Below are positions 1 through 46,296 of a stretch of DNA of 46,296 nucleotides, piece by piece. The DNA comes from a virus. The position numbers and the translations under genes were made by a program. Position 1 is the first letter of the stretch. The number at the start of each line of letters is the position of its first letter. The notes beneath the pieces were generated by a model. The model was not told where the DNA came from, did no database searches, and saw nothing but the letters and a program-made list of their open reading frames with translations. The stretch lies in IMG/VR virus record IMGVR_UViG_3300038592_000005, positions 1 to 46,296 of that record; one strand, 5' to 3'.

Positions 1-138
1 GCGGCAGGGGGTGCGGGATGGGGTGCGGGATGGACTGCGGAAAGAAGCTGGCAAACCATCCGGCTGTTTCAATACCTGAACGGAGAAGTGGACTTGGCAG
101 CGATGCTGGCGAAGCTGGAGAGCGGGGTGAGGGGATGA
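1..138 (+). CDS. C-terminal part of an Imm5-like / putative immunity protein (5' end outside window start)
   Basis: Frame 1 is open from the first base to a TGA at 136-138 that overlaps the ATG of the next gene. It encodes about 45 residues: an Ala/Gly/Trp repeat (GAGWGAGW), then a Trp/Gln/Arg-rich tail containing RLFQYLNGEV. In the Imm5-like (putative immunity protein) family, as I remember it, an N-terminal helical domain is followed by Ala-rich repeats and a tail of the form WQT..RLF.YL. The gene cut off by the window end (45920..46296) supplies exactly that N-terminal part, so the two are probably one gene across a circular junction. Joined base to base the frames differ; sharing the 2 bases GC at the junction restores the frame. 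Function is inferred only. Confidence 0.6.
   Translation, partial: AAGGAGWGAGWTAERSWQTIRLFQYLNGEVDLAAMLAKLESGVRG
10..33 (+). repeat. 12-bp tandem repeat (two copies)
   Basis: The unit GGTGCGGGATGG occurs twice back to back and encodes Gly-Ala-Gly-Trp twice in frame 1. It lies at the window edge, inside the C-terminal part of the immunity-like gene. Together with the Ala-Tyr-Ser repeat at the other edge it probably explains why assembly stopped here. Confidence 0.85.
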
Positions 139-317
139 GCGACTGTCCGAAACATTTAGGTTGTAACTGTGAAGCGATTGCCAAGCTACGGGAGGAAGTG
201 GTCGCGCAGGCAATCAGGTGGCGCAAGACCAAGGATTACGAAAACGAAGAAGCAGATGCGCTATGTCACGACGTGGATGCGCTGCTCGCGGCGGAGGGGG
301 AGAAGTGCAATGGCTGA
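135..317 (+). CDS. hypothetical protein, 60 aa
   Basis: The ATG at 135 overlaps the stop of the preceding gene (ATGA), giving MSDCPKHLGCNC... The N-terminus is Cys-rich (C4, C9, C11) and the rest is an acidic amphipathic helix. A longer in-frame start at 18 exists but would overlap the upstream gene and has no ribosome site. The next gene begins at 310 inside its 3' end, so it belongs to a tightly packed accessory operon. I do not recognise the family. Confidence 0.6.
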   Translation: MSDCPKHLGCNCEAIAKLREEVVAQAIRWRKTKDYENEEADALCHDVDALLAAEGEKCNG

Positions 318-594
318 CCGCATCTTGACGTTCGAGGAGTTGCTGGAGAAGCTGCGCAAGAGTTATGCGCATTGTTATAATAGTGAAAACGCAGACCATT
401 ATCGCGGATATGATGCTGGTAAATTACGCGCCGCTAACGATCTCCAGCCCCTCTTCGATGCGCTGCGGGGGAAGGTGAAAGAGTGGCACAGTTCTGAATG
501 GGCAAGAGAGGCAATCAAGGATTCCCGTCCCGCCGAAGACATTTGTGCCGACGAGCTGAATGCGCTGCTGCTGAAAAGGAAGGAGGGGGCGTGA
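310..594 (+). CDS. hypothetical protein, 94 aa
   Basis: The ATG at 310 overlaps the end of the previous gene by 8 bases. The product is predicted to be soluble and mostly helical (starting MADRILTFEELLEKLRKSY), with a lysine- and glutamate-rich C-terminus. The in-frame start at 169 would run over the whole preceding gene and is not used. The 4-base overlap with the next gene at 591 implies translational coupling. No motif ties it to a known function. Confidence 0.6.
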   Translation: MADRILTFEELLEKLRKSYAHCYNSENADHYRGYDAGKLRAANDLQPLFDALRGKVKEWHSSEWAREAIKDSRPAEDICADELNALLLKRKEGA

Positions 595-698
595 AAGAAT
601 TATTCATAATCCTTTTCACCTTCTGGACGTGCGGTTCCATAGCTGGAATTTATGCGGCCTGGAAGATTATGACAAGGGGGCGTGATGCCGAAGGATGA
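591..698 (+). CDS. small single-pass membrane protein, 35 aa
   Basis: A GTG at 591 follows AGGAGGGGGC and overlaps the upstream stop (GTGA). The short product has one hydrophobic segment, about residues 4-25 (LFIILFTFWTCGSIAGIYAA), followed by a basic tail KIMTRGRDAEG. This matches the many tiny membrane proteins of phage accessory regions, but no partner or function can be assigned. The 3' end overlaps the start of the next gene by 14-17 bases. Confidence 0.5.
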   Translation: MKELFIILFTFWTCGSIAGIYAAWKIMTRGRDAEG

Positions 699-897
699 GT
701 TGGAGCGCATTTTGGAGAGCGTGGCGCGAGAACTTCTAAGAATGGATACCGGGGTTGATGAAGTGCTCAAGCGCCGCCTACTGCCGCTGCTGCGGGCGGG
801 GGAGGATGCTGCTGTTGGCACGTCAGACTGGCCTGCTTATTGGGACGCCCTCAAGGCGGCGGGGAAGGATGTGATGCCAGATGACGATTTTCTATGA
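685..897 (+). CDS. hypothetical protein, 70 aa
   Basis: The ATG at 685 (or the adjacent GTG at 682) starts a helical acidic protein beginning MPKDELERILESVARELL and ending in an acidic MPDDDFL tail. The 3' end overlaps the next gene start (881) by 17 bases. No recognisable domain. The Trp-containing stretch SDWPAYWDALKAAGK suggests a folded C-terminal helix rather than a linker. Confidence 0.55.
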   Translation: MPKDELERILESVARELLRMDTGVDEVLKRRLLPLLRAGEDAAVGTSDWPAYWDALKAAGKDVMPDDDFL

Positions 898-1636
898 TTG
901 GTCAGGAGGGATGGAAAGTTCCGCCATGTTGGCGCTAGAAATCGAGCGCATCCGTGAAACTGGAGCGATAGTCCGCTGGGCTGATACGGGAAAGCACTTT
1001 CCCGAGATGTACGAATCAAAGCGCCAGATTGAAAGTATCCTCGACATCAAAATTCTAACAGTACCGCGCCGAATCACTTTCGATGAGTTTCTGTTTGAAC
1101 GTAGTGGCATGATTCGCAAGGGAACTACAGATTGTTCGCGGCGCATGAAACGCGGGAACTTAGCTCGCCACATGAAGGCTTTCCCAAAGCCCTGGGAGGT
1201 CAATCTGGGATTTAACGCAAAAGAGGGACAGCGGGCGGAGGATTTTCAGCTACGAAACGAGCGTGACTACTTGCATTGGGAGTTCCCCCTAATACGGCGC
1301 GGAATTCACAGGGCATATACTTGGCATGTTTGTTGCGAAGCAGGATTCACCGTCCTAGTTGAGATGTATCAGAAAATGCTTGGGCGAATGGATTGTTTCT
1401 TTTGCGGCAACCAAACTGAAGCCCAAGCACTGAAGGTAATTGAACATTACCCCAACCTGGCGGAAGAGTGGGCGCAAGCCGAAGAACGCAAGGGACATTC
1501 ATTTATGCGCACTCCGCTAAAGATTTTGCAGGGGAGACGAGCTGCTGAAGTATGCGAAGTGGGCACTGGATGCGGGTGCTTTGGTGGGGATGAAGATTTC
1601 GTAGCTGAGGAATTAGAAGAAGCAATCGGGTTATAG
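881..1636 (+). CDS. PAPS reductase / adenine nucleotide alpha-hydrolase family protein, 251 aa
   Basis: The N-terminus FYDWSGGMESSAML carries the PP-loop (SGGxxS, residues 8-13) that binds the ATP-pyrophosphate group. ADTGKHFPEMY at about 35-44 fits the second nucleotide motif. C-terminal cysteines (DCFFCGNQ; GCGCFGG) could hold a metal or Fe-S cluster or act in catalysis. In phages, members of this superfamily are found in DNA-modification (DndC-like, 7-deazaguanine) and sulfur-transfer contexts. Here no partner gene (DndB/D/E, QueD, QueE) is visible, so the substrate is unknown. PP-loop ATPase is secure; sulfotransfer or sulfate reduction is only a family-level inference. Confidence 0.85.
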   Translation: MTIFYDWSGGMESSAMLALEIERIRETGAIVRWADTGKHFPEMYESKRQIESILDIKILTVPRRITFDEFLFERSGMIRKGTTDCSRRMKRGNLARHMKAFPKPWEVNLGFNAKEGQRAEDFQLRNERDYLHWEFPLIRRGIHRAYTWHVCCEAGFTVLVEMYQKMLGRMDCFFCGNQTEAQALKVIEHYPNLAEEWAQAEERKGHSFMRTPLKILQGRRAAEVCEVGTGCGCFGGDEDFVAEELEEAIGL

Positions 1637-1679
1637 CCTGCCAAGCGGGGAGTAGGAACGAACGGGCGGAGGAGGGAAG

Positions 1680-1877
1680 ATGCTCTTGCGAATGAGTGAT
1701 TGGGACAATATCCGTGAAAACTTCACCGATATGGAAAAGAAAATGCTCAATGAGGCTATCACAGGCGAGACAATATGCCCGCGTGGTTGCGTTGTGGACG
1801 AGGAAAAGGCGGGCAGTGTTGGAATAAAAGTCAGGAATCTTTTGCGGGCGAGCGGGCGGAGGGAAGGTGAGGGATGA
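1680..1877 (+). CDS. hypothetical protein, 65 aa
   Basis: The ATG at 1680 is 5-10 bases after GGAGGGAAG, a good ribosome site; a second in-frame ATG at 1692 (MSDWDN) is possible. The short soluble protein holds one Cys pair (ICPRGC) and ends in a basic tail. It overlaps the next gene by 4 bases. No family recognised. Confidence 0.5.
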   Translation: MLLRMSDWDNIRENFTDMEKKMLNEAITGETICPRGCVVDEEKAGSVGIKVRNLLRASGRREGEG

Positions 1878-2248
1878 CGAAACTTAAGGCGCGGTACATC
1901 GCGGCGCTGAAGGGGCTGCTGGATAAACCCGCGTTAAATGGCGCAGAGTTACGGGAACTTAGGTGTTTGGCCGTCACCGCGCTGCCCGCGCTGCTGACCG
2001 AGCGGGAGCAATTAGAAAGTGAACGTGACTCGCTAAAAGAGCAGTGGACCGCCCTGCAAGACAGAATCCATGCTGACTTTGTACGGCGTACTGAATTGGA
2101 GGCCGAGCGGGAAGAGATCGCGGCGGTGGTGGAGAGGATACCCCATGCGCGGTTATGCGATGGAAACTGTATTCGCTGCCAGTTCGACGCCCTTCTCTCC
2201 CGCATTCAGCAAAGCGAGCCGGGAGCAGCCGAAAGGAGCAAGTCATGA
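1874..2248 (+). CDS. hypothetical coiled-coil protein, 124 aa
   Basis: ATG overlaps the upstream stop (ATGA). Residues about 35-85 form a long charged heptad-like helix (repeated EREQLESERDSLKEQ, LEAEREEI), so a coiled-coil dimer is likely. The region LCDGNCIRCQF contains a CxxxCxxC arrangement that might bind metal. Coupled to both neighbours by 4-base overlaps. Function unknown. Confidence 0.6.
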   Translation: MTKLKARYIAALKGLLDKPALNGAELRELRCLAVTALPALLTEREQLESERDSLKEQWTALQDRIHADFVRRTELEAEREEIAAVVERIPHARLCDGNCIRCQFDALLSRIQQSEPGAAERSKS

Positions 2249-2883
2249 GTGCCAAGACACGCGAGCAGCGGTTGGAAGAGGCGTTGCGAAAGGAAACTGC
2301 GTGGTGGAACAGATTGCTGACACCGGAAGAGTTTCGCAGGCATCGTGAGGAGATAGACCGACATTACACGGCCATGGAAGCCTTCCTCGCCGCGCCCGCC
2401 GATGCGCCTTGTGAAAGTCCGATTCCTGAAACACCCATTGAGAGATATTTTCGGGAGAGAGGCGAAGCGCAGCCGCCGAGCGAGCCGCCCGCACTGGAGA
2501 AGCCGATGAGCAACGAGGAGCGGGGAATGAACGAATTCGAGAAGTGGTTTCAAGAACGCGGCCAACCTGAGCAAGAATACGTGAAAAAAATCATGGGCTT
2601 AGCGTATCGTGCGGGGGAGCAGGAATCCGCCAAGCGCCAAGAGGAGTTCGTAGCGATGCATATAAAGGGCGGTGCACTAGATGGGTGCATATGTGAACCC
2701 TGTATTTCTTCCCGTGGGATAGCCGGGGAGGCCGTCAAGAAGGCGCTGGAGGCGGCAGCGCAAATTTGTGATCGAGGTGCAGTACGGGAAGAAGGACTTT
2801 CCGAGCATGAAATTCTAGCTCGCATGATCCGCGCCCGCTCACCGGAGGCGATCTTGGGGGAAGGGAAGAAGCATAGTGGCTGA
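2245..2883 (+). CDS. hypothetical protein, 212 aa
   Basis: The ATG at 2245 follows GAAAGGAGCAAGTC and overlaps the preceding stop. The N-terminal half is helical and charged, the middle is Pro/Glu-rich (ETPIERYFRERGEAQPPSEPP), and a short GCICEPC motif lies near residue 150. The C-terminus is helical. The Pro-rich linker suggests two separate domains. It overlaps the GTG of the next gene by 8 bases. No function can be assigned. Confidence 0.6.
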   Translation: MSAKTREQRLEEALRKETAWWNRLLTPEEFRRHREEIDRHYTAMEAFLAAPADAPCESPIPETPIERYFRERGEAQPPSEPPALEKPMSNEERGMNEFEKWFQERGQPEQEYVKKIMGLAYRAGEQESAKRQEEFVAMHIKGGALDGCICEPCISSRGIAGEAVKKALEAAAQICDRGAVREEGLSEHEILARMIRARSPEAILGEGKKHSG

Positions 2884-3211
2884 TAACACTATCGATCCCA
2901 AGTTCTTTGATCAAGTCGCTCAGATCGCTCACTTCAGCTTCTGGGACAACCTCTCGACGAAGGCATGGCTGATCGGCCTGCTGCTCGGCCATCCGTTCAT
3001 GGCTCTCGTTGCCGTCGGCCTCTGCGACCTGTGGTATGCCTCTTGGCATGAGTTCTACTGGGATCCTCGCCATGAGAATTCCGCAACGCGGGGGAGTGAC
3101 ATCCGCGACTGGAAGTTTCTCATGGGTGGATGGGCATCATGCTGCGCGTTCACATTCATTCTGTGGGCCATCGGTAAGATCACAGGCCGGCAGATCGTGT
3201 ACGGTTTCTGA
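2876..3211 (+). CDS. membrane protein with two predicted helices, 111 aa
   Basis: A GTG at 2876 follows GGGGGAAGGGAAGAAGCATA and starts an open frame with two hydrophobic segments, about residues 29-52 (AWLIGLLLGHPFMALVAVGL) and 83-105 (GGWASCCAFTFILWAIGKI). They are separated by a polar, aromatic loop with WHEFYWDPRHE. Sitting last before the promoter at 3220 and just upstream of the lysis-related genes, it could be an inner-membrane accessory (holin-like or exclusion protein), but there is no motif proof. Confidence 0.55.
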   Translation: MADNTIDPKFFDQVAQIAHFSFWDNLSTKAWLIGLLLGHPFMALVAVGLCDLWYASWHEFYWDPRHENSATRGSDIRDWKFLMGGWASCCAFTFILWAIGKITGRQIVYGF

Positions 3212-3219
3212 AAAATCAC

Positions 3220-3248
3220 TTGCCAACGCCGTTCTGTGTTGCTACGCT
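3220..3248 (+). promoter_or_regulatory. sigma70-type promoter with AACGCCGTT operator-like dyad
   Basis: TTGCCA (3220-3225), a 17-base spacer and TACGCT (3243-3248) lie 24 bases upstream of the lipoprotein ATG at 3272. The spacer begins with the dyad AACGCCGTT, which also occurs at 37607, 43660 and 45889. A promoter controlled by a protein that binds the dyad is an inference from this recurrence. Confidence 0.55.
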
Positions 3249-3271
3249 CACCCTCGAAAGGTAGGTCATTC

Positions 3272-3865
3272 ATGAAACGATCCATTCGCACCGCTTCCAA
3301 AGGACTTTTGGCCGTCGTGCTCTCGCTCGCTCTCATCAGCACCGGCTGTTCGGCTGCCTGGCTCAATACGGCCATCGCCGACGTTCCCGTTATTTTGCAG
3401 ATCGTCACCAGCATCATCTCGATCGTCGGCATTGCCCAAGGCAACGGCGGGATTTCACCGGCCATGGCCGCCACACTGCAATCCGGTGCCAAGCAAGCGA
3501 CAACGGATCTGCAGCTTGTCCAGAAGCTCGTTACCGACTATCAGACCGCTTCCGCCGCGAATAAGCCTACAGTCTTGGGCCAGATTGATTCCGCGCTATC
3601 GGCCGCCACGCAGGACTTGGGAGCCATCCTGACCGCCGCGCATATCGAGAATCAAGCCACGCAGGCGGCAATCACCGCCGCTGTGGGCCTCGCGTTGACG
3701 ACCGTGCTGGCCATTCAGAGCCTCATTCCGGCGCCGCAGGGCGCTACCGCCGCGCGCGGACGCATGAGTGCATCTCCGGTGAAGCCGCTTACTCCAGCGC
3801 AGTTGAAGACCAACTTCAACGCCATCGTTCGAGCGAACGGTTACGGCCAAGTCGCCATCCAATAG
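3272..3865 (+). CDS. putative phage lipoprotein, 197 aa
   Basis: MKRSIRTASKGLLAVVLSLA is a basic-then-hydrophobic signal peptide ending in a lipobox-like LISTGC, so the Cys at about residue 26 would be lipidated after signal peptidase II cleavage. The remainder is Ala/Thr-rich with amphipathic and weakly hydrophobic helices. The start at 3272 is chosen because the signal peptide begins there; the open frame extends upstream to 3236 through the promoter. It is the first gene of the lysis-related group. A spanin-like or superinfection-exclusion role is possible but unproven. Confidence 0.65.
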   Translation: MKRSIRTASKGLLAVVLSLALISTGCSAAWLNTAIADVPVILQIVTSIISIVGIAQGNGGISPAMAATLQSGAKQATTDLQLVQKLVTDYQTASAANKPTVLGQIDSALSAATQDLGAILTAAHIENQATQAAITAAVGLALTTVLAIQSLIPAPQGATAARGRMSASPVKPLTPAQLKTNFNAIVRANGYGQVAIQ

Positions 3866-3874
3866 GAGAGTTCC

Positions 3875-4675
3875 ATGCCTCTCGAACTAAGCCGCGGGGG
3901 GCGCCGCTATGGCGCCTTTCGTGATACCCCCGACCACCGCGACTTGGGAATGACCTCTGCGCCGTTGGCGAGAGCCGAGGTACTACCTCCCAGCGTAGAT
4001 CTTGAAAACCTCTGCGGTCCGATCCGCGATCAGGGAGCAGAAGGCTCTTGCACCGCCCATGCCGGCGTCGGAATGCGGGAGTTCCTCTATCGCTACTACG
4101 CTCCATACGAAAAGACTCCCGCTGAATCTCCTATCTTCTCTCCAGCCTTTCTCTATTACCAAGAACGCCTCCTTGACGGCACCCTCGACCAGGGAGATTG
4201 CGGCTCTTATGGCCGCACCTGTTGCCGCGCGCTGAATCAGTTCGGTGTCTGTCTGGAATCGGGGGAGCCCTACGTTCCCGGCCAGTTCAACATCGCTCCC
4301 ACTGCCGAACAGTTGGCTGGGGCACTGCAATTTAAGGCCGGAGCGTACCACCGCATCGCTAACGTGCAGGACATGAAATCGTGCCTCGCGAGCGGCTATG
4401 TTTTCGCCATCGGCTTTACGGTCTTCTGGTCCTTCGAGAACAAAATCGGATGGGACGGTTTGTGGGAGCCCGACGCCTCAAGAGAAGATGTGTTGGGCGG
4501 CCATGAAGTGTTGGTCATCGGCTACGATGACTCAAAGCAGGCATTCAAGGTGCGCAATTCATGGGGTCCGTCTTGGGGCGCCAGCGGCAACTTCTGGTTC
4601 AGGTTTTCAGACGCAGCCGATACTCGGATTTTGATGGATGCGTGGATTCAGCACTTATCAGGACCCTGGAAATGA
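3875..4675 (+). CDS. C1A papain-like cysteine peptidase, 266 aa
   Basis: All four papain-family positions are visible: oxyanion Gln53 and nucleophile Cys59 in IRDQGAEGSCTAHAG, His210 in GGHEVLVIGYDD, and Asn228 in KVRNSWGPSWG. There is no signal peptide and no propeptide of usual length, so this is the mature-type domain. Ribosome site AGGAG lies 6 bases upstream. It sits between a lipoprotein and a SleB-type hydrolase, interrupted by an endonuclease gene, which suggests release from the cell or cleavage of host or virion protein. Papain-like peptidases are known in some phages, but their targets are mostly unknown. Confidence 0.9.
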   Translation: MPLELSRGGRRYGAFRDTPDHRDLGMTSAPLARAEVLPPSVDLENLCGPIRDQGAEGSCTAHAGVGMREFLYRYYAPYEKTPAESPIFSPAFLYYQERLLDGTLDQGDCGSYGRTCCRALNQFGVCLESGEPYVPGQFNIAPTAEQLAGALQFKAGAYHRIANVQDMKSCLASGYVFAIGFTVFWSFENKIGWDGLWEPDASREDVLGGHEVLVIGYDDSKQAFKVRNSWGPSWGASGNFWFRFSDAADTRILMDAWIQHLSGPWK

Positions 4676-5313
4676 CGAAAAAAAGATGTGCGTGTGGTTG
4701 TGGGGAACTACCCGCCATGCAGTTACACAACGGGAAACTGTGGGGATATTGTAAATACGCCAGAGGTCACAAACCAAAAACAACCCCAGCTTCTCTTTTG
4801 GCTTTGAACAGAGGTCGGATTACTTGTTGGTCGAATCCAGAACACCGCGCAAAGATGTCCCGCATATGTTCGGAAACGATGAAGAGAACGAATGCACGCC
4901 GGGCCGCTGGAGAGTTTCCTGAGTGGGATCGCAAGCAGAGCGAGAGGATGAAAATAAGAACATCGCAAATGTGGCGTGATGGCACCATGGCTCGCGCGCA
5001 CCACCAACGATTCGGAATTTTCCGTTCTCGTCTTGAAGTTAGATTTTCATTTCTTCTAGACTTGTTAAAAATTAGATGGAAATACGAACCGAAAACATTC
5101 GATGTAAACTTGGACGGAAAGACCGTAACTTACACGCCAGACTTCCACCTAGTAGACAAAGACCATTGGATTGAAGTAAAAGGATTCTGGAGAGACGAAG
5201 AATCAAAGCGCAAGGTGCAGAATTTCATGGAACAGTATCCCGAATTGAAGTTTTCTGTTGTTCATGGAAATAGGAACGGTCCATTCGATACGATTTTAGG
5301 CCCTGCCTGGTGA
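4672..5313 (+). CDS. putative homing endonuclease: Cys-rich motif, NUMOD3-like helices, PD-(D/E)XK nuclease, 213 aa
   Basis: The ATG overlaps the peptidase stop (ATGA). The N-terminus RCACGCGELP is a Cys knuckle common in phage homing proteins. Residues about 50-115 contain repeats like NPEHRAKMSRICSETMKR and DRKQSERMKIRTSQMW, resembling NUMOD3 DNA-binding motifs. The C-terminal half has TPDF followed by DHWIEVKGFW, the PD-(D/E)XK active-site pattern (D, then E-x-K). The gene is visibly richer in A and T than both flanks, consistent with separate acquisition. It sits neatly between two lysis genes. The last residues (GPAW) faintly resemble the peptidase end (GPWK), possibly a remnant of insertion. 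Nuclease activity is inferred. Confidence 0.75.
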   Translation: MTKKRCACGCGELPAMQLHNGKLWGYCKYARGHKPKTTPASLLALNRGRITCWSNPEHRAKMSRICSETMKRTNARRAAGEFPEWDRKQSERMKIRTSQMWRDGTMARAHHQRFGIFRSRLEVRFSFLLDLLKIRWKYEPKTFDVNLDGKTVTYTPDFHLVDKDHWIEVKGFWRDEESKRKVQNFMEQYPELKFSVVHGNRNGPFDTILGPAW

Positions 5314-5317
5314 ATCC

Positions 5318-5776
5318 GTGGACGCGAAACCTTACGCTGAATTGAGCGATTTGGAACTTCTCGAACTAGCCGCATGGAGAGAAGCCCGCGGGGAATCCTT
5401 CGAAGGCAAGAGAGCGGTCGTCTGGAGTATTCAGAATCGCGTGCATCAGCCGAAGTGGTGGGGCAAAGACTGGCGGGGTGTGATTCTAAAGCCGTGGCAG
5501 TATTCCAGCTTCAACGTCAACGATCCCAATGTTGGGAAATGGCCTGCCGAGGATGATCCCTCTTTCATAGATTGCTGCAAAGCCGCAGAGCCGATCTATT
5601 CAGGACAGGACACGCAAGACCCTACCGATGGCGCTACGCACTACTATGACACCAGCATCAATTTTCCGAAGGCGTGGGGTTCCCAGAGCGGGTGGGTGAA
5701 TACCTTGAACATTGGCCGGCTGAAGTTCTGGAAAGAAGCGCCGCCGGCCATCTTCCTCGACGCGCAGGACAACTAA
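5318..5776 (+). CDS. SleB/CwlJ-type cell wall hydrolase (endolysin candidate), 152 aa
   Basis: LELAAWREARGESFEGKRAV, then VWSIQNRV, and later TDGATHYYD followed by PKAW match the Hydrolase_2 (SleB/CwlJ) fold, in which the glutamate of AREARGE is the catalytic acid of a lytic transglycosylase- or muramidase-like reaction on peptidoglycan. Start is GTG at 5318, 4 bases after the endonuclease stop. The length of about 150 residues is that of a bare catalytic domain with no binding domain or signal peptide, so export would need a holin. The gene converges on the minus-strand gene ending at 5773, with a 4-base tail overlap. Confidence 0.85.
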   Translation: MDAKPYAELSDLELLELAAWREARGESFEGKRAVVWSIQNRVHQPKWWGKDWRGVILKPWQYSSFNVNDPNVGKWPAEDDPSFIDCCKAAEPIYSGQDTQDPTDGATHYYDTSINFPKAWGSQSGWVNTLNIGRLKFWKEAPPAIFLDAQDN

Positions 5777-5991
5777 TCTTTGTTGACGGCTGCAATACTC
5801 CGCGGTTCCATGCCTCGCGGATAAAGAATGTCGTTATTGTTTCCGATGTGCTTGTGGGGAGGAAATTCATCCATCATCCATTCGATTTTGGTGACGAACT
5901 TGACGAGCTTTCCGTAGATGAGCAGCAGGCCAAAAGCGAAAGACATCAGTTTTAGGATGTCTCCGAACGTCACCGTCCAATCGAAGTGCAT
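5773..5991 (-). CDS. single-pass membrane protein, holin/lysis accessory candidate, 72 aa
   Basis: The ATG at 5991 lies 9 bases after AAGGAG, so it is preferred over a GTG at 6009 in the same frame. One hydrophobic segment (ILKLMSFAFGLLLIYGKLVKFV, about residues 12-33) is followed by a charged C-terminal domain with DEFPPHKH. Last gene of the late operon, just after the three-helix protein at 6025. The size and topology fit a holin or antiholin, but such proteins have no diagnostic motif. Confidence 0.6.
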   Translation of the reverse strand: MHFDWTVTFGDILKLMSFAFGLLLIYGKLVKFVTKIEWMMDEFPPHKHIGNNNDILYPRGMEPRSIAAVNKD

Positions 5992-6024
5992 GACTTCACT
6001 CTCCTTCACTAAGGAATGGCTTGC

Positions 6025-6339
6025 TCATCCTTTCGGTGCGTCCGAGCGAAACACTCCCTTATAGAGAACTTCCTGGAAGGCGTAACTCTGCAGCCAGTGC
6101 CAGAGTCCATGCCCGATCGCAGCGACAGTGATGCCGGTAATCATGAGCGTTCCCGTCGCGGCATCGTAATTGTAGTGAATGCCGATGGCCGTGAGTGCCG
6201 CGGCCAAAACCGCAAAGGCATGCTTGGCTTTCTCGCCCTCGGCGGTCAGCCACGGGAACCATGACGCTTTCTTGAGCCATTGCAGCACGACGACCACGAC
6301 TGCGGACAACGTGACCTGTGAAATCACCAAATCTTGCAT
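6025..6339 (-). CDS. three-helix membrane protein, probable class I holin, 104 aa
   Basis: The ATG at 6339 is preceded by AAAGGAGATGCT, so the upstream in-frame start at 6417 is rejected. Hydrophobic stretches at about residues 5-24 (VISQVTLSAVVVVVLQWL), 43-60 (AFAVLAAALTAIGIHY) and 68-88 (LMITGITVAAIGHGLWHW) give three membrane segments, the class I holin layout, ending in a short charged tail (SDAPKG). It would make the pores through which the peptidoglycan hydrolase at 5318 passes. Late in the structural operon. Holin is inferred from topology and context. Confidence 0.7.
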   Translation of the reverse strand: MQDLVISQVTLSAVVVVVLQWLKKASWFPWLTAEGEKAKHAFAVLAAALTAIGIHYNYDAATGTLMITGITVAAIGHGLWHWLQSYAFQEVLYKGVFRSDAPKG

Positions 6340-6349
6340 AGCATCTCCT

Positions 6350-8068
6350 TTATGGCGGCGAAGTAATCTTCGCCCCTCCTGAAATTCTTGCCGTGCCTCC
6401 GAAGATCGCTGTAGCAATTGGCGCCGGATTCACGAACTGATAAGCTCCTGAGTTCCATGCACCACCAGAAGGGCGTGGGTTAACCGTTATCGCTGGATAG
6501 CTAACGATTTGTCCACCGCTTCCTGCAGTTTCTATGACACTGGCGATGTTGCTGCACAGAGCGGAATCGCTGGAGAACGTCGGGCAAGAAGCCGTCGCAT
6601 TCGTTCCTGCTCCAATGGTTGACCCACCCGTAGTGGGCTGATACAGATTCCCAGTAACATAGCCCTGCGCGGTCGCTGTGGCTGTGGTCTGGAAAACATG
6701 CGTGCCGTTGTTGTTAATGGTGCAAGTTCCAGCCGTCCGGCACCAATACATCACGGCCAAATTGGTGCCGCAAAGGCCAATGCAGTTGCTTGCCGACCCC
6801 GCGAAATGGTTGTTCTCGAAAGTCGCTGCGCCGTTCCATTGCAAAAGGGGCGCATTGGGAGTTTCAAATGTATAACCGCAACTTCCGTCACCATCCGTGT
6901 TGTTGTAAATAAAAGCAGCTTGAGAAGCAGCGGCATTGGGGGCGGCATTAAGCCTCATGCATGCCAACGGCACTATCCCAAAGACCGTGTTCATGTTGTC
7001 GTAGGTCAGGTTGTTGAAAATGTAGACGTTTGTGCGCACCGCAAGGTAAACCTGCTCCGTCGTGGCGAAGTTATGGCGCTGGATGTTGTTATACCAGTAG
7101 AGATTTTCCCCCGTCCCTCCGTTGAGGCAATTCATCACGTTGGGATGCTGCGGGCCTCCACCAGTCGTGACCCCGGAGAAACTACTGTAGAGAAACTCGA
7201 AAAGATTATCGTGGTAAGAATGACAGTTCCCCGTGACGACGAAATTGGATAGGTAGCGGAAAACGTTGTGATGAACGTCATATGCGTGACTGCCGTTGAT
7301 TCCCTGGCCGCTCGCGCACCCCTTTGCGGTGTTCCCGCTCCACTGGCAATTGGCGTCGTTGGGCGTGGGAAAGTGCGGACTGTCTGACCCGTCAAACACG
7401 TTATAAGCAATCACCCAGTAATCGATTACCGTTCCCCCGCCAAAAGTCTGTATGCAGGGGTAGTTGTCGGATGCCGTGCTCACCATCGTCCAGCCGTGGC
7501 AGTAGTTGTTGGTGAAGGTGACGTTGGTTATAGTCCCCCCTGGGATGTTCCACATTCCAGCGATGTTCGCCGCTGTGGAGTTCCAGCAGACGCCCTTCAT
7601 CTCGAAATTGTCGAACGTAAGATAACTTGCGCCCAGGGAAACCATATTCTGCGCATAGACATACGTGCAACTGCCCACGAATGAAGTACTCAAGGCATTG
7701 TCGCCATTTAGAATGGGACGTGTCCACGAACCGCCCGTATACCATGTAGCGTCCACACCTATGTAAATCGGATTCCCGTTGGTTCCGCCCCAGGTCCAGT
7801 TCCACGTTCCCCCAATCAAAGGCGTTCCTGTTCCGTAATGCCAGGTGTCGCCGCCCTTAAAAATTATCTGGTCGCCGGCGGCAGGTCCGGCTGTCTGGTA
7901 GGTCAAGCACGCCGATCCGCAGTTCGGCATTCCCGGCGCATGCGCCCAGGACGTGCCTTTTGTCAGGCCGTCGTTGGTGTCTGCTCCGCCAGCCGAGACG
8001 TAGTGCGTCGTAGCCGAAGCTGAGAGCGCCCAGCCGAACAGAAGGATGAATAGGACTAGCTTTTTCAT
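6350..8068 (-). CDS. secreted beta-helix fibre / tailspike-like protein, 572 aa
   Basis: A Sec signal peptide (MKKLVLFILLFGWALSASA) is followed by THYVSAGGADTNDG, a start seen in many right-handed parallel beta-helix proteins. The rest repeats short Asn/Asp/Gly/His turns (TFDNFEMKG, VTFTNNYCHG, DVHHNVFRY, YWYNNIQRH, AAFIYNN) typical of pectate-lyase-like solenoids with polysaccharide-degrading or -binding roles. Many cysteines are present, which fits an oxidising compartment. The start overlaps the stop of the giant fibre by 4 bases, so both are co-translated. A signal peptide on a phage tail protein is odd. It could be a virion spike or a secreted depolymerase. Confidence 0.75.
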   Translation of the reverse strand: MKKLVLFILLFGWALSASATTHYVSAGGADTNDGLTKGTSWAHAPGMPNCGSACLTYQTAGPAAGDQIIFKGGDTWHYGTGTPLIGGTWNWTWGGTNGNPIYIGVDATWYTGGSWTRPILNGDNALSTSFVGSCTYVYAQNMVSLGASYLTFDNFEMKGVCWNSTAANIAGMWNIPGGTITNVTFTNNYCHGWTMVSTASDNYPCIQTFGGGTVIDYWVIAYNVFDGSDSPHFPTPNDANCQWSGNTAKGCASGQGINGSHAYDVHHNVFRYLSNFVVTGNCHSYHDNLFEFLYSSFSGVTTGGGPQHPNVMNCLNGGTGENLYWYNNIQRHNFATTEQVYLAVRTNVYIFNNLTYDNMNTVFGIVPLACMRLNAAPNAAASQAAFIYNNTDGDGSCGYTFETPNAPLLQWNGAATFENNHFAGSASNCIGLCGTNLAVMYWCRTAGTCTINNNGTHVFQTTATATAQGYVTGNLYQPTTGGSTIGAGTNATASCPTFSSDSALCSNIASVIETAGSGGQIVSYPAITVNPRPSGGAWNSGAYQFVNPAPIATAIFGGTARISGGAKITSPP

Positions 8069-11000
8069 CGGCTCATGCTCAGTCCCAGCCAGTAGTAATC
8101 CACTTCCATAACCTGTGCCGCTGCTGTCCGGGTGTTAAGGTTGATTGCGGGAGTCAGCTTCACCGTGGGAACGTTTGTGGACTGCGTAACTTCCGTTCCA
8201 CCGTCAATCTGGCACCCGATGGTCCCGTTGGCGAAGCGGATATGGTAGGTATGAAAATTTCCATCAACCGTGTCGGCTAAAGAAGTGCGAGTGGAAGTAG
8301 AAGCCGAGCGCGTAACGCACATGGAATGCGTATCGCCCTGAGTGGTGTCGAACCCGATACCGATAGCTGCCGAACACCCTTCTCCGCCAGAGCTTCCACA
8401 AGTGGAGACCACGCTCATGCCAACAAAATGGGAAGTTGTTGTCGTGGAGTTGAAAGCCACTCGGATATAGATGTCTCCCGTTGCGGCATTCACCGCATAG
8501 AGGTCCACTCCACCATTCGCTGAACCGGGCCAGAGTTGGGCAGGATTTCCGCTGACGGCTCCGGTTGTAACTTTATCCACGCCGTAAACTGTTCCCGTTC
8601 CAGTAGGCGTAAGGTCATGGGCGTAGGTGCCACTGTTCATCACCCATCCGAGACAGCCATTCGTATTGTTTATCAAGCACTGAAAATCATCGAAGAAGTA
8701 CAGCCAGTTCGTCGGATCGAAAGTATACACAGGACTCGGCGAAGCCACGAAGGAAGGTGCGACTGCAGACCCGAAGCGCGGCCCGACAAACACCGATTTT
8801 GCCGCCTGTGTACCCAGCGTTGCCGTTACCGCTCCGGTGGATGAACTGTTGGTGTAGACAGAACCGTCACCGGACCATGCCGTGACACCGCCTGCAGCCG
8901 ATGTCTGTGGATTTTGCAACTGGAATTGCGTGCCATCGTAGATCGCTACAGCGACGGCTGTGGTTGTCAGGTCGTTGGCGACCAGCGCCGCCGTTCCGAG
9001 CTTGGTGATGGTCTTGGCCGTCAAACCATTCACCGCCAGCGTCGGTCCTGCCCCGCTATTGGCCGCGACAGGAAGCCAGCTAACGACAAGGCCAGCGGTC
9101 AAAGCGGTTGCCGCTGGAGCCAGCGTGACCGTCTGTGCTTGCGCTGTGCCTCCGCCAGCCGCGTATGCGTTGGTGGTCAAATCCGCGTAGCTCTTGCTCG
9201 CCGTTCCTTGGCCGCCACCGCTTCCCACCACGACGGCATTATTTGCCAGCGAACCACCGCTTGTTACGCATGTGGCACAGGTCAGCGTCAAGGTACTGGT
9301 AAGCGCCCCACCGCCGCTCAAAGGTGCCGAAGTGTTCACGCTCAGGTTTACGGTATCCGCCGTAATGCTGCCCGTGCCGACCTTGGCCACTACCCCGGTA
9401 TTCGACACTGAGAAGCCGTTGCCGTTTACTGCTGCCTGGAAAGGTTTCGCTGCCGACCCCGAAGCGAGATTGATGTTCAAGGCAAAGCCAGTTCCGGTGT
9501 TCGAGGCCGTGTCGGTGATCTTGAACATATCAGTGGCCGCGCCTGTAGCCGCGCCCCAGGTAAACGTCGTCGTGTTGGCGGCCATCGAAAGCGCCAAGTT
9601 CCCGGATGGATTCGTCAGTGCCGACCAAGCGGCTCCAGCACCCCCCGTGCAGGAGTTCCATCCGGGCGTTCCGCCGGCCGTTTCGGTCAAACAGAGTGTT
9701 CCTGCTCCCCCGGGAGCCAAAGAAGCCCAAGTATTCACCCCGGAACTGTATAGAAGGTAGTTTGCCGCAGCAGCGGCGGGCGCCAGTGCGTTAAAAGCCG
9801 CTCCGGCGGTGGTTTGCCCTGTCCCGCCCGCTCCTATGCCTACAGTGCCGCTAATGTCTGCGAAAGCCACCTGCGCCCATGCGGGAGCCGCGGAAACAGT
9901 CCCTGTCCCGGTCTGGGAGAGGTACATCTTCGTCGTAGTCGTGTTTCCGGCGAGGCGCGCGCCCGTGGGGCCTGTTCCTTCGTACTCGATGTCTCCCAAA
10001 GTGCTCATCGGGGAGATGTTGTTGTAGCAGGCGGAAGCAGTCGTCGCATTGCAACCGCCATTCGATAACGCCAAAACGCCGGTTACGCCACCGTTTCCGC
10101 CCGCTCCCAGGTTGATCGCCGGAATGTCGGCGCTGACCAGAGACCGAAAGGTTGGGTTGGCCGCGCCGCCGCTCGAAGGACCAGCCCAGATGACGTTGGC
10201 TACCTGCGTTCCAAACATTGCTCCGGTCACCGGCCCGCAAGTGGGAATGGAGTTGTCGTTGACTGCCGTCACGACCTGATTGGTGCAGGAGCCGACACCC
10301 GAGGCCGCAGAAATACTCTCTGTGACCGTGCCCGCACTATTCGTCCAGCGCACAAATCCTGTCGCCGCCGATCCGGGAAAGGCTACCCGGTAATCCGTGA
10401 CTCCCGCAGGAGCGTAGAACGTGATGGAAGAACTTGCTGTGATGGAGGGAGCAGTCCCTTGCGTCAGAATAAAGCATCCCGCCGTGCCGCCGTTGCAGGT
10501 GCCACTCAGCGTCAAGGAAGTAGCCGATGCAGCCCCAGTCACGTCCACCTTGAAAAGGTCTGTGTTCGCTGCGGCGTTCTGAAAGTGAAGGAAATTCCCC
10601 GTGGGAGAGGTATCCGTAAACCGCCGCATGTAGAACGCATCGGCGGCGTTAGCTCCTTGGATGACCGTGTGGCCCGATGCGGCGGAATAGAGCCAATTGG
10701 CGCTTCCCGAAACGCCCGAGGAAGAACTCCAGAACGTTCCTTGACCCGCTGTCCCGGTCCCTCCTACCGCGCCCGCCGCGCAGGAGTTCCATGCAGCAGT
10801 CGCGCCATTCGAGACCAGGCAAAGCCCATTCGCGCCGATAGCTAGTCGCCCAGCGGTATTGACTCCTGTGCCGACGATGAGGTCGCCCGTGGAAGTAATC
10901 GGAGAGAGTGCGTTGAAGGCCGCGCCAGCCGTGCTCTGTCCTGTGCATCCGCTGGCAATCACGCACACGCCAGTTACATCGTTTACGAGACTCACTGCTG

Positions 11001-14000
11001 CAAACGTCGGAGCTCCAGCGGCATTGCCATGTAGAACGGTTGTCGTGGTCCCCAGCGATCCGAGAGTTGCGGCGGCTTGTCCGCCACCGCCAATGACCAG
11101 TTGATTAGCCGTGAGGGCCGCGGCGTTCGTTGTGCAAGTTGCGCAGGTAAGATTCCCCGTGGTCGCTGAAAGAGAAAGTGGCGCGGAAGCTCCAGCAGCG
11201 AGAGTTCCCGTCGTGTTCGGAAGTGTGAGCGTTGCTGTTCCGGCGGCCGCTTGTGGCTGAATGGTGATTGTGCCGGAAGTGTTGCCGAACATCTGCAGCA
11301 CGCCAAGAGTGGTGTTCACGACGCCGATGCTCAGCGTGTTGGTGCCGTCGAAATTGAGGGCATTGCTGCCCGCGAAGGTTGAACCCGCTCCTTGATACTG
11401 GACGTTGTGCAGTGACCCGCCGGGAGTGCCTGTCCCTGCCGAGCAGGCAGACCAGGAAAGTTGCAGAGATCCGTTCGAGGATAGGCATTGCGTGCCTGAG
11501 GAATCCGTCGTCGGAAACAGCCACACAAGATTCGTCGTGGAGGCTCCGCCCTTGAAGCCCGCGTAGTTCGTGGCATTGGTGGACAGGAAGTGCAGTTCCA
11601 CGAATGTGGCGATACCCGAATTCGTAAGACTCCAGACTGTTGCATTATTTGCGGCGTTACGACCAATAACCTCTGTGGCTGCGGTGTTATCGGGAGGAAC
11701 GATTTGGATAGCATTCGACGCTGATGCTCCGTTTTGGATATTGAGGCCGAAAGTCTGAAAGTTGCTGAGTTTGAGAGCTTCTTGCCAATTCGCTGTGGAA
11801 GCGTTGACCCAGATGCCGAATCGGGATTTGAACGTACTGCCATTGATGACCCGGAGACCATCCATCGGATTACTCTGCGCGTCGGTAGCGTCAGCTTGCT
11901 TATTGTTCAGGTCAATTTCATTGCCAATACAACCCGAACCCGTAACCGCCGATTCCACTTGGCAGACGAAGTTGGCGCCCCATGAGTTTACGTTGTTGGC
12001 GAGATTTCTGGCTTGTCCATATATCCCAACTGCGGCGGTTGTCGTAGAGGAGTTCTGGATATATCCCGCGAGGCTATCGGCACGCTGGACTGTGGACCCA
12101 GAACCTACGAGAGAACCCCCCGCAATAGCATCTGTTGCGGCATTGGCTCCTTGGACAGCTTGGTTCTCCGTTGTCAAATTCACGCTATTTAGGAGTGATG
12201 GCAGGGATTCGTTCATCTGCGTGTTGGTGAACGTGCCCGCCTGACTTGACTTGAATCCATTTGGCCCGATGCTCACCGGCCCACCACCCGCCACCTGGGG
12301 ACTTGTTATGCCAGACGTGAAACTGTAGATATCGGAAAACGATGTGGTGGTGAACTGCGGCCCGCTGGTAGGAGCTTGATTCACGCGGGCGTAGCCGCCG
12401 CCGTTCGAGCGGTACAGGTTGTAGCCTTGCACCCCGGCAATCGCCGTCCAGTTCACATTGATGGTCTGGTTGCCGCTGGACGTGGTGCATCCGCTGGACG
12501 GGGGAGACAGAAGGCCTTCTCCGCCATCCTGCCAGACCGGACTGACTTCATATGTCCATGTGCCGACTGGAACAGAGCCCCCGGCGGCAACCGCGCAGGT
12601 CGGAGCGGCCATTTGCGCGCCGTCCCAGAACAGGGTGTTCCCCGCCGGGAAATGCATCTGCTGGCGCATCTCAAGATTTCCGAGATTTGTAGCCAAACCC
12701 CCGGTGATGAATGGACCCCCGTTCATCGGCACGCTTTCAGAATTAATCAACACTTCCCTGTTTTGCCCCGCCGTTGCCGTGGTGACGCTGGAGTTGAAGA
12801 ATGACAGGCCGGGGATGAGGTTCCCGGTGACAAAGCTCATTCCACCAGCAGGCGGGGTCGAGTTCACCACCTCAATGCCTCCCTGATTGCTCCAGTTAGC
12901 AACCACGGGGGTGGAAAAGTCCGCTGGGGTAATACCTTCGAGGTAGGTCTGCCCTGTTACGCCTTGCCCGGAGTACATCAGCAATGGGGTGCGTAGGCTC
13001 TGCGTCTGGACGTACTTCATCTGCACGAAGTTGATGCCGCCGCCCGCACCTGTGTAGTCCTGCGCGATACCGCGAGCGTTCACCCAAGAGTTCTCGAACA
13101 AGAAGTTTGCGCCCGCCGTGCTGTCTCCTATCCGCTTGCGGAATAACGCCCCCGGCGTGAGCGTTGACCCGGTTGCGAACGGACTTCCTCCGCTAATCAG
13201 CGAATTGTGAAACATGAATGAGAAGTCGCCGCGAGCGATGAAGCCAATGCCCATGTAATCGCTGTTGGAGGTTCCGCTGATGAATGCGCAGTAGTCGCAA
13301 CTGAAGGTCACGGCGATGTCCAGCATCATCAGGTTTTGCTGGTTGCCCATGTTCCCCTGAAATATCACATGGTCGAAGTTCGTTCCCCCGCTGCCGGGAG
13401 AATAGATCATCGGGTTGCCAGCGCCATTAATCTGCTGTGCGGGAGTCTGCGCAAAGGAGGGCACACTCAAGGTTCCCCCGCGCTTGCCGTTCCAGTAGAT
13501 AGTGCTGGGAATCTGGATTGTCTCGTAGACGAGCAAAGCTCCGTTCTGCTCGATGGTCGTTGGCACATTTGGCAGCGTCAGGTAGGAGTTGATGTAGTAG
13601 TAGGTGGTCGGAGTAGCGGGCGTCGGAATGCGGATGGTCCCATTCCCGTTCGCCGCCAAAGCCGCTGCATAGAACCCCGGAGCATCGTCGAACAAGAACG
13701 TCGCTCCGGCCACGGCGTTGGTCGCGGTATTGGCCAGCGTTACGGTGGTTGTGCCCGCCCCGCTGGAAATCGTCGTGGAGAGCCATTCATTCGTCGCGGA
13801 AACCGGAGGCGTATTCGGCACCCATGAGGGGAACGTCGTGCCGCCCTCCATCGTCGCCCCATAGTCATCCCACACCGGGTCCAGTACCTTGGTCACGCCG
13901 ATCAGCGTCAGCGCCCCGCCCGTGCGCCCGTAAATGTAGTACTTCCAGGCGTTGGTCACTGCCGTCCAGGTGATGTGGTTGCAGACATACCAGTGCAGCG

Positions 14001-15501
14001 TGCCCCCGGTCGCCGCAGTGGACGCTCCCGCCCGCGTGTCCTGCCCCTGGGTATAGGCAAAGTGCGTCCCGTCAGTGACAGCGGAAACCACGAAGAATCC
14101 GTGGAAGGTGTTGTCGGACGTTCCCGAAACGTACACGATCGAGCCCACCGCCACCGCGCAGGTAGCCGCGCAAGTCACCGTGCTGGTGTTATTGGTCCGC
14201 GAGATGCTGGTGATGGAGACGGAATTGTCGCCCAGCGCCGCCGCCCCCGTAGCGGTCGTGCCCACGGTGCTCGCGGCAGTCACCGCTCCGTTCTTGGTCA
14301 CTGCCACAATTTGATAGTTGTACGTCGTCGCCGCTGCCGCAGACGAAACCACCACGCCAATCCCCGTAGGTCCGGCAGTCTGCGAAGGCACGACCGTAGG
14401 CGCGCCAGGCGTCGCCAGCGTATTCGTCGCCCCCGCCCCGTAGATCACTACTCCGTCGCCATTCTGAAACGTGCTGGCCCCCGCGAGAGTTGCGGTAACT
14501 GACCCCGCACCCATCGTGGCTGTGGTCTGCGGCTGCGTATACACCGCACGCGCCCCGTAAGCTGTGATGTCGTAGGCTGGATTCGGACCCTTATTGGTGA
14601 CGTTGGCGTTGAACTTGGAGGGTTCACCTACTGTAACAACTCCCGCCGAGTCATTGATGCTGGACGCCGCAAGCCCTCCAGCGCCATTGTTGATCTGCAC
14701 ATCGCCGGAAGTACCTGCCGGGTTCGCGCCACCCCCACCCGAAGCTGGAAATGTCGTAGGATGCCAGTTCGTTCCGTCGAAGATGAAAGCCGCATCGGTT
14801 TCTTTGTTCGGACCGCTGGTGATTGTCGGAGGATTCAGAAAATTGGCTGGCCACGCGAAGGTCTTTGTTCCCGTGCCGTCTTCGACGATGACAAACTGTG
14901 CGGTCGCGCCCGTCTGGATGTTCGGATTGCCCACCACGGAAGAGGTTGCTACGTTGCAGTTGAGCGCCACGGCGAAGGCGGTATTCGCCGTGGTAGGCGA
15001 GATCCCGCCCATAGTAAACGTGACGCTATTCGCGCAAGGAATGGTCTTGTAAATGAAAGCCCCGCCCCCGCCAGCCTGAGCGGGAAGCGGAGCGGCGCAG
15101 GCTTGCAATTGTGTGGTTATGTTCTGCGTCGCACCCGTAATCGTAATTGTGCAGTTGAAGCCAGTCTTGCCGTCTTGGGAGTTGATAGCAAAATTCCACT
15201 GGCTTGCGGGCGATCCGGTATGTCCATCCGTGACCTGATTGTTGTCCGCGAGCGAGAGCGTAAATTGTCCGAAGCTATTGCACCCGGAAATGACTGCCGT
15301 CGTCGGAAAGACGCTTCCCGAGATGGTAGGCACTTGCGTCGCCGAGGGCGAAGGGACGAAAGCGGCACTGCCTGCACAATTGGCGTAAATCGCTCCCGTG
15401 GGATCGAGTACCTGCGCGGAAACGGCCGTCATCCCTGATTGCGCGCGCGCGGATGCGCCGAATCCCAGCAGGAACAGCAATGCGATGAGCAGTCGCTTCA
15501 T
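8065..15501 (-). CDS. giant tail fibre protein with signal peptide, 2478 aa
   Basis: The ATG at 15501 (MKRLLIALLFLLGFGASARA, a clear Sec signal) is preferred to a frame extension to 15624. Order of regions: a beta N-terminal domain (about 25-140); a pectate-lyase-3-like entry (YDITAYGARAV near 310) opening a long beta-helix region; fibronectin-like NVNWTAIAGVQGYNLYRS; three collar-type repeats around GGTGQTTAGAAFNAL ending in a conserved WNSC; and a C-terminal lectin-like sandwich (WLYFFDDF to VDYYWLGLSMSR). The collar repeats are common in soil phage fibres. It is very long and probably trimeric. Its size, the signal peptide and the Cys count are unusual for a virion fibre. Receptor binding is inferred. 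Confidence 0.85.
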   Translation of the reverse strand: MKRLLIALLFLLGFGASARAQSGMTAVSAQVLDPTGAIYANCAGSAAFVPSPSATQVPTISGSVFPTTAVISGCNSFGQFTLSLADNNQVTDGHTGSPASQWNFAINSQDGKTGFNCTITITGATQNITTQLQACAAPLPAQAGGGGAFIYKTIPCANSVTFTMGGISPTTANTAFAVALNCNVATSSVVGNPNIQTGATAQFVIVEDGTGTKTFAWPANFLNPPTITSGPNKETDAAFIFDGTNWHPTTFPASGGGGANPAGTSGDVQINNGAGGLAASSINDSAGVVTVGEPSKFNANVTNKGPNPAYDITAYGARAVYTQPQTTATMGAGSVTATLAGASTFQNGDGVVIYGAGATNTLATPGAPTVVPSQTAGPTGIGVVVSSAAAATTYNYQIVAVTKNGAVTAASTVGTTATGAAALGDNSVSITSISRTNNTSTVTCAATCAVAVGSIVYVSGTSDNTFHGFFVVSAVTDGTHFAYTQGQDTRAGASTAATGGTLHWYVCNHITWTAVTNAWKYYIYGRTGGALTLIGVTKVLDPVWDDYGATMEGGTTFPSWVPNTPPVSATNEWLSTTISSGAGTTTVTLANTATNAVAGATFLFDDAPGFYAAALAANGNGTIRIPTPATPTTYYYINSYLTLPNVPTTIEQNGALLVYETIQIPSTIYWNGKRGGTLSVPSFAQTPAQQINGAGNPMIYSPGSGGTNFDHVIFQGNMGNQQNLMMLDIAVTFSCDYCAFISGTSNSDYMGIGFIARGDFSFMFHNSLISGGSPFATGSTLTPGALFRKRIGDSTAGANFLFENSWVNARGIAQDYTGAGGGINFVQMKYVQTQSLRTPLLMYSGQGVTGQTYLEGITPADFSTPVVANWSNQGGIEVVNSTPPAGGMSFVTGNLIPGLSFFNSSVTTATAGQNREVLINSESVPMNGGPFITGGLATNLGNLEMRQQMHFPAGNTLFWDGAQMAAPTCAVAAGGSVPVGTWTYEVSPVWQDGGEGLLSPPSSGCTTSSGNQTINVNWTAIAGVQGYNLYRSNGGGYARVNQAPTSGPQFTTTSFSDIYSFTSGITSPQVAGGGPVSIGPNGFKSSQAGTFTNTQMNESLPSLLNSVNLTTENQAVQGANAATDAIAGGSLVGSGSTVQRADSLAGYIQNSSTTTAAVGIYGQARNLANNVNSWGANFVCQVESAVTGSGCIGNEIDLNNKQADATDAQSNPMDGLRVINGSTFKSRFGIWVNASTANWQEALKLSNFQTFGLNIQNGASASNAIQIVPPDNTAATEVIGRNAANNATVWSLTNSGIATFVELHFLSTNATNYAGFKGGASTTNLVWLFPTTDSSGTQCLSSNGSLQLSWSACSAGTGTPGGSLHNVQYQGAGSTFAGSNALNFDGTNTLSIGVVNTTLGVLQMFGNTSGTITIQPQAAAGTATLTLPNTTGTLAAGASAPLSLSATTGNLTCATCTTNAAALTANQLVIGGGGQAAATLGSLGTTTTVLHGNAAGAPTFAAVSLVNDVTGVCVIASGCTGQSTAGAAFNALSPITSTGDLIVGTGVNTAGRLAIGANGLCLVSNGATAAWNSCAAGAVGGTGTAGQGTFWSSSSGVSGSANWLYSAASGHTVIQGANAADAFYMRRFTDTSPTGNFLHFQNAAANTDLFKVDVTGAASATSLTLSGTCNGGTAGCFILTQGTAPSITASSSITFYAPAGVTDYRVAFPGSAATGFVRWTNSAGTVTESISAASGVGSCTNQVVTAVNDNSIPTCGPVTGAMFGTQVANVIWAGPSSGGAANPTFRSLVSADIPAINLGAGGNGGVTGVLALSNGGCNATTASACYNNISPMSTLGDIEYEGTGPTGARLAGNTTTTKMYLSQTGTGTVSAAPAWAQVAFADISGTVGIGAGGTGQTTAGAAFNALAPAAAAANYLLYSSGVNTWASLAPGGAGTLCLTETAGGTPGWNSCTGGAGAAWSALTNPSGNLALSMAANTTTFTWGAATGAATDMFKITDTASNTGTGFALNINLASGSAAKPFQAAVNGNGFSVSNTGVVAKVGTGSITADTVNLSVNTSAPLSGGGALTSTLTLTCATCVTSGGSLANNAVVVGSGGGQGTASKSYADLTTNAYAAGGGTAQAQTVTLAPAATALTAGLVVSWLPVAANSGAGPTLAVNGLTAKTITKLGTAALVANDLTTTAVAVAIYDGTQFQLQNPQTSAAGGVTAWSGDGSVYTNSSSTGAVTATLGTQAAKSVFVGPRFGSAVAPSFVASPSPVYTFDPTNWLYFFDDFQCLINNTNGCLGWVMNSGTYAHDLTPTGTGTVYGVDKVTTGAVSGNPAQLWPGSANGGVDLYAVNAATGDIYIRVAFNSTTTTSHFVGMSVVSTCGSSGGEGCSAAIGIGFDTTQGDTHSMCVTRSASTSTRTSLADTVDGNFHTYHIRFANGTIGCQIDGGTEVTQSTNVPTVKLTPAINLNTRTAAAQVMEVDYYWLGLSMSR

Positions 15502-15502
15502 G

Positions 15503-15736
15503 TTAATCCTGATCTTTTCCGCGTCCCGACGTGCTTCTTCCTCGGCCTCCGCCACCCCGCATATTCGTCTGCCGGAACTGGCGGACGATGGGTAAGACTT
15601 CCTCGCCTTCGGGGAATTCCTCATTGCCGGACGAGAACGGCGTATACATCTCCGGGTCGGTTTCCGTGTCCATCGTCTCTTTCAGCCGGCGTTCGAAATT
15701 CGATGATGCATCTGTAGGACTGCTATTGTGTCTCAT
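15503..15736 (-). CDS. hypothetical protein, 77 aa
   Basis: ATG at 15736 is 8 bases after TAGGAG. The product is polar and acidic in the middle (SSGNEEFPEGEEVLP) with a Gly/Arg-rich tail (RGGGGRGRSTSGRGKDQD) that looks disordered and nucleic-acid-binding. The stop lies one base before the giant fibre start, so the two are coupled. Function unknown; a chaperone or linker for the fibre is possible. Confidence 0.5.
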   Translation of the reverse strand: MRHNSSPTDASSNFERRLKETMDTETDPEMYTPFSSGNEEFPEGEEVLPIVRQFRQTNMRGGGGRGRSTSGRGKDQD

Positions 15737-15745
15737 TTCGTTCTC

Positions 15746-15752
15746 CTATAAA
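15746..15752 (+). promoter_or_regulatory. possible -10 element upstream of the HNH-AP2 gene
   Basis: TATAAA (15747-15752) lies 39 bases before the plus-strand ATG at 15791, with a weak TTGTGT 15 bases further upstream. The plus-strand endonuclease is isolated inside a minus-strand operon, so it needs its own promoter. The spacing is suboptimal, so this is tentative. Confidence 0.25.
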
Positions 15753-15790
15753 ATAGCGGCTGAAAGCAGTAATCCATTAGAGGTGGACCA

Positions 15791-16390
15791 ATGCCCAACA
15801 AGCGTGGATCGTATCAGGTCCAACGTCATGTCGTTTTTCAGCCGCTTGATGATTCTTACCGTCTTATTCCACTTACGCAAGGCCAGAATGCCATTGTTGA
15901 TCCAGATGATTTCGAATTTTTGAACAAGATGAACTGGTGCGCAGTATGGAACGAGAACACGAAAAGTTTTTACGCTGCACGAGGAATTCATGAAGGCAGA
16001 ACAACGCGCACTATCAAAATGCACCGAGTTATTCTCGACTGTAAAGAGGGAGAAGAAGGCGATCACAAAAATCATAACACGCTTGATAATCGCCATCGGA
16101 ATCTTCGAAAGTGCTCTCATGCCATAAACATGAGAAATCAAAAAATCTGTCGGGATAGCAGCAGCGGCCACAAGGGAGCTATCTGGCACAAGAGATTGGA
16201 AAAGTGGCAATCCTCTATCCGATTGAATGGAAAACTCATTCATTTGGGATATTTCCCCTCCAAAGAAGAGGCCGCAAAAGCCTATGATGTGGCAGCCAAG
16301 ATTCACTTTGGAGAATTCGCCCACTTGAATTTCCCTCCTCATGAAAATGAAATTGTCACGTCTGCTGCCGTGCCCGTGGCCAGTGCATAG
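15791..16390 (+). CDS. HNH-AP2 homing endonuclease, 199 aa
   Basis: Residues about 78-115 hold the HNH core (HRVILDCKEGEEGDHKNHNT, then NLRKCSHAINMRNQ). The C-terminal part is an AP2-type DNA-binding domain (SGHKGAIWHKRLEKWQSSIR to KAYDVAAKIHFGEFAHLNFP). Ribosome site GAGGTGG precedes ATG 15791. It lies on the opposite strand to the whole late operon and is richer in A and T than its neighbours. Its final 17 codons run antisense through the 3' end of the 16339..16629 gene, so its last residues are encoded by that gene's complement. Homing activity is inferred from the family. Confidence 0.9.
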   Translation: MPNKRGSYQVQRHVVFQPLDDSYRLIPLTQGQNAIVDPDDFEFLNKMNWCAVWNENTKSFYAARGIHEGRTTRTIKMHRVILDCKEGEEGDHKNHNTLDNRHRNLRKCSHAINMRNQKICRDSSSGHKGAIWHKRLEKWQSSIRLNGKLIHLGYFPSKEEAAKAYDVAAKIHFGEFAHLNFPPHENEIVTSAAVPVASA

Positions 16391-16629
16391 GACAAGCCCA
16401 CGGCGAAATCCAGGTAGTAATCGAGCACCGTAATCTGCGACGTGGTGTCAATCACCGCAAGGACCGTTCCCGAAGCGGCGGTATTGTCATACAGCGTCAA
16501 CACGTTCGAGGCCGCGCCTTTCGTGTTGATGGTCACGGAAAAAAGGCTTCCTGGGGCGCTTTTCAGCACGCCGCTGCCGTTGGCGCTGATATGTTTGTAA
16601 CCCGCCCCGGTGATTGGTTGTCCCGCCAT
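16339..16629 (-). CDS. small structural-type beta protein, 96 aa
   Basis: A mostly beta sequence (MAGQPITGAGYKHISANGSG to YALATGTAADVTISFS) resembling small phage proteins often placed near capsid or fibre genes. It is read immediately downstream of the 16629..16826 gene (the ATG shares a base with its stop). It converges on and overlaps the HNH-AP2 gene by 52 bases at the 3' end, but its own frame looks complete. A virion decoration role is plausible, not shown. Confidence 0.6.
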   Translation of the reverse strand: MAGQPITGAGYKHISANGSGVLKSAPGSLFSVTINTKGAASNVLTLYDNTAASGTVLAVIDTTSQITVLDYYLDFAVGLSYALATGTAADVTISFS

Positions 16630-16826
16630 TATCGCCTCCCGCTTCTACGACCTTTGCGTTTGTGGATGTACTTTCCGTGCCGTTTGAGCCTGTGCGAACG
16701 CTCCATGCCGAAAGCTGCGCCCGCCGCCTGTTCTCGAGTCTTTCCCTCGCGGCGCAAGACCTCTATCTTTTCAGAGACGCGAGTGTTTTTCGCTCTCTTG
16801 CGCTTGCTCACGCGCTTGCGGGACAT
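16629..16826 (-). CDS. small, strongly basic protein (DUF6496-like), 65 aa
   Basis: About 25 of 65 residues are Arg or Lys. The middle segment VSEKIEVLRREGKTREQAAG resembles the DUF6496 helix pattern (S.KI..L...G...QA.A) seen in phage structural operons, and the tail HGKYIHKRKGRRSGRR is arginine-rich. It lies in a cluster with the basic peptide at 16830..16982, next to the ejection protein gene. DNA condensation in the head or a nucleic-acid-binding role is an inference. Confidence 0.6.
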   Translation of the reverse strand: MSRKRVSKRKRAKNTRVSEKIEVLRREGKTREQAAGAAFGMERSHRLKRHGKYIHKRKGRRSGRR

Positions 16827-16829
16827 GAC

Positions 16830-16982
16830 CTACCTCTTGCCGCCGCGGCGCCCCTTACGCTTCGCATGCCGGGACTTTTTCCGTCCGTGTTTGCGTCCCA
16901 TGCGCTGCATTTCCTTCTCTTCGCCGTAATCCTGCGCGGCGGTTTCGCCTGCAGGTGCTTGATCCGCTTTTCCGAATCTCAT
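16830..16982 (-). CDS. small basic protein, 50 aa
   Basis: ATG at 16982 lies 7 bases after AAGGAG and overlaps the stop of the upstream 646-aa gene (ATGA). The N-terminal half is acidic/polar (MRFGKADQAPAGETAAQDYG), the C-terminal half is a Lys/Arg/His tail (GRKHGRKKSRHAKRKGRRGG). The tail resembles the 15- and 21-residue peptides at 30468 and 30575. Probably a DNA- or scaffold-binding accessory of the virion; function unknown. Confidence 0.6.
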   Translation of the reverse strand: MRFGKADQAPAGETAAQDYGEEKEMQRMGRKHGRKKSRHAKRKGRRGGKR

Positions 16983-18919
16983 TGTGGTACTCCTTTCGTA
17001 GCCCACTTCAGAAACTTCTCACTGGTAAGATAAGCCTTTGCCACTTGAACTGCAGCAACTCTTTCTGCGGCCGTCAGTGCGGCCCCCGCATTGCCATGAA
17101 GAAGGTCCAAAACGAACGCCACGACGGCCATTCCTGTGCCCCAATGACCCATCGTCCGCATTCTCTGCGCGATGCCTTCCTTGACGAATTCATGTGCGTC
17201 AAACGGCTTGCCACTTGGCCTTTCAGGAGGCGCAGGAATGTTCACGGAAACCGACTTGGGTATTTCGGCTTCCGGCACCTCTGGAGGAACTTTCACCTCA
17301 GGAACCTTTGGCGCGGTTGGCAGGCTTTCAATCTTTCTTTGCGTCGAACGCAATTCCCCCAGTAGATTCGGATCGGTTCCAAAGGTACGTTTGCGAGCGA
17401 TGATGGGAATGGCCGCTTCGCCCTTCTTTCCAAGCAAAATGTCGGCAACTTGGCGATACACGGGAATGCCCATCTTGGAAGCGACTGGAGAACGTAATAT
17501 CTTCCAGATTCGCGGCAACGGCGATCCCGAGGAAATGTCTCGCCAAGTGTCCATGTAGTCGGAATAGTCCTTTTTCAGCGCGTCGTAGGATTTTACCGCG
17601 CCTTCACCACCCGCATCCTTGATGGCTTCCTTGATTTCTCCATCCACCGACTTCTGGACTTCCTTGAGTGCGTTGCGTACGTCATTCGGCAGGCTCTTTT
17701 CATAGAGAGCATCATTGATTTCCGTGAAATAGCCCCGCAACTGGTCTACGGGTATCGTTTGTCCTTCGAGCGGTCGCAATCCGCCATCGGGGGTCTCAAC
17801 CATCTCTTTCAGCCGGCCAAGAATGCTGTTGAAAATGGGTACGCTGGACTCGGTACCCTTTACCAGAGCCTTTCTCGCCTCGATAATCACGTTTCCGACG
17901 GTGCTCAGATCCGCAGTGAGTTTGCCATTCGGGGCCTCGTCACTCACCCCCAGCACTTTTTTGCGAAAATCGGTCCAGCGGTCGTCGAGCGACTTCCGTT
18001 CGGCCCTTTCCGCGATGTCCAAGTTGTCGGCCACCTGCTTGGCTTTGCGGTCCTTTAGATCATTCAAACTGCGTTCCGCGCCTTCGGCCCGAGAACGGGC
18101 AATCTTGGCTTCCTGCTGCTTGGCGACCGCACTTTGCAGTTTTTCACGCCGGGCAGTGCGCTTCGCCTCGACAGCTTCCTTGGCCTCGCGCAATTCCGTC
18201 TCATGCTTGGAACGGGCTTCGCCCAGACGGCGCGTAGCTTCTTCCTTCGTCTCCGACACTTTCTTATCGTATTCCTTGAGTTTTTCAGCTTCCGCTTCTT
18301 GGGCCGCTTTGCGGGCTTTTTCGACCGCATGGAGGTCTCGATCAGCGATTGAGCGAACCGTCGCTCTGGCGACCTTGCCAGGAGCTTCCACGGCCTTTCC
18401 CGCCGCTTCCGCGACCTTGGCAGGCAATTCTGGCAGTTTTCCGGCTATTTCTCGGCCTTCCGCACCCGCCGCGATCATGGAAGTTGAGCCGAGCAGTTGG
18501 CCTAGAGCTGCGGCGATCTTCTTGGGGTCTTTCTTTTCATCTTCGGTCAGAGCGGACCACAGGCTTTTCCCGCCCTTTTCGACTCCCCCCGCAAGAGCTT
18601 CCAATGGGTCGGTGATGTGCGCTGGGTCTTTGGCCGTCGCTTCCATCCAGCCAGCCGTGCCTTGCATCATGTTTTTGATGATTTCGATGGCCTGTATTCC
18701 TGGGCGATTGGCGCCGATGCGTTGCAGCCTTTCAGGGTCCAAGCCCATGCCTCTGGCTGTTCCCATGCCCGCAATGTCGAGCAATTTTGGCTCAGTCGGC
18801 GCGCCGACTTTGACTTCAACCGCTCCCCGAGCCCGAGCGCGGATAAGGTTCTCCCGGGGAATGTTCCACGTGGAACCATCCGGCATCGTTACCCGTACTG
18901 TCGGACTCTCTTGAGGCAT
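16979..18919 (-). CDS. large coiled-coil internal virion / ejection protein candidate, 646 aa
   Basis: A short N-terminal domain (VRVTMPDGSTWNIPRENL) is followed by a hydrophobic Ala/Gly patch near 150-165, a long charged coiled coil (about 195-305), a helical core and a Pro-rich linker (EVKVPPEVPEAEIPKSV). A hydrophobic segment (GMAVVAFVLDLLHGNAGAAL) lies near the C-terminus. This layout matches phage internal proteins ejected into the cell envelope with the DNA (T7 gp15/16-like position). It is the last of three such genes (20365, 18919, 16979) read after the tail nozzle gene. Assignment is by architecture and gene order only. Confidence 0.6.
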   Translation of the reverse strand: MPQESPTVRVTMPDGSTWNIPRENLIRARARGAVEVKVGAPTEPKLLDIAGMGTARGMGLDPERLQRIGANRPGIQAIEIIKNMMQGTAGWMEATAKDPAHITDPLEALAGGVEKGGKSLWSALTEDEKKDPKKIAAALGQLLGSTSMIAAGAEGREIAGKLPELPAKVAEAAGKAVEAPGKVARATVRSIADRDLHAVEKARKAAQEAEAEKLKEYDKKVSETKEEATRRLGEARSKHETELREAKEAVEAKRTARREKLQSAVAKQQEAKIARSRAEGAERSLNDLKDRKAKQVADNLDIAERAERKSLDDRWTDFRKKVLGVSDEAPNGKLTADLSTVGNVIIEARKALVKGTESSVPIFNSILGRLKEMVETPDGGLRPLEGQTIPVDQLRGYFTEINDALYEKSLPNDVRNALKEVQKSVDGEIKEAIKDAGGEGAVKSYDALKKDYSDYMDTWRDISSGSPLPRIWKILRSPVASKMGIPVYRQVADILLGKKGEAAIPIIARKRTFGTDPNLLGELRSTQRKIESLPTAPKVPEVKVPPEVPEAEIPKSVSVNIPAPPERPSGKPFDAHEFVKEGIAQRMRTMGHWGTGMAVVAFVLDLLHGNAGAALTAAERVAAVQVAKAYLTSEKFLKWATKGVPQ

Positions 18920-20019
18920 TACGGAACCTTGGTTCCCCCGAGATCGGAGAGGCTATTCCCCTCCGCCATCTTTTCGAGGTACTTCTGAATCATCGCTTTT
19001 GTTTTCGGATCGTCAACCATGGCCCCTGTTTGATAGACGGTCTGGTCCCAAGATGCCACCTGCCGCGTCGCCCCTTCGAGCATTTGGTTTCTGACTTCTT
19101 GGCTCAATGCCCCGCCAGTGAGGGCTCCGTTAACCATGGCAATGGCTTTGTCATCCCATCCGCCTTGGTGCAAAAACATTTCTACCATCTTCGGAGAACC
19201 GCGGAGAGCTTTCGGGTCCACGCCGAACATCAACTGCATAAAGCCTTCTGCGATCATCAAATCGCCCGGTCGTGTGCCCTTTCCTCCGGTGAGTTCCGCT
19301 TGGGCCACTTCCTGAGCGACCGTCTTCAGGAAGGAATGCCCGACGATGCCGCGCTTGACGGTTTTGAACACCTCGTCGCGCTGCTTTTGCAGTTCCCGGA
19401 TGTCACTGATTTCCAGTGCGCGGTTGATGGCATCCGCGTTATGTCTTGCCGCGATCGTTTCCTTCTTTTCCTCTCCGAGTTCTTGGGCCTTGCGATAGGA
19501 GGCCAGTTCGTCCTTCAGATTTTTGGGCAGTGTAGGGTCATCCACGCTCCACGTTTTACCCTGTTCGTCGGTGATCTTCCACGGCTCACTCGTTCCCGGT
19601 ACGGGTTTGATGTCGATGGCCTTGGGCGGCTTCCCCGCTGCTTCAAACTTCTGATATTCCTCGGCGGTTCCTTTGGGATGTCCCGCGCGCCACAGTTCCA
19701 GCACGTTATTGATTTTGGGCTGCGTCTCGGCTGGCAGGCCAAGAATGCTTCTGTAATCTTCCGGCTTCAAATCAATTCCTTGGGCCTTGGCCGCATCGCG
19801 CAGGGAAGAGATTTTCTGTTCGAGTGCGGCTTGTTCCGTGTCCGGCGTCAGTTTCAGGCGGCGTAACCGCTCCTGAGCTTCATCGAGCGAGACGGTCTTT
19901 TCCTTCATGTTCAGGGAATCCATCAACTGCTTGAGCTTGGCGGCCTGCGCGTCGAGCTTGCCCTGGGCCACCTGTGACCCAGCTTCGCCAATTCCCTGAA
20001 ATAGACTGGCGAGGTTAAT
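18919..20019 (-). CDS. internal virion / ejection protein candidate, 366 aa, possible ATT start
   Basis: The frame opens with codons for INLASLFQGIGEAGSQVAQG; an ATT at 20019 follows GGAGGTGTCCA and is a candidate rare start. A TTG at 20043 is the first conventional start but has no ribosome site. The protein is helical and charged with few aromatics. The segment AEGFMQLMFGVDPKALRG near 275 is its most hydrophobic patch. It stands between two other candidate ejection proteins. The upstream HNH-like gene (20015) begins with codons for MNLASK, matching this gene's N-terminus, so insertion of that gene probably displaced the original ATG. Exact start unproven. Confidence 0.6.
   Translation of the reverse strand: MNLASLFQGIGEAGSQVAQGKLDAQAAKLKQLMDSLNMKEKTVSLDEAQERLRRLKLTPDTEQAALEQKISSLRDAAKAQGIDLKPEDYRSILGLPAETQPKINNVLELWRAGHPKGTAEEYQKFEAAGKPPKAIDIKPVPGTSEPWKITDEQGKTWSVDDPTLPKNLKDELASYRKAQELGEEKKETIAARHNADAINRALEISDIRELQKQRDEVFKTVKRGIVGHSFLKTVAQEVAQAELTGGKGTRPGDLMIAEGFMQLMFGVDPKALRGSPKMVEMFLHQGGWDDKAIAMVNGALTGGALSQEVRNQMLEGATRQVASWDQTVYQTGAMVDDPKTKAMIQKYLEKMAEGNSLSDLGGTKVP
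20005..20019 (-). repeat. 15-bp direct repeat, downstream copy (13/15 identical)
   Basis: Minus-strand ATTAACCTCGCCAGT. It matches ATGAATCTCGCCAGT at 20351-20365 except for two bases. The pair flanks the Cys-knuckle endonuclease-like gene and encodes [M/I]NLAS both times. Confidence 0.85.
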
Positions 20020-20365
20020 TGGACACCTCCGTATTTTTCCCAAAATGCTCTTGTTGATACAAAAACGACATCCTGTTGTGAAACCACCTATGGTAACTGC
20101 TAGTACAAATCAACAAATTGGCATTTCTGTATCTTACGGCGTTTTTTCTTGCCTGCGAGTCATGTCTGTGAGTAAACCCTGTGTTAAACGGCTTCAAGCA
20201 ATTAGCGCAAATCTTGTCTATTGGCTGAACCAATTTTTTATAGGAATGGACTTTTCCTGTCCACCGATTAGCGCAAAGGCGGCTACAAAAAGTTTGGGTA
20301 GCATGTTTCGTTGTAACCATAAAGTCTTTGCCACATGTAACGCAATTTTTACTGGCGAGATTCAT
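20015..20365 (-). CDS. Cys-knuckle HNH-like putative homing endonuclease, 116 aa
   Basis: Starts MNLASKNCVTCGKDF at 20365, sharing a base with the upstream stop (TAATG). Two Cys pairs are clear: CVTCGKDF...FCSRLCANRW and ICANCLKPF. The C-terminal part THRHDSQ...NANLLICTSS.YHRWFHNRM resembles an HNH core with a Tyr where the second Cys is usual, so it may be degenerate. It lies between two ejection protein genes, is A/T-rich compared with them, and is bordered by the 15-bp repeats. Catalytic competence is doubtful; mobility is inferred from the context. Confidence 0.65.
   Translation of the reverse strand: MNLASKNCVTCGKDFMVTTKHATQTFCSRLCANRWTGKVHSYKKLVQPIDKICANCLKPFNTGFTHRHDSQARKNAVRYRNANLLICTSSYHRWFHNRMSFLYQQEHFGKNTEVSN
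20351..20365 (-). repeat. 15-bp direct repeat, upstream copy
   Basis: Minus-strand ATGAATCTCGCCAGT, the first five codons of the HNH-like gene. It duplicates the start of the 18919 gene (ATTAACCTCGCCAGT at 20005-20019), a footprint of the insertion of this mobile gene. Confidence 0.85.
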
Positions 20366-20985
20366 TAGTCCCATACCCCCGTATCACTGGACGGCGCGTT
20401 TGGTGTCGTCAAACCAGGCGTTCCCGACTGTTGAGCGATGATTTGTTCCAAGATTTTCCCCGTGTCCGAGGGAATCCCGCTCGTGTCGGGAACCTGATTC
20501 GGCGTTTCTCCGCCACCGCCTCCCTGCAGGAGTTTCAAGATCGGAGTCACGTCCGTGTTTCCACCCATGGCCTGCAGGAGCGCCTGCGCGTATTCGATGG
20601 GCAGTCCCATTTGCTTCATGATCAACTGGAGAGCCATCTGCTGCTGCTGCAATTTGTAGGGCGCGAGCGCCTGCGTTTCGGTGGCTGCGAAGATGCCTGG
20701 CGCCTGCGCTAGTCCGCGCGTGGCCATATCCGCCTGCACGAGATTCCCGACGTTCTGTAGTAAATCTTGGCCAAGAGGCTGTTGCGCGCGGCTGACCAGT
20801 CCCGCCAGTTGTTCAGGAGTCAGGTCGGCGTACTTCTGTTCCGCGGACTTCAACTGGTCCGTCACCTTGCCGCGCTGAATCATGTTCATGAGGTTGCCGA
20901 AGAGTCCCGCACCAGCCGTGACGCCTTCGATGGCCGGCGCGGCACTCTTGAAAAATCCTCCGACTTTACCGAGTATGTCACCCAT
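20365..20985 (-). CDS. internal virion protein candidate, 206 aa
   Basis: N-terminus MGDILGKVGGFFKSAAPAIE contains a Gly/Ala hydrophobic region (about 8-37), followed by a helical Gln-rich middle (APYKLQQQQMALQLIMKQMG) and a Gly/Pro/Ser-rich C-terminal tail. This matches the small, membrane-active member of podovirus ejection protein sets (T7 gp14-like position). It follows the 136-aa gene ending at 20995 and precedes the mobile gene at 20015. No sequence motif confirms the assignment. Confidence 0.55.
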   Translation of the reverse strand: MGDILGKVGGFFKSAAPAIEGVTAGAGLFGNLMNMIQRGKVTDQLKSAEQKYADLTPEQLAGLVSRAQQPLGQDLLQNVGNLVQADMATRGLAQAPGIFAATETQALAPYKLQQQQMALQLIMKQMGLPIEYAQALLQAMGGNTDVTPILKLLQGGGGGETPNQVPDTSGIPSDTGKILEQIIAQQSGTPGLTTPNAPSSDTGVWD

Positions 20986-20994
20986 AAATTTCTC

Positions 20995-21405
20995 CTAGCC
21001 GAAAGCAGTGCTGGTCAATCCTGTTCCCGTTGCCGGATTCGTCGCTGCATTGCCAGCAGTGACAGCGATACTCGAATCCTTTCCTGTAAGTTTACTGAGC
21101 AAATCTTGACTCGATGCACCTATCCCAGGAGCTCCTGCCTGACCAGAAAGAAGTTCAGCCAGTCTCATCCATGCATCCGGTGATAGCGAACCTCCTGTCT
21201 GCGCCTGAATGTTCGGAAACTGCGAGGCCAAGGCGGTTTCCTGTGTCTGCCGCGTTTTCAGTGCATCGGCCGGACTTGGTGCTGCAGGCGTTGCGGGCTT
21301 TGGCGCACCCGGCTGATTGGTCAGGGAATAGAGGCTGGTCCCAATACTCACTGCCGCAGAAGTACCCATCAGGATTTCAGCGATGAGCGGGATAGCTTCC
21401 GGCAT
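20995..21405 (-). CDS. hypothetical virion-associated protein, 136 aa
   Basis: ATG at 21405 shares a base with the stop of the upstream gene (TGATG). It has an N-terminal hydrophobic segment (IPLIAEILMGTSAAVSIG, about residues 5-22), a Pro/Ala linker and a Gly/Thr/Ala-rich tail (ATNPATGTGLTSTAFG). Similar in layout to the neighbouring 206-aa protein. Possibly a minor ejection or head-tail protein. Confidence 0.5.
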   Translation of the reverse strand: MPEAIPLIAEILMGTSAAVSIGTSLYSLTNQPGAPKPATPAAPSPADALKTRQTQETALASQFPNIQAQTGGSLSPDAWMRLAELLSGQAGAPGIGASSQDLLSKLTGKDSSIAVTAGNAATNPATGTGLTSTAFG

Positions 21406-21779
21406 CAGACTCTCCCCGCGCAAGCGACTTGGGCATTCGGCAATTCGAATCCTCCGGCCGCTTTCACGATCTCGATGAGCGCCTTTTCCGGGGGGCGCGT
21501 TGGGTCGGCCCACACCATGTATCCGTAATAGCCTCTTTCCTTGATGGCCGCCACCACCGTCAGTAAAAGAGCGCGCACATCGAGAGGATGCGCGTACTCG
21601 GTCGAACACAGCCGCAGAAGGATTACCACGATGTGCGCTGGGGCGGCGATGAGCAAAGCAACGATTCTGCCGTCGCGTTCCACCACCCAGATCCAAGAGG
21701 GGTCGCACATCCCCTTCTCAAATCCGGTCTGGAGTTCGGAGGGCAATTCCTCGCCGAGTTTGAAGTTTCTAACGTTCAT
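21405..21779 (-). CDS. possible GNAT-fold acetyltransferase-like protein, 124 aa
   Basis: Sequence order (WIWVVERDGRIVALLIAAP, then a helix, then GYYGYMVWADPTRPPEKALI and AAGGFE) resembles the beta-alpha arrangement of GNAT-like proteins often encoded between nozzle and internal virion genes in podoviruses, but the acetyl-CoA R/Q-x-x-G-x-G/A loop is not obvious. The start at 21779 overlaps the stop of the nozzle gene (21776) by 4 bases. Treat the family as a guess. Confidence 0.5.
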   Translation of the reverse strand: MNVRNFKLGEELPSELQTGFEKGMCDPSWIWVVERDGRIVALLIAAPAHIVVILLRLCSTEYAHPLDVRALLLTVVAAIKERGYYGYMVWADPTRPPEKALIEIVKAAGGFELPNAQVACAGRV

Positions 21780-24598
21780 GAAACCACCAGACTTGCTCCA
21801 ATTTCCTTACTGGTGATATGCGCCGTAAAGCGGTTGAGTGTCAACTGCCCGCTCCCGCTGATTATGGCACTGAAGCGCAGCCCGTCGAGCATGAAGGAAG
21901 CGAAGACCTCGAAGTCTCCCGCCAGCGGTATTTTGTAAGCCTGCGACGGCTGATTCGAACCGTTCACCACGGGCGTAACCGTCAAAGTCCCGAGAGAAGC
22001 CGTGGCGATGACGCGGATCGCCACTCTCCGGCAATTGAGTTTCTGGTCCGGAGCCTGCGAAAAGAATTCCGGCAACTTCACGCTGAAAGATACTTGCGAA
22101 GGGCTGCGCGCGCCTGTTGCTCCCACATCCCACAATTGATCCCCCGCCTGCCAGCGGGAAAGACATCCGTCGGAGAAGCCTCCCAGAATCGTGACCGGAT
22201 TGGCGCTGACTGTCTTGAATTGCGCGCCCGTTGAAATCGGGAAGGGCAGGTCAATCGGCGCCGTCCAGGCTTTCAGTACAAGGTCGTAGCACAAAATTCT
22301 GGTGAGTTGGCCGTTGCTTGCGCCGATGGGGATAGCCGCGCAGTACATTGGAGGATTGGCGGTTTGAAAGCCCCAGATCACGCCCTGCCAGTTGGAATCC
22401 AGCGTCGTGATGTCACTTTCAAGAAAATCTTGCGTGGGAAACAGGTAAGTGCGGATGTCCTCGCTGGCCACGCGGTCTTCCACGCCGTCGAATACCGCGA
22501 ATCCCAAATGGCTGAAGCGCATGATGCCGAAGCCCGGCACGAACTGAATGCTTCTCGGCGCGATGCACCCCATATCGCTCTTGATGCGTTGAATCGTGAG
22601 GGTCGGCGAGCCGAAAATTCCGACAATCTGATATGCGGCATAATTCTTGAAGACGATGAGCGAGCCTTCCGGCGGAATGCCCTGCGCGGTGATGGTAAAC
22701 GAAGCGAGTCCCATGCCTTCCGTGCCGTCATCTTTGTCGAGGAACGCCATATTGATGGGATTCCAGGAAAACGGGTTGTTCACGTCGCTCATGCGCAGCG
22801 CGCACGGCCCGTCAATGCCCGAAGCAGTATTGCTCGTCGCGGTATTCAGCATGCACAGAGAACCCGCATAGACGGCCACATGCCCGCAGCCGGGAGGAGC
22901 GGGTGCGGCCGTGTTCACGAGCCCAGCTTCGCGCCAGAGAATCGAGCCGTCACCCACTTGCGCTCCCGTACCAGTTGGAAACGCTGGCTGCGCGGCAGCG
23001 GATACTCCGCCCTGCACAGCGATGTAGTAGTGGCCGTTGGATACCGTGGGAACACTCACGGAATTGGCCGAATAGGCTGTGGACGCCGACCAAGCAGGAA
23101 ACGCCGGGGTAAAAGAATTGGTGATGGGCTGGGCCGTGGTGGTCGAAGTGCCGCCCGAGGACGCTCCTTGCCCGATGGCTGCAAGATTTCGCACTTTGTA
23201 CTGCGTAGGCGAAACAATCTGAATCGTGGGTCCGACGTAGTTATAGGAAGAGTTCCCCACTCCGGCGATAAGCGCATTTCCGCCTACAACCAGACCATGC
23301 GCCGTTCCCGTCGTTACGGTAACCACGCCGAAGGCATCCACGGTAATCGCCGTGATGGCGGCAATCGTCGCGGGATTCGTCGGCGTCGTGGGATCGGAGA
23401 AAATCTGCGGCGCGAAGCCGTTGCCTAGCGCCATGACCACCCGGTTTGTAAACTCCACCATCTGTGGGATGAAAGTTACGTTGTTGGGAAGTCCGCCAGA
23501 AGGCGTCGGTGAAGTGCCTGCCCCGCCGCCTCCTATCGCACCTCCTCCTCCTGTGCCTCCGCCGCCGCCGGAGCCGCCGCCGCCACCACCGTCCAACGCC
23601 CGGGGATCAGCGGGAAACAGAGCCGCGATGTTGGAATTGTCGTAAGAGACCGGAAGTGTCGCAACCGCTCCGAAGATGGCCGGCATTTTGTAGAGCGCGG
23701 TCTGTTGCGTGTTGTCCGCTACCGGAGGAGCATTCCCCGTAGTCACCGTTCCACTTCCGCTTGCTTTGCCTCCCGGAAAGCCATTGGGATTGTTGGTCGT
23801 GAAGTGCGTACTGTCTATGATGGATCCTACGGTGTAGGTGCCATTGAACGTCGCATCGTGGACTCCTGCGGCCGTCACAATCTGGCCAGCCGCGATCGTA
23901 TTGGGAGATGTCGTCGTCCACAGGAGATAACTTCCGAAGATGCACTTCACGCCCATTGCGGGATAGGCGAGGATGCTGAATGTCGCTCCGGCTAGAGTCG
24001 TGCTGCCGTCATCCACGAAACTGACCGTGAGCGCCCCAGGAAGCACTTGCACAACGGGCAATACGGCAGTGGGGCTTCCCGTCAGCAGGGTTTCCGCCCC
24101 TGAAGAAGTGGAGCGGTAGACGTTGTACTGCGAAGCGTTGGGAACGATATTCCACGTCAGCGTGTTTTTCCCGTTCGCTCCGGTGGCGATGCTGGCTTCA
24201 TTCGAAGCTGTCGTTTCTCCGCTTGCGCCGTCAATTGCCGTCACCTTATAGAAATACGTCGCTGCGCCAAGACTTCCGCCCGCCGCCGTGGCCAAAATCA
24301 AATTCTGCGGAGCGCCGAGCGGCACATCCAGAGCCTTCAGCAGCGCGAGGTAGTAGCGCGAAACGCCCGTGGGGGAAAACAGGAAATCGCACATGACTTT
24401 GCCGCGGCCCGTAGCCACCGTTCCCTGATAGGCATGGACGAGTTGCGAGCCGTCACACACGTCCAGAGCCCCGCGCGAGTTCAGGATAAGATTCGAGCCG
24501 CGCGGGAAAGTGCCCTTCGGCTGGGTATACGGGTCCGTCGAGGCATTCATCCCTTTGATGAACGGCGCCGTCGGCACGGGTTTGTAAGAAGGGCTCAT
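21776..24598 (-). CDS. tail nozzle protein (P22 gp10-like beta-propeller), 940 aa
   Basis: The C-terminal half contains the characteristic string NNPFSWNPINMAFLDKDDGT, then GSLIVFKNYAAYQIVG, IQRIKSDMGCIAPRSI and MRFSHLGFAVFDG. These recur in phage tail-hub or nozzle proteins that form a hexameric propeller at the tail tip. Inserted modules include a fibronectin-like domain (about 100-205), a HGL..G-type beta module, and a flexible linker of about 35 mostly Gly residues (near 345-380). The linker is encoded by a C-rich stretch at 23521-23600. The start (ATG 24598) overlaps the phosphatase stop (24595). Nozzle is secure; linker role unknown. Confidence 0.8.
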   Translation of the reverse strand: MSPSYKPVPTAPFIKGMNASTDPYTQPKGTFPRGSNLILNSRGALDVCDGSQLVHAYQGTVATGRGKVMCDFLFSPTGVSRYYLALLKALDVPLGAPQNLILATAAGGSLGAATYFYKVTAIDGASGETTASNEASIATGANGKNTLTWNIVPNASQYNVYRSTSSGAETLLTGSPTAVLPVVQVLPGALTVSFVDDGSTTLAGATFSILAYPAMGVKCIFGSYLLWTTTSPNTIAAGQIVTAAGVHDATFNGTYTVGSIIDSTHFTTNNPNGFPGGKASGSGTVTTGNAPPVADNTQQTALYKMPAIFGAVATLPVSYDNSNIAALFPADPRALDGGGGGGSGGGGGTGGGGAIGGGGAGTSPTPSGGLPNNVTFIPQMVEFTNRVVMALGNGFAPQIFSDPTTPTNPATIAAITAITVDAFGVVTVTTGTAHGLVVGGNALIAGVGNSSYNYVGPTIQIVSPTQYKVRNLAAIGQGASSGGTSTTTAQPITNSFTPAFPAWSASTAYSANSVSVPTVSNGHYYIAVQGGVSAAAQPAFPTGTGAQVGDGSILWREAGLVNTAAPAPPGCGHVAVYAGSLCMLNTATSNTASGIDGPCALRMSDVNNPFSWNPINMAFLDKDDGTEGMGLASFTITAQGIPPEGSLIVFKNYAAYQIVGIFGSPTLTIQRIKSDMGCIAPRSIQFVPGFGIMRFSHLGFAVFDGVEDRVASEDIRTYLFPTQDFLESDITTLDSNWQGVIWGFQTANPPMYCAAIPIGASNGQLTRILCYDLVLKAWTAPIDLPFPISTGAQFKTVSANPVTILGGFSDGCLSRWQAGDQLWDVGATGARSPSQVSFSVKLPEFFSQAPDQKLNCRRVAIRVIATASLGTLTVTPVVNGSNQPSQAYKIPLAGDFEVFASFMLDGLRFSAIISGSGQLTLNRFTAHITSKEIGASLVVS

Positions 24599-25041
24599 GG
24601 AATCAAAAGTTGGTGCTCCACAGAATCAAGATAGGTCTGAATTTGAAAAAACGTGACTTCGGGACGCGCAGTCCTGATTCTGCCGATTGCCTCATCCTTG
24701 GAAATTCCCAGAGCGCGCAGAAGCGCGTAGCACATCGTAGGACCGCGGTCATGTCCCGCCGCACAATGCGGAAATACCTTTGTCCCTGCGCGAGTCAGGG
24801 CTTCAAAGGCGAATCGGATGCCGGTTCTGTACTGACCTGATGGCCGTGGTGAGCCGTCGTCGAGTTGCGGAAGCCAGAGCACGGTCACTCGTGAATCGGC
24901 AAGCACGTTGTCGTCGTATTCTGCTCGCATGTCAATGATGTGAGTGACCCCATTGGCGACCAGTTGAGAAATATCGTCCACAGAGGAAATACCCCCGCCT
25001 ACGGCAATTCGTTCCGTCACCCAGTTGTAAGACACGCTCAT
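24595..25041 (-). CDS. dual-specificity-type protein phosphatase, 148 aa
   Basis: The P-loop signature HCAAGHDRG (residues 92-100) gives nucleophile Cys93 and phosphate-binding Arg99, and the adjacent LPQLDDGSP (57-65) supplies the general-acid Asp loop. The N-terminus ITERIAVGGG-like segment (VTERIAVGGGISSVDD) and the middle HIIDMRAEYDD fit the DSP/KAP fold. It follows the endonuclease VII-like gene and overlaps the nozzle gene. A phosphatase within a tail module is unusual; it may be a virion enzyme, a host-takeover factor or an accessory. Substrate unknown. Confidence 0.85.
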   Translation of the reverse strand: MSVSYNWVTERIAVGGGISSVDDISQLVANGVTHIIDMRAEYDDNVLADSRVTVLWLPQLDDGSPRPSGQYRTGIRFAFEALTRAGTKVFPHCAAGHDRGPTMCYALLRALGISKDEAIGRIRTARPEVTFFQIQTYLDSVEHQLLIP

Positions 25042-25641
25042 TTATTTCCCTTCTAACTGCTTTGCTCTGCCGATTTTTCCGTAGTGCTTGCTTCTCTCAA
25101 GCAACTCTGGATTTTTCCACGCCTCGATATTTGATCTTCGGCACTTTTCTTTCCATTCAGGACTGCCGCGTTTCGTCTTCTCGTGTGGCACAAATCTTCT
25201 GGGAGCCGACAAGTATTCTTTAGCCTTTGTATTCCAATCGGCATCCATCTCCACAAGACTGATTGCGATGTTGCAAATACAACAAAGCAATCCTCGAACT
25301 TCTTCTGTCTCGTGGTCGTGGTCAATACAGAGCCTTCTTCCGGAAGGATCTGGTCGTTTGCAGATGGCGCACACATTGTTCTGGTCTTGGAGCATTTTCT
25401 TGTAATCGTCCACTGAAATACCGTATCTGGCAATGTTATTTCTCAGACTTCTTTCTCTTGATAGTTTGCGGGTATGCTCCGCTGACTGAGGGGAACGATA
25501 GGCCGACTTTGTACAGTCTCCGTTTCTACATTGACGGCATGTGTGGCGTCTTCCGGCACCCATTTCTTGTGCGTGGAAAAATGGAAAGTCTTCAAGTGGT
25601 TTAGGAATTTTACATCGTTTACACAATCTAAATGCAGTCAT
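25042..25641 (-). CDS. endonuclease VII-family HNH nuclease, 199 aa, probable homing gene
   Basis: N-terminal CKRCKIPKPLEDFPFF and CRQCRNGDC are zinc knuckles. The core YGISVDDYKKMLQDQNNVCA, CKRPDP, IDHDHETEEVRGLLC and CICN matches the Endonuclease VII family (T4 gp49). The C-terminus adds SPEWKEKCRRSNIEAWKNPE, a NUMOD3-like motif. The ATG at 25641 follows GGAGGTTTTG and shares a base with the adaptor stop; an upstream in-frame start at 25710 is rejected. The stop is adjacent to the phosphatase start. It could be a true resolvase, but the location in a structural operon and the NUMOD3 tail favour a homing gene. Confidence 0.85.
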   Translation of the reverse strand: MTAFRLCKRCKIPKPLEDFPFFHAQEMGAGRRHTCRQCRNGDCTKSAYRSPQSAEHTRKLSRERSLRNNIARYGISVDDYKKMLQDQNNVCAICKRPDPSGRRLCIDHDHETEEVRGLLCCICNIAISLVEMDADWNTKAKEYLSAPRRFVPHEKTKRGSPEWKEKCRRSNIEAWKNPELLERSKHYGKIGRAKQLEGK

Positions 25642-26930
25642 CAAAACCTCCAAATAGATTGTAGAAGCGAGCCAACTGAGAGTCCAATGAATAAGGCCGG
25701 AACGATCCAACCACCCCCGAATGATGGAAGTGTCTCAAGGGAACTGCTTTGCTCTCCTATTTGACGAGGACCGACGGTCACTTTGTTGCTTCTCATCCAG
25801 TCGCTCATCTGCTTGATGAAGCCCTCTTCGAGCTTCGAGTAGTCGCCCAAATTCTGTTCCGCGAGCTTCATTCTTCCCAGCGCGTACTTGAACAAGAGCG
25901 CATTCCAGCCCAGCGGCACGGGCAACACGCTCAAGGAATTCCCTGGCTGAAACGTCGGTGCGTACTGCTTCCAGCCCTGAAAGAACAGGTTCATTTCGGC
26001 GACCGTAGCTCCCGCCGCAATGCTGGCCTGCGTGGTGCCAGAAAGGCCCGCGATGACATTCTGGAGCACGTTGCCTACAATCCCCGAATAACTGACGACG
26101 ACAGTACCGATTTGCGCAAAACCATTCGTCAAGAGAAATCCCGCTGCGGAAGTGAGAGTTGCGGTTGTATCCCCGAGATTGAATGGCGCAGCGAGCGTCG
26201 TTTTTGCCGCCGTGCGCGAAGGCTGCGGCCAAACCTCCAGCATCATGCGGTCCGTAAAAAGAGATGTGGCCACCGAAGCGAGAATTGATGCCGTGATGGC
26301 GTTGCGGCGGAAGTAGTTTCCCGCGTCGTCCATGGCCAGCGGATAGCCGTCGTACCACACTGTAGAAATTCTCTTCCACTGGCCCATGATGATGTACTGC
26401 GGAACCTTGGAAGTCGTGCCGATGCCTCCGTAATCGAGCAGCCCGCCACAGACTTGGGAAGCGAGCTCCAAGCCGCGATTGATCCAGCGGTAGATCGAAG
26501 AAGCGTTTACGGAACTGCCGTCCGTATCGGGAAGATAGGCGCTATTGCGGAGCGGCGGCACCGCCGTAAGCCCAGGAGCGGAAATCGTGAACGGCAATAC
26601 GCTCGATTCGGAGAACTGCTGTTCGCTTCCTGCGGCGCCCCCGGGCTGCGTCAAATAGACGCGGATGACCGAAGCACTTGGGGGAATGGACGGCCCGGTA
26701 ATTTGGATTCCCTGCCCCGCGCCAACTACCAAGGCACCAGACTCCGCTCCCTGCATGGTTTCACCCCACGGAGTCCGAAACGTGTAATTCGCGTAGTAGG
26801 TTCCCGCAGGAAGCGTGGAACTTCCGGGAGTGACGACGGACGCGGCAATCTGCGCCGTCGGCGTGGGCAGCACTTGCGGCTGGTCCGTTATCGCTTCGCG
26901 GACATCCTGGATGAGATCGCCGATGATCAA
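25641..26930 (-). CDS. head-tail adaptor / tail accessory protein, 429 aa
   Basis: Begins MIIGDLIQDVREAITDQPQV, a pattern of head-tail adaptor proteins (P22 gp4-like / T7 gp11-like). A fibronectin-like module (about 35-125: YANYTFRTPWGE, SVIRVYLTQPGG) is inserted after it. The middle helical region (SSIYRWINRGLELASQVCGG) and a second beta insert (about 235-305) follow, then VPLGWNALLFKYALGRMKL, a conserved adaptor helix. C-terminus is hydrophobic (WIVPALFIGLSVGSLLQSI). Position after the capsid block and before the nozzle fits. Exact family unverified. Confidence 0.65.
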   Translation of the reverse strand: MIIGDLIQDVREAITDQPQVLPTPTAQIAASVVTPGSSTLPAGTYYANYTFRTPWGETMQGAESGALVVGAGQGIQITGPSIPPSASVIRVYLTQPGGAAGSEQQFSESSVLPFTISAPGLTAVPPLRNSAYLPDTDGSSVNASSIYRWINRGLELASQVCGGLLDYGGIGTTSKVPQYIIMGQWKRISTVWYDGYPLAMDDAGNYFRRNAITASILASVATSLFTDRMMLEVWPQPSRTAAKTTLAAPFNLGDTTATLTSAAGFLLTNGFAQIGTVVVSYSGIVGNVLQNVIAGLSGTTQASIAAGATVAEMNLFFQGWKQYAPTFQPGNSLSVLPVPLGWNALLFKYALGRMKLAEQNLGDYSKLEEGFIKQMSDWMRSNKVTVGPRQIGEQSSSLETLPSFGGGWIVPALFIGLSVGSLLQSIWRF

Positions 26931-27018
26931 AATCTTTCTCCCTGAAAAGCAACGGGCCGAAAGCCGGTTTCAGCCGACTTCCGGCCCGAAGGAGGAGTCA
27001 CTGCCCGATGAAAACTCT

Positions 27019-27468
27019 TTACGGTTCGACGGCGACTTCCCAATCCATCGTGGCCGTCGGCGAAGTCCCTCCCAAGGTCGTCAAGCAGTTGAACACGGTC
27101 GCGCCGTAGTTCAACAGGCATCCGGCCGCTCCGGCCGCCGCAGCCGTGTAGTCCAGCAAAATGTCCGCCAAGAAGTCCACATAGGAAGTCGCGGAGATCG
27201 TGACCGCCGTGCCCGGATGGAAGTTGTCGAGTTGGACGGTGTTGGTGCCGTCTCCCGCCGTGAACGTGATGTCCACGACGGTTGGCGAGGTGCCGCCTCC
27301 GCCGTAAATCTTCGTCCGCAGATAGCCCCGGCAACAGGTCGGAGAAATCGAACCTGAAGTGGGCAGCGTATTTGTCTGCTGTCCCGTGCCCGAGAGCGCG
27401 ATGCCCGTCTTTTGGAGTAGCTGCATTCCTACTCCACCGAATGTTGCCGCTGAATTGACGATTGCCAT
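27019..27468 (-). CDS. capsid-associated protein (decoration candidate), 149 aa
   Basis: A mostly beta protein, MAIVNSAATFGGVGMQLLQK to MDWEVAVEP, with a Cys pair PTCCRGYL and three further cysteines. It is separated from the major capsid gene only by the LAGLIDADG gene, so in the ancestral order it directly follows the capsid. That position is typical of decoration or minor head proteins. GGGAGAGCGAAC precedes the ATG. Family not recognised. Confidence 0.6.
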   Translation of the reverse strand: MAIVNSAATFGGVGMQLLQKTGIALSGTGQQTNTLPTSGSISPTCCRGYLRTKIYGGGGTSPTVVDITFTAGDGTNTVQLDNFHPGTAVTISATSYVDFLADILLDYTAAAAGAAGCLLNYGATVFNCLTTLGGTSPTATMDWEVAVEP

Positions 27469-27480
27469 GTTCGCTCTCCC

Positions 27481-27954
27481 TTACTGCACAAGTTCTGTCG
27501 TGATGCCCTTCCAATTGACGAGCACCAAATCTTTCCGTAGTTTTTCTCTCTTTTCCAGATTCTTTGCCAAAACTTTTTGGCCCGTCTTGCCGATTAGTTG
27601 CCGGAAGGCAAGCGCAACGTGCGCATGTTTTTGTTTGATTATGAAGTACGGGAAGCATCCAAGCAGAATGGCTTCCGCTTCTTTCCCGCCTACATACCAA
27701 ACCAATTCTTTCTTCCACGTGGGCTTCGGATTGGCTTTGCGGACTGGTTTTACATTGCCGCCGCCAAATGTTTGCTTGCACCAGACAATCAGCCGCGGGT
27801 CGCAATTATAGACTCGTACTTCAAGTAAATGCCTTGAATAGCCGCCATTCCCAGGCGAAGCCTTTTGCACGTCGATTCGAATCGTGCCTTCACCGTCAAT
27901 GTAGGCTGCGAGTCGCGCCCAGTCGATTTCCGAGATTTTGTTCAACTCTTTCAT
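27481..27954 (-). CDS. LAGLIDADG homing endonuclease, 157 aa
   Basis: WARLAAYIDGEGTIRID (residues 12-28) is a single LAGLIDADG motif with the acidic catalytic residue in DGEG. Single-motif members of about 150-170 residues work as homodimers. The rest (VRVYNCDPRLIVWCKQTFGG, KKELVWYVGGKEAEAIL, HAHVALAFRQLI) matches the alpha-beta-beta-alpha repeat. The gene sits between the major capsid and a small head protein. Ribosome site GGAGG is inside the stem of a hairpin at 27963-27987. Activity and target are inferred; its recognition site would lie at the capsid gene end. Confidence 0.9.
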   Translation of the reverse strand: MKELNKISEIDWARLAAYIDGEGTIRIDVQKASPGNGGYSRHLLEVRVYNCDPRLIVWCKQTFGGGNVKPVRKANPKPTWKKELVWYVGGKEAEAILLGCFPYFIIKQKHAHVALAFRQLIGKTGQKVLAKNLEKREKLRKDLVLVNWKGITTELVQ

Positions 27955-27962
27955 TTGCTCCT

Positions 27963-28012
27963 CCGTGCCTATTTTATCACGGCACGGTGTCCAGAACCCC
28001 CGCTAGTTCTGG
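27963..28012 (-). promoter_or_regulatory. tandem hairpins around the capsid stop codon and endonuclease ribosome site
   Basis: CCAGAAC (27991-27997) pairs with GTTCTGG (28006-28012) around an 8-base loop and includes the capsid stop region. CCGTGCC (27963-27969) pairs with GGCACGG (27981-27987) around an 11-base loop. In the minus transcript the second stem runs into GGAGG, the ribosome site of the LAGLIDADG gene. There is no U-tract, so these are more likely processing, attenuation or translation-control structures than terminators. Confidence 0.45.
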
Positions 28013-28986
28013 TTTGTTATTTTGCAATGCATACGGGGCGAAAGGTTGGCAAGCTGCCATGTTAAATACATATTGCTTACTAAGACACGTTGATTACTTG
28101 GTTTTACCCATGGGTCAATCACGAAGTAGTCCGCCTCGTGGAACACGGGGAAGAGGTACTTCGAATTCAGGATGTAGCTGACGTTCGCCGGACAGTTGCG
28201 GTCGGCCAGAACGACCGCATTGTTGAACAGGAAGTGGTAACGGAATCCGGCCTGCAGGGCTTCCTTGTCCTGAATGTTCGATTCGTAGCGGACGTTGCCC
28301 ATGAACACGCCCTTGAATCCCGCGTAGCGCGTGTTGTCCATGACCATCAGGTCCGGCTCGTCGTAGCCGAACACCGTGGACCAGTAGGCCGCATCGGCAT
28401 TGGCCGCCGTCAGTACGGCGTTGCCTGCGGAGACGTTGGCCTGCGGCCGCCAGAAGGCATTGGCGGCCTGCGAGCGGTCGATGCCCGCGATGTTGTTGGT
28501 CGTCAGGCCAACCCAGGAATCCACGTCGTCGATGTCGATGGAAGAGTTTTGCGGCGCGGTATGCCACAGGGAGCGCGCGAGCTTCTGCATGAAGGAACCG
28601 CTGGCCGTCTGGAACTTCTGGCGCACGATGTCCACGCCCGCGTAGCCGCCGCGCCCAAGGATGATGTCGGTATACGGCAGCACGACGGCTTCATAGTAGA
28701 AGCGCCATTGCTGCTCGGCGGGCTGCACGACATCCTGCAGCGCAGTGTTCAAAAGCTGGGCGCCGTAGTAGGCCCCTCCGGTCGTCTCTTCGGAGAAGAA
28801 CTCCGGGTAAACCAGAGCGCCGCCGGCCATCTTCTTGCCCCGGCGCACGAGCGCCCACATCGTCGGGCAAGGCAGAAGCACCTGGTCGCCAACGACAGGC
28901 GTGACGTACTTCTGCACGATCGCCTGGATGGTGTTGACTAACTGCGCTGGAGGTGTCGAAATCCCAGTTCCGATTACGCTAGCCAC
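28003..28986 (-). CDS. major capsid protein, 327 aa
   Basis: MASVIGTGISTPPAQLVNTI... then EQQWRFYYEAVVLPYTDIIL, GGYAGVDIVRQKFQTAS, GFRYHFLFNNAVVLADR and YILNSKYLFPVFHEADYF. This pattern is that of phage major capsid proteins of the P22-like / HK97-fold type without cleavage. The GTG at 28986 is preceded by AAGGAG. The gene follows the scaffold candidate at 29015 and precedes head and adaptor genes, as expected. No protease gene was seen, consistent with a scaffold-only assembly route. Fold is inferred from pattern memory. Confidence 0.8.
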   Translation of the reverse strand: MASVIGTGISTPPAQLVNTIQAIVQKYVTPVVGDQVLLPCPTMWALVRRGKKMAGGALVYPEFFSEETTGGAYYGAQLLNTALQDVVQPAEQQWRFYYEAVVLPYTDIILGRGGYAGVDIVRQKFQTASGSFMQKLARSLWHTAPQNSSIDIDDVDSWVGLTTNNIAGIDRSQAANAFWRPQANVSAGNAVLTAANADAAYWSTVFGYDEPDLMVMDNTRYAGFKGVFMGNVRYESNIQDKEALQAGFRYHFLFNNAVVLADRNCPANVSYILNSKYLFPVFHEADYFVIDPWVKPSNQRVLVSNMYLTWQLANLSPRMHCKITNQN

Positions 28987-29014
28987 GGTGGTTCTCCTTG
29001 AAAGTCAGATCGCT

Positions 29015-29779
29015 CTACTGCACTGGCCCGTCCAATGACGGAATGTCCGGGTCATTGGCGACCATTTCCGAAGTCAACTCACTCAAATTCTTGATGGGCG
29101 CTTCCTTCGCGCCCTTCTGCGAAGCGAAGCGGCCAGCAGGCTTGGGGATCGAGTCCATCTTCTTCTGCTTGTCCCAGTCCACGCGCGCGGCAGCCACGGC
29201 CTTTTCCTCAGCGGCCTTGATGCGGTCCGCTTCCGTCGCTCGGTACAGGTATTTTTCGACCGTCGGCAAACCCATGTTGTCGAGTTCATGCGCGGCCAGA
29301 ACTTCCTGCACGACTTCCTCGAATTTCTTGTCCTTGGGCTTGATGGGAGCCTCGGCCCACTGGCGGCGCATGCGTTCCAGAGCATAGATGGCCTGGGAAG
29401 TGTCGAGGGATTTCTTCATCTCTTCGGAGCGGGCGAGAGCGTCCTTCGCGTTCTTGGCCAGTTCGTCGAAGACCGGAACGATGTCCTCGTAGAGAGGATT
29501 CTTGCGCCAGTCGGCGGCGTTGCCGGGTTCATCCGGTTTCTTCGTGTTGGCGGCCATTTCCTTCTGGGCTTGCTGGAGAGCCGTGAGAATCTGCGCGGCC
29601 TCTCCGGCCACGCGCTCGGCCTCTTTCCTCTGGGCGGCGGCGGCTTTCGTTTCCGTGTCCACGCTCGACCGGAAGCCTCGGATGTCGGACAACTTGAACG
29701 TCACCCCATCGGGGCCAGTGAATGCCAGGTCATCGGCGGCTGCGGCGTCTGCGATAAGCTCTGCGAGTGTCTTGGCCAT
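29015..29779 (-). CDS. scaffolding protein candidate, 254 aa
   Basis: The ATG at 29779 (MAKTLAELIADAAAADD) is preceded by GAGGAGAGTACCG; a frame extension to 29899 is rejected. The protein is Ala/Glu/Lys-rich and helical, with long charged stretches and no Cys, and ends in an acidic tail (VANDPDIPSLDGPVQ). It lies just upstream of the capsid gene, the usual position of scaffolds. Scaffold is an inference from position and composition. Confidence 0.6.
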   Translation of the reverse strand: MAKTLAELIADAAAADDLAFTGPDGVTFKLSDIRGFRSSVDTETKAAAAQRKEAERVAGEAAQILTALQQAQKEMAANTKKPDEPGNAADWRKNPLYEDIVPVFDELAKNAKDALARSEEMKKSLDTSQAIYALERMRRQWAEAPIKPKDKKFEEVVQEVLAAHELDNMGLPTVEKYLYRATEADRIKAAEEKAVAAARVDWDKQKKMDSIPKPAGRFASQKGAKEAPIKNLSELTSEMVANDPDIPSLDGPVQ

Positions 29780-29792
29780 CGGTACTCTCCTC

Positions 29793-30212
29793 TTACATTC
29801 CAATTCCAGCGGGTTTCGGCAACTGCGGAGCCCCGCTTGCTCCTCCTGGGGGTTGCGGTTGCGGAATGGCCGACATATTGATTGGCCCTCCGACCGCATT
29901 CAGTGTGGCTTGCGCCTGCTGCAATTCCTTGATGGCGGCGTCCAAGCCCTTGAAAGTGGAAACCAGAGCGCGGGATGCGGCTGGAGCCCGGAAGGCCAAC
30001 GTGGGAATCATGTCCGCTATCTGCTTCTTCAGTTGATTCACGAGTTTTAGCGCGTAATCGGGATCCGCTCCCTGCAATTCTCTGGTCGCGGGCCCCATAG
30101 ACTCTTCGCCACCCGCTCCGGGAGCCCCACCGGGGCCTCCGGGTCCGCCTGCTCCGCCCAGTTTGGACTTGAGCATTTGGAGGATGAGCTGCGGATTGGC
30201 TGCGCCGCCCAT
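29793..30212 (-). CDS. Gly-rich helical protein, 139 aa (head assembly region)
   Basis: MGGAANPQLILQMLKSKL, a Gly/Pro-rich linker (GGPGGPGGAPGAGG), a helical core (LKLVNQLKKQIADM; GLDAAIKELQQAQATL) and a Pro-rich tail. Its stop lies 13 bases before the scaffold candidate gene. Likely a head morphogenesis protein or co-scaffold; not recognised. Confidence 0.5.
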   Translation of the reverse strand: MGGAANPQLILQMLKSKLGGAGGPGGPGGAPGAGGEESMGPATRELQGADPDYALKLVNQLKKQIADMIPTLAFRAPAASRALVSTFKGLDAAIKELQQAQATLNAVGGPINMSAIPQPQPPGGASGAPQLPKPAGIGM

Positions 30213-30404
30213 TTATCCCTTCGGGGGAGCTCCGCCCTTGCGCGCGCCACCCTTGAAGTTTCCGTGAGTCAGCCCCATGGGGTCGGGAGGATCGAATGCG
30301 GAAGGCACATTGGCCGTTTCCGGGTCGTTGCCTGTCCGGTTGCCCTCTTCGTTGATGGGGGTAATCAGTTCGTCGTACCCGCCCTTTTTCAATTTGTCCG
30401 GCAT
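30213..30404 (-). CDS. hypothetical protein, 63 aa
   Basis: AGAAGGAGAACAGC precedes the ATG at 30404. Polar, Pro/Asn/Gly-rich and likely flexible (MPDKLKKGGYDELITPINEE), with a basic end (GARKGGAPPKG). The stop abuts the ATG at 30212, so it is cotranscribed with the head genes. Function unknown. Confidence 0.5.
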   Translation of the reverse strand: MPDKLKKGGYDELITPINEEGNRTGNDPETANVPSAFDPPDPMGLTHGNFKGGARKGGAPPKG

Positions 30405-30467
30405 GCTGTTCTCCTTCTGGAAGAGGGGGGAGGAAACCCTCCCCCAGCCTTCCCCAAAACTTCCTGC

Positions 30468-30515
30468 TTACTTGCGCTTCCCGCCGCGGCGGTGCTTCCG
30501 GCCTCTGCGTGCCAT
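30468..30515 (-). CDS. very short basic peptide, 15 aa
   Basis: MARRGRKHRRGGKRK is read from ATG 30515, 5 bases after AAGGAG, to TAA at 30468. Eleven of 15 residues are Arg, Lys or His. It falls below normal gene-caller limits, but the good ribosome site, the position in a packed operon, and the similarity of its RGGKRK ending to the 50-aa protein at 16830 and the peptide at 30575 support translation. Confidence 0.4.
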   Translation of the reverse strand: MARRGRKHRRGGKRK

Positions 30516-30574
30516 GTGCGCTCCTTTCTCCGCTACGCCCCTTGCGGGACAGATCGCAACTAGCGGTTACAAAC

Positions 30575-30640
30575 TCAGTACCGGCCGCCCTTGCGCTTGC
30601 CGCGTCCGGTGGAAGTCCGGCGAATCTTTCTCGATCGCAT
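30575..30640 (-). CDS. very short basic peptide, 21 aa
   Basis: The ATG at 30640 shares a base with the upstream stop (TGATG) and lies 8 bases after AAGGAG. The product is almost only Arg, Lys, Gly and Ser and ends GRGKRKGGRY. It forms a pair with the 15-residue peptide at 30468. A DNA- or RNA-binding role in the head is an inference. Confidence 0.4.
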   Translation of the reverse strand: MRSRKIRRTSTGRGKRKGGRY

Positions 30641-30879
30641 CAGTGGGCTCCTTCGACAATTTCCGTCTGCAGCGGATTGCGCGCGTCGCCGCATTTCCGA
30701 ATGGTTGCTGCGCCCATGCGGAACAGGTACGCCATAAAATCCTCTTCCTTCGGATAACGCTCGCGGATGGATTTGTGCGCGAAAAACGGGACGGAGGGAA
30801 CTTCATTCACGGCAACTTGCGCTAAATAGTATTCGCCGTGATTGATGGAATCCAGTTCGATGAGGCTTGCTCGGTCCAC
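30640..30879 (-). CDS. hypothetical protein, 79 aa from GTG; 5' end possibly altered
   Basis: The conventional start is GTG 30879 (MDRASLIELDSINHGEYYLA), without a ribosome site. The frame stays open upstream to a TGA at 30922-30924 and encodes a natural-looking extension ending KIVLRSKLPAV, but holds no ATG, GTG or TTG there. The HNH gene ends exactly at that point, so its insertion may have removed the original start. A 40-codon frame from ATG 30925 overlaps it in another phase. Predicted mixed alpha/beta; family unknown. Confidence 0.45.
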   Translation of the reverse strand: MDRASLIELDSINHGEYYLAQVAVNEVPSVPFFAHKSIRERYPKEEDFMAYLFRMGAATIRKCGDARNPLQTEIVEGAH

Positions 30880-30921
30880 GGCTGGGAGTTTGGAGCGTAA
30901 AACTATCTTCTGGCAATAGGG

Positions 30922-31485
30922 TCATTTCCCTCTTACAAATGGGATGTGCTTCCAAAGACGGCCACTCGCCACTCTTCGGGCCGTTGATGTTTTGATATTT
31001 AGGGAACGGACCAGAAATCTCCATTCTTTAATTCGCTCGATGTATTGTTTTTTTGCGGTTCTAACTTGTTTGTCTGCTGCCCGTAGTTGCATTACTTTTT
31101 TTTCATTGAGGACCGCACGGCCATTTCTTTCGCCCCACGTATGCCGCATTTTACTAGCTGAATCAAGCATATTGTCTCTATGAGTCCCCGAGAACAAGTG
31201 GGTGTTTCTTACGCAGGATCGATTATCACAATGATGAAGAACGTGAATTCTTGCTCTCCCATTTTTCTTTCTTTTTGGCAAAGGTCTTCCGTAAATTTCC
31301 CATGCTAGGCGATGGGCAGTTTCCACTTTGTCTCCTGTCCAAAACACCCCATATCCGGCTCCATTGATTGCCGCTGTCCAAATCCAGCATTGGCCTAATT
31401 CAGGAAGGTGTGGAGGGATGGGACCGTCTTTGTTTACATGTCCCCAGAAGCGTTCCAGCCAATCCTTGTCAAGAAAGATTCTCAT
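30922..31485 (-). CDS. HNH homing endonuclease, 187 aa
   Basis: CWIWTAAINGAGYGVFW, then AHRLAWEIYG and HVLHHCDNRSCVRNTHLF, DNMLDSASKMR: the HNH_3 core with paired His and CxxC-like Cys. The C-terminal half is a basic helical DNA-binding part (KKQYIERIKEWRFLVRSLN). Start is ATG 31485 (a TTG at 31491 is two codons upstream). A/T-rich leader and codons set it apart from neighbours. It lies between the HTH gene and the 79-aa gene whose start looks disturbed. Nuclease activity inferred. Confidence 0.88.
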   Translation of the reverse strand: MRIFLDKDWLERFWGHVNKDGPIPPHLPELGQCWIWTAAINGAGYGVFWTGDKVETAHRLAWEIYGRPLPKRKKNGRARIHVLHHCDNRSCVRNTHLFSGTHRDNMLDSASKMRHTWGERNGRAVLNEKKVMQLRAADKQVRTAKKQYIERIKEWRFLVRSLNIKTSTARRVASGRLWKHIPFVRGK

Positions 31486-31519
31486 TACCAAATTCTATCA
31501 AAATAAGATATGTTTGTCC

Positions 31520-31750
31520 TCATTCAAAAGGAGTTAGGGGCATTTCCTCTTCAATGTGTATCCATAAACGGTTGGACGCATCGCGGTAGACGGGAATATC
31601 GAGTGCGGCGAAGGTACCATCGGCGCACATCTGGCGGATTCTTCGTTTCGTTTTCCCGTAGAGTTTCGCGGCGTAGGGAACGCTTCGCCAGTGATAGTGA
31701 ACCGGAAAAGAGGCGTGCGCTAGGAGAGTCGTATGTGTCTCTTCGCTCAC
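31520..31750 (-). CDS. excisionase-like / MerR-like HTH DNA-binding protein, 76 aa
   Basis: The central block SVPYAAKLYGKTKRRIRQMC, then ADGTF, matches the helix-turn-helix of HTH_17 / excisionase proteins (A..y..s.r.v......G.i.a), followed by a wing YRDASNRLWIHI. GTG at 31750 overlaps the portal stop. A DNA-binding regulator directly behind the portal gene is unusual; it may regulate late genes or be a packaging accessory. There is no integrase gene nearby, so an excision role is not supported. Confidence 0.65.
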   Translation of the reverse strand: MSEETHTTLLAHASFPVHYHWRSVPYAAKLYGKTKRRIRQMCADGTFAALDIPVYRDASNRLWIHIEEEMPLTPFE

Positions 31751-33453
31751 TTCTTGATGCCCTTGGCGATAGCGGCCATCGCCATTTCTTTTTCGAGTGC
31801 TTCGCTAATTTCTTCCGCGTCGGGAATGTCAAGAAGGTCGAGCGCATGTCGTGTGCTCATCATTCCAGCCTTCTTCAGTTCGATGACCATGGAGCGCAGC
31901 GCGCTCTGAGACATCGGCCTGACCGCGCCTTCCGGCACCTGCACTTCGTAATCGTCCGCACCTTCAGTGGGCTTCCAAGTCGCGGTGCTATCTTTATCGC
32001 GGAAGAAACGTTCCTCGGTGTACGCAGTGGCCATCGTGTAGAACAGAAGCTCAACGGTTTTCTGGATGGACCAGGAAAATAATCTGGCCACTAACCGCGT
32101 TCCGGATTGCGACTGCGATACCGCCGCTTCGAACAGGTCCGGTCCCACGTTTCCCGGATTGAGGTTGCCCTGTCTTGCCGCTGTCGCTCCGCGCAATTCT
32201 TTCTGCAAGGCCAGGAGCTTCATCGGATATTCGGTCTGCTGCGCGCCAAACGGCGTCGGATACTTGATTTCGATACCGCCCTGCGGCGGGGAATTGGCGG
32301 CCACCACCACGATTTCTCCCGGCAGACCGCCGACGGAGTTCGCCGTCAACCCCGTCGTCTCGTGAATAATCATCATGCCGTTGTTCATGCGCTTGGCATT
32401 TTCGAAGATGTTGGTCATCTGCTGCTCGGCGGCATCCTGCAAAGACTTCGTGTACTTGCTGGGAGCAGGACACCACACGCTATCCCACGGCGGAACCGCC
32501 CATACGGGGACTACCGGCGACATATCGAACAACGGAATCCAGGAATGGCCGTCGGAGAGAATCGTGCCTTCGCATTCGACGATCATGCGCCCTTGCGGAT
32601 ATTTCGGAAGCAGGTCGGGAACCGGAAGATTCTTTTGTTTGAAGAAAGCGGCTTCCGCATCGGTCACTTTGCGCAGCGTCGTGTCTAGGCAGTAGCAAGT
32701 CCTTCGCCGCATCGGGCCGTCGGTGGTAGCCGATTCCCCTTGCGGCAAGCCACGCATGGTGACCGACATGGGACCGGGAGGCATCTCAATTGCTCCCGCC
32801 GCGGCTCCCGATAGATTTTCAGCTTTGGCCGTGGAGCGTTTGATCGCGTCGGCATGGTCCGGCGATTCTCTCTTGATCTGGTCGAGGTAAACGTGGTCTT
32901 CGATGACTACCCAAGACCAATCCGCCGGCCACGGGCTGATGGGGTCCACGAAGACATGCTGCTGCTTTCTGGCTCTCAGCCACACATTGCCCTTGCCGCG
33001 CTTGGCCAGCGGGTCGTTGCCCACCTGCAGGAACGAGGTGCCCGAGAACTGCGCGTAAATCTGCGCCATGAGCGTTTGCAGGTTGAAAAACTCTTGGCGC
33101 CAGTGCTCCTTGAAGGCGTTCTCTCTTTCCTTGTCGCGGTCGCCTTTCTTGTGGATGAACACGCGCATGTTCGTGTCCGTGGACTCTTCGGCTTCGGCAA
33201 GGAGGAGTAATTGCAGTTGCGGAGCGGCGATGCGGGGCCTGAAGGTGGGCATGCGTCTGGTGCGCTCGAAGAGATTGTAAAAATTGGAGCAGTCCTCGTC
33301 GTGGTTGGGTCCGTAGACTTGCTTCCTGGCGTCTTCCGATTGCTTGATTAGCTCATCGATCTGACGGCTTCTGATGTCTTTCGAGGATGCGTCGTTATCC
33401 GTCTTGGGGGAACCACTGGAAGCTACGGTACGAAAGTTGGTGTAGGGAGCCAT
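31747..33453 (-). CDS. portal protein, 568 aa
   Basis: Helical stem and clip elements appear as FYNLFERTRRMPTFRPRI near residue 60, ENAFKEHWRQEFFNLQTLMA, and DAAEQQMTNIFENAKRMNNG around 350. The region near 355-400 (MIIHETTGLTANSVGGLPGE) is typical of portal families. A hydrophobic helix (LVARLFSWSIQKTVELLFY, about 455-475) precedes the C-terminal part. It follows the terminase block and precedes the scaffold-capsid genes, the standard order. Podovirus portals of 500-700 residues fit this length. The stop overlaps the HTH gene. Confidence 0.8.
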   Translation of the reverse strand: MAPYTNFRTVASSGSPKTDNDASSKDIRSRQIDELIKQSEDARKQVYGPNHDEDCSNFYNLFERTRRMPTFRPRIAAPQLQLLLLAEAEESTDTNMRVFIHKKGDRDKERENAFKEHWRQEFFNLQTLMAQIYAQFSGTSFLQVGNDPLAKRGKGNVWLRARKQQHVFVDPISPWPADWSWVVIEDHVYLDQIKRESPDHADAIKRSTAKAENLSGAAAGAIEMPPGPMSVTMRGLPQGESATTDGPMRRRTCYCLDTTLRKVTDAEAAFFKQKNLPVPDLLPKYPQGRMIVECEGTILSDGHSWIPLFDMSPVVPVWAVPPWDSVWCPAPSKYTKSLQDAAEQQMTNIFENAKRMNNGMMIIHETTGLTANSVGGLPGEIVVVAANSPPQGGIEIKYPTPFGAQQTEYPMKLLALQKELRGATAARQGNLNPGNVGPDLFEAAVSQSQSGTRLVARLFSWSIQKTVELLFYTMATAYTEERFFRDKDSTATWKPTEGADDYEVQVPEGAVRPMSQSALRSMVIELKKAGMMSTRHALDLLDIPDAEEISEALEKEMAMAAIAKGIKK

Positions 33454-33725
33454 CAGTGGACGCCTTTCACTTTGGCTATTTTCAAGCCCAGCTCGGCCCC
33501 TTCAAGGAAGATTCGCACTTCATCGATGGGGCTGCCCGCTCCGCCAGAAGGAGTGAATTTCATCTTCTCGTCGATCTTCATGGACAGTTCGGTGATGTCC
33601 TTGGGGGTCATGATCTCGCAGAGCACTCCGAAATTCTCCATGAGCCTTCTCTGGTACATCTTCCACGCTTGCGCGGCATTGGTGGCATTCAGCGTATTGA
33701 ACTCCTTGCCTATGCTCGTCAGCAC
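33453..33725 (-). CDS. hypothetical head-region protein, about 90 aa
   Basis: The frame is open to 33947, but the first 70 codons overlap the preceding gene and look like shadow sequence (Gly/Ser/Arg-rich). A GTG at 33725 (VLTSIGKEFNTLNA...) begins right after the upstream stop at 33737 and gives a helical protein with QAWKMYQRRLMENFG and IDEVRIFLEGAELGLK. An ATT at 33782 behind GGAGGGG is a remote alternative. It lies between terminase and portal; small helical proteins here may be packaging adaptors. Unrecognised. Confidence 0.5.
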   Translation of the reverse strand: MLTSIGKEFNTLNATNAAQAWKMYQRRLMENFGVLCEIMTPKDITELSMKIDEKMKFTPSGGAGSPIDEVRIFLEGAELGLKIAKVKGVH

Positions 33726-33736
33726 TTCCGCGGCCT

Positions 33737-34174
33737 TTAGGACTCGCCCCTGCTCGCTGGCGCCACTGTCCTGAGTTGCAATGGAATTTTCCCCTCCGCT
33801 ACTGCTTTCGCCACTGCCTGCCGCCTCGCCGCTGCGTCCTCCATGTCCGCCAATTCCTCGTCCGTCCGCACGGTCCTCTGCTGCGTTTCGCGTTCGGCGG
33901 TGACTCTTGCTCTTTCGAGTGGCGCGGTTTCGGCTGGCTTTACCCATGCGTGAGACTCCGGCTGCACGACCAGAGCGCGACCGAAATTCGATGTGGCCGT
34001 CAGGACCACTTCGCTCGTTGCTCGGTCGAAGTCTACGACCAGAAGATGTCCCTGGTCAATGGAATCGTAGTCGCATGCCTTAATGCGCAACTCGCCTTTG
34101 TTTGCCAGGACGATGGCCAACAGCAAGCGGGCCACCGATTTAGGGTCTTGTATTTCGATCTGATGTGCGGGCAT
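33737..34174 (-). CDS. hypothetical protein, 145 aa
   Basis: GAGGAGGAATA precedes the ATG at 34174. The N-terminal part (VARLLLAIVLANKGELRIKA, VVDFDRATSEVVLTAT) is a predicted alpha/beta domain; the C-terminal part is charged and helical (ERETQQRTVRTDEELADMED). It sits just after terminase in the late operon. Could be a minor packaging or head protein; no motif. Confidence 0.55.
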   Translation of the reverse strand: MPAHQIEIQDPKSVARLLLAIVLANKGELRIKACDYDSIDQGHLLVVDFDRATSEVVLTATSNFGRALVVQPESHAWVKPAETAPLERARVTAERETQQRTVRTDEELADMEDAAARRQAVAKAVAEGKIPLQLRTVAPASRGES

Positions 34175-34183
34175 TATTCCTCC

Positions 34184-35941
34184 TCAAGAGACTCCAACTT
34201 CGTCGAACTCCTCGTCATTCGGATAGCGTTCCACTTTCCCCATGATTTTCTTGAAATGATTTTGCAGTGCCAATTGCGCGTCGTCTTGAATCTGTTCGCC
34301 GCGCGCGCCCATTTTGCTTCGCACTTCGTCGTTTTCTTCGGATTCCTGGCTCTTGGCGGTGTTCATGTTTCTTGGCGGAGCCCACTGGCGCATGGATACG
34401 TTCGCCAGCATGGCCCCGAAGAGAATGTCGTCGTGGCCCTTCTTCACGTCCACCCGTCCGGTCTCTTTTCTCGTGCACATTCTCACTTGGGCAGCGAGCA
34501 AGTCGTCGTAGAGCGTAATACCGTACTCGCCGTTCGTTCCCGCGCCTTCGCGGAGCGCCGCGCGGAACATTTCAAAGAGCATGGTGCGCGTGTGCTGCGT
34601 GGTTTCATACCAGACCGCGTTGCGCCCGCTGGCCCATGTTCCAACCTTGTCGTCTTTTCCTTTCCAGCGGTAAAGATTTGGATATTTAAGCAGATCCCTG
34701 ACGACATAGAGCGTTCCGTAACCATAACCTCCCGTAAGTTCCCCGTTAAGCATGGCCCGATTGTAATGTCGCCCAAGACTGTTGAGATAGCACCCGTGGA
34801 CTTCGGGGACAACGTGACCGGCGTAACGAAACACCTGCCGGCCGGTATTTCCGTCGAAGCCGACGTTGGCGGCGAAGTCGCGCGCGTCTTTTTCATCGTC
34901 TCCCCTCGCGGCATCGGCGCCGACGTAGTAGAAATGCCCCGGTATGGGGTCTTCCCAGATGCACAAGTCGCCTCTGGCATGCTCTCTCAATTTCATGCTG
35001 CCGTCGTCGGTCTGATCGATGAAGCCCTGCCATTTGGGTTCCTTGACGTTGTGCGCGGCCCACTGGCGTTCCACTTCCTCGAAGGCAGGGAATCCCGAAG
35101 TGATGAAACTCTCTTCCCAAGTCGTCGGAAATTCCTGGTGGAAAAGTTCCAGCATGCCGCCGCATTCGGGGGAAGCGATCTTCAGGCGTCGCCACGCGAG
35201 TTGCCCTTTGGTGATGCCGCGCTGGAGGAGTTCCTTTTCTTCCTTGTCCACGGGAGCATTTTTGGCAATGGCCGGGTCGGCCACGCAGGCGGGGTCATCC
35301 ACCCAGGAAAGGAATACCGCTTCGTATTCCGAGCGGCGTTCGACGGCATCGAGCCACATTTCGTAGAACGTTTCCCCGTCGCCGTCCATGCCGTTCGGCG
35401 TGGATTCGATGATGATGATGGTGTCCTTGTGCGTGGAGACGGCGGGAATGATGGACGTGAACGGCTCGGCGGACTTATAGTGAGCCGCTTCGGAAAGATG
35501 CAAAGCGGAAAGCGTGAAGCCGCGCCCCGAGGTATCTTTGCCCGCAGTGATGATTTGCAAGAGCGATTCGGCATCCTGGTGTGGAAACGTGATTTCGCGT
35601 TCCACGTCGCGCAGATTCAGGAAATGCGCCTGTTTGGCAAAGCCCTTGGGAATCGAGAAGAGAGCCTTCGAGGATTTGAACTCGTGCGCGGCGATGAGCG
35701 CATGCGCTCCCGGCAGCCAGCAGCAATGCGCAAAGAGCAACCCTTCCGCCCAGGAAGAGACTCCGACTCTGCGGGATTTATCCACGACGATACGGACGGG
35801 CTTGCCCTTTTCTTGTTGTTTGCGAGCGACGGTGTGAATCTTCTTCTGATTGAAATTCAGAACGAACGGAACGCGCTTGTGGGAGTCGCGGTCCCGGATG
35901 GCAAAGCGGGCGAGAAACCGTTCTGCGGCGTTCAGTTCCAC
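34184..35941 (-). CDS. terL: terminase large subunit, 585 aa
   Basis: ATPase domain: Walker A variant KSRRVGVSS (55-63), Walker B hydrophobic strand with acidic end LSALHLSEAAH (144-154) and motif III IIIIESTPNG (175-184). The C-terminal RNase H-like nuclease has a metal-binding Asp in YVGADAARGDDEKD (about 339-352) and a later YDDLLAAQVR / KGHDDILFGAM segment with the further Asp. Powers DNA packaging through the portal and cuts the concatemer. It stands near the promoter end of the late operon, two genes upstream of the portal. A partner small subunit is not certain; see the genes at 35942 and 36547. Confidence 0.92.
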   Translation of the reverse strand: MELNAAERFLARFAIRDRDSHKRVPFVLNFNQKKIHTVARKQQEKGKPVRIVVDKSRRVGVSSWAEGLLFAHCCWLPGAHALIAAHEFKSSKALFSIPKGFAKQAHFLNLRDVEREITFPHQDAESLLQIITAGKDTSGRGFTLSALHLSEAAHYKSAEPFTSIIPAVSTHKDTIIIIESTPNGMDGDGETFYEMWLDAVERRSEYEAVFLSWVDDPACVADPAIAKNAPVDKEEKELLQRGITKGQLAWRRLKIASPECGGMLELFHQEFPTTWEESFITSGFPAFEEVERQWAAHNVKEPKWQGFIDQTDDGSMKLREHARGDLCIWEDPIPGHFYYVGADAARGDDEKDARDFAANVGFDGNTGRQVFRYAGHVVPEVHGCYLNSLGRHYNRAMLNGELTGGYGYGTLYVVRDLLKYPNLYRWKGKDDKVGTWASGRNAVWYETTQHTRTMLFEMFRAALREGAGTNGEYGITLYDDLLAAQVRMCTRKETGRVDVKKGHDDILFGAMLANVSMRQWAPPRNMNTAKSQESEENDEVRSKMGARGEQIQDDAQLALQNHFKKIMGKVERYPNDEEFDEVGVS

Positions 35942-36364
35942 TCAGCGGCCATCCCCACCCATCGCGCCCTGCTGTTGGCGAACCCAGAGGTTATGACAAA
36001 TCTCCGAGCAGAAGTAGAGTGAATGGATGATTTCAGGATTGTTTTTGTCCTTCAGGTCTTTCTTGGCAATCCATTTCGGCCGGCCATTCGAGAGTGTGCC
36101 GGACATATCTTTCCCGCAGTGCGGCCCCGCGCACTTCATCAGCCGATACTCGTTGCCGATGCGCTGATTTATGATGGCCCCGGCGAGTTCGGTAATCTTG
36201 CGCAAATCCTCGAGATAGGCCATGGCGCGCGCGAGCGGCAATTCATGGAACGGCGTGAGCCATTCCTTTTGCTCCTGCTGCACGCTCTCCCAGCGGGAGA
36301 GAATTGCATCGCGGCGCACTTCGGAGATGTGTTTCGTTACACGGGCAACGGCTGCTTTAGCCAT
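35942..36364 (-). CDS. Cys-containing packaging-region protein, 140 aa (small terminase not excluded)
   Basis: ATG 36364 (MAKAAVARVTKHISEVRRDA) follows AAAGAGGAACAAGACC and overlaps the gene ending at 36357. The N-terminal half is helical, ending KITELAGAIINQRIGNEYRL; the C-terminal half has a zinc-site pattern, CAGPHCGKDM and FCSEICHNLW. It is immediately upstream of terL, the position of small terminases, but the canonical HTH is not visible. Function not assigned. Confidence 0.5.
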   Translation of the reverse strand: MAKAAVARVTKHISEVRRDAILSRWESVQQEQKEWLTPFHELPLARAMAYLEDLRKITELAGAIINQRIGNEYRLMKCAGPHCGKDMSGTLSNGRPKWIAKKDLKDKNNPEIIHSLYFCSEICHNLWVRQQQGAMGGDGR

Positions 36365-36578
36365 GGTCTTGTTCCTCTTTCGCTGCAAGTTTGAATCTCA
36401 CTACTTCCGTAGGAGGATTGCATTCGAGGCAGTAGATGACGACGAGATTGTCGTTGGGATATTCGCGGATGCGGTAGCGCGATTCTTTCTTGTGGTACAT
36501 GCAGCCGTACTGGCAGGCCGTAACTCTCTTGGCCCCGAGGATGACTTTACCGTCGGGCAATGGCTCCTCCTCGTGCAA
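36357..36578 (-). CDS. small zinc-ribbon-like protein, 73 aa
   Basis: Has CQYGCMYH near residue 22 and IYCLECNPP near 48, two Cys pairs spaced like a zinc ribbon. Mixed charge, no membrane segment. It overlaps both neighbours at the ends, so it belongs to the packaging operon. Could bind DNA ends or a partner protein; nothing firmer can be said. Confidence 0.5.
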   Translation of the reverse strand: MHEEEPLPDGKVILGAKRVTACQYGCMYHKKESRYRIREYPNDNLVVIYCLECNPPTEVVRFKLAAKEEQDHG

Positions 36579-36924
36579 AGCCGCCCAGAATAGCCATGGC
36601 GTGATCGATCAATTCCTGTTTCTGTCCGGCGTCGCAGCGCACGCCGTAGCGTTCGAGTCTCAGGCCCATCTCGTCCATTTCGTCGCGGATGATGTTGTGC
36701 ACCGTTTCATCGAGGTCCAGCGATTGCTGGCGCGCGGGAGTGGGCGCACCGGGAGCCTGAAATTCCGGGGGATCGGGGATGGAATCCACGGCGACGACTT
36801 CGCGGGGCGCTTCGGGAACGTCGATGGCGGGCTGGATACCGAAGGCATCGGCGAGCTTCTGCGAATACTTCATGGGCGGATGGCCGCAGCGCTGTTCCGG
36901 CTGCGGGCGTTTTGGTTCAGACAA
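36547..36924 (-). CDS. hypothetical packaging-region protein, 125 aa
   Basis: A TTG at 36924 (LSEPKRPQPEQRCGHPPMKY) sits 8 bases after GGAGAA and overlaps the upstream stop; ATG 36873 is an alternative. The middle is Pro-rich (PDPPEFQAPGAPTPARQQ), the C-terminus helical (VHNIIRDEMDEMGLRLERYG). The frame to 36990 is a shadow over the next gene. It may be a flexible linker protein of the packaging complex. Confidence 0.45.
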   Translation of the reverse strand: MSEPKRPQPEQRCGHPPMKYSQKLADAFGIQPAIDVPEAPREVVAVDSIPDPPEFQAPGAPTPARQQSLDLDETVHNIIRDEMDEMGLRLERYGVRCDAGQKQELIDHAMAILGGFARGGAIARR

Positions 36925-37159
36925 AGATTTTTCTCCTCTTCTCCCAGCGTCTTGAAATCTCTTCCTGTTCCCGTTTGCGCTTCGCGGCATCCTCGAATTT
37001 GCTCTTGTCGCGGATGTTGTCCTTGCTCACGGCCTGAATCAGTTCGCAGGTGCGGCATTGAAAGACCCAGGCTTCGTCCGACTCGTTCAGCAGGACGACA
37101 TCCGACTTCCAGCAGCCGCCTCCGTTGACCGAATTAGCGCATTTCGGGATCTCGGCCAC
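36917..37159 (-). CDS. zinc-ribbon-like protein, 80 aa
   Basis: GTG at 37159, 8 bases after AAGGAG. It contains KCANSVNGGGCW and FQCRTCELIQ, a possible Cys4 site, followed by a charged helix (KFEDAAKRKREQEEISRRW). The start overlaps the upstream gene by 26 bases. Probably nucleic-acid-associated; function unknown. Confidence 0.5.
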   Translation of the reverse strand: MAEIPKCANSVNGGGCWKSDVVLLNESDEAWVFQCRTCELIQAVSKDNIRDKSKFEDAAKRKREQEEISRRWEKRRKIFV

Positions 37160-37550
37160 TCTGCATCTCCTTGAATTTTTGTCCCATCAGCAGGGGGACA
37201 TCGCGGCGCGTGAAACGGGCGAAATTCCCTCCCCACCATCTCCGTCTCCAGCGATAGAAGGACATCGGCACTCCGTTGCTGTGGTCCATCTGCCGGTGCC
37301 ATTTCTTTCCCTGCTCCCAGTGATTCGCTCCGGTATGCCAGGCAAGGAGATAGCGTTCGTAAGCCTCGTGTTCGACGCTGAGAACGAAAATGCGGTCCTT
37401 GTGTGAGAGGTTTTTGGTCTTGCCGCCAGCTTGGCCGAAGAGAATTTGTCGTGCGCGGAAGCGCCGCAGATAGGCTTCGTGCTTGGCCTGTTTCTTTTCC
37501 AGGGCCAGCGCCCGGCGTATCTCTTTTGGGGTGGGAAGCGTGTCGTCCAC
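37134..37550 (-). CDS. first gene of the late operon, basic protein, 138 aa
   Basis: GTG at 37550 (MDDTLPTPKEIRRALALEKK) lies about 7 bases after a TATGCT -10 (37562-37557) and has no ribosome site, so the mRNA may be leaderless. The protein is basic and aromatic with FYRWRRRWWGGNFARFTRRD near the C-terminus. As the first gene ahead of packaging genes it may bind DNA (small terminase-like role) but has no motif. Confidence 0.5.
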   Translation of the reverse strand: MDDTLPTPKEIRRALALEKKQAKHEAYLRRFRARQILFGQAGGKTKNLSHKDRIFVLSVEHEAYERYLLAWHTGANHWEQGKKWHRQMDHSNGVPMSFYRWRRRWWGGNFARFTRRDVPLLMGQKFKEMQSGRDPEMR

Positions 37551-37556
37551 GGCCAG

Positions 37557-37586
37557 AGCATAGGTTTAAATAAGGGAAATGGTCAA
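37557..37586 (-). promoter_or_regulatory. minus-strand late promoter, sigma70 type
   Basis: TTGACC (37586-37581), an 18-base spacer and TATGCT (37562-37557). It faces the 25-plus-gene late operon and lies back to back with the plus-strand promoter at 37603. Transcription would start at about the GTG of the first gene. Confidence 0.5.
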
Positions 37587-37602
37587 GAGGGAAATTTTCC
37601 AC

Positions 37603-37631
37603 TTGCAACGCCGTTCTAATAGGGGTATAAG
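37603..37631 (+). promoter_or_regulatory. promoter of the glycosylation operon with operator-like dyad
   Basis: TTGCAA (37603-37608), a 17-base spacer and TATAAG (37626-37631), 19 bases before ATG 37650. The dyad AACGCCGTT (37607-37615) overlaps the -35, as at 3220. A repressor or activator bound here would also cover the divergent late promoter. Confidence 0.65.
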
Positions 37632-37649
37632 AAGTTCCGGGAGCCAGCC

Positions 37650-37838
37650 ATGACCGTAACGGAAGCCGAACGCCAGAAGATCATCCAGGACATCGAGGAA
37701 AAAAGGAAACGCGAACTGAGCGAGAAGATGCGCGCGCTCGGCAAAATCCGCTCGGTGAAGAAGCGCCGCGCCGCGCTCAAGAACGTGAAGAAGGCCCAAG
37801 CCGCGAAGTGGGGCAAGAAGTTTCCGGGGCTGAAATGA
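37650..37838 (+). CDS. charged helical protein, 62 aa
   Basis: First gene after the plus promoter. Almost entirely Lys/Arg/Glu helix (ERQKIIQDIEEKRKRELSEK; VKKRRAALKNVKKAQAAKW). Its 3' end overlaps the large fusion gene (ATG 37835) by 4 bases. Possibly a DNA- or RNA-binding accessory; not recognised. Confidence 0.55.
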   Translation: MTVTEAERQKIIQDIEEKRKRELSEKMRALGKIRSVKKRRAALKNVKKAQAAKWGKKFPGLK

Positions 37839-39844
37839 AGCCGCTGTACTCCATCTGCATTCTCGCGCACAACCGTTTTGACCTGACGATGAAATGCCTT
37901 TCTTCGGTTTTTGCAACTCGCGTGAAGGCTAAGGAAGTAGAAATCATTCTTGTAGATAATGCCTCGACGGATGAAACACAGAATCTAGAAAATACAAAAT
38001 CGATTCTGCCTTTCTTGAGCTATATCTTCATCCGCCGCGAAGTGAACGATGGCACGAACGGCTACAACGTGGGCCTCGCGCACGCGAACGGCGTGTACTT
38101 CGTCACCTTGAACAACGACATGATCGTTTCCGGCGACTGGTTGACTCAAATGCGCCGGCCGTTTCTCGAAGACCCGCAAATGGCGTTGACGGGCGGGAGG
38201 AGCGCTCCTTGTTATCTGAATGAAGCGGGCACGGGACATCCCATCGAGAACGGCAACCCCGATTACGTGGAAGGGTCTTGCATGATGGCCTTGACGCACA
38301 TCGTCAGGAAATACGGCCTGTTCGACCAAGCCTATCGCTTCGGCTACTGCGAGGATTCGGATTTGTCGCTCAGGCTGAGGAAGATGGGCTATCACATCGC
38401 GCACGTCAACGCTTCGGTCGAGCACTTGCACAGTCAGACCATGCCGCTGGCGGTTAAGGCGGGAATTGACATTGACGGCTTTCACGCCATCAACCACGTC
38501 ACGCTCCGGCGGAGGTGGGGGAAATATCTCAAGACGCGCAGCTTCAAGGAAAAGATTTTGATTCGCAGGACGATGGCCATGGGCGACGTGCTGCTGACGA
38601 CTCCGGTCATTCGCAAGCTCAAGGAAGAGAATTGCGAGGCGGAGATTTATGTGGCCACGGAGCATCACGAAGTCTTCAAGAACAATCCCGACGTGGCTGG
38701 GGTCGAGCGGGCATTTCAGGACACTTCGAGTTTCGACCGCATTTTCAATCTCGATTGCTGCTATGAAAACACTCCGAACCGGCACATCGTAGACTCCTAT
38801 GCGGAAGCCTGCGGCGTGACGGTAGAGGATTACTTCCCGCACATCTATCCATCAAAGGAAGAACGGGAGTTAATCCGCTACATGTTCCCGGCGAGAAACT
38901 ACGCGGTGATTCATTCGGGGCCGCATCGCGGGACCGAACCCGTGGAAGGCCGGACGGTGAGCGCAGAGTTGATGCAATCTATCCGTGCTTACCTGGAGGG
39001 AAAAGGTTTCGATATTTACGAGGTCACGGACACTTTACCCCTGCATCGTCTTGCGGCGGTCATTGAGCACGCGTCTTTATTCGTCGGCGCCGATTCTGGC
39101 CCGATGCACTTGGCGCAAGCGGCGATGATTCCGACGGTGGGGATCTTCGGCGCTGTGAATCCTTTCTACCGCTTGGTCAATGGGATTCCGTTCCTTCAAG
39201 GGGTATCGGCGCCAGCGCAGAATGTCGGATGTCTCGGCTGCCATCATCTCTACGAGCCTCCGATGCTGGATAGCAAGTGCATCCGCACGGGAGAGGACTT
39301 TAACCGCTGCATGAAGAGAATCAACCCGGAAGACGTGTTCCGGGCCATCGAATTCGTCCTGGAGAAAAAGAAAATGTACCTTGAAACGAGCAAGATTCGG
39401 GAATTGGTGCTCCCGCATCTGGTGGGGCATGGATTGGACATCGGCTGTCAGCGCGACCCGATTACTCCGGACTGCGTGACCTTCGACAGACAGCCTTGGC
39501 CGGAAGTGACCCAGACGGGTGATGCCCGCAAACTTCCGTTCGGGGATGCGACTTTCGATTTTGTCTGGTCGTCGCACTGCCTTGAGGACATTCCCGACAC
39601 GGATGCGGTTTTGCGGGAGTGGTTGCGCGTGCTCAAGCCCGGAGGAACGATTGGCCTGTACGTTCCGCACCCGGAGCTTTACAAGGGAATCAACAAGGAC
39701 CACGTGGTAGCAGGTTTCAGGCCCGAAGTTCTCTGTGAATACCTGACCACTCTGGGCTGTTCGATCATCGCTGCGGTGACACATGACCTTCCGGGGCCGG
39801 TCCATCCCTGCCATAGTTCGCTTTGCCTTGCGAGGAAGGCATGA
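37835..39844 (+). CDS. GT2 glycosyltransferase - GT9 heptosyltransferase-like - SAM methyltransferase fusion, 669 aa
   Basis: The ATG at 37835 overlaps the previous stop. Residues 1-230: GT2 (A) fold with VDNAST (40-45), the NND metal site (93-95) and the catalytic ED pair in YCEDSDLSLR (171-180). Residues 240-510: GT9-like, RRTMAMGDVLLTTP (244-257), TEPVEGR, and GADSGPMHLAQAA (418-430), the nucleotide-sugar site of LPS heptosyltransferases. Residues 525-669: class I methyltransferase, GLDIGC (533-538), LPFGDATFDFVWSSHCLEDI (567-586) and LKPGGTIGLYVP. Three glycan-building activities in one chain suggest sequential action on a bound acceptor, perhaps host LPS or a virion glycan. Substrates are inferred. 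Confidence 0.88.
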   Translation: MKPLYSICILAHNRFDLTMKCLSSVFATRVKAKEVEIILVDNASTDETQNLENTKSILPFLSYIFIRREVNDGTNGYNVGLAHANGVYFVTLNNDMIVSGDWLTQMRRPFLEDPQMALTGGRSAPCYLNEAGTGHPIENGNPDYVEGSCMMALTHIVRKYGLFDQAYRFGYCEDSDLSLRLRKMGYHIAHVNASVEHLHSQTMPLAVKAGIDIDGFHAINHVTLRRRWGKYLKTRSFKEKILIRRTMAMGDVLLTTPVIRKLKEENCEAEIYVATEHHEVFKNNPDVAGVERAFQDTSSFDRIFNLDCCYENTPNRHIVDSYAEACGVTVEDYFPHIYPSKEERELIRYMFPARNYAVIHSGPHRGTEPVEGRTVSAELMQSIRAYLEGKGFDIYEVTDTLPLHRLAAVIEHASLFVGADSGPMHLAQAAMIPTVGIFGAVNPFYRLVNGIPFLQGVSAPAQNVGCLGCHHLYEPPMLDSKCIRTGEDFNRCMKRINPEDVFRAIEFVLEKKKMYLETSKIRELVLPHLVGHGLDIGCQRDPITPDCVTFDRQPWPEVTQTGDARKLPFGDATFDFVWSSHCLEDIPDTDAVLREWLRVLKPGGTIGLYVPHPELYKGINKDHVVAGFRPEVLCEYLTTLGCSIIAAVTHDLPGPVHPCHSSLCLARKA

Positions 39845-40005
39845 GCTACGGATTTTCAACTGGAAAGATTCCGCTCAGTACGGGGGATGCGGAGCGGATT
39901 CGCGGGGCTTACATCAACAGTGAAAAGGTCGGTCTGTTTGGCACCTGCATGGTTTTCCAGCGGGAGGGGATTTACGCGCGCTACTACGACGAGGGTCGGC
40001 CATGA
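39841..40005 (+). CDS. hypothetical protein, 54 aa
   Basis: ATG at 39841 overlaps the fusion gene stop (ATGA) and the product overlaps the next start by 4 bases. Compact, mixed polar/aromatic (GLFGTCMVFQREGIYARYYD) with no clear motif. Its position inside the glycan operon implies a related role, such as a lid or accessory of the enzymes, but this is only context. Confidence 0.5.
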   Translation: MSYGFSTGKIPLSTGDAERIRGAYINSEKVGLFGTCMVFQREGIYARYYDEGRP

Positions 40006-40655
40006 AGATCGCCGTGGTGTATCTCGCGTGGAAGCCGTTCGGTGTGGTGCCCGTCACGCGCTTTTTGTCTTCCTATCTCGCGCATCCGGCGGGCATCGAG
40101 CACGACTTAATTGTTCACGAATCCAGCCAGGGGCAGGACGTTTCGGCGTACTACCACGTCGCGGAGAGTATTGACCACGACTATGTGTGTTTCGTGAACA
40201 CGGAGGCGCTAATTCTGGCTGACAACTGGCTTCTGAAGATGGCCAGTCTGGCGCAGCGCGACGGCATCGGTTTGGTGGGCGCATTCGCTTCCTGGGAGGG
40301 CTGCCCAAACGGAACGGCGAAATTTCCCAACGCGCATATCCGCTCCAACGGTTTTCTCATCCGAAGAAGGGCGCTGCTTTGGTATGTGTATCCGGTAGAG
40401 ACCAAGCAGGACTGCTACGAATTCGAGAGCGGGTCCGTCAGCCTGAGCAGAATGATCAGAAATCATGGCCTGCTCACCGTGCTGGCGACAAAAGAATCTT
40501 TCTACGGTGCTCCGGGAGAATGGGCGGAGAGCAAGACATTCCGATTGGGCAATCAGGAGAATCTTCTTCTCTCCGATCGGCAATCCCGGCATTACGACGA
40601 AGCAAATGCGGAGGAGCGCAAGCGCCTGACGGAGCTTGCTTGGGGGAAAGCATGA
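40002..40655 (+). CDS. glycosyltransferase-like GT-A protein, 217 aa
   Basis: MKIAVVYLAWKPFGVVPVTR, an N-terminal beta strand and helix; FVNTEALILADNWLLKM (about 65-81) is where GT-A proteins have their DxD but reads N-T-E here; IGLVGAFASWEGCPNG and SNGFLIRRRALLWYVYP resemble the acceptor part of GT2 enzymes. Length and organisation suit a single-domain GT2-like protein. The unusual metal motif leaves activity uncertain. Overlaps both neighbours by 4 bases. Confidence 0.65.
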   Translation: MKIAVVYLAWKPFGVVPVTRFLSSYLAHPAGIEHDLIVHESSQGQDVSAYYHVAESIDHDYVCFVNTEALILADNWLLKMASLAQRDGIGLVGAFASWEGCPNGTAKFPNAHIRSNGFLIRRRALLWYVYPVETKQDCYEFESGSVSLSRMIRNHGLLTVLATKESFYGAPGEWAESKTFRLGNQENLLLSDRQSRHYDEANAEERKRLTELAWGKA

Positions 40656-41809
40656 ACTGCCGAAGCTGCGGAAGCGAACGAACGGAGATGGTCTTCTCCT
40701 TGGGCGACATGCCCTTGCCGAATCTCTTGCTCGACTATCCCGGAGAGCCGTACTCCAAATATCCTCTGGACCTCTTCGTCTGTTCCGATTGCACGCTCGC
40801 GCAGTTGGGCGCTACGGTTCCGCCCGAGAAGATGTTCACCGACTACACTTTCCTGACTTCCTGTTCGGCGCCGTTCGTGAAGCACGCAGAAGATCTGGTG
40901 GCGCGGATGGTCGCGCGCGGCGCGGAATTCCTGAACAAGAATTCGCTGGTCGTGGAGATTGGCTCGAACGACGGCTATCTTTTGCAGCATTACAAGAACC
41001 GCGGCATCCCGGTCCTGGGCATTGATCCCGCCGGCCCGCCGGCGATGAACGCGCAGATTCTGCATGGCATCACGACCCTGCAGATGTACTTCACGAACGA
41101 GCTGGCGGAGAAGATTGTTGCGGGGCGCGGGCAAGTGGAAGTGATTCACGCCAACAACGTGCTCGCGCATGTGCCGGACGTGAACGACTTCGTAAAGGGC
41201 ATCAAGACGCTCCTGAAACCAGAAGGCGTGGCCATCGTCGAAATACCGAACGCGGAGTATCTGACCTTCGACCAGATTTATCACGAGCATGTGTTCTACT
41301 TCACGCCATTGTCGCTCACGCGGCTATTCGAGCGGCACGGCCTATGGGTTACATCCTTCGAGTGGATCGAGACGCATGGGGGCTCGATCCGCGCTTTCGT
41401 GTCGCATGCGGGACATCTTGCGGCGGAAGCTGTTCCTTCCTCGCTGTTCGACTGGAACGTATTCGCGCTGCGCGCCGATTTGGTGCGCAACAGGCTCCGG
41501 GAGATGCTGACGCTTTTGCGTCCGTACAGGATTGCCGGGTTCGGAGCTTCGGCGAAGGCCACGATTCTTCTTAACTATATCGGAGAAGCTGCTGAGAACA
41601 TTGAATATATCGTGGACGAGACTCCACTGAAACAGAGGAAGTTCATTCCGGGACCGGGCATTACGGTGATGTCGCTGGAAAGCATGAAAGATTGGCCGCC
41701 AGACTATCTGATGATTTTCTGCTGGAACTATGCGGAGCAGGTGATGGCGCGGTTTCCCGAATTCAAGGGGCGGTTCATTGTGCCGCTGCCCTCGCCGGTG
41801 ATTTTATGA
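40652..41809 (+). CDS. sugar C-methyltransferase-like protein (NovU/TylCIII type), 385 aa
   Basis: Zinc-site N-terminus CRSCGSER and FVCSDCTLAQLG (four Cys); SAM domain VVEIGSNDGYLLQHYK (about 95-110); IHANNVLAHVPDVNDF; VEIPNAEYLTFDQIYHEHVF; C-terminal Rossmann-like part GFGASAKATILLNYIG. This is the three-part arrangement (Methyltransf_13, _11, _14) of nucleotide-sugar C-methyltransferases. Such an enzyme would methylate a deoxy-ketosugar before transfer. Clustered with glycosyltransferases here. The sugar is unknown, and no nucleotide-sugar synthesis genes are seen in the window, so the donor must come from the host. Confidence 0.87.
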   Translation: MNCRSCGSERTEMVFSLGDMPLPNLLLDYPGEPYSKYPLDLFVCSDCTLAQLGATVPPEKMFTDYTFLTSCSAPFVKHAEDLVARMVARGAEFLNKNSLVVEIGSNDGYLLQHYKNRGIPVLGIDPAGPPAMNAQILHGITTLQMYFTNELAEKIVAGRGQVEVIHANNVLAHVPDVNDFVKGIKTLLKPEGVAIVEIPNAEYLTFDQIYHEHVFYFTPLSLTRLFERHGLWVTSFEWIETHGGSIRAFVSHAGHLAAEAVPSSLFDWNVFALRADLVRNRLREMLTLLRPYRIAGFGASAKATILLNYIGEAAENIEYIVDETPLKQRKFIPGPGITVMSLESMKDWPPDYLMIFCWNYAEQVMARFPEFKGRFIVPLPSPVIL

Positions 41810-42378
41810 TTGACGTATTCCTCCGCTTCGCTCCCGCGACTCCCCTGCGCATGCACTTAGCTTCGGCGGTCTTGTGCCGCTGGCTGGAAGAAGCCGAAGC
41901 GAACATCCACTGTTTGTTCATGCGCGGCACCTATCCCCAGGAACTATTCCCCGGCCTATGCGAAGTGGAACTCTTGGAGGCGGACTTCTGCTGGACGACG
42001 CGCAACTACGCTGAGGAGCGTGCGGCGGGCGAGTATTACATCCTCGCGGACGACGATCATTTGATTCTCGGAGAGCATTGGGTGGAGCGGGCGGTGCGGG
42101 GAATCCGCGAAGGTTACGGCATCCTCGCGGCACGCAGCGTGATTAGCCCGGAGCGTTTCGAGAATTTGGACAATCTCTACGTCGGCTGTCCGGCAATCAT
42201 CCGCAAGGGCGCAGTGGACTACCACCTGCTGGAAGGGTCGCCGAACCAGCAGGATGGAATCATCTGCGCCGCGATGCGCAAGAACGGCTTCCAGACAGGA
42301 TTCATCGCTGGGCTCGACTACAACCATCTGGGCTTCGGATTCTCGCAAGTGGAACCTTTATTATGGGGGAGGTACTGA
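41806..42378 (+). CDS. glycosyltransferase family 2-like protein, 190 aa
   Basis: YYILADDDHLILGEHWVERA (about 77-96) carries a DDD metal site typical of GT2; VGCPAIIRKGAVDYHLL and NQQDGIICAAMRKNGFQTGF (a D for the catalytic base) follow. Shorter than a typical GT2 (about 250), so it may be a minimal or partly degenerate enzyme. The stop overlaps the next gene. Part of the same operon as the fusion enzyme. Confidence 0.75.
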   Translation: MIDVFLRFAPATPLRMHLASAVLCRWLEEAEANIHCLFMRGTYPQELFPGLCEVELLEADFCWTTRNYAEERAAGEYYILADDDHLILGEHWVERAVRGIREGYGILAARSVISPERFENLDNLYVGCPAIIRKGAVDYHLLEGSPNQQDGIICAAMRKNGFQTGFIAGLDYNHLGFGFSQVEPLLWGRY

Positions 42379-42557
42379 TGACTGCGAAAGATTGCCGTGG
42401 CGTACTCTATGATTTCTCGGAGATGCACCCGAACCCTGAAGCCATCGATCCGCGCAAGATGCACATTGCCGTCGAGATTCTGAAGGCATCGGCGCTTTGG
42501 GAGATAGCCGCGCAACTCGCGGAAATGAACGAAAAGGGCAAGGCGGTGCTGCAGTGA
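42378..42557 (+). CDS. hypothetical protein, 59 aa
   Basis: ATG 42378 shares a base with the upstream stop (TGATG). Helical C-terminus (PRKMHIAVEILKASALWEIA). Overlaps the GTG of the next gene by 4 bases. No domain recognised. Confidence 0.5.
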   Translation: MTAKDCRGVLYDFSEMHPNPEAIDPRKMHIAVEILKASALWEIAAQLAEMNEKGKAVLQ

Positions 42558-42811
42558 AGCGCAAGCCACCGAAACGCGCGAAGAAGCGCAACTGGAATGA
42601 AGCCATCGCCGCGGCGCCCATCTTGGGCATCGGCAAGGCTCCTGACGACTGGCCCACGGAAGCCGAGTGGCACGCCTGGCGCAAAGCGAAGGAGCAGGAC
42701 GCCAGAATCAAGGCCCGAGTGCTGGAGCACATCTACGGCCTCTACGGCCCTGCCGCGCGGTTTGAATCCATCAAACTCGAGATCCGCGAAAAATTGAAAG
42801 CGTTCCAATGA
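42554..42811 (+). CDS. basic hypothetical protein, 85 aa
   Basis: GTG 42554 overlaps the upstream stop (GTGA). Basic N-terminus (KRKPPKRAKKRNW), then a Trp/Glu-rich DDWPTEAEWHAWRKAKEQD segment and a helical tail. The next gene overlaps by 4. Possibly nucleic-acid-binding and linked to the methyltransferase that follows; not recognised. Confidence 0.5.
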   Translation: MKRKPPKRAKKRNWNEAIAAAPILGIGKAPDDWPTEAEWHAWRKAKEQDARIKARVLEHIYGLYGPAARFESIKLEIREKLKAFQ

Positions 42812-43473
42812 GAATGCTGGACCTGTTCTGCGGGAGATGGGGATGGAGCAAGGCGTTTGCGGCGCGAGGGTGGCTCTGCTTTGGAGTTGACCTCGTGGAA
42901 TCCCCGAAACCTATAGAATTCCCCGAGAGATATTCTTTTACAAAGGGCGATGTGCTCTGGCTTACGTCAGAGAAAATAAAGAGCGAGTGTATTGATTTCA
43001 TCTGCGCTTCCTCCCCCTGCGAGCAATTCAGCGTTCACGGCATGAAGCACTTCCACCCGAATCCGAAGTATCCAGAATTGGGGATCAAGCTGTTCAACCA
43101 CACGCGGGAACTGTGCGAGGCCAGCGGCGTGCCCTACGTCATGGAGAACGTGCGGGCGGCGCAGCAGTTCGTGGGCAACGCAGTGCATCACTGCGGGCCA
43201 TTCTACCTGTGGGGGAATGCGGTGCCGCCCCTGCTTCACCGAGGAATTAGCAAGAGCATTGACGTTGGCTCGTCGAAGGAAGTTAAGGGAATGACGAAAG
43301 AAGAGCGGCGCGTCTATCGAGCGCAGTTTCCTTGGAATCAAGCGTGGAACACATCGCCACAGCGAGGAAGAGACACAGCGAAAGCCGCCACTATCCCTCC
43401 CGAACTGGCCAACTGCGTGGCGGATTATGCCGAGCGGATTATCGCCACGCGAACTTTACCCCCTGCGTCTTGA
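42808..43473 (+). CDS. DNA cytosine-5 methyltransferase-like protein, 221 aa
   Basis: Motif I LDLFCGRWGWSKAF (4-17), Asp of motif II in GVDLV (26-30), catalytic Pro-Cys in SSPCEQFS (Cys71), motif VI VMENV (111-115) and a motif X-like ATIPPELANCVADYAERI near the end. At 221 residues it is much shorter than typical Dcm enzymes (about 330-400) and has little room for a target-recognition domain. Last gene of the glycan operon. It may protect phage DNA from host restriction; no cognate endonuclease is adjacent. Confidence 0.8.
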   Translation: MRMLDLFCGRWGWSKAFAARGWLCFGVDLVESPKPIEFPERYSFTKGDVLWLTSEKIKSECIDFICASSPCEQFSVHGMKHFHPNPKYPELGIKLFNHTRELCEASGVPYVMENVRAAQQFVGNAVHHCGPFYLWGNAVPPLLHRGISKSIDVGSSKEVKGMTKEERRVYRAQFPWNQAWNTSPQRGRDTAKAATIPPELANCVADYAERIIATRTLPPAS

Positions 43474-43545
43474 GGACCACCCTTACTCCATAGCCCAAAA
43501 TTTTTAGGGTTTCCACAGCCCCATCCGAAATTCCTTGCCGCCGGA

Positions 43546-43570
43546 CCGGGGTGCCTGCCTTACACCCCGG
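43546..43570. terminator. hairpin, possible bidirectional terminator without T-tract
   Basis: Perfect 8-bp stem CCGGGGTG/CACCCCGG with outer CCGGA/TCCGG pairing, 70 bases after the methyltransferase stop. The symmetrical stem could act on both convergent transcripts, but no run of T follows, so Rho-independent action is uncertain. Confidence 0.4.
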
Positions 43571-43659
43571 CTCCGGTTCGGCCACTAACCCCGGGTGGAA
43601 ATGTCCGCTGGGGGGCGGGGGGCCCGGGGCCGTGGTACCCCCATCCTACCTAATCCCCA

Positions 43660-43673
43660 AACGCCGTTGCAAG
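43660..43673 (-). promoter_or_regulatory. TTGC-AACGGCGTT dyad site, third copy
   Basis: Minus-strand TTGCAACGGCGTT. It matches the elements at 37603 and 3220 and could be a -35 with TAGGAT 18 bases downstream (leftward), but no minus-strand gene lies to the left, so an isolated operator is more likely. Confidence 0.45.
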
Positions 43674-43846
43674 CAAAACCACCTGGGAAAATATATCGGG
43701 GCCTCGGTCTCGTGCTCGCCTAAGCCGGTAAGCGAGGCGGGGGGTTCGGCTTTCTGTGCTGGGGCCCTCCTGTGAGGAAGAAAATTTCCTGTTCGCGCAG
43801 CTCGCGCCAATGCTGCGCCAAACGTGTGCCAGTCTGTGAGGTTGTC

Positions 43847-44275
43847 TTAGCGGCGAGTCTTGCGTGGCGCCCAGCCGGTTGCTTTGCGTTGTCCTCCGGG
43901 CTTGCGCTTCTTCGGTTCTTCAGGAGGAAGCGCGTTCACATCGCGCACGCGGTTACACCATATGCACGCGCAACCGAGCTCATGATTGTTCTTACGCGCT
44001 GCAGCCTGGTCTTCTTCGCTCCAAACGCGGCCGGCCGGCGCGGGCAATTCCTTCTCTTCTGGCATCGCTTCGGCGGGTGATTGCCGTTCGATCGGTGCGC
44101 GCTTCGTTCGCGCCTGGCGAGGTTTGCGTTCCCTGGGATTCTCCTCATTCCACTTCGGCGACTTGCACGACGCGCAGAACCGCGGCATTCCTTCCTCGCC
44201 ACGCTTCCATTGCGACGGTATCCAAGTGTGACCGCACAGCGCGCACTGACACGCGCGAGTCTCGATGATAGGCAT
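43847..44275 (-). CDS. zinc-ribbon protein with basic C-terminus, 142 aa (regulator candidate)
   Basis: N-terminus MPIIETRACQCALCGHTWIP then PRFCASCKSPKWN: a Cys4 zinc ribbon in the first 45 residues. A flexible Pro/Arg/Lys-rich middle follows, then ELGCACIWCNRV (a second Cys group) and a basic tail (KKRKPGGQRKATGWAPRKTR). Ribosome site GAGGGGGGACGTA precedes the ATG. It is transcribed away from the accessory operon and divergently from the 44397 peptide, an arrangement common for phage regulators. Binding to the TTGC-dyad is a hypothesis only. Confidence 0.6.
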   Translation of the reverse strand: MPIIETRACQCALCGHTWIPSQWKRGEEGMPRFCASCKSPKWNEENPRERKPRQARTKRAPIERQSPAEAMPEEKELPAPAGRVWSEEDQAAARKNNHELGCACIWCNRVRDVNALPPEEPKKRKPGGQRKATGWAPRKTRR

Positions 44276-44313
44276 TACGTCCCCCCTCTATGATGCGATT
44301 ACGTCCCTGTACT

Positions 44314-44342
44314 CTTATAGCACAACTTTCCGTCTTCGCTAA
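44314..44342 (-). promoter_or_regulatory. candidate minus-strand promoter for the zinc-ribbon gene
   Basis: TATAAG (44319-44314) with a weak TTAGCG (44342-44337) at 17 bases. Adjacent to, and transcribed away from, the plus promoter at 44353. Confidence 0.35.
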
Positions 44343-44352
44343 ACTTTCGGTA

Positions 44353-44381
44353 TTGACAAACCCCAACGAAAAGTTTACTCT
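44353..44381 (+). promoter_or_regulatory. strong sigma70 promoter of the accessory operon
   Basis: TTGACA (44353-44358), exactly 17 bases, TACTCT (44376-44381). Drives the 44397 peptide and the genes that follow. No dyad site is seen here, unlike the other promoters. Confidence 0.7.
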
Positions 44382-44396
44382 GTGCGCGTAAGGAAA

Positions 44397-44477
44397 ATGC
44401 GCAGCTTTGCCAATAAAAGCGCATCTTTGCTGCAAGAGTACGGATTCGAAACAGTAGAAATAGACTCTCTTCCCTGA
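44397..44477 (+). CDS. 26-aa leader peptide or small ORF
   Basis: ATG 44397 follows AAGGAAA directly after the strong promoter; it reads MRSFANKSASLLQEYGFETV and six more residues to TGA at 44475. It is short enough to be a leader peptide controlling the 44501 gene 23 bases further on. The good ribosome site supports translation; function unknown. Confidence 0.4.
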   Translation: MRSFANKSASLLQEYGFETVEIDSLP

Positions 44478-44500
44478 GAGGAAAGGATAGATAGAACGTC

Positions 44501-44830
44501 ATGGATACGCAAACTTCGATACGTAAACACTCTTCGCTAACGCAAGTTGTCGTTCCTGAAACGGTCGTAAAACTCCGCTGGATAAATTGCTCGCAAGACG
44601 TTGCGGTACATTCTCTCTTGCTTGGCAAGAAGGATTCGGAAGAGGTCCGCACAAAGGTACTCGCACGTTTGGGAATCGTACGCCATGCGGAAGAGTCATT
44701 TCTTCAGGCATGGACGCGCGCGATGTGCGAGGAAAACGGGTTTCCCGTCGAGTATCCTGTCTGCGCAGAATTGCGCGAGGCTATCGAATGGAACCCCGAA
44801 GTCATGCGCTTTGTCTTCTTTCTCGCGTGA
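44501..44830 (+). CDS. hypothetical protein, 109 aa
   Basis: ATG 44501 follows GAGAGGAAAGGATAGATAGAACGTC. Alpha/beta protein with TQVVVPETVVKLRWINCSQD, then a helical half (KVLARLGIVRHAEESFLQAW). Ends hydrophobic (PEVMRFVFFLA). Placed first after the strong promoter, so probably an early protein. No family recognised. Confidence 0.55.
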   Translation: MDTQTSIRKHSSLTQVVVPETVVKLRWINCSQDVAVHSLLLGKKDSEEVRTKVLARLGIVRHAEESFLQAWTRAMCEENGFPVEYPVCAELREAIEWNPEVMRFVFFLA

Positions 44831-44894
44831 GTGCATCGCCGGGAGACCGCGTGCGCGTGGTCTCTTGCGGGGATACATTCCCTTGGAGTGAACC
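44831..44894. other. hairpin-containing intergenic segment
   Basis: GAGACC...GGTCTC inverted repeat (about 44842-44864, with GCG/CGC in the loop region) lies after the 44830 stop. There is no T-tract, so it is a weak terminator or processing site at best. Confidence 0.35.
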
Positions 44895-44966
44895 GTGACA
44901 AAGCTACAGTGTCAACGTGCAGCGCGTGAACGTGCAAAACGCATCCGCGAAGCGAGGCTATCGTGA
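44895..44966 (+). CDS. basic 23-aa peptide ORF
   Basis: A GTG at 44895 behind GGAGTGAACC encodes an Arg/Lys/Gln-rich helix (RAARERAKRIREARLS ending) whose stop TGA (44964) overlaps the GTG of the next gene. The coupling resembles the other gene junctions here, which supports it. Function unknown. Confidence 0.4.
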   Translation: MTKLQCQRAARERAKRIREARLS

Positions 44967-45304
44967 GTCTCTTTCCTGAAACTCAAACGCAAGAAGAGAG
45001 GAAGTCATGGCCACCAAAAAAGAGGAGACCGAAGGGGATGTGCTCTAACTGCCGAGGCCAGTATCAGAATCCAGACTTGACCGCGCGGCCGGCAGAGCAA
45101 TCCTGGCGCTTCACGGAAGACGCAAGATGTGGACTAATCGTCTTACGTCTCTCCGAGCGGCCGCACGGCATGATGAAAGACCACATCAAGGCATGCGGCT
45201 TCCGCTTAACCGATGCACCGCTAACCTGGGCTCGCAGACTCGATGCCAACGGCAAAGCTGCCGCCGTATATCTCGCCAAGCAGCTAGAGGAAGAGACCGG
45301 ATGA
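44963..45304 (+). CDS. hypothetical protein, 113 aa
   Basis: GTG at 44963. N-terminal polar tail with KSWPPKKRRPKGMCSNCRGQ (a Cys pair), then a compact alpha/beta region (LIVLRLSERPHGMMKDHIKA; WARRLDANGKAAAVYLAKQL). The tail WAR.LDANG.AAA resembles short domains in phage proteins with a Trp-Arg clamp, family not identified. Overlaps the next gene by 4 bases. Confidence 0.5.
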   Translation: MSLFPETQTQEERKSWPPKKRRPKGMCSNCRGQYQNPDLTARPAEQSWRFTEDARCGLIVLRLSERPHGMMKDHIKACGFRLTDAPLTWARRLDANGKAAAVYLAKQLEEETG

Positions 45305-45660
45305 AGACCTCACCCACCCAGCGCAGTCTCGCTTATCTCCGCAAGGCAGGATGGACCGCCTGCGTGGTGGAGAAGTGGATCCCGCCGCGCGGCAAGATGA
45401 AGTTCGGCGTGCGCATAGACGCTTTCGGATTCGGGGATCTGCTCGCCTGTAAAGACCATTCAGGGGACGGTATGGGCGCTATCGCTCTTGTACAGACCAC
45501 GAGCCTGTCCAACATGGTCGCGCGCCGCACAAAGATGCTCGCCATCCCCGAGTTTCAGAAGTGGAAGGACGCGGACGGCTTGGTTTTGCTCCACGGGTGG
45601 GCCAAGAAAGGGCCGCGCGGAAAGCGCAAGACTTGGCAAGTAGTGGAGGAATTTCTATGA
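45301..45660 (+). CDS. PD-(D/E)XK-like nuclease fold protein, 119 aa
   Basis: Typical order: QRSLAYLRKAGWTACVVEKW, then RIDAFGFGDLLACK (the active-site Asp strand) and ALVQTTSLSNMVARRTKM (the E/Q-x-T strand where Gln replaces the usual Glu), with KDADGLVLLHGWAKKG following. Common in phages and mobile elements as small resolvase- or VRR-like nucleases. Gln in place of the catalytic Glu may mean a variant or loss of cleavage. Start ATG 45301 overlaps the previous stop. Confidence 0.65.
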   Translation: MKTSPTQRSLAYLRKAGWTACVVEKWIPPRGKMKFGVRIDAFGFGDLLACKDHSGDGMGAIALVQTTSLSNMVARRTKMLAIPEFQKWKDADGLVLLHGWAKKGPRGKRKTWQVVEEFL

Positions 45661-45845
45661 AGCCGCGACAAATCTATGTCATTGAGTGGTGTAACTTTCG
45701 TGGACAGTGGGAAGTATGGCAAGGATGGAATTCTGATAACGCCGGAAATTCACGAAACTCAAACACAGAGAAACAGCTTAGGCGAGCACGACGACGTTGG
45801 CCAGAGGACAAATTCCGACTTGTCCGTTACTTCCCAGAAAAATAG
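45657..45845 (+). CDS. hypothetical protein, 62 aa
   Basis: ATG 45657 overlaps the upstream stop. Trp-rich N-terminus (IYVIEWCNFRGQWEVWQGWN) and a basic helix (KQLRRARRRWPEDKFR). Compact beta/alpha protein resembling small DNA-mimic-scale phage proteins but not recognised. Confidence 0.5.
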   Translation: MKPRQIYVIEWCNFRGQWEVWQGWNSDNAGNSRNSNTEKQLRRARRRWPEDKFRLVRYFPEK

Positions 45846-45858
45846 TGTGCGAATTCCC

Positions 45859-45902
45859 TTGACAGGCTTGGGTGTTTAGGGTCAATGTAACGACGTTGCA
45901 AG
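45859..45902 (+). promoter_or_regulatory. promoter plus operator of the immunity-like gene
   Basis: TTGACA (45859-45864) with a weak -10 (CAATGT at 18 bases) precedes AACGACGTTGCAAG (45889-45902), the inverted-orientation dyad element, which lies at the expected transcription start. A repressor bound here would block initiation. Confidence 0.5.
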
Positions 45903-45919
45903 AGAAAGAGGAGGGAGTC

Positions 45920-46296
45920 ATGGCCAAACTTAAAGCACAACTGAAACTTCTGCGTGCCTGCGCCGAAGCGGTGGAGTGGGTTGAAGACAAGACCCTGACC
46001 GAAGCATGGGCCACCTGTGAACGCGCAGACTGGATGCTGTGGCTGTGCGAGCGCATGGCCGGAAAGCCCGATTGGCCGACGCGGCAGGCGCTGGTGCTCG
46101 TGGCATGCGCCTGCGCGGAAACAGTTCTGGAGATATTCGAGAAGAAATATCCGAAGGATGGGCGACCGCGCAAGGCGATTGAGACCGCCCGCGCGTGGGC
46201 CCAAGGCAGCGCGACGATTCATAAAGTGCGGAGCGCCGCCGCCGCCGCCTACGCCGCCTCCGCCGCCTCCGCCGCCGCCTACGCCGCCTCCGGCGC
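45920..46296 (+). CDS. Imm5-like / putative immunity protein, N-terminal part (3' end outside window)
   Basis: ATG 45920 follows GAGGAGGGAGTC. Opens MAKLKAQLKLLRACAEAVEW with a helical domain holding CERADWMLWLCERMAGKPDW, VLVACACAETVLEIF and RPRKAIETARAWAQGSATIH, then an Ala/Tyr/Ser repeat (AAAYAASAAS unit) up to the last base. It matches the N-terminal part of the Imm5-like family as I remember it. The C-terminal half is probably at 1..138. In bacteria such proteins are found near toxin modules; a phage role in toxin neutralisation or exclusion is speculative. Confidence 0.7.
   Translation, partial: MAKLKAQLKLLRACAEAVEWVEDKTLTEAWATCERADWMLWLCERMAGKPDWPTRQALVLVACACAETVLEIFEKKYPKDGRPRKAIETARAWAQGSATIHKVRSAAAAAYAASAASAAAYAASG
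46241..46291 (+). repeat. 30-bp coding tandem repeat (one and two-thirds copies)
   Basis: The 30-base unit starting GCCGCCGCCTACGCCGCCTC encodes AAAYAASAAS and begins again at 46271. GC-rich; together with the start repeat it likely caused the assembly break. Confidence 0.8.

Follow-up and report, generated by a model that had tools for sequence, protein, structure and literature searches.

What brings several endonuclease genes of unrelated families together among the genes with which a small phage builds its particle and lyses its host? The window analyzed here, the whole of a 46,296-nucleotide stretch (IMGVR_UViG_3300038592_000005, positions 1 to 46,296), belongs to a phage from an uncultured environment. 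It carries six such genes, EN1 to EN6, of at least four unrelated kinds, amid particle-building genes. We consider them very probably to be free-standing homing endonuclease genes (HEGs), selfish elements that arrived independently at the boundaries of essential virion and lysis genes. Megablast searches with 24 kb found no match among annotated phages, and a host search of GTDB genome contigs found no relative of the major capsid protein (MCP). We compared the window with 12 relatives (G001 to G012) at 80 to 86% MCP identity, which have a common gene order and vary in the content of their inserts.

Endonuclease genes between virion and lysis genes

The first-pass annotation had placed six endonuclease-like open reading frames in one lysis and virion region. 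All six are intact and lie where it put them, and nuclease families are indeed assigned to them in searches with Pfam and PHROGs profiles, or by predicted fold; five of these assignments are firm and that of EN3 is weak. EN1 (4672 to 5313, plus strand) is a PD-(D/E)XK endonuclease gene with a PDF...EVK motif and matches to Phage_endo_I (Pfam, 4e-9), phrog_945 (endonuclease, 1e-13), and phrog_29037. Its ATG overlaps the stop codon (AATGA) of a peptidase gene (3875 to 4675), and an endolysin gene (5318 to 5776) follows. EN1 sits in a plus-strand lysis cassette, outside the minus-strand late operon. EN2 (15791 to 16390, plus strand), an HNH-AP2 gene (AP2, 1e-6; HNH_3, 4e-5; phrog_99, 6e-38), lies between the fiber-side genes and the gene x16339, on the strand opposite that of the late operon. 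On its fiber side is a small conserved gene (15563 to 15736, minus strand) that occurs in most relatives (66% to the G012 homologue by tblastn).

EN3 (20015 to 20374, minus strand) is a short Cys-knuckle HNH-like reading frame with a weak match to phrog_1271 (HNH, 2.5e-6), no Pfam match above the cut-off, an uninformative single-sequence AlphaFold model (pLDDT 41), and one weak partial match among viral contigs. EN4 (25042 to 25644, minus strand) is of the endonuclease VII (DHHRN) type; it matches Endonuclease_7 (Pfam, 3e-17), shows a DHDH...R...N pattern recognized by eye, and has three partial matches among viral contigs. The NUMOD3 tail once ascribed to it was not found by Pfam. It overlaps the stop of the adaptor gene (25641 to 26930) by ATGA and is flanked on the other side by a dual-specificity-phosphatase-like gene (24595 to 25041, minus strand; DSPc, 2e-7). 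The latter lies with EN4 between the adaptor and x21776 and has no tblastn match in the 12 relatives. EN6 (30922 to 31485, minus strand), an HNH_3 gene (2e-8) close to the portal gene, is flanked by a small helix-turn-helix-like gene and x30640, and a small conserved gene between the portal and EN6 (31520 to 31750, minus strand) is detected by tblastn in 12 of 12 relatives.

The six endonuclease genes, EN5 included, are compositionally foreign to the window, with a G+C content of 0.40 to 0.49 (0.46 in EN1), compared with 0.577 ± 0.026 in 22 core genes. Core stretches of matching length reach such A/T-richness in no more than 0.06% of cases. The A/T-richness reported earlier for four of the genes (EN1, EN2, EN3, and EN6) is therefore real but extends to all six. 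Synonymous codon use, also proposed as a check, is unusual in only two or three of them.

Slot turnover among the relatives

Comparison of gene order revealed syntenic empty sites for five of the six genes (EN2 to EN6), each of which is present in some genomes and absent from others at a fixed site. For EN1, none of the 12 relatives has both flanks directly joined, and no close relatives were found in viral contigs; in G001, the peptidase gene is followed by an HNH-AP2 gene where the window has EN1. The EN2 site is empty in G004, and G009 has an EN2 homologue (45%) at the corresponding place, likewise antisense. The EN4 slot is empty in G006, G009, G010, and G011 and holds a GIY-YIG gene in G012; the distance from the adaptor to x21776 is 0 to 17 nt in G001, G006, and G009, compared with 1,042 nt in the window. 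Unrelated families therefore replace one another at two slots, endonuclease VII and GIY-YIG at one and PD-(D/E)XK and HNH-AP2 at the other. Decay is seen as well, as the EN6 homologue in the same slot of G011 is interrupted by a nonsense codon, and G001 and G012 have an antisense HNH_3 gene at the slot neighboring that of EN6.

EN3 interrupts the start of its downstream neighbor, x18919, having been inserted after the first codons of that gene. Its site is empty in G010, G011, and G012, and x20365 and x18919 are −4 nt apart in three relatives versus 321 nt apart in the window. The edges of EN3 carry a 16-base imperfect direct repeat, the best ungapped edge-to-edge match, which about 0.7% of shuffles reach. 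The upstream copy, AATGAATCTCGCCAGT (20351 to 20366, minus strand), contains the original-type start of x18919, and the downstream copy, AATTAACCTCGCCAGT (20005 to 20020, minus strand), has ATT in place of ATG with GGAGG just before it, so that x18919 has lost its ATG beside EN3. Among the six genes tested, such repeats are convincing for EN3 only; EN6 is marginal (2%), and the edges of EN1, EN2, EN4, and EN5 have none in the shuffle test.

Across the relatives, the same slots hold GIY-YIG, NUMOD4-HNH, further HNH types, LAGLIDADG, an intein in the large terminase gene (TerL), and MCP introns of about 200 nt. Because these spots contain other such genes, introns, or nothing, the region appears to be a long-used landing zone, as the first reading of the window had proposed. 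Neither of the two outcomes that would have contradicted that reading, uniform gene content at these positions and nuclease families that HMM searches fail to assign, was obtained. The accompanying idea of homing into virion genes is one to which we return below as a probable mechanism.

The capsid gene, EN5, and intron-like inserts

EN5 (27481 to 27954, minus strand) is a free-standing, single-motif LAGLIDADG gene between x27019 and the MCP gene (28003 to 28986, minus strand; phrog_9953). It has no Pfam match and matches phrog_5046 (1e-14). Its predicted alpha-beta-beta-alpha-beta-beta-alpha fold is I-CreI-like (AlphaFold pLDDT 81; Foldseek matches to I-CvuI, I-CreI, and I-MsoI with E values of ~5e-9 and TM scores of 0.70 to 0.76), and its motif (LAAYIDGEG) has the catalytic acidic residue, D20 being invariant in six homologues. 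A homodimer would be consistent with the length of the protein and its single motif. PHROGs files matches of this kind as “HNH endonuclease,” and because of this label and the missing Pfam match, the class may be undercounted in phages.

The EN5 slot is filled in G002, G004, G009, and G010 and empty in the other eight relatives, and the gap between MCP and x27019 is accordingly ≤31 nt in the eight genomes without EN5 versus 495 to 578 nt in the five genomes with it. In other phages, EN5 relatives lie directly beside an MCP gene at 9 of 22 loci. EN5 identity does not track MCP identity, with 48% for EN5 and 53% for MCP in L068 and 38% and 84%, respectively, in G002. The EN5 tree, although poorly resolved, implies repeated changes of position; its position labels require 11 changes, close to the 13.5 required when shuffled, and we rejected vertical inheritance of EN5 beside MCP.

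In G009, G010, and G012, the MCP gene itself has intron-like inserts of 197 to 235 nt at two sites, without open reading frames, and once they are removed the MCP is again full-length. As in group I introns, U is the last base of exon 1 and G that of the insert, and P3, P7, P8, and P9 occur in canonical order with compensatory changes. The three inserts have no Rfam match, even though that library includes a group I intron family. A model built from them convincingly recovers only the same three (fourth match, E = 0.17), and neither this model nor Rfam yields an intron in the window.

EN5-type enzymes might be partners of these introns, cutting intronless MCP genes near the intron sites and so moving intron and endonuclease gene together. 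Collaborative homing of this kind has been described (PMC10448857, PMC2988022), the inserts are group I-like, and in G009 and G010 the MCP gene carries an intron and has an EN5 homologue next to it. On the other hand, G012 has an intron without EN5, and the window, G002, and G004 have EN5 without an intron; the inserts lack an Rfam match; and an antisense HNH gene between scaffold and MCP, present in G009 and G012 with an intron and in G001 and G005 without one, would be an equally good partner. We thus regard the partnership as unlikely, if by no means far-fetched. It would refine the explanation of EN5 as an HEG and is not an alternative to it, and the window itself has the endonuclease gene only. 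More broadly, and still tentatively, EN5 could be one of a family of LAGLIDADG enzymes, free-standing and I-CreI-like, that are specialized on the capsid module of phages with phrog_9953-type MCPs, repeatedly reinsert beside MCP, and mobilize ORF-less group I introns within it. If so, an endonuclease-intron partnership would shape the capsid genes of uncultured phages.

Probable mobility, its rivals, and known systems

As homing elements, EN1 to EN6 would each presumably break both strands of a conserved neighboring gene in a co-infecting relative without that HEG, and repair from the resident copy would carry over the endonuclease gene together with some of the DNA around it. Expression probably occurs through translation of the operon, via the ATGA overlaps of EN1 and EN4 and the captured start of EN3. 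With time, the genes may decay and then be lost or replaced by another family in the same slot. No recent co-conversion tract can be discerned, since fourfold-degenerate sites have reached saturation in every comparison of the window with a relative.

Some of these nucleases, chiefly EN4, EN1, and the packaging-proximal HNH genes, could instead be domesticated, resolving branched DNA or helping terminase, with locations that reflect function. Endonuclease VII and endonuclease I are classic resolvase families, and in some phages an HNH gene next to terminase is essential; EN4 and EN1 match Endonuclease_7 and Phage_endo_I, families that also contain resolvases serving the phage. However, each of the genes is missing in the majority of relatives with the same module, unrelated nuclease families interchange at two slots, and all six genes are compositionally foreign, which makes domestication improbable. 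Less probable again is the idea that homing-linked gene conversion carried the MCP gene itself across phage clades and thereby left it far more conserved than its neighbors. MCP is 80 to 86% identical even where TerL is 56 to 62% identical, but its fourfold-degenerate sites differ by 43 to 68% and are about as saturated as those of other genes. These saturated silent sites rule out recent exchange between clades, leaving at most an ancient one, and purifying selection therefore explains the identity of the protein. The free-standing HEG interpretation accommodates the polymorphism, replacement, and decay described above.

The general phenomenon is already known from HEG islands, the seg and mob genes of T4, and Xanthomonas phages with six to eight HNH genes in 44 kb. 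In ICP1-like phages and others with HEG islands, essential modules, those for capsid and terminase among them, are likewise flanked by several HEGs of different classes. Which class occupies a given position varies among relatives (in one case PD-(D/E)XK replaces HNH-3), and introns co-occur with neighboring free-standing genes (PMC10448857). In the window, too, several HEGs bracket an essential module and their class is interchangeable by position. Island cargo, however, can be >90% identical in DNA between unlike phages (PMC10448857), whereas the cargo here is not unusually similar, fourfold sites being saturated in all genes, including MCP. Those islands are dominated by T5orf172 and IPA-HNH (PMC10448857), in contrast to the LAGLIDADG, HNH-AP2, HNH_3, endonuclease VII, and PD-(D/E)XK types of the window.

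Xp10, OP1, and Xop411 resemble the window in having 44-kb genomes with six to eight free-standing endonuclease genes, variable in position and in some cases decayed (PMC2248197). As far as that description goes, all are members of the HNH superfamily (HNN-AP2 and HNH types), with no LAGLIDADG, PD-(D/E)XK, or endonuclease VII reported, unlike the window. Since Xop411 has eight such genes, all HNH-type, in 44.5 kb (PMC2248197), the window, first considered unusual for a phage of 46 kb, is so in its variety of catalytic folds but not in number. The T4 seg and mob genes are also intergenic and free-standing and, like EN1 and EN4, often overlap an upstream stop (mobE, UAAUGA); their enzymes cut the neighboring genes of relatives, causing marker exclusion (PMC2988022). 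They comprise GIY-YIG and HNH families only, with activity proven for many, whereas the enzymes of the window are predicted ones. The capsid gene of mycobacteriophage LittleE has a probable group I intron and an I-CreI-related LAGLIDADG nuclease, like the window lineage, but there the nuclease is inside the intron and antisense (PMC3706429), whereas the window lineage has it outside the gene and has introns without an ORF. F-CphI of cyanophage S-PM2 is a free-standing homing enzyme with an endonuclease VII (DHHRN) motif, like EN4, and targets a psbA intron site (PMC6083498), whereas EN4 sits between virion genes.

Two features are new, the catalytic diversity within a single small lineage of phages and a free-standing LAGLIDADG family that is associated with the capsid and lies beside MCP introns. 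At almost all of its boundaries, the capsid module of this lineage has received a mobile nuclease of a different class, an intron, or an intein. With its filled and empty alleles, the lineage offers a natural panel for asking whether such elements share their target sites in virion genes or compete for them, how the translation of essential operons escapes damage from them, and whether free-standing LAGLIDADG enzymes and ORF-less introns move together.

Layout of the window and its nuclease genes

The virus record of 46,296 bases is classed as linear, and because several relatives measure 54 to 56 kb, the window is probably a fragment. A DNA-level search of annotated phages returned none close to it. 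A plus-strand lysis cassette (peptidase and endolysin) lies near 4 to 6 kb, and the minus strand carries most genes from 6.3 to 37 kb, including those for terminase (34184-35941), portal (31747-33453), a scaffold-like protein (29015-29779), the major capsid protein (MCP; 28003-28986, phrog_9953), and an adaptor-like protein (25641-26930), with further virion-region genes and a 2,519-aa fibre-like gene. Elsewhere are a PAPS reductase-domain gene (881-1636), a 678-aa glycosyltransferase/heptosyltransferase/methyltransferase fusion and, after it, a 476-aa C-methyltransferase (37808-41809), possibly for host-surface or virion glycan modification, and an apparently short C-5 cytosine methylase-like gene (42808-43473; 221 aa against a Pfam model of 324 positions).

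HMM searches bore out a nuclease identity for all six genes, firmly in five. They recovered EN1 (4672-5313) as PD-(D/E)XK, the antisense EN2 (15791-16390) as HNH-AP2, EN4 (25042-25644) as endonuclease VII-like, and EN6 (30922-31485) as HNH_3; EN3 (20015-20374), a short Cys-knuckle HNH-like ORF, matched weakly, and the NUMOD3 tail proposed for EN4 was not detected. G+C content is 0.40 to 0.49 in all six genes versus 0.577 ± 0.026 in 22 core genes, so that the A/T richness noticed in four of them extends to the whole set.

Empty and occupied sites among relatives

An MCP scan yielded twelve relatives (G001 to G012; MCP identity, 80 to 86%) and several more distant ones, and gene order is common to the window and the twelve. 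Comparing it exposed empty sites for five of the six genes, EN2 through EN6. Between the MCP gene and x27019 (window genes are named by coordinate), eight genomes that lack EN5 have no more than 31 nt; the five that carry it, window included, have 495 to 578 nt. The adaptor-x21776 junction measures 0 to 17 nt in G001, G006, and G009 and is occupied in the window by EN4 and a dual-specificity-phosphatase-like gene (24595-25041; HCAAGHDRG), which adjoins EN4 between virion genes and has no homologue in the twelve relatives. Nothing occupies the EN2 place in G004; in G009 a homologue is found there, again antisense. From portal to x30640 the distance is 270 to 290 nt in G003 and G007 and 832 to 1,361 nt in the window, G001, G011, and G012, each with an HNH_3 gene there; the G011 copy (50% identical to EN6) is interrupted by an in-frame stop shortly after it begins. 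No exact empty site was found for EN1, because the same peptidase occurs in just one relative, G001, where an HNH-AP2 gene and then a different endolysin-like gene come next.

At the x20365-x18919 junction, which EN3 occupies in the window, the two genes overlap by 4 nt in G010, G011, and G012. The left (TAATGAATCTCGCCAGT) and right (CAATTAACCTCGCCAGT) edges of EN3 form a 16-base imperfect repeat; about 0.7% of shuffles give as good a match. The gene after this junction opens with (A/G)TGAAC in relatives, where its start overlaps the stop codon of the gene before it. EN3 has therefore apparently appropriated the x18919 start, leaving that gene to begin either at ATT, with GGAGG ahead of it, or at a TTG farther upstream. 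The first codons of EN1 and EN4 lie in ATGA overlaps, similar to the UAAUGA arrangement of T4 mobE (PMC2988022).

Reading ORFs in gaps, combined with HMM searches, revealed further elements that relatives carry in this region. A GIY-YIG gene fills the EN4 slot in G012; between x35942 and the terminase large subunit gene (TerL) lie a NUMOD4-HNH gene in G003 and phrog_2340 endonuclease genes in G010 and G011; and LAGLIDADG genes sit between x33737 and portal in G008 and between x27019 and adaptor in G006. In G010 the interval from x30213 to x29793 carries that genome's second EN5-type gene. The scaffold-MCP interval holds antisense HNH/endonuclease VII-like genes in G001, G005, G009, and G012 (by homology, with an HMM match for the G009 copy), and TerL of G008 contains an in-frame intein (locus L038, 6539-7615; Intein_splicing, 1.6e-9; LAGLIDADG_3, 7e-5).

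A LAGLIDADG family beside the capsid gene

EN5 (27481-27954) had no Pfam match. The LAGLIDADG assignment made in the first pass proved right, because its AlphaFold model (pLDDT 81; alignment of six homologues) matches I-CvuI, I-CreI, and I-MsoI (E about 5e-9; TM, 0.70 to 0.76) and the catalytic aspartate D20 is invariant in homologues. The "HNH endonuclease" label of its PHROG, phrog_5046, looks wrong, since EN5 is predicted to fold like I-CreI.

The EN5 alignment, used as a scan query, retrieved 29 viral loci, in 13 of which a phrog_9953-type MCP gene directly adjoins the EN5-type gene. With four query genomes and three duplicates left out, 9 of 22 loci show this adjacency, which is far from the chance expectation of about 3% for a random gene (our own estimate, two of roughly 70 boundaries), the loci being not fully independent. 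Most remaining loci with an identified neighbour adjoin portal or scaffold genes; in L088, L090, and L091 a DNA polymerase gene is the neighbour. EN5-type genes occur on either side of MCP, upstream or downstream depending on the phage, and identity among EN5 proteins does not track MCP identity. A tandem duplication of the x27019 homologue stands beside the EN5-type gene in L040 (G009 32193-33043).

The MCP genes of G009, G010, and G012 are interrupted by ORF-less, group I-like inserts of 197 to 235 nt (L040 15524-15720, minus strand; L043 9254-9479; L047 7039-7273) that split either codon 20 or codon 31 after its second base. Removal restores full-length MCP in all three. U ends the 5' exon and G ends the insert; P3, P7, P8, and P9 follow one another as in canonical group I introns, and compensatory changes are seen in P3, P8, and P9. 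Rfam did not recognise these inserts, and none was found in the window MCP. We found no description, in the literature searched, of a family of free-standing, capsid-associated LAGLIDADG genes next to MCP introns.

Comparison with known endonuclease-rich phages

The variety in a 46-kb phage had been called unusual. Such catalytic variety in one small genome was not found described in the literature searched, but by count six genes in 46 kb is no record, being exceeded by Xop411 (8 in 44.5 kb; PMC2248197) and CB7 (23 in 142.8 kb; PMC7344957). HEG islands combine different endonuclease classes at the same positions with cargo of high DNA identity (PMC10448857); the window and its relatives share the former, whereas tests for high cargo identity did not find it there. 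Overall, the sequences show the pattern of free-standing homing endonucleases undergoing turnover, with cleavage, target sites, and homing putative.
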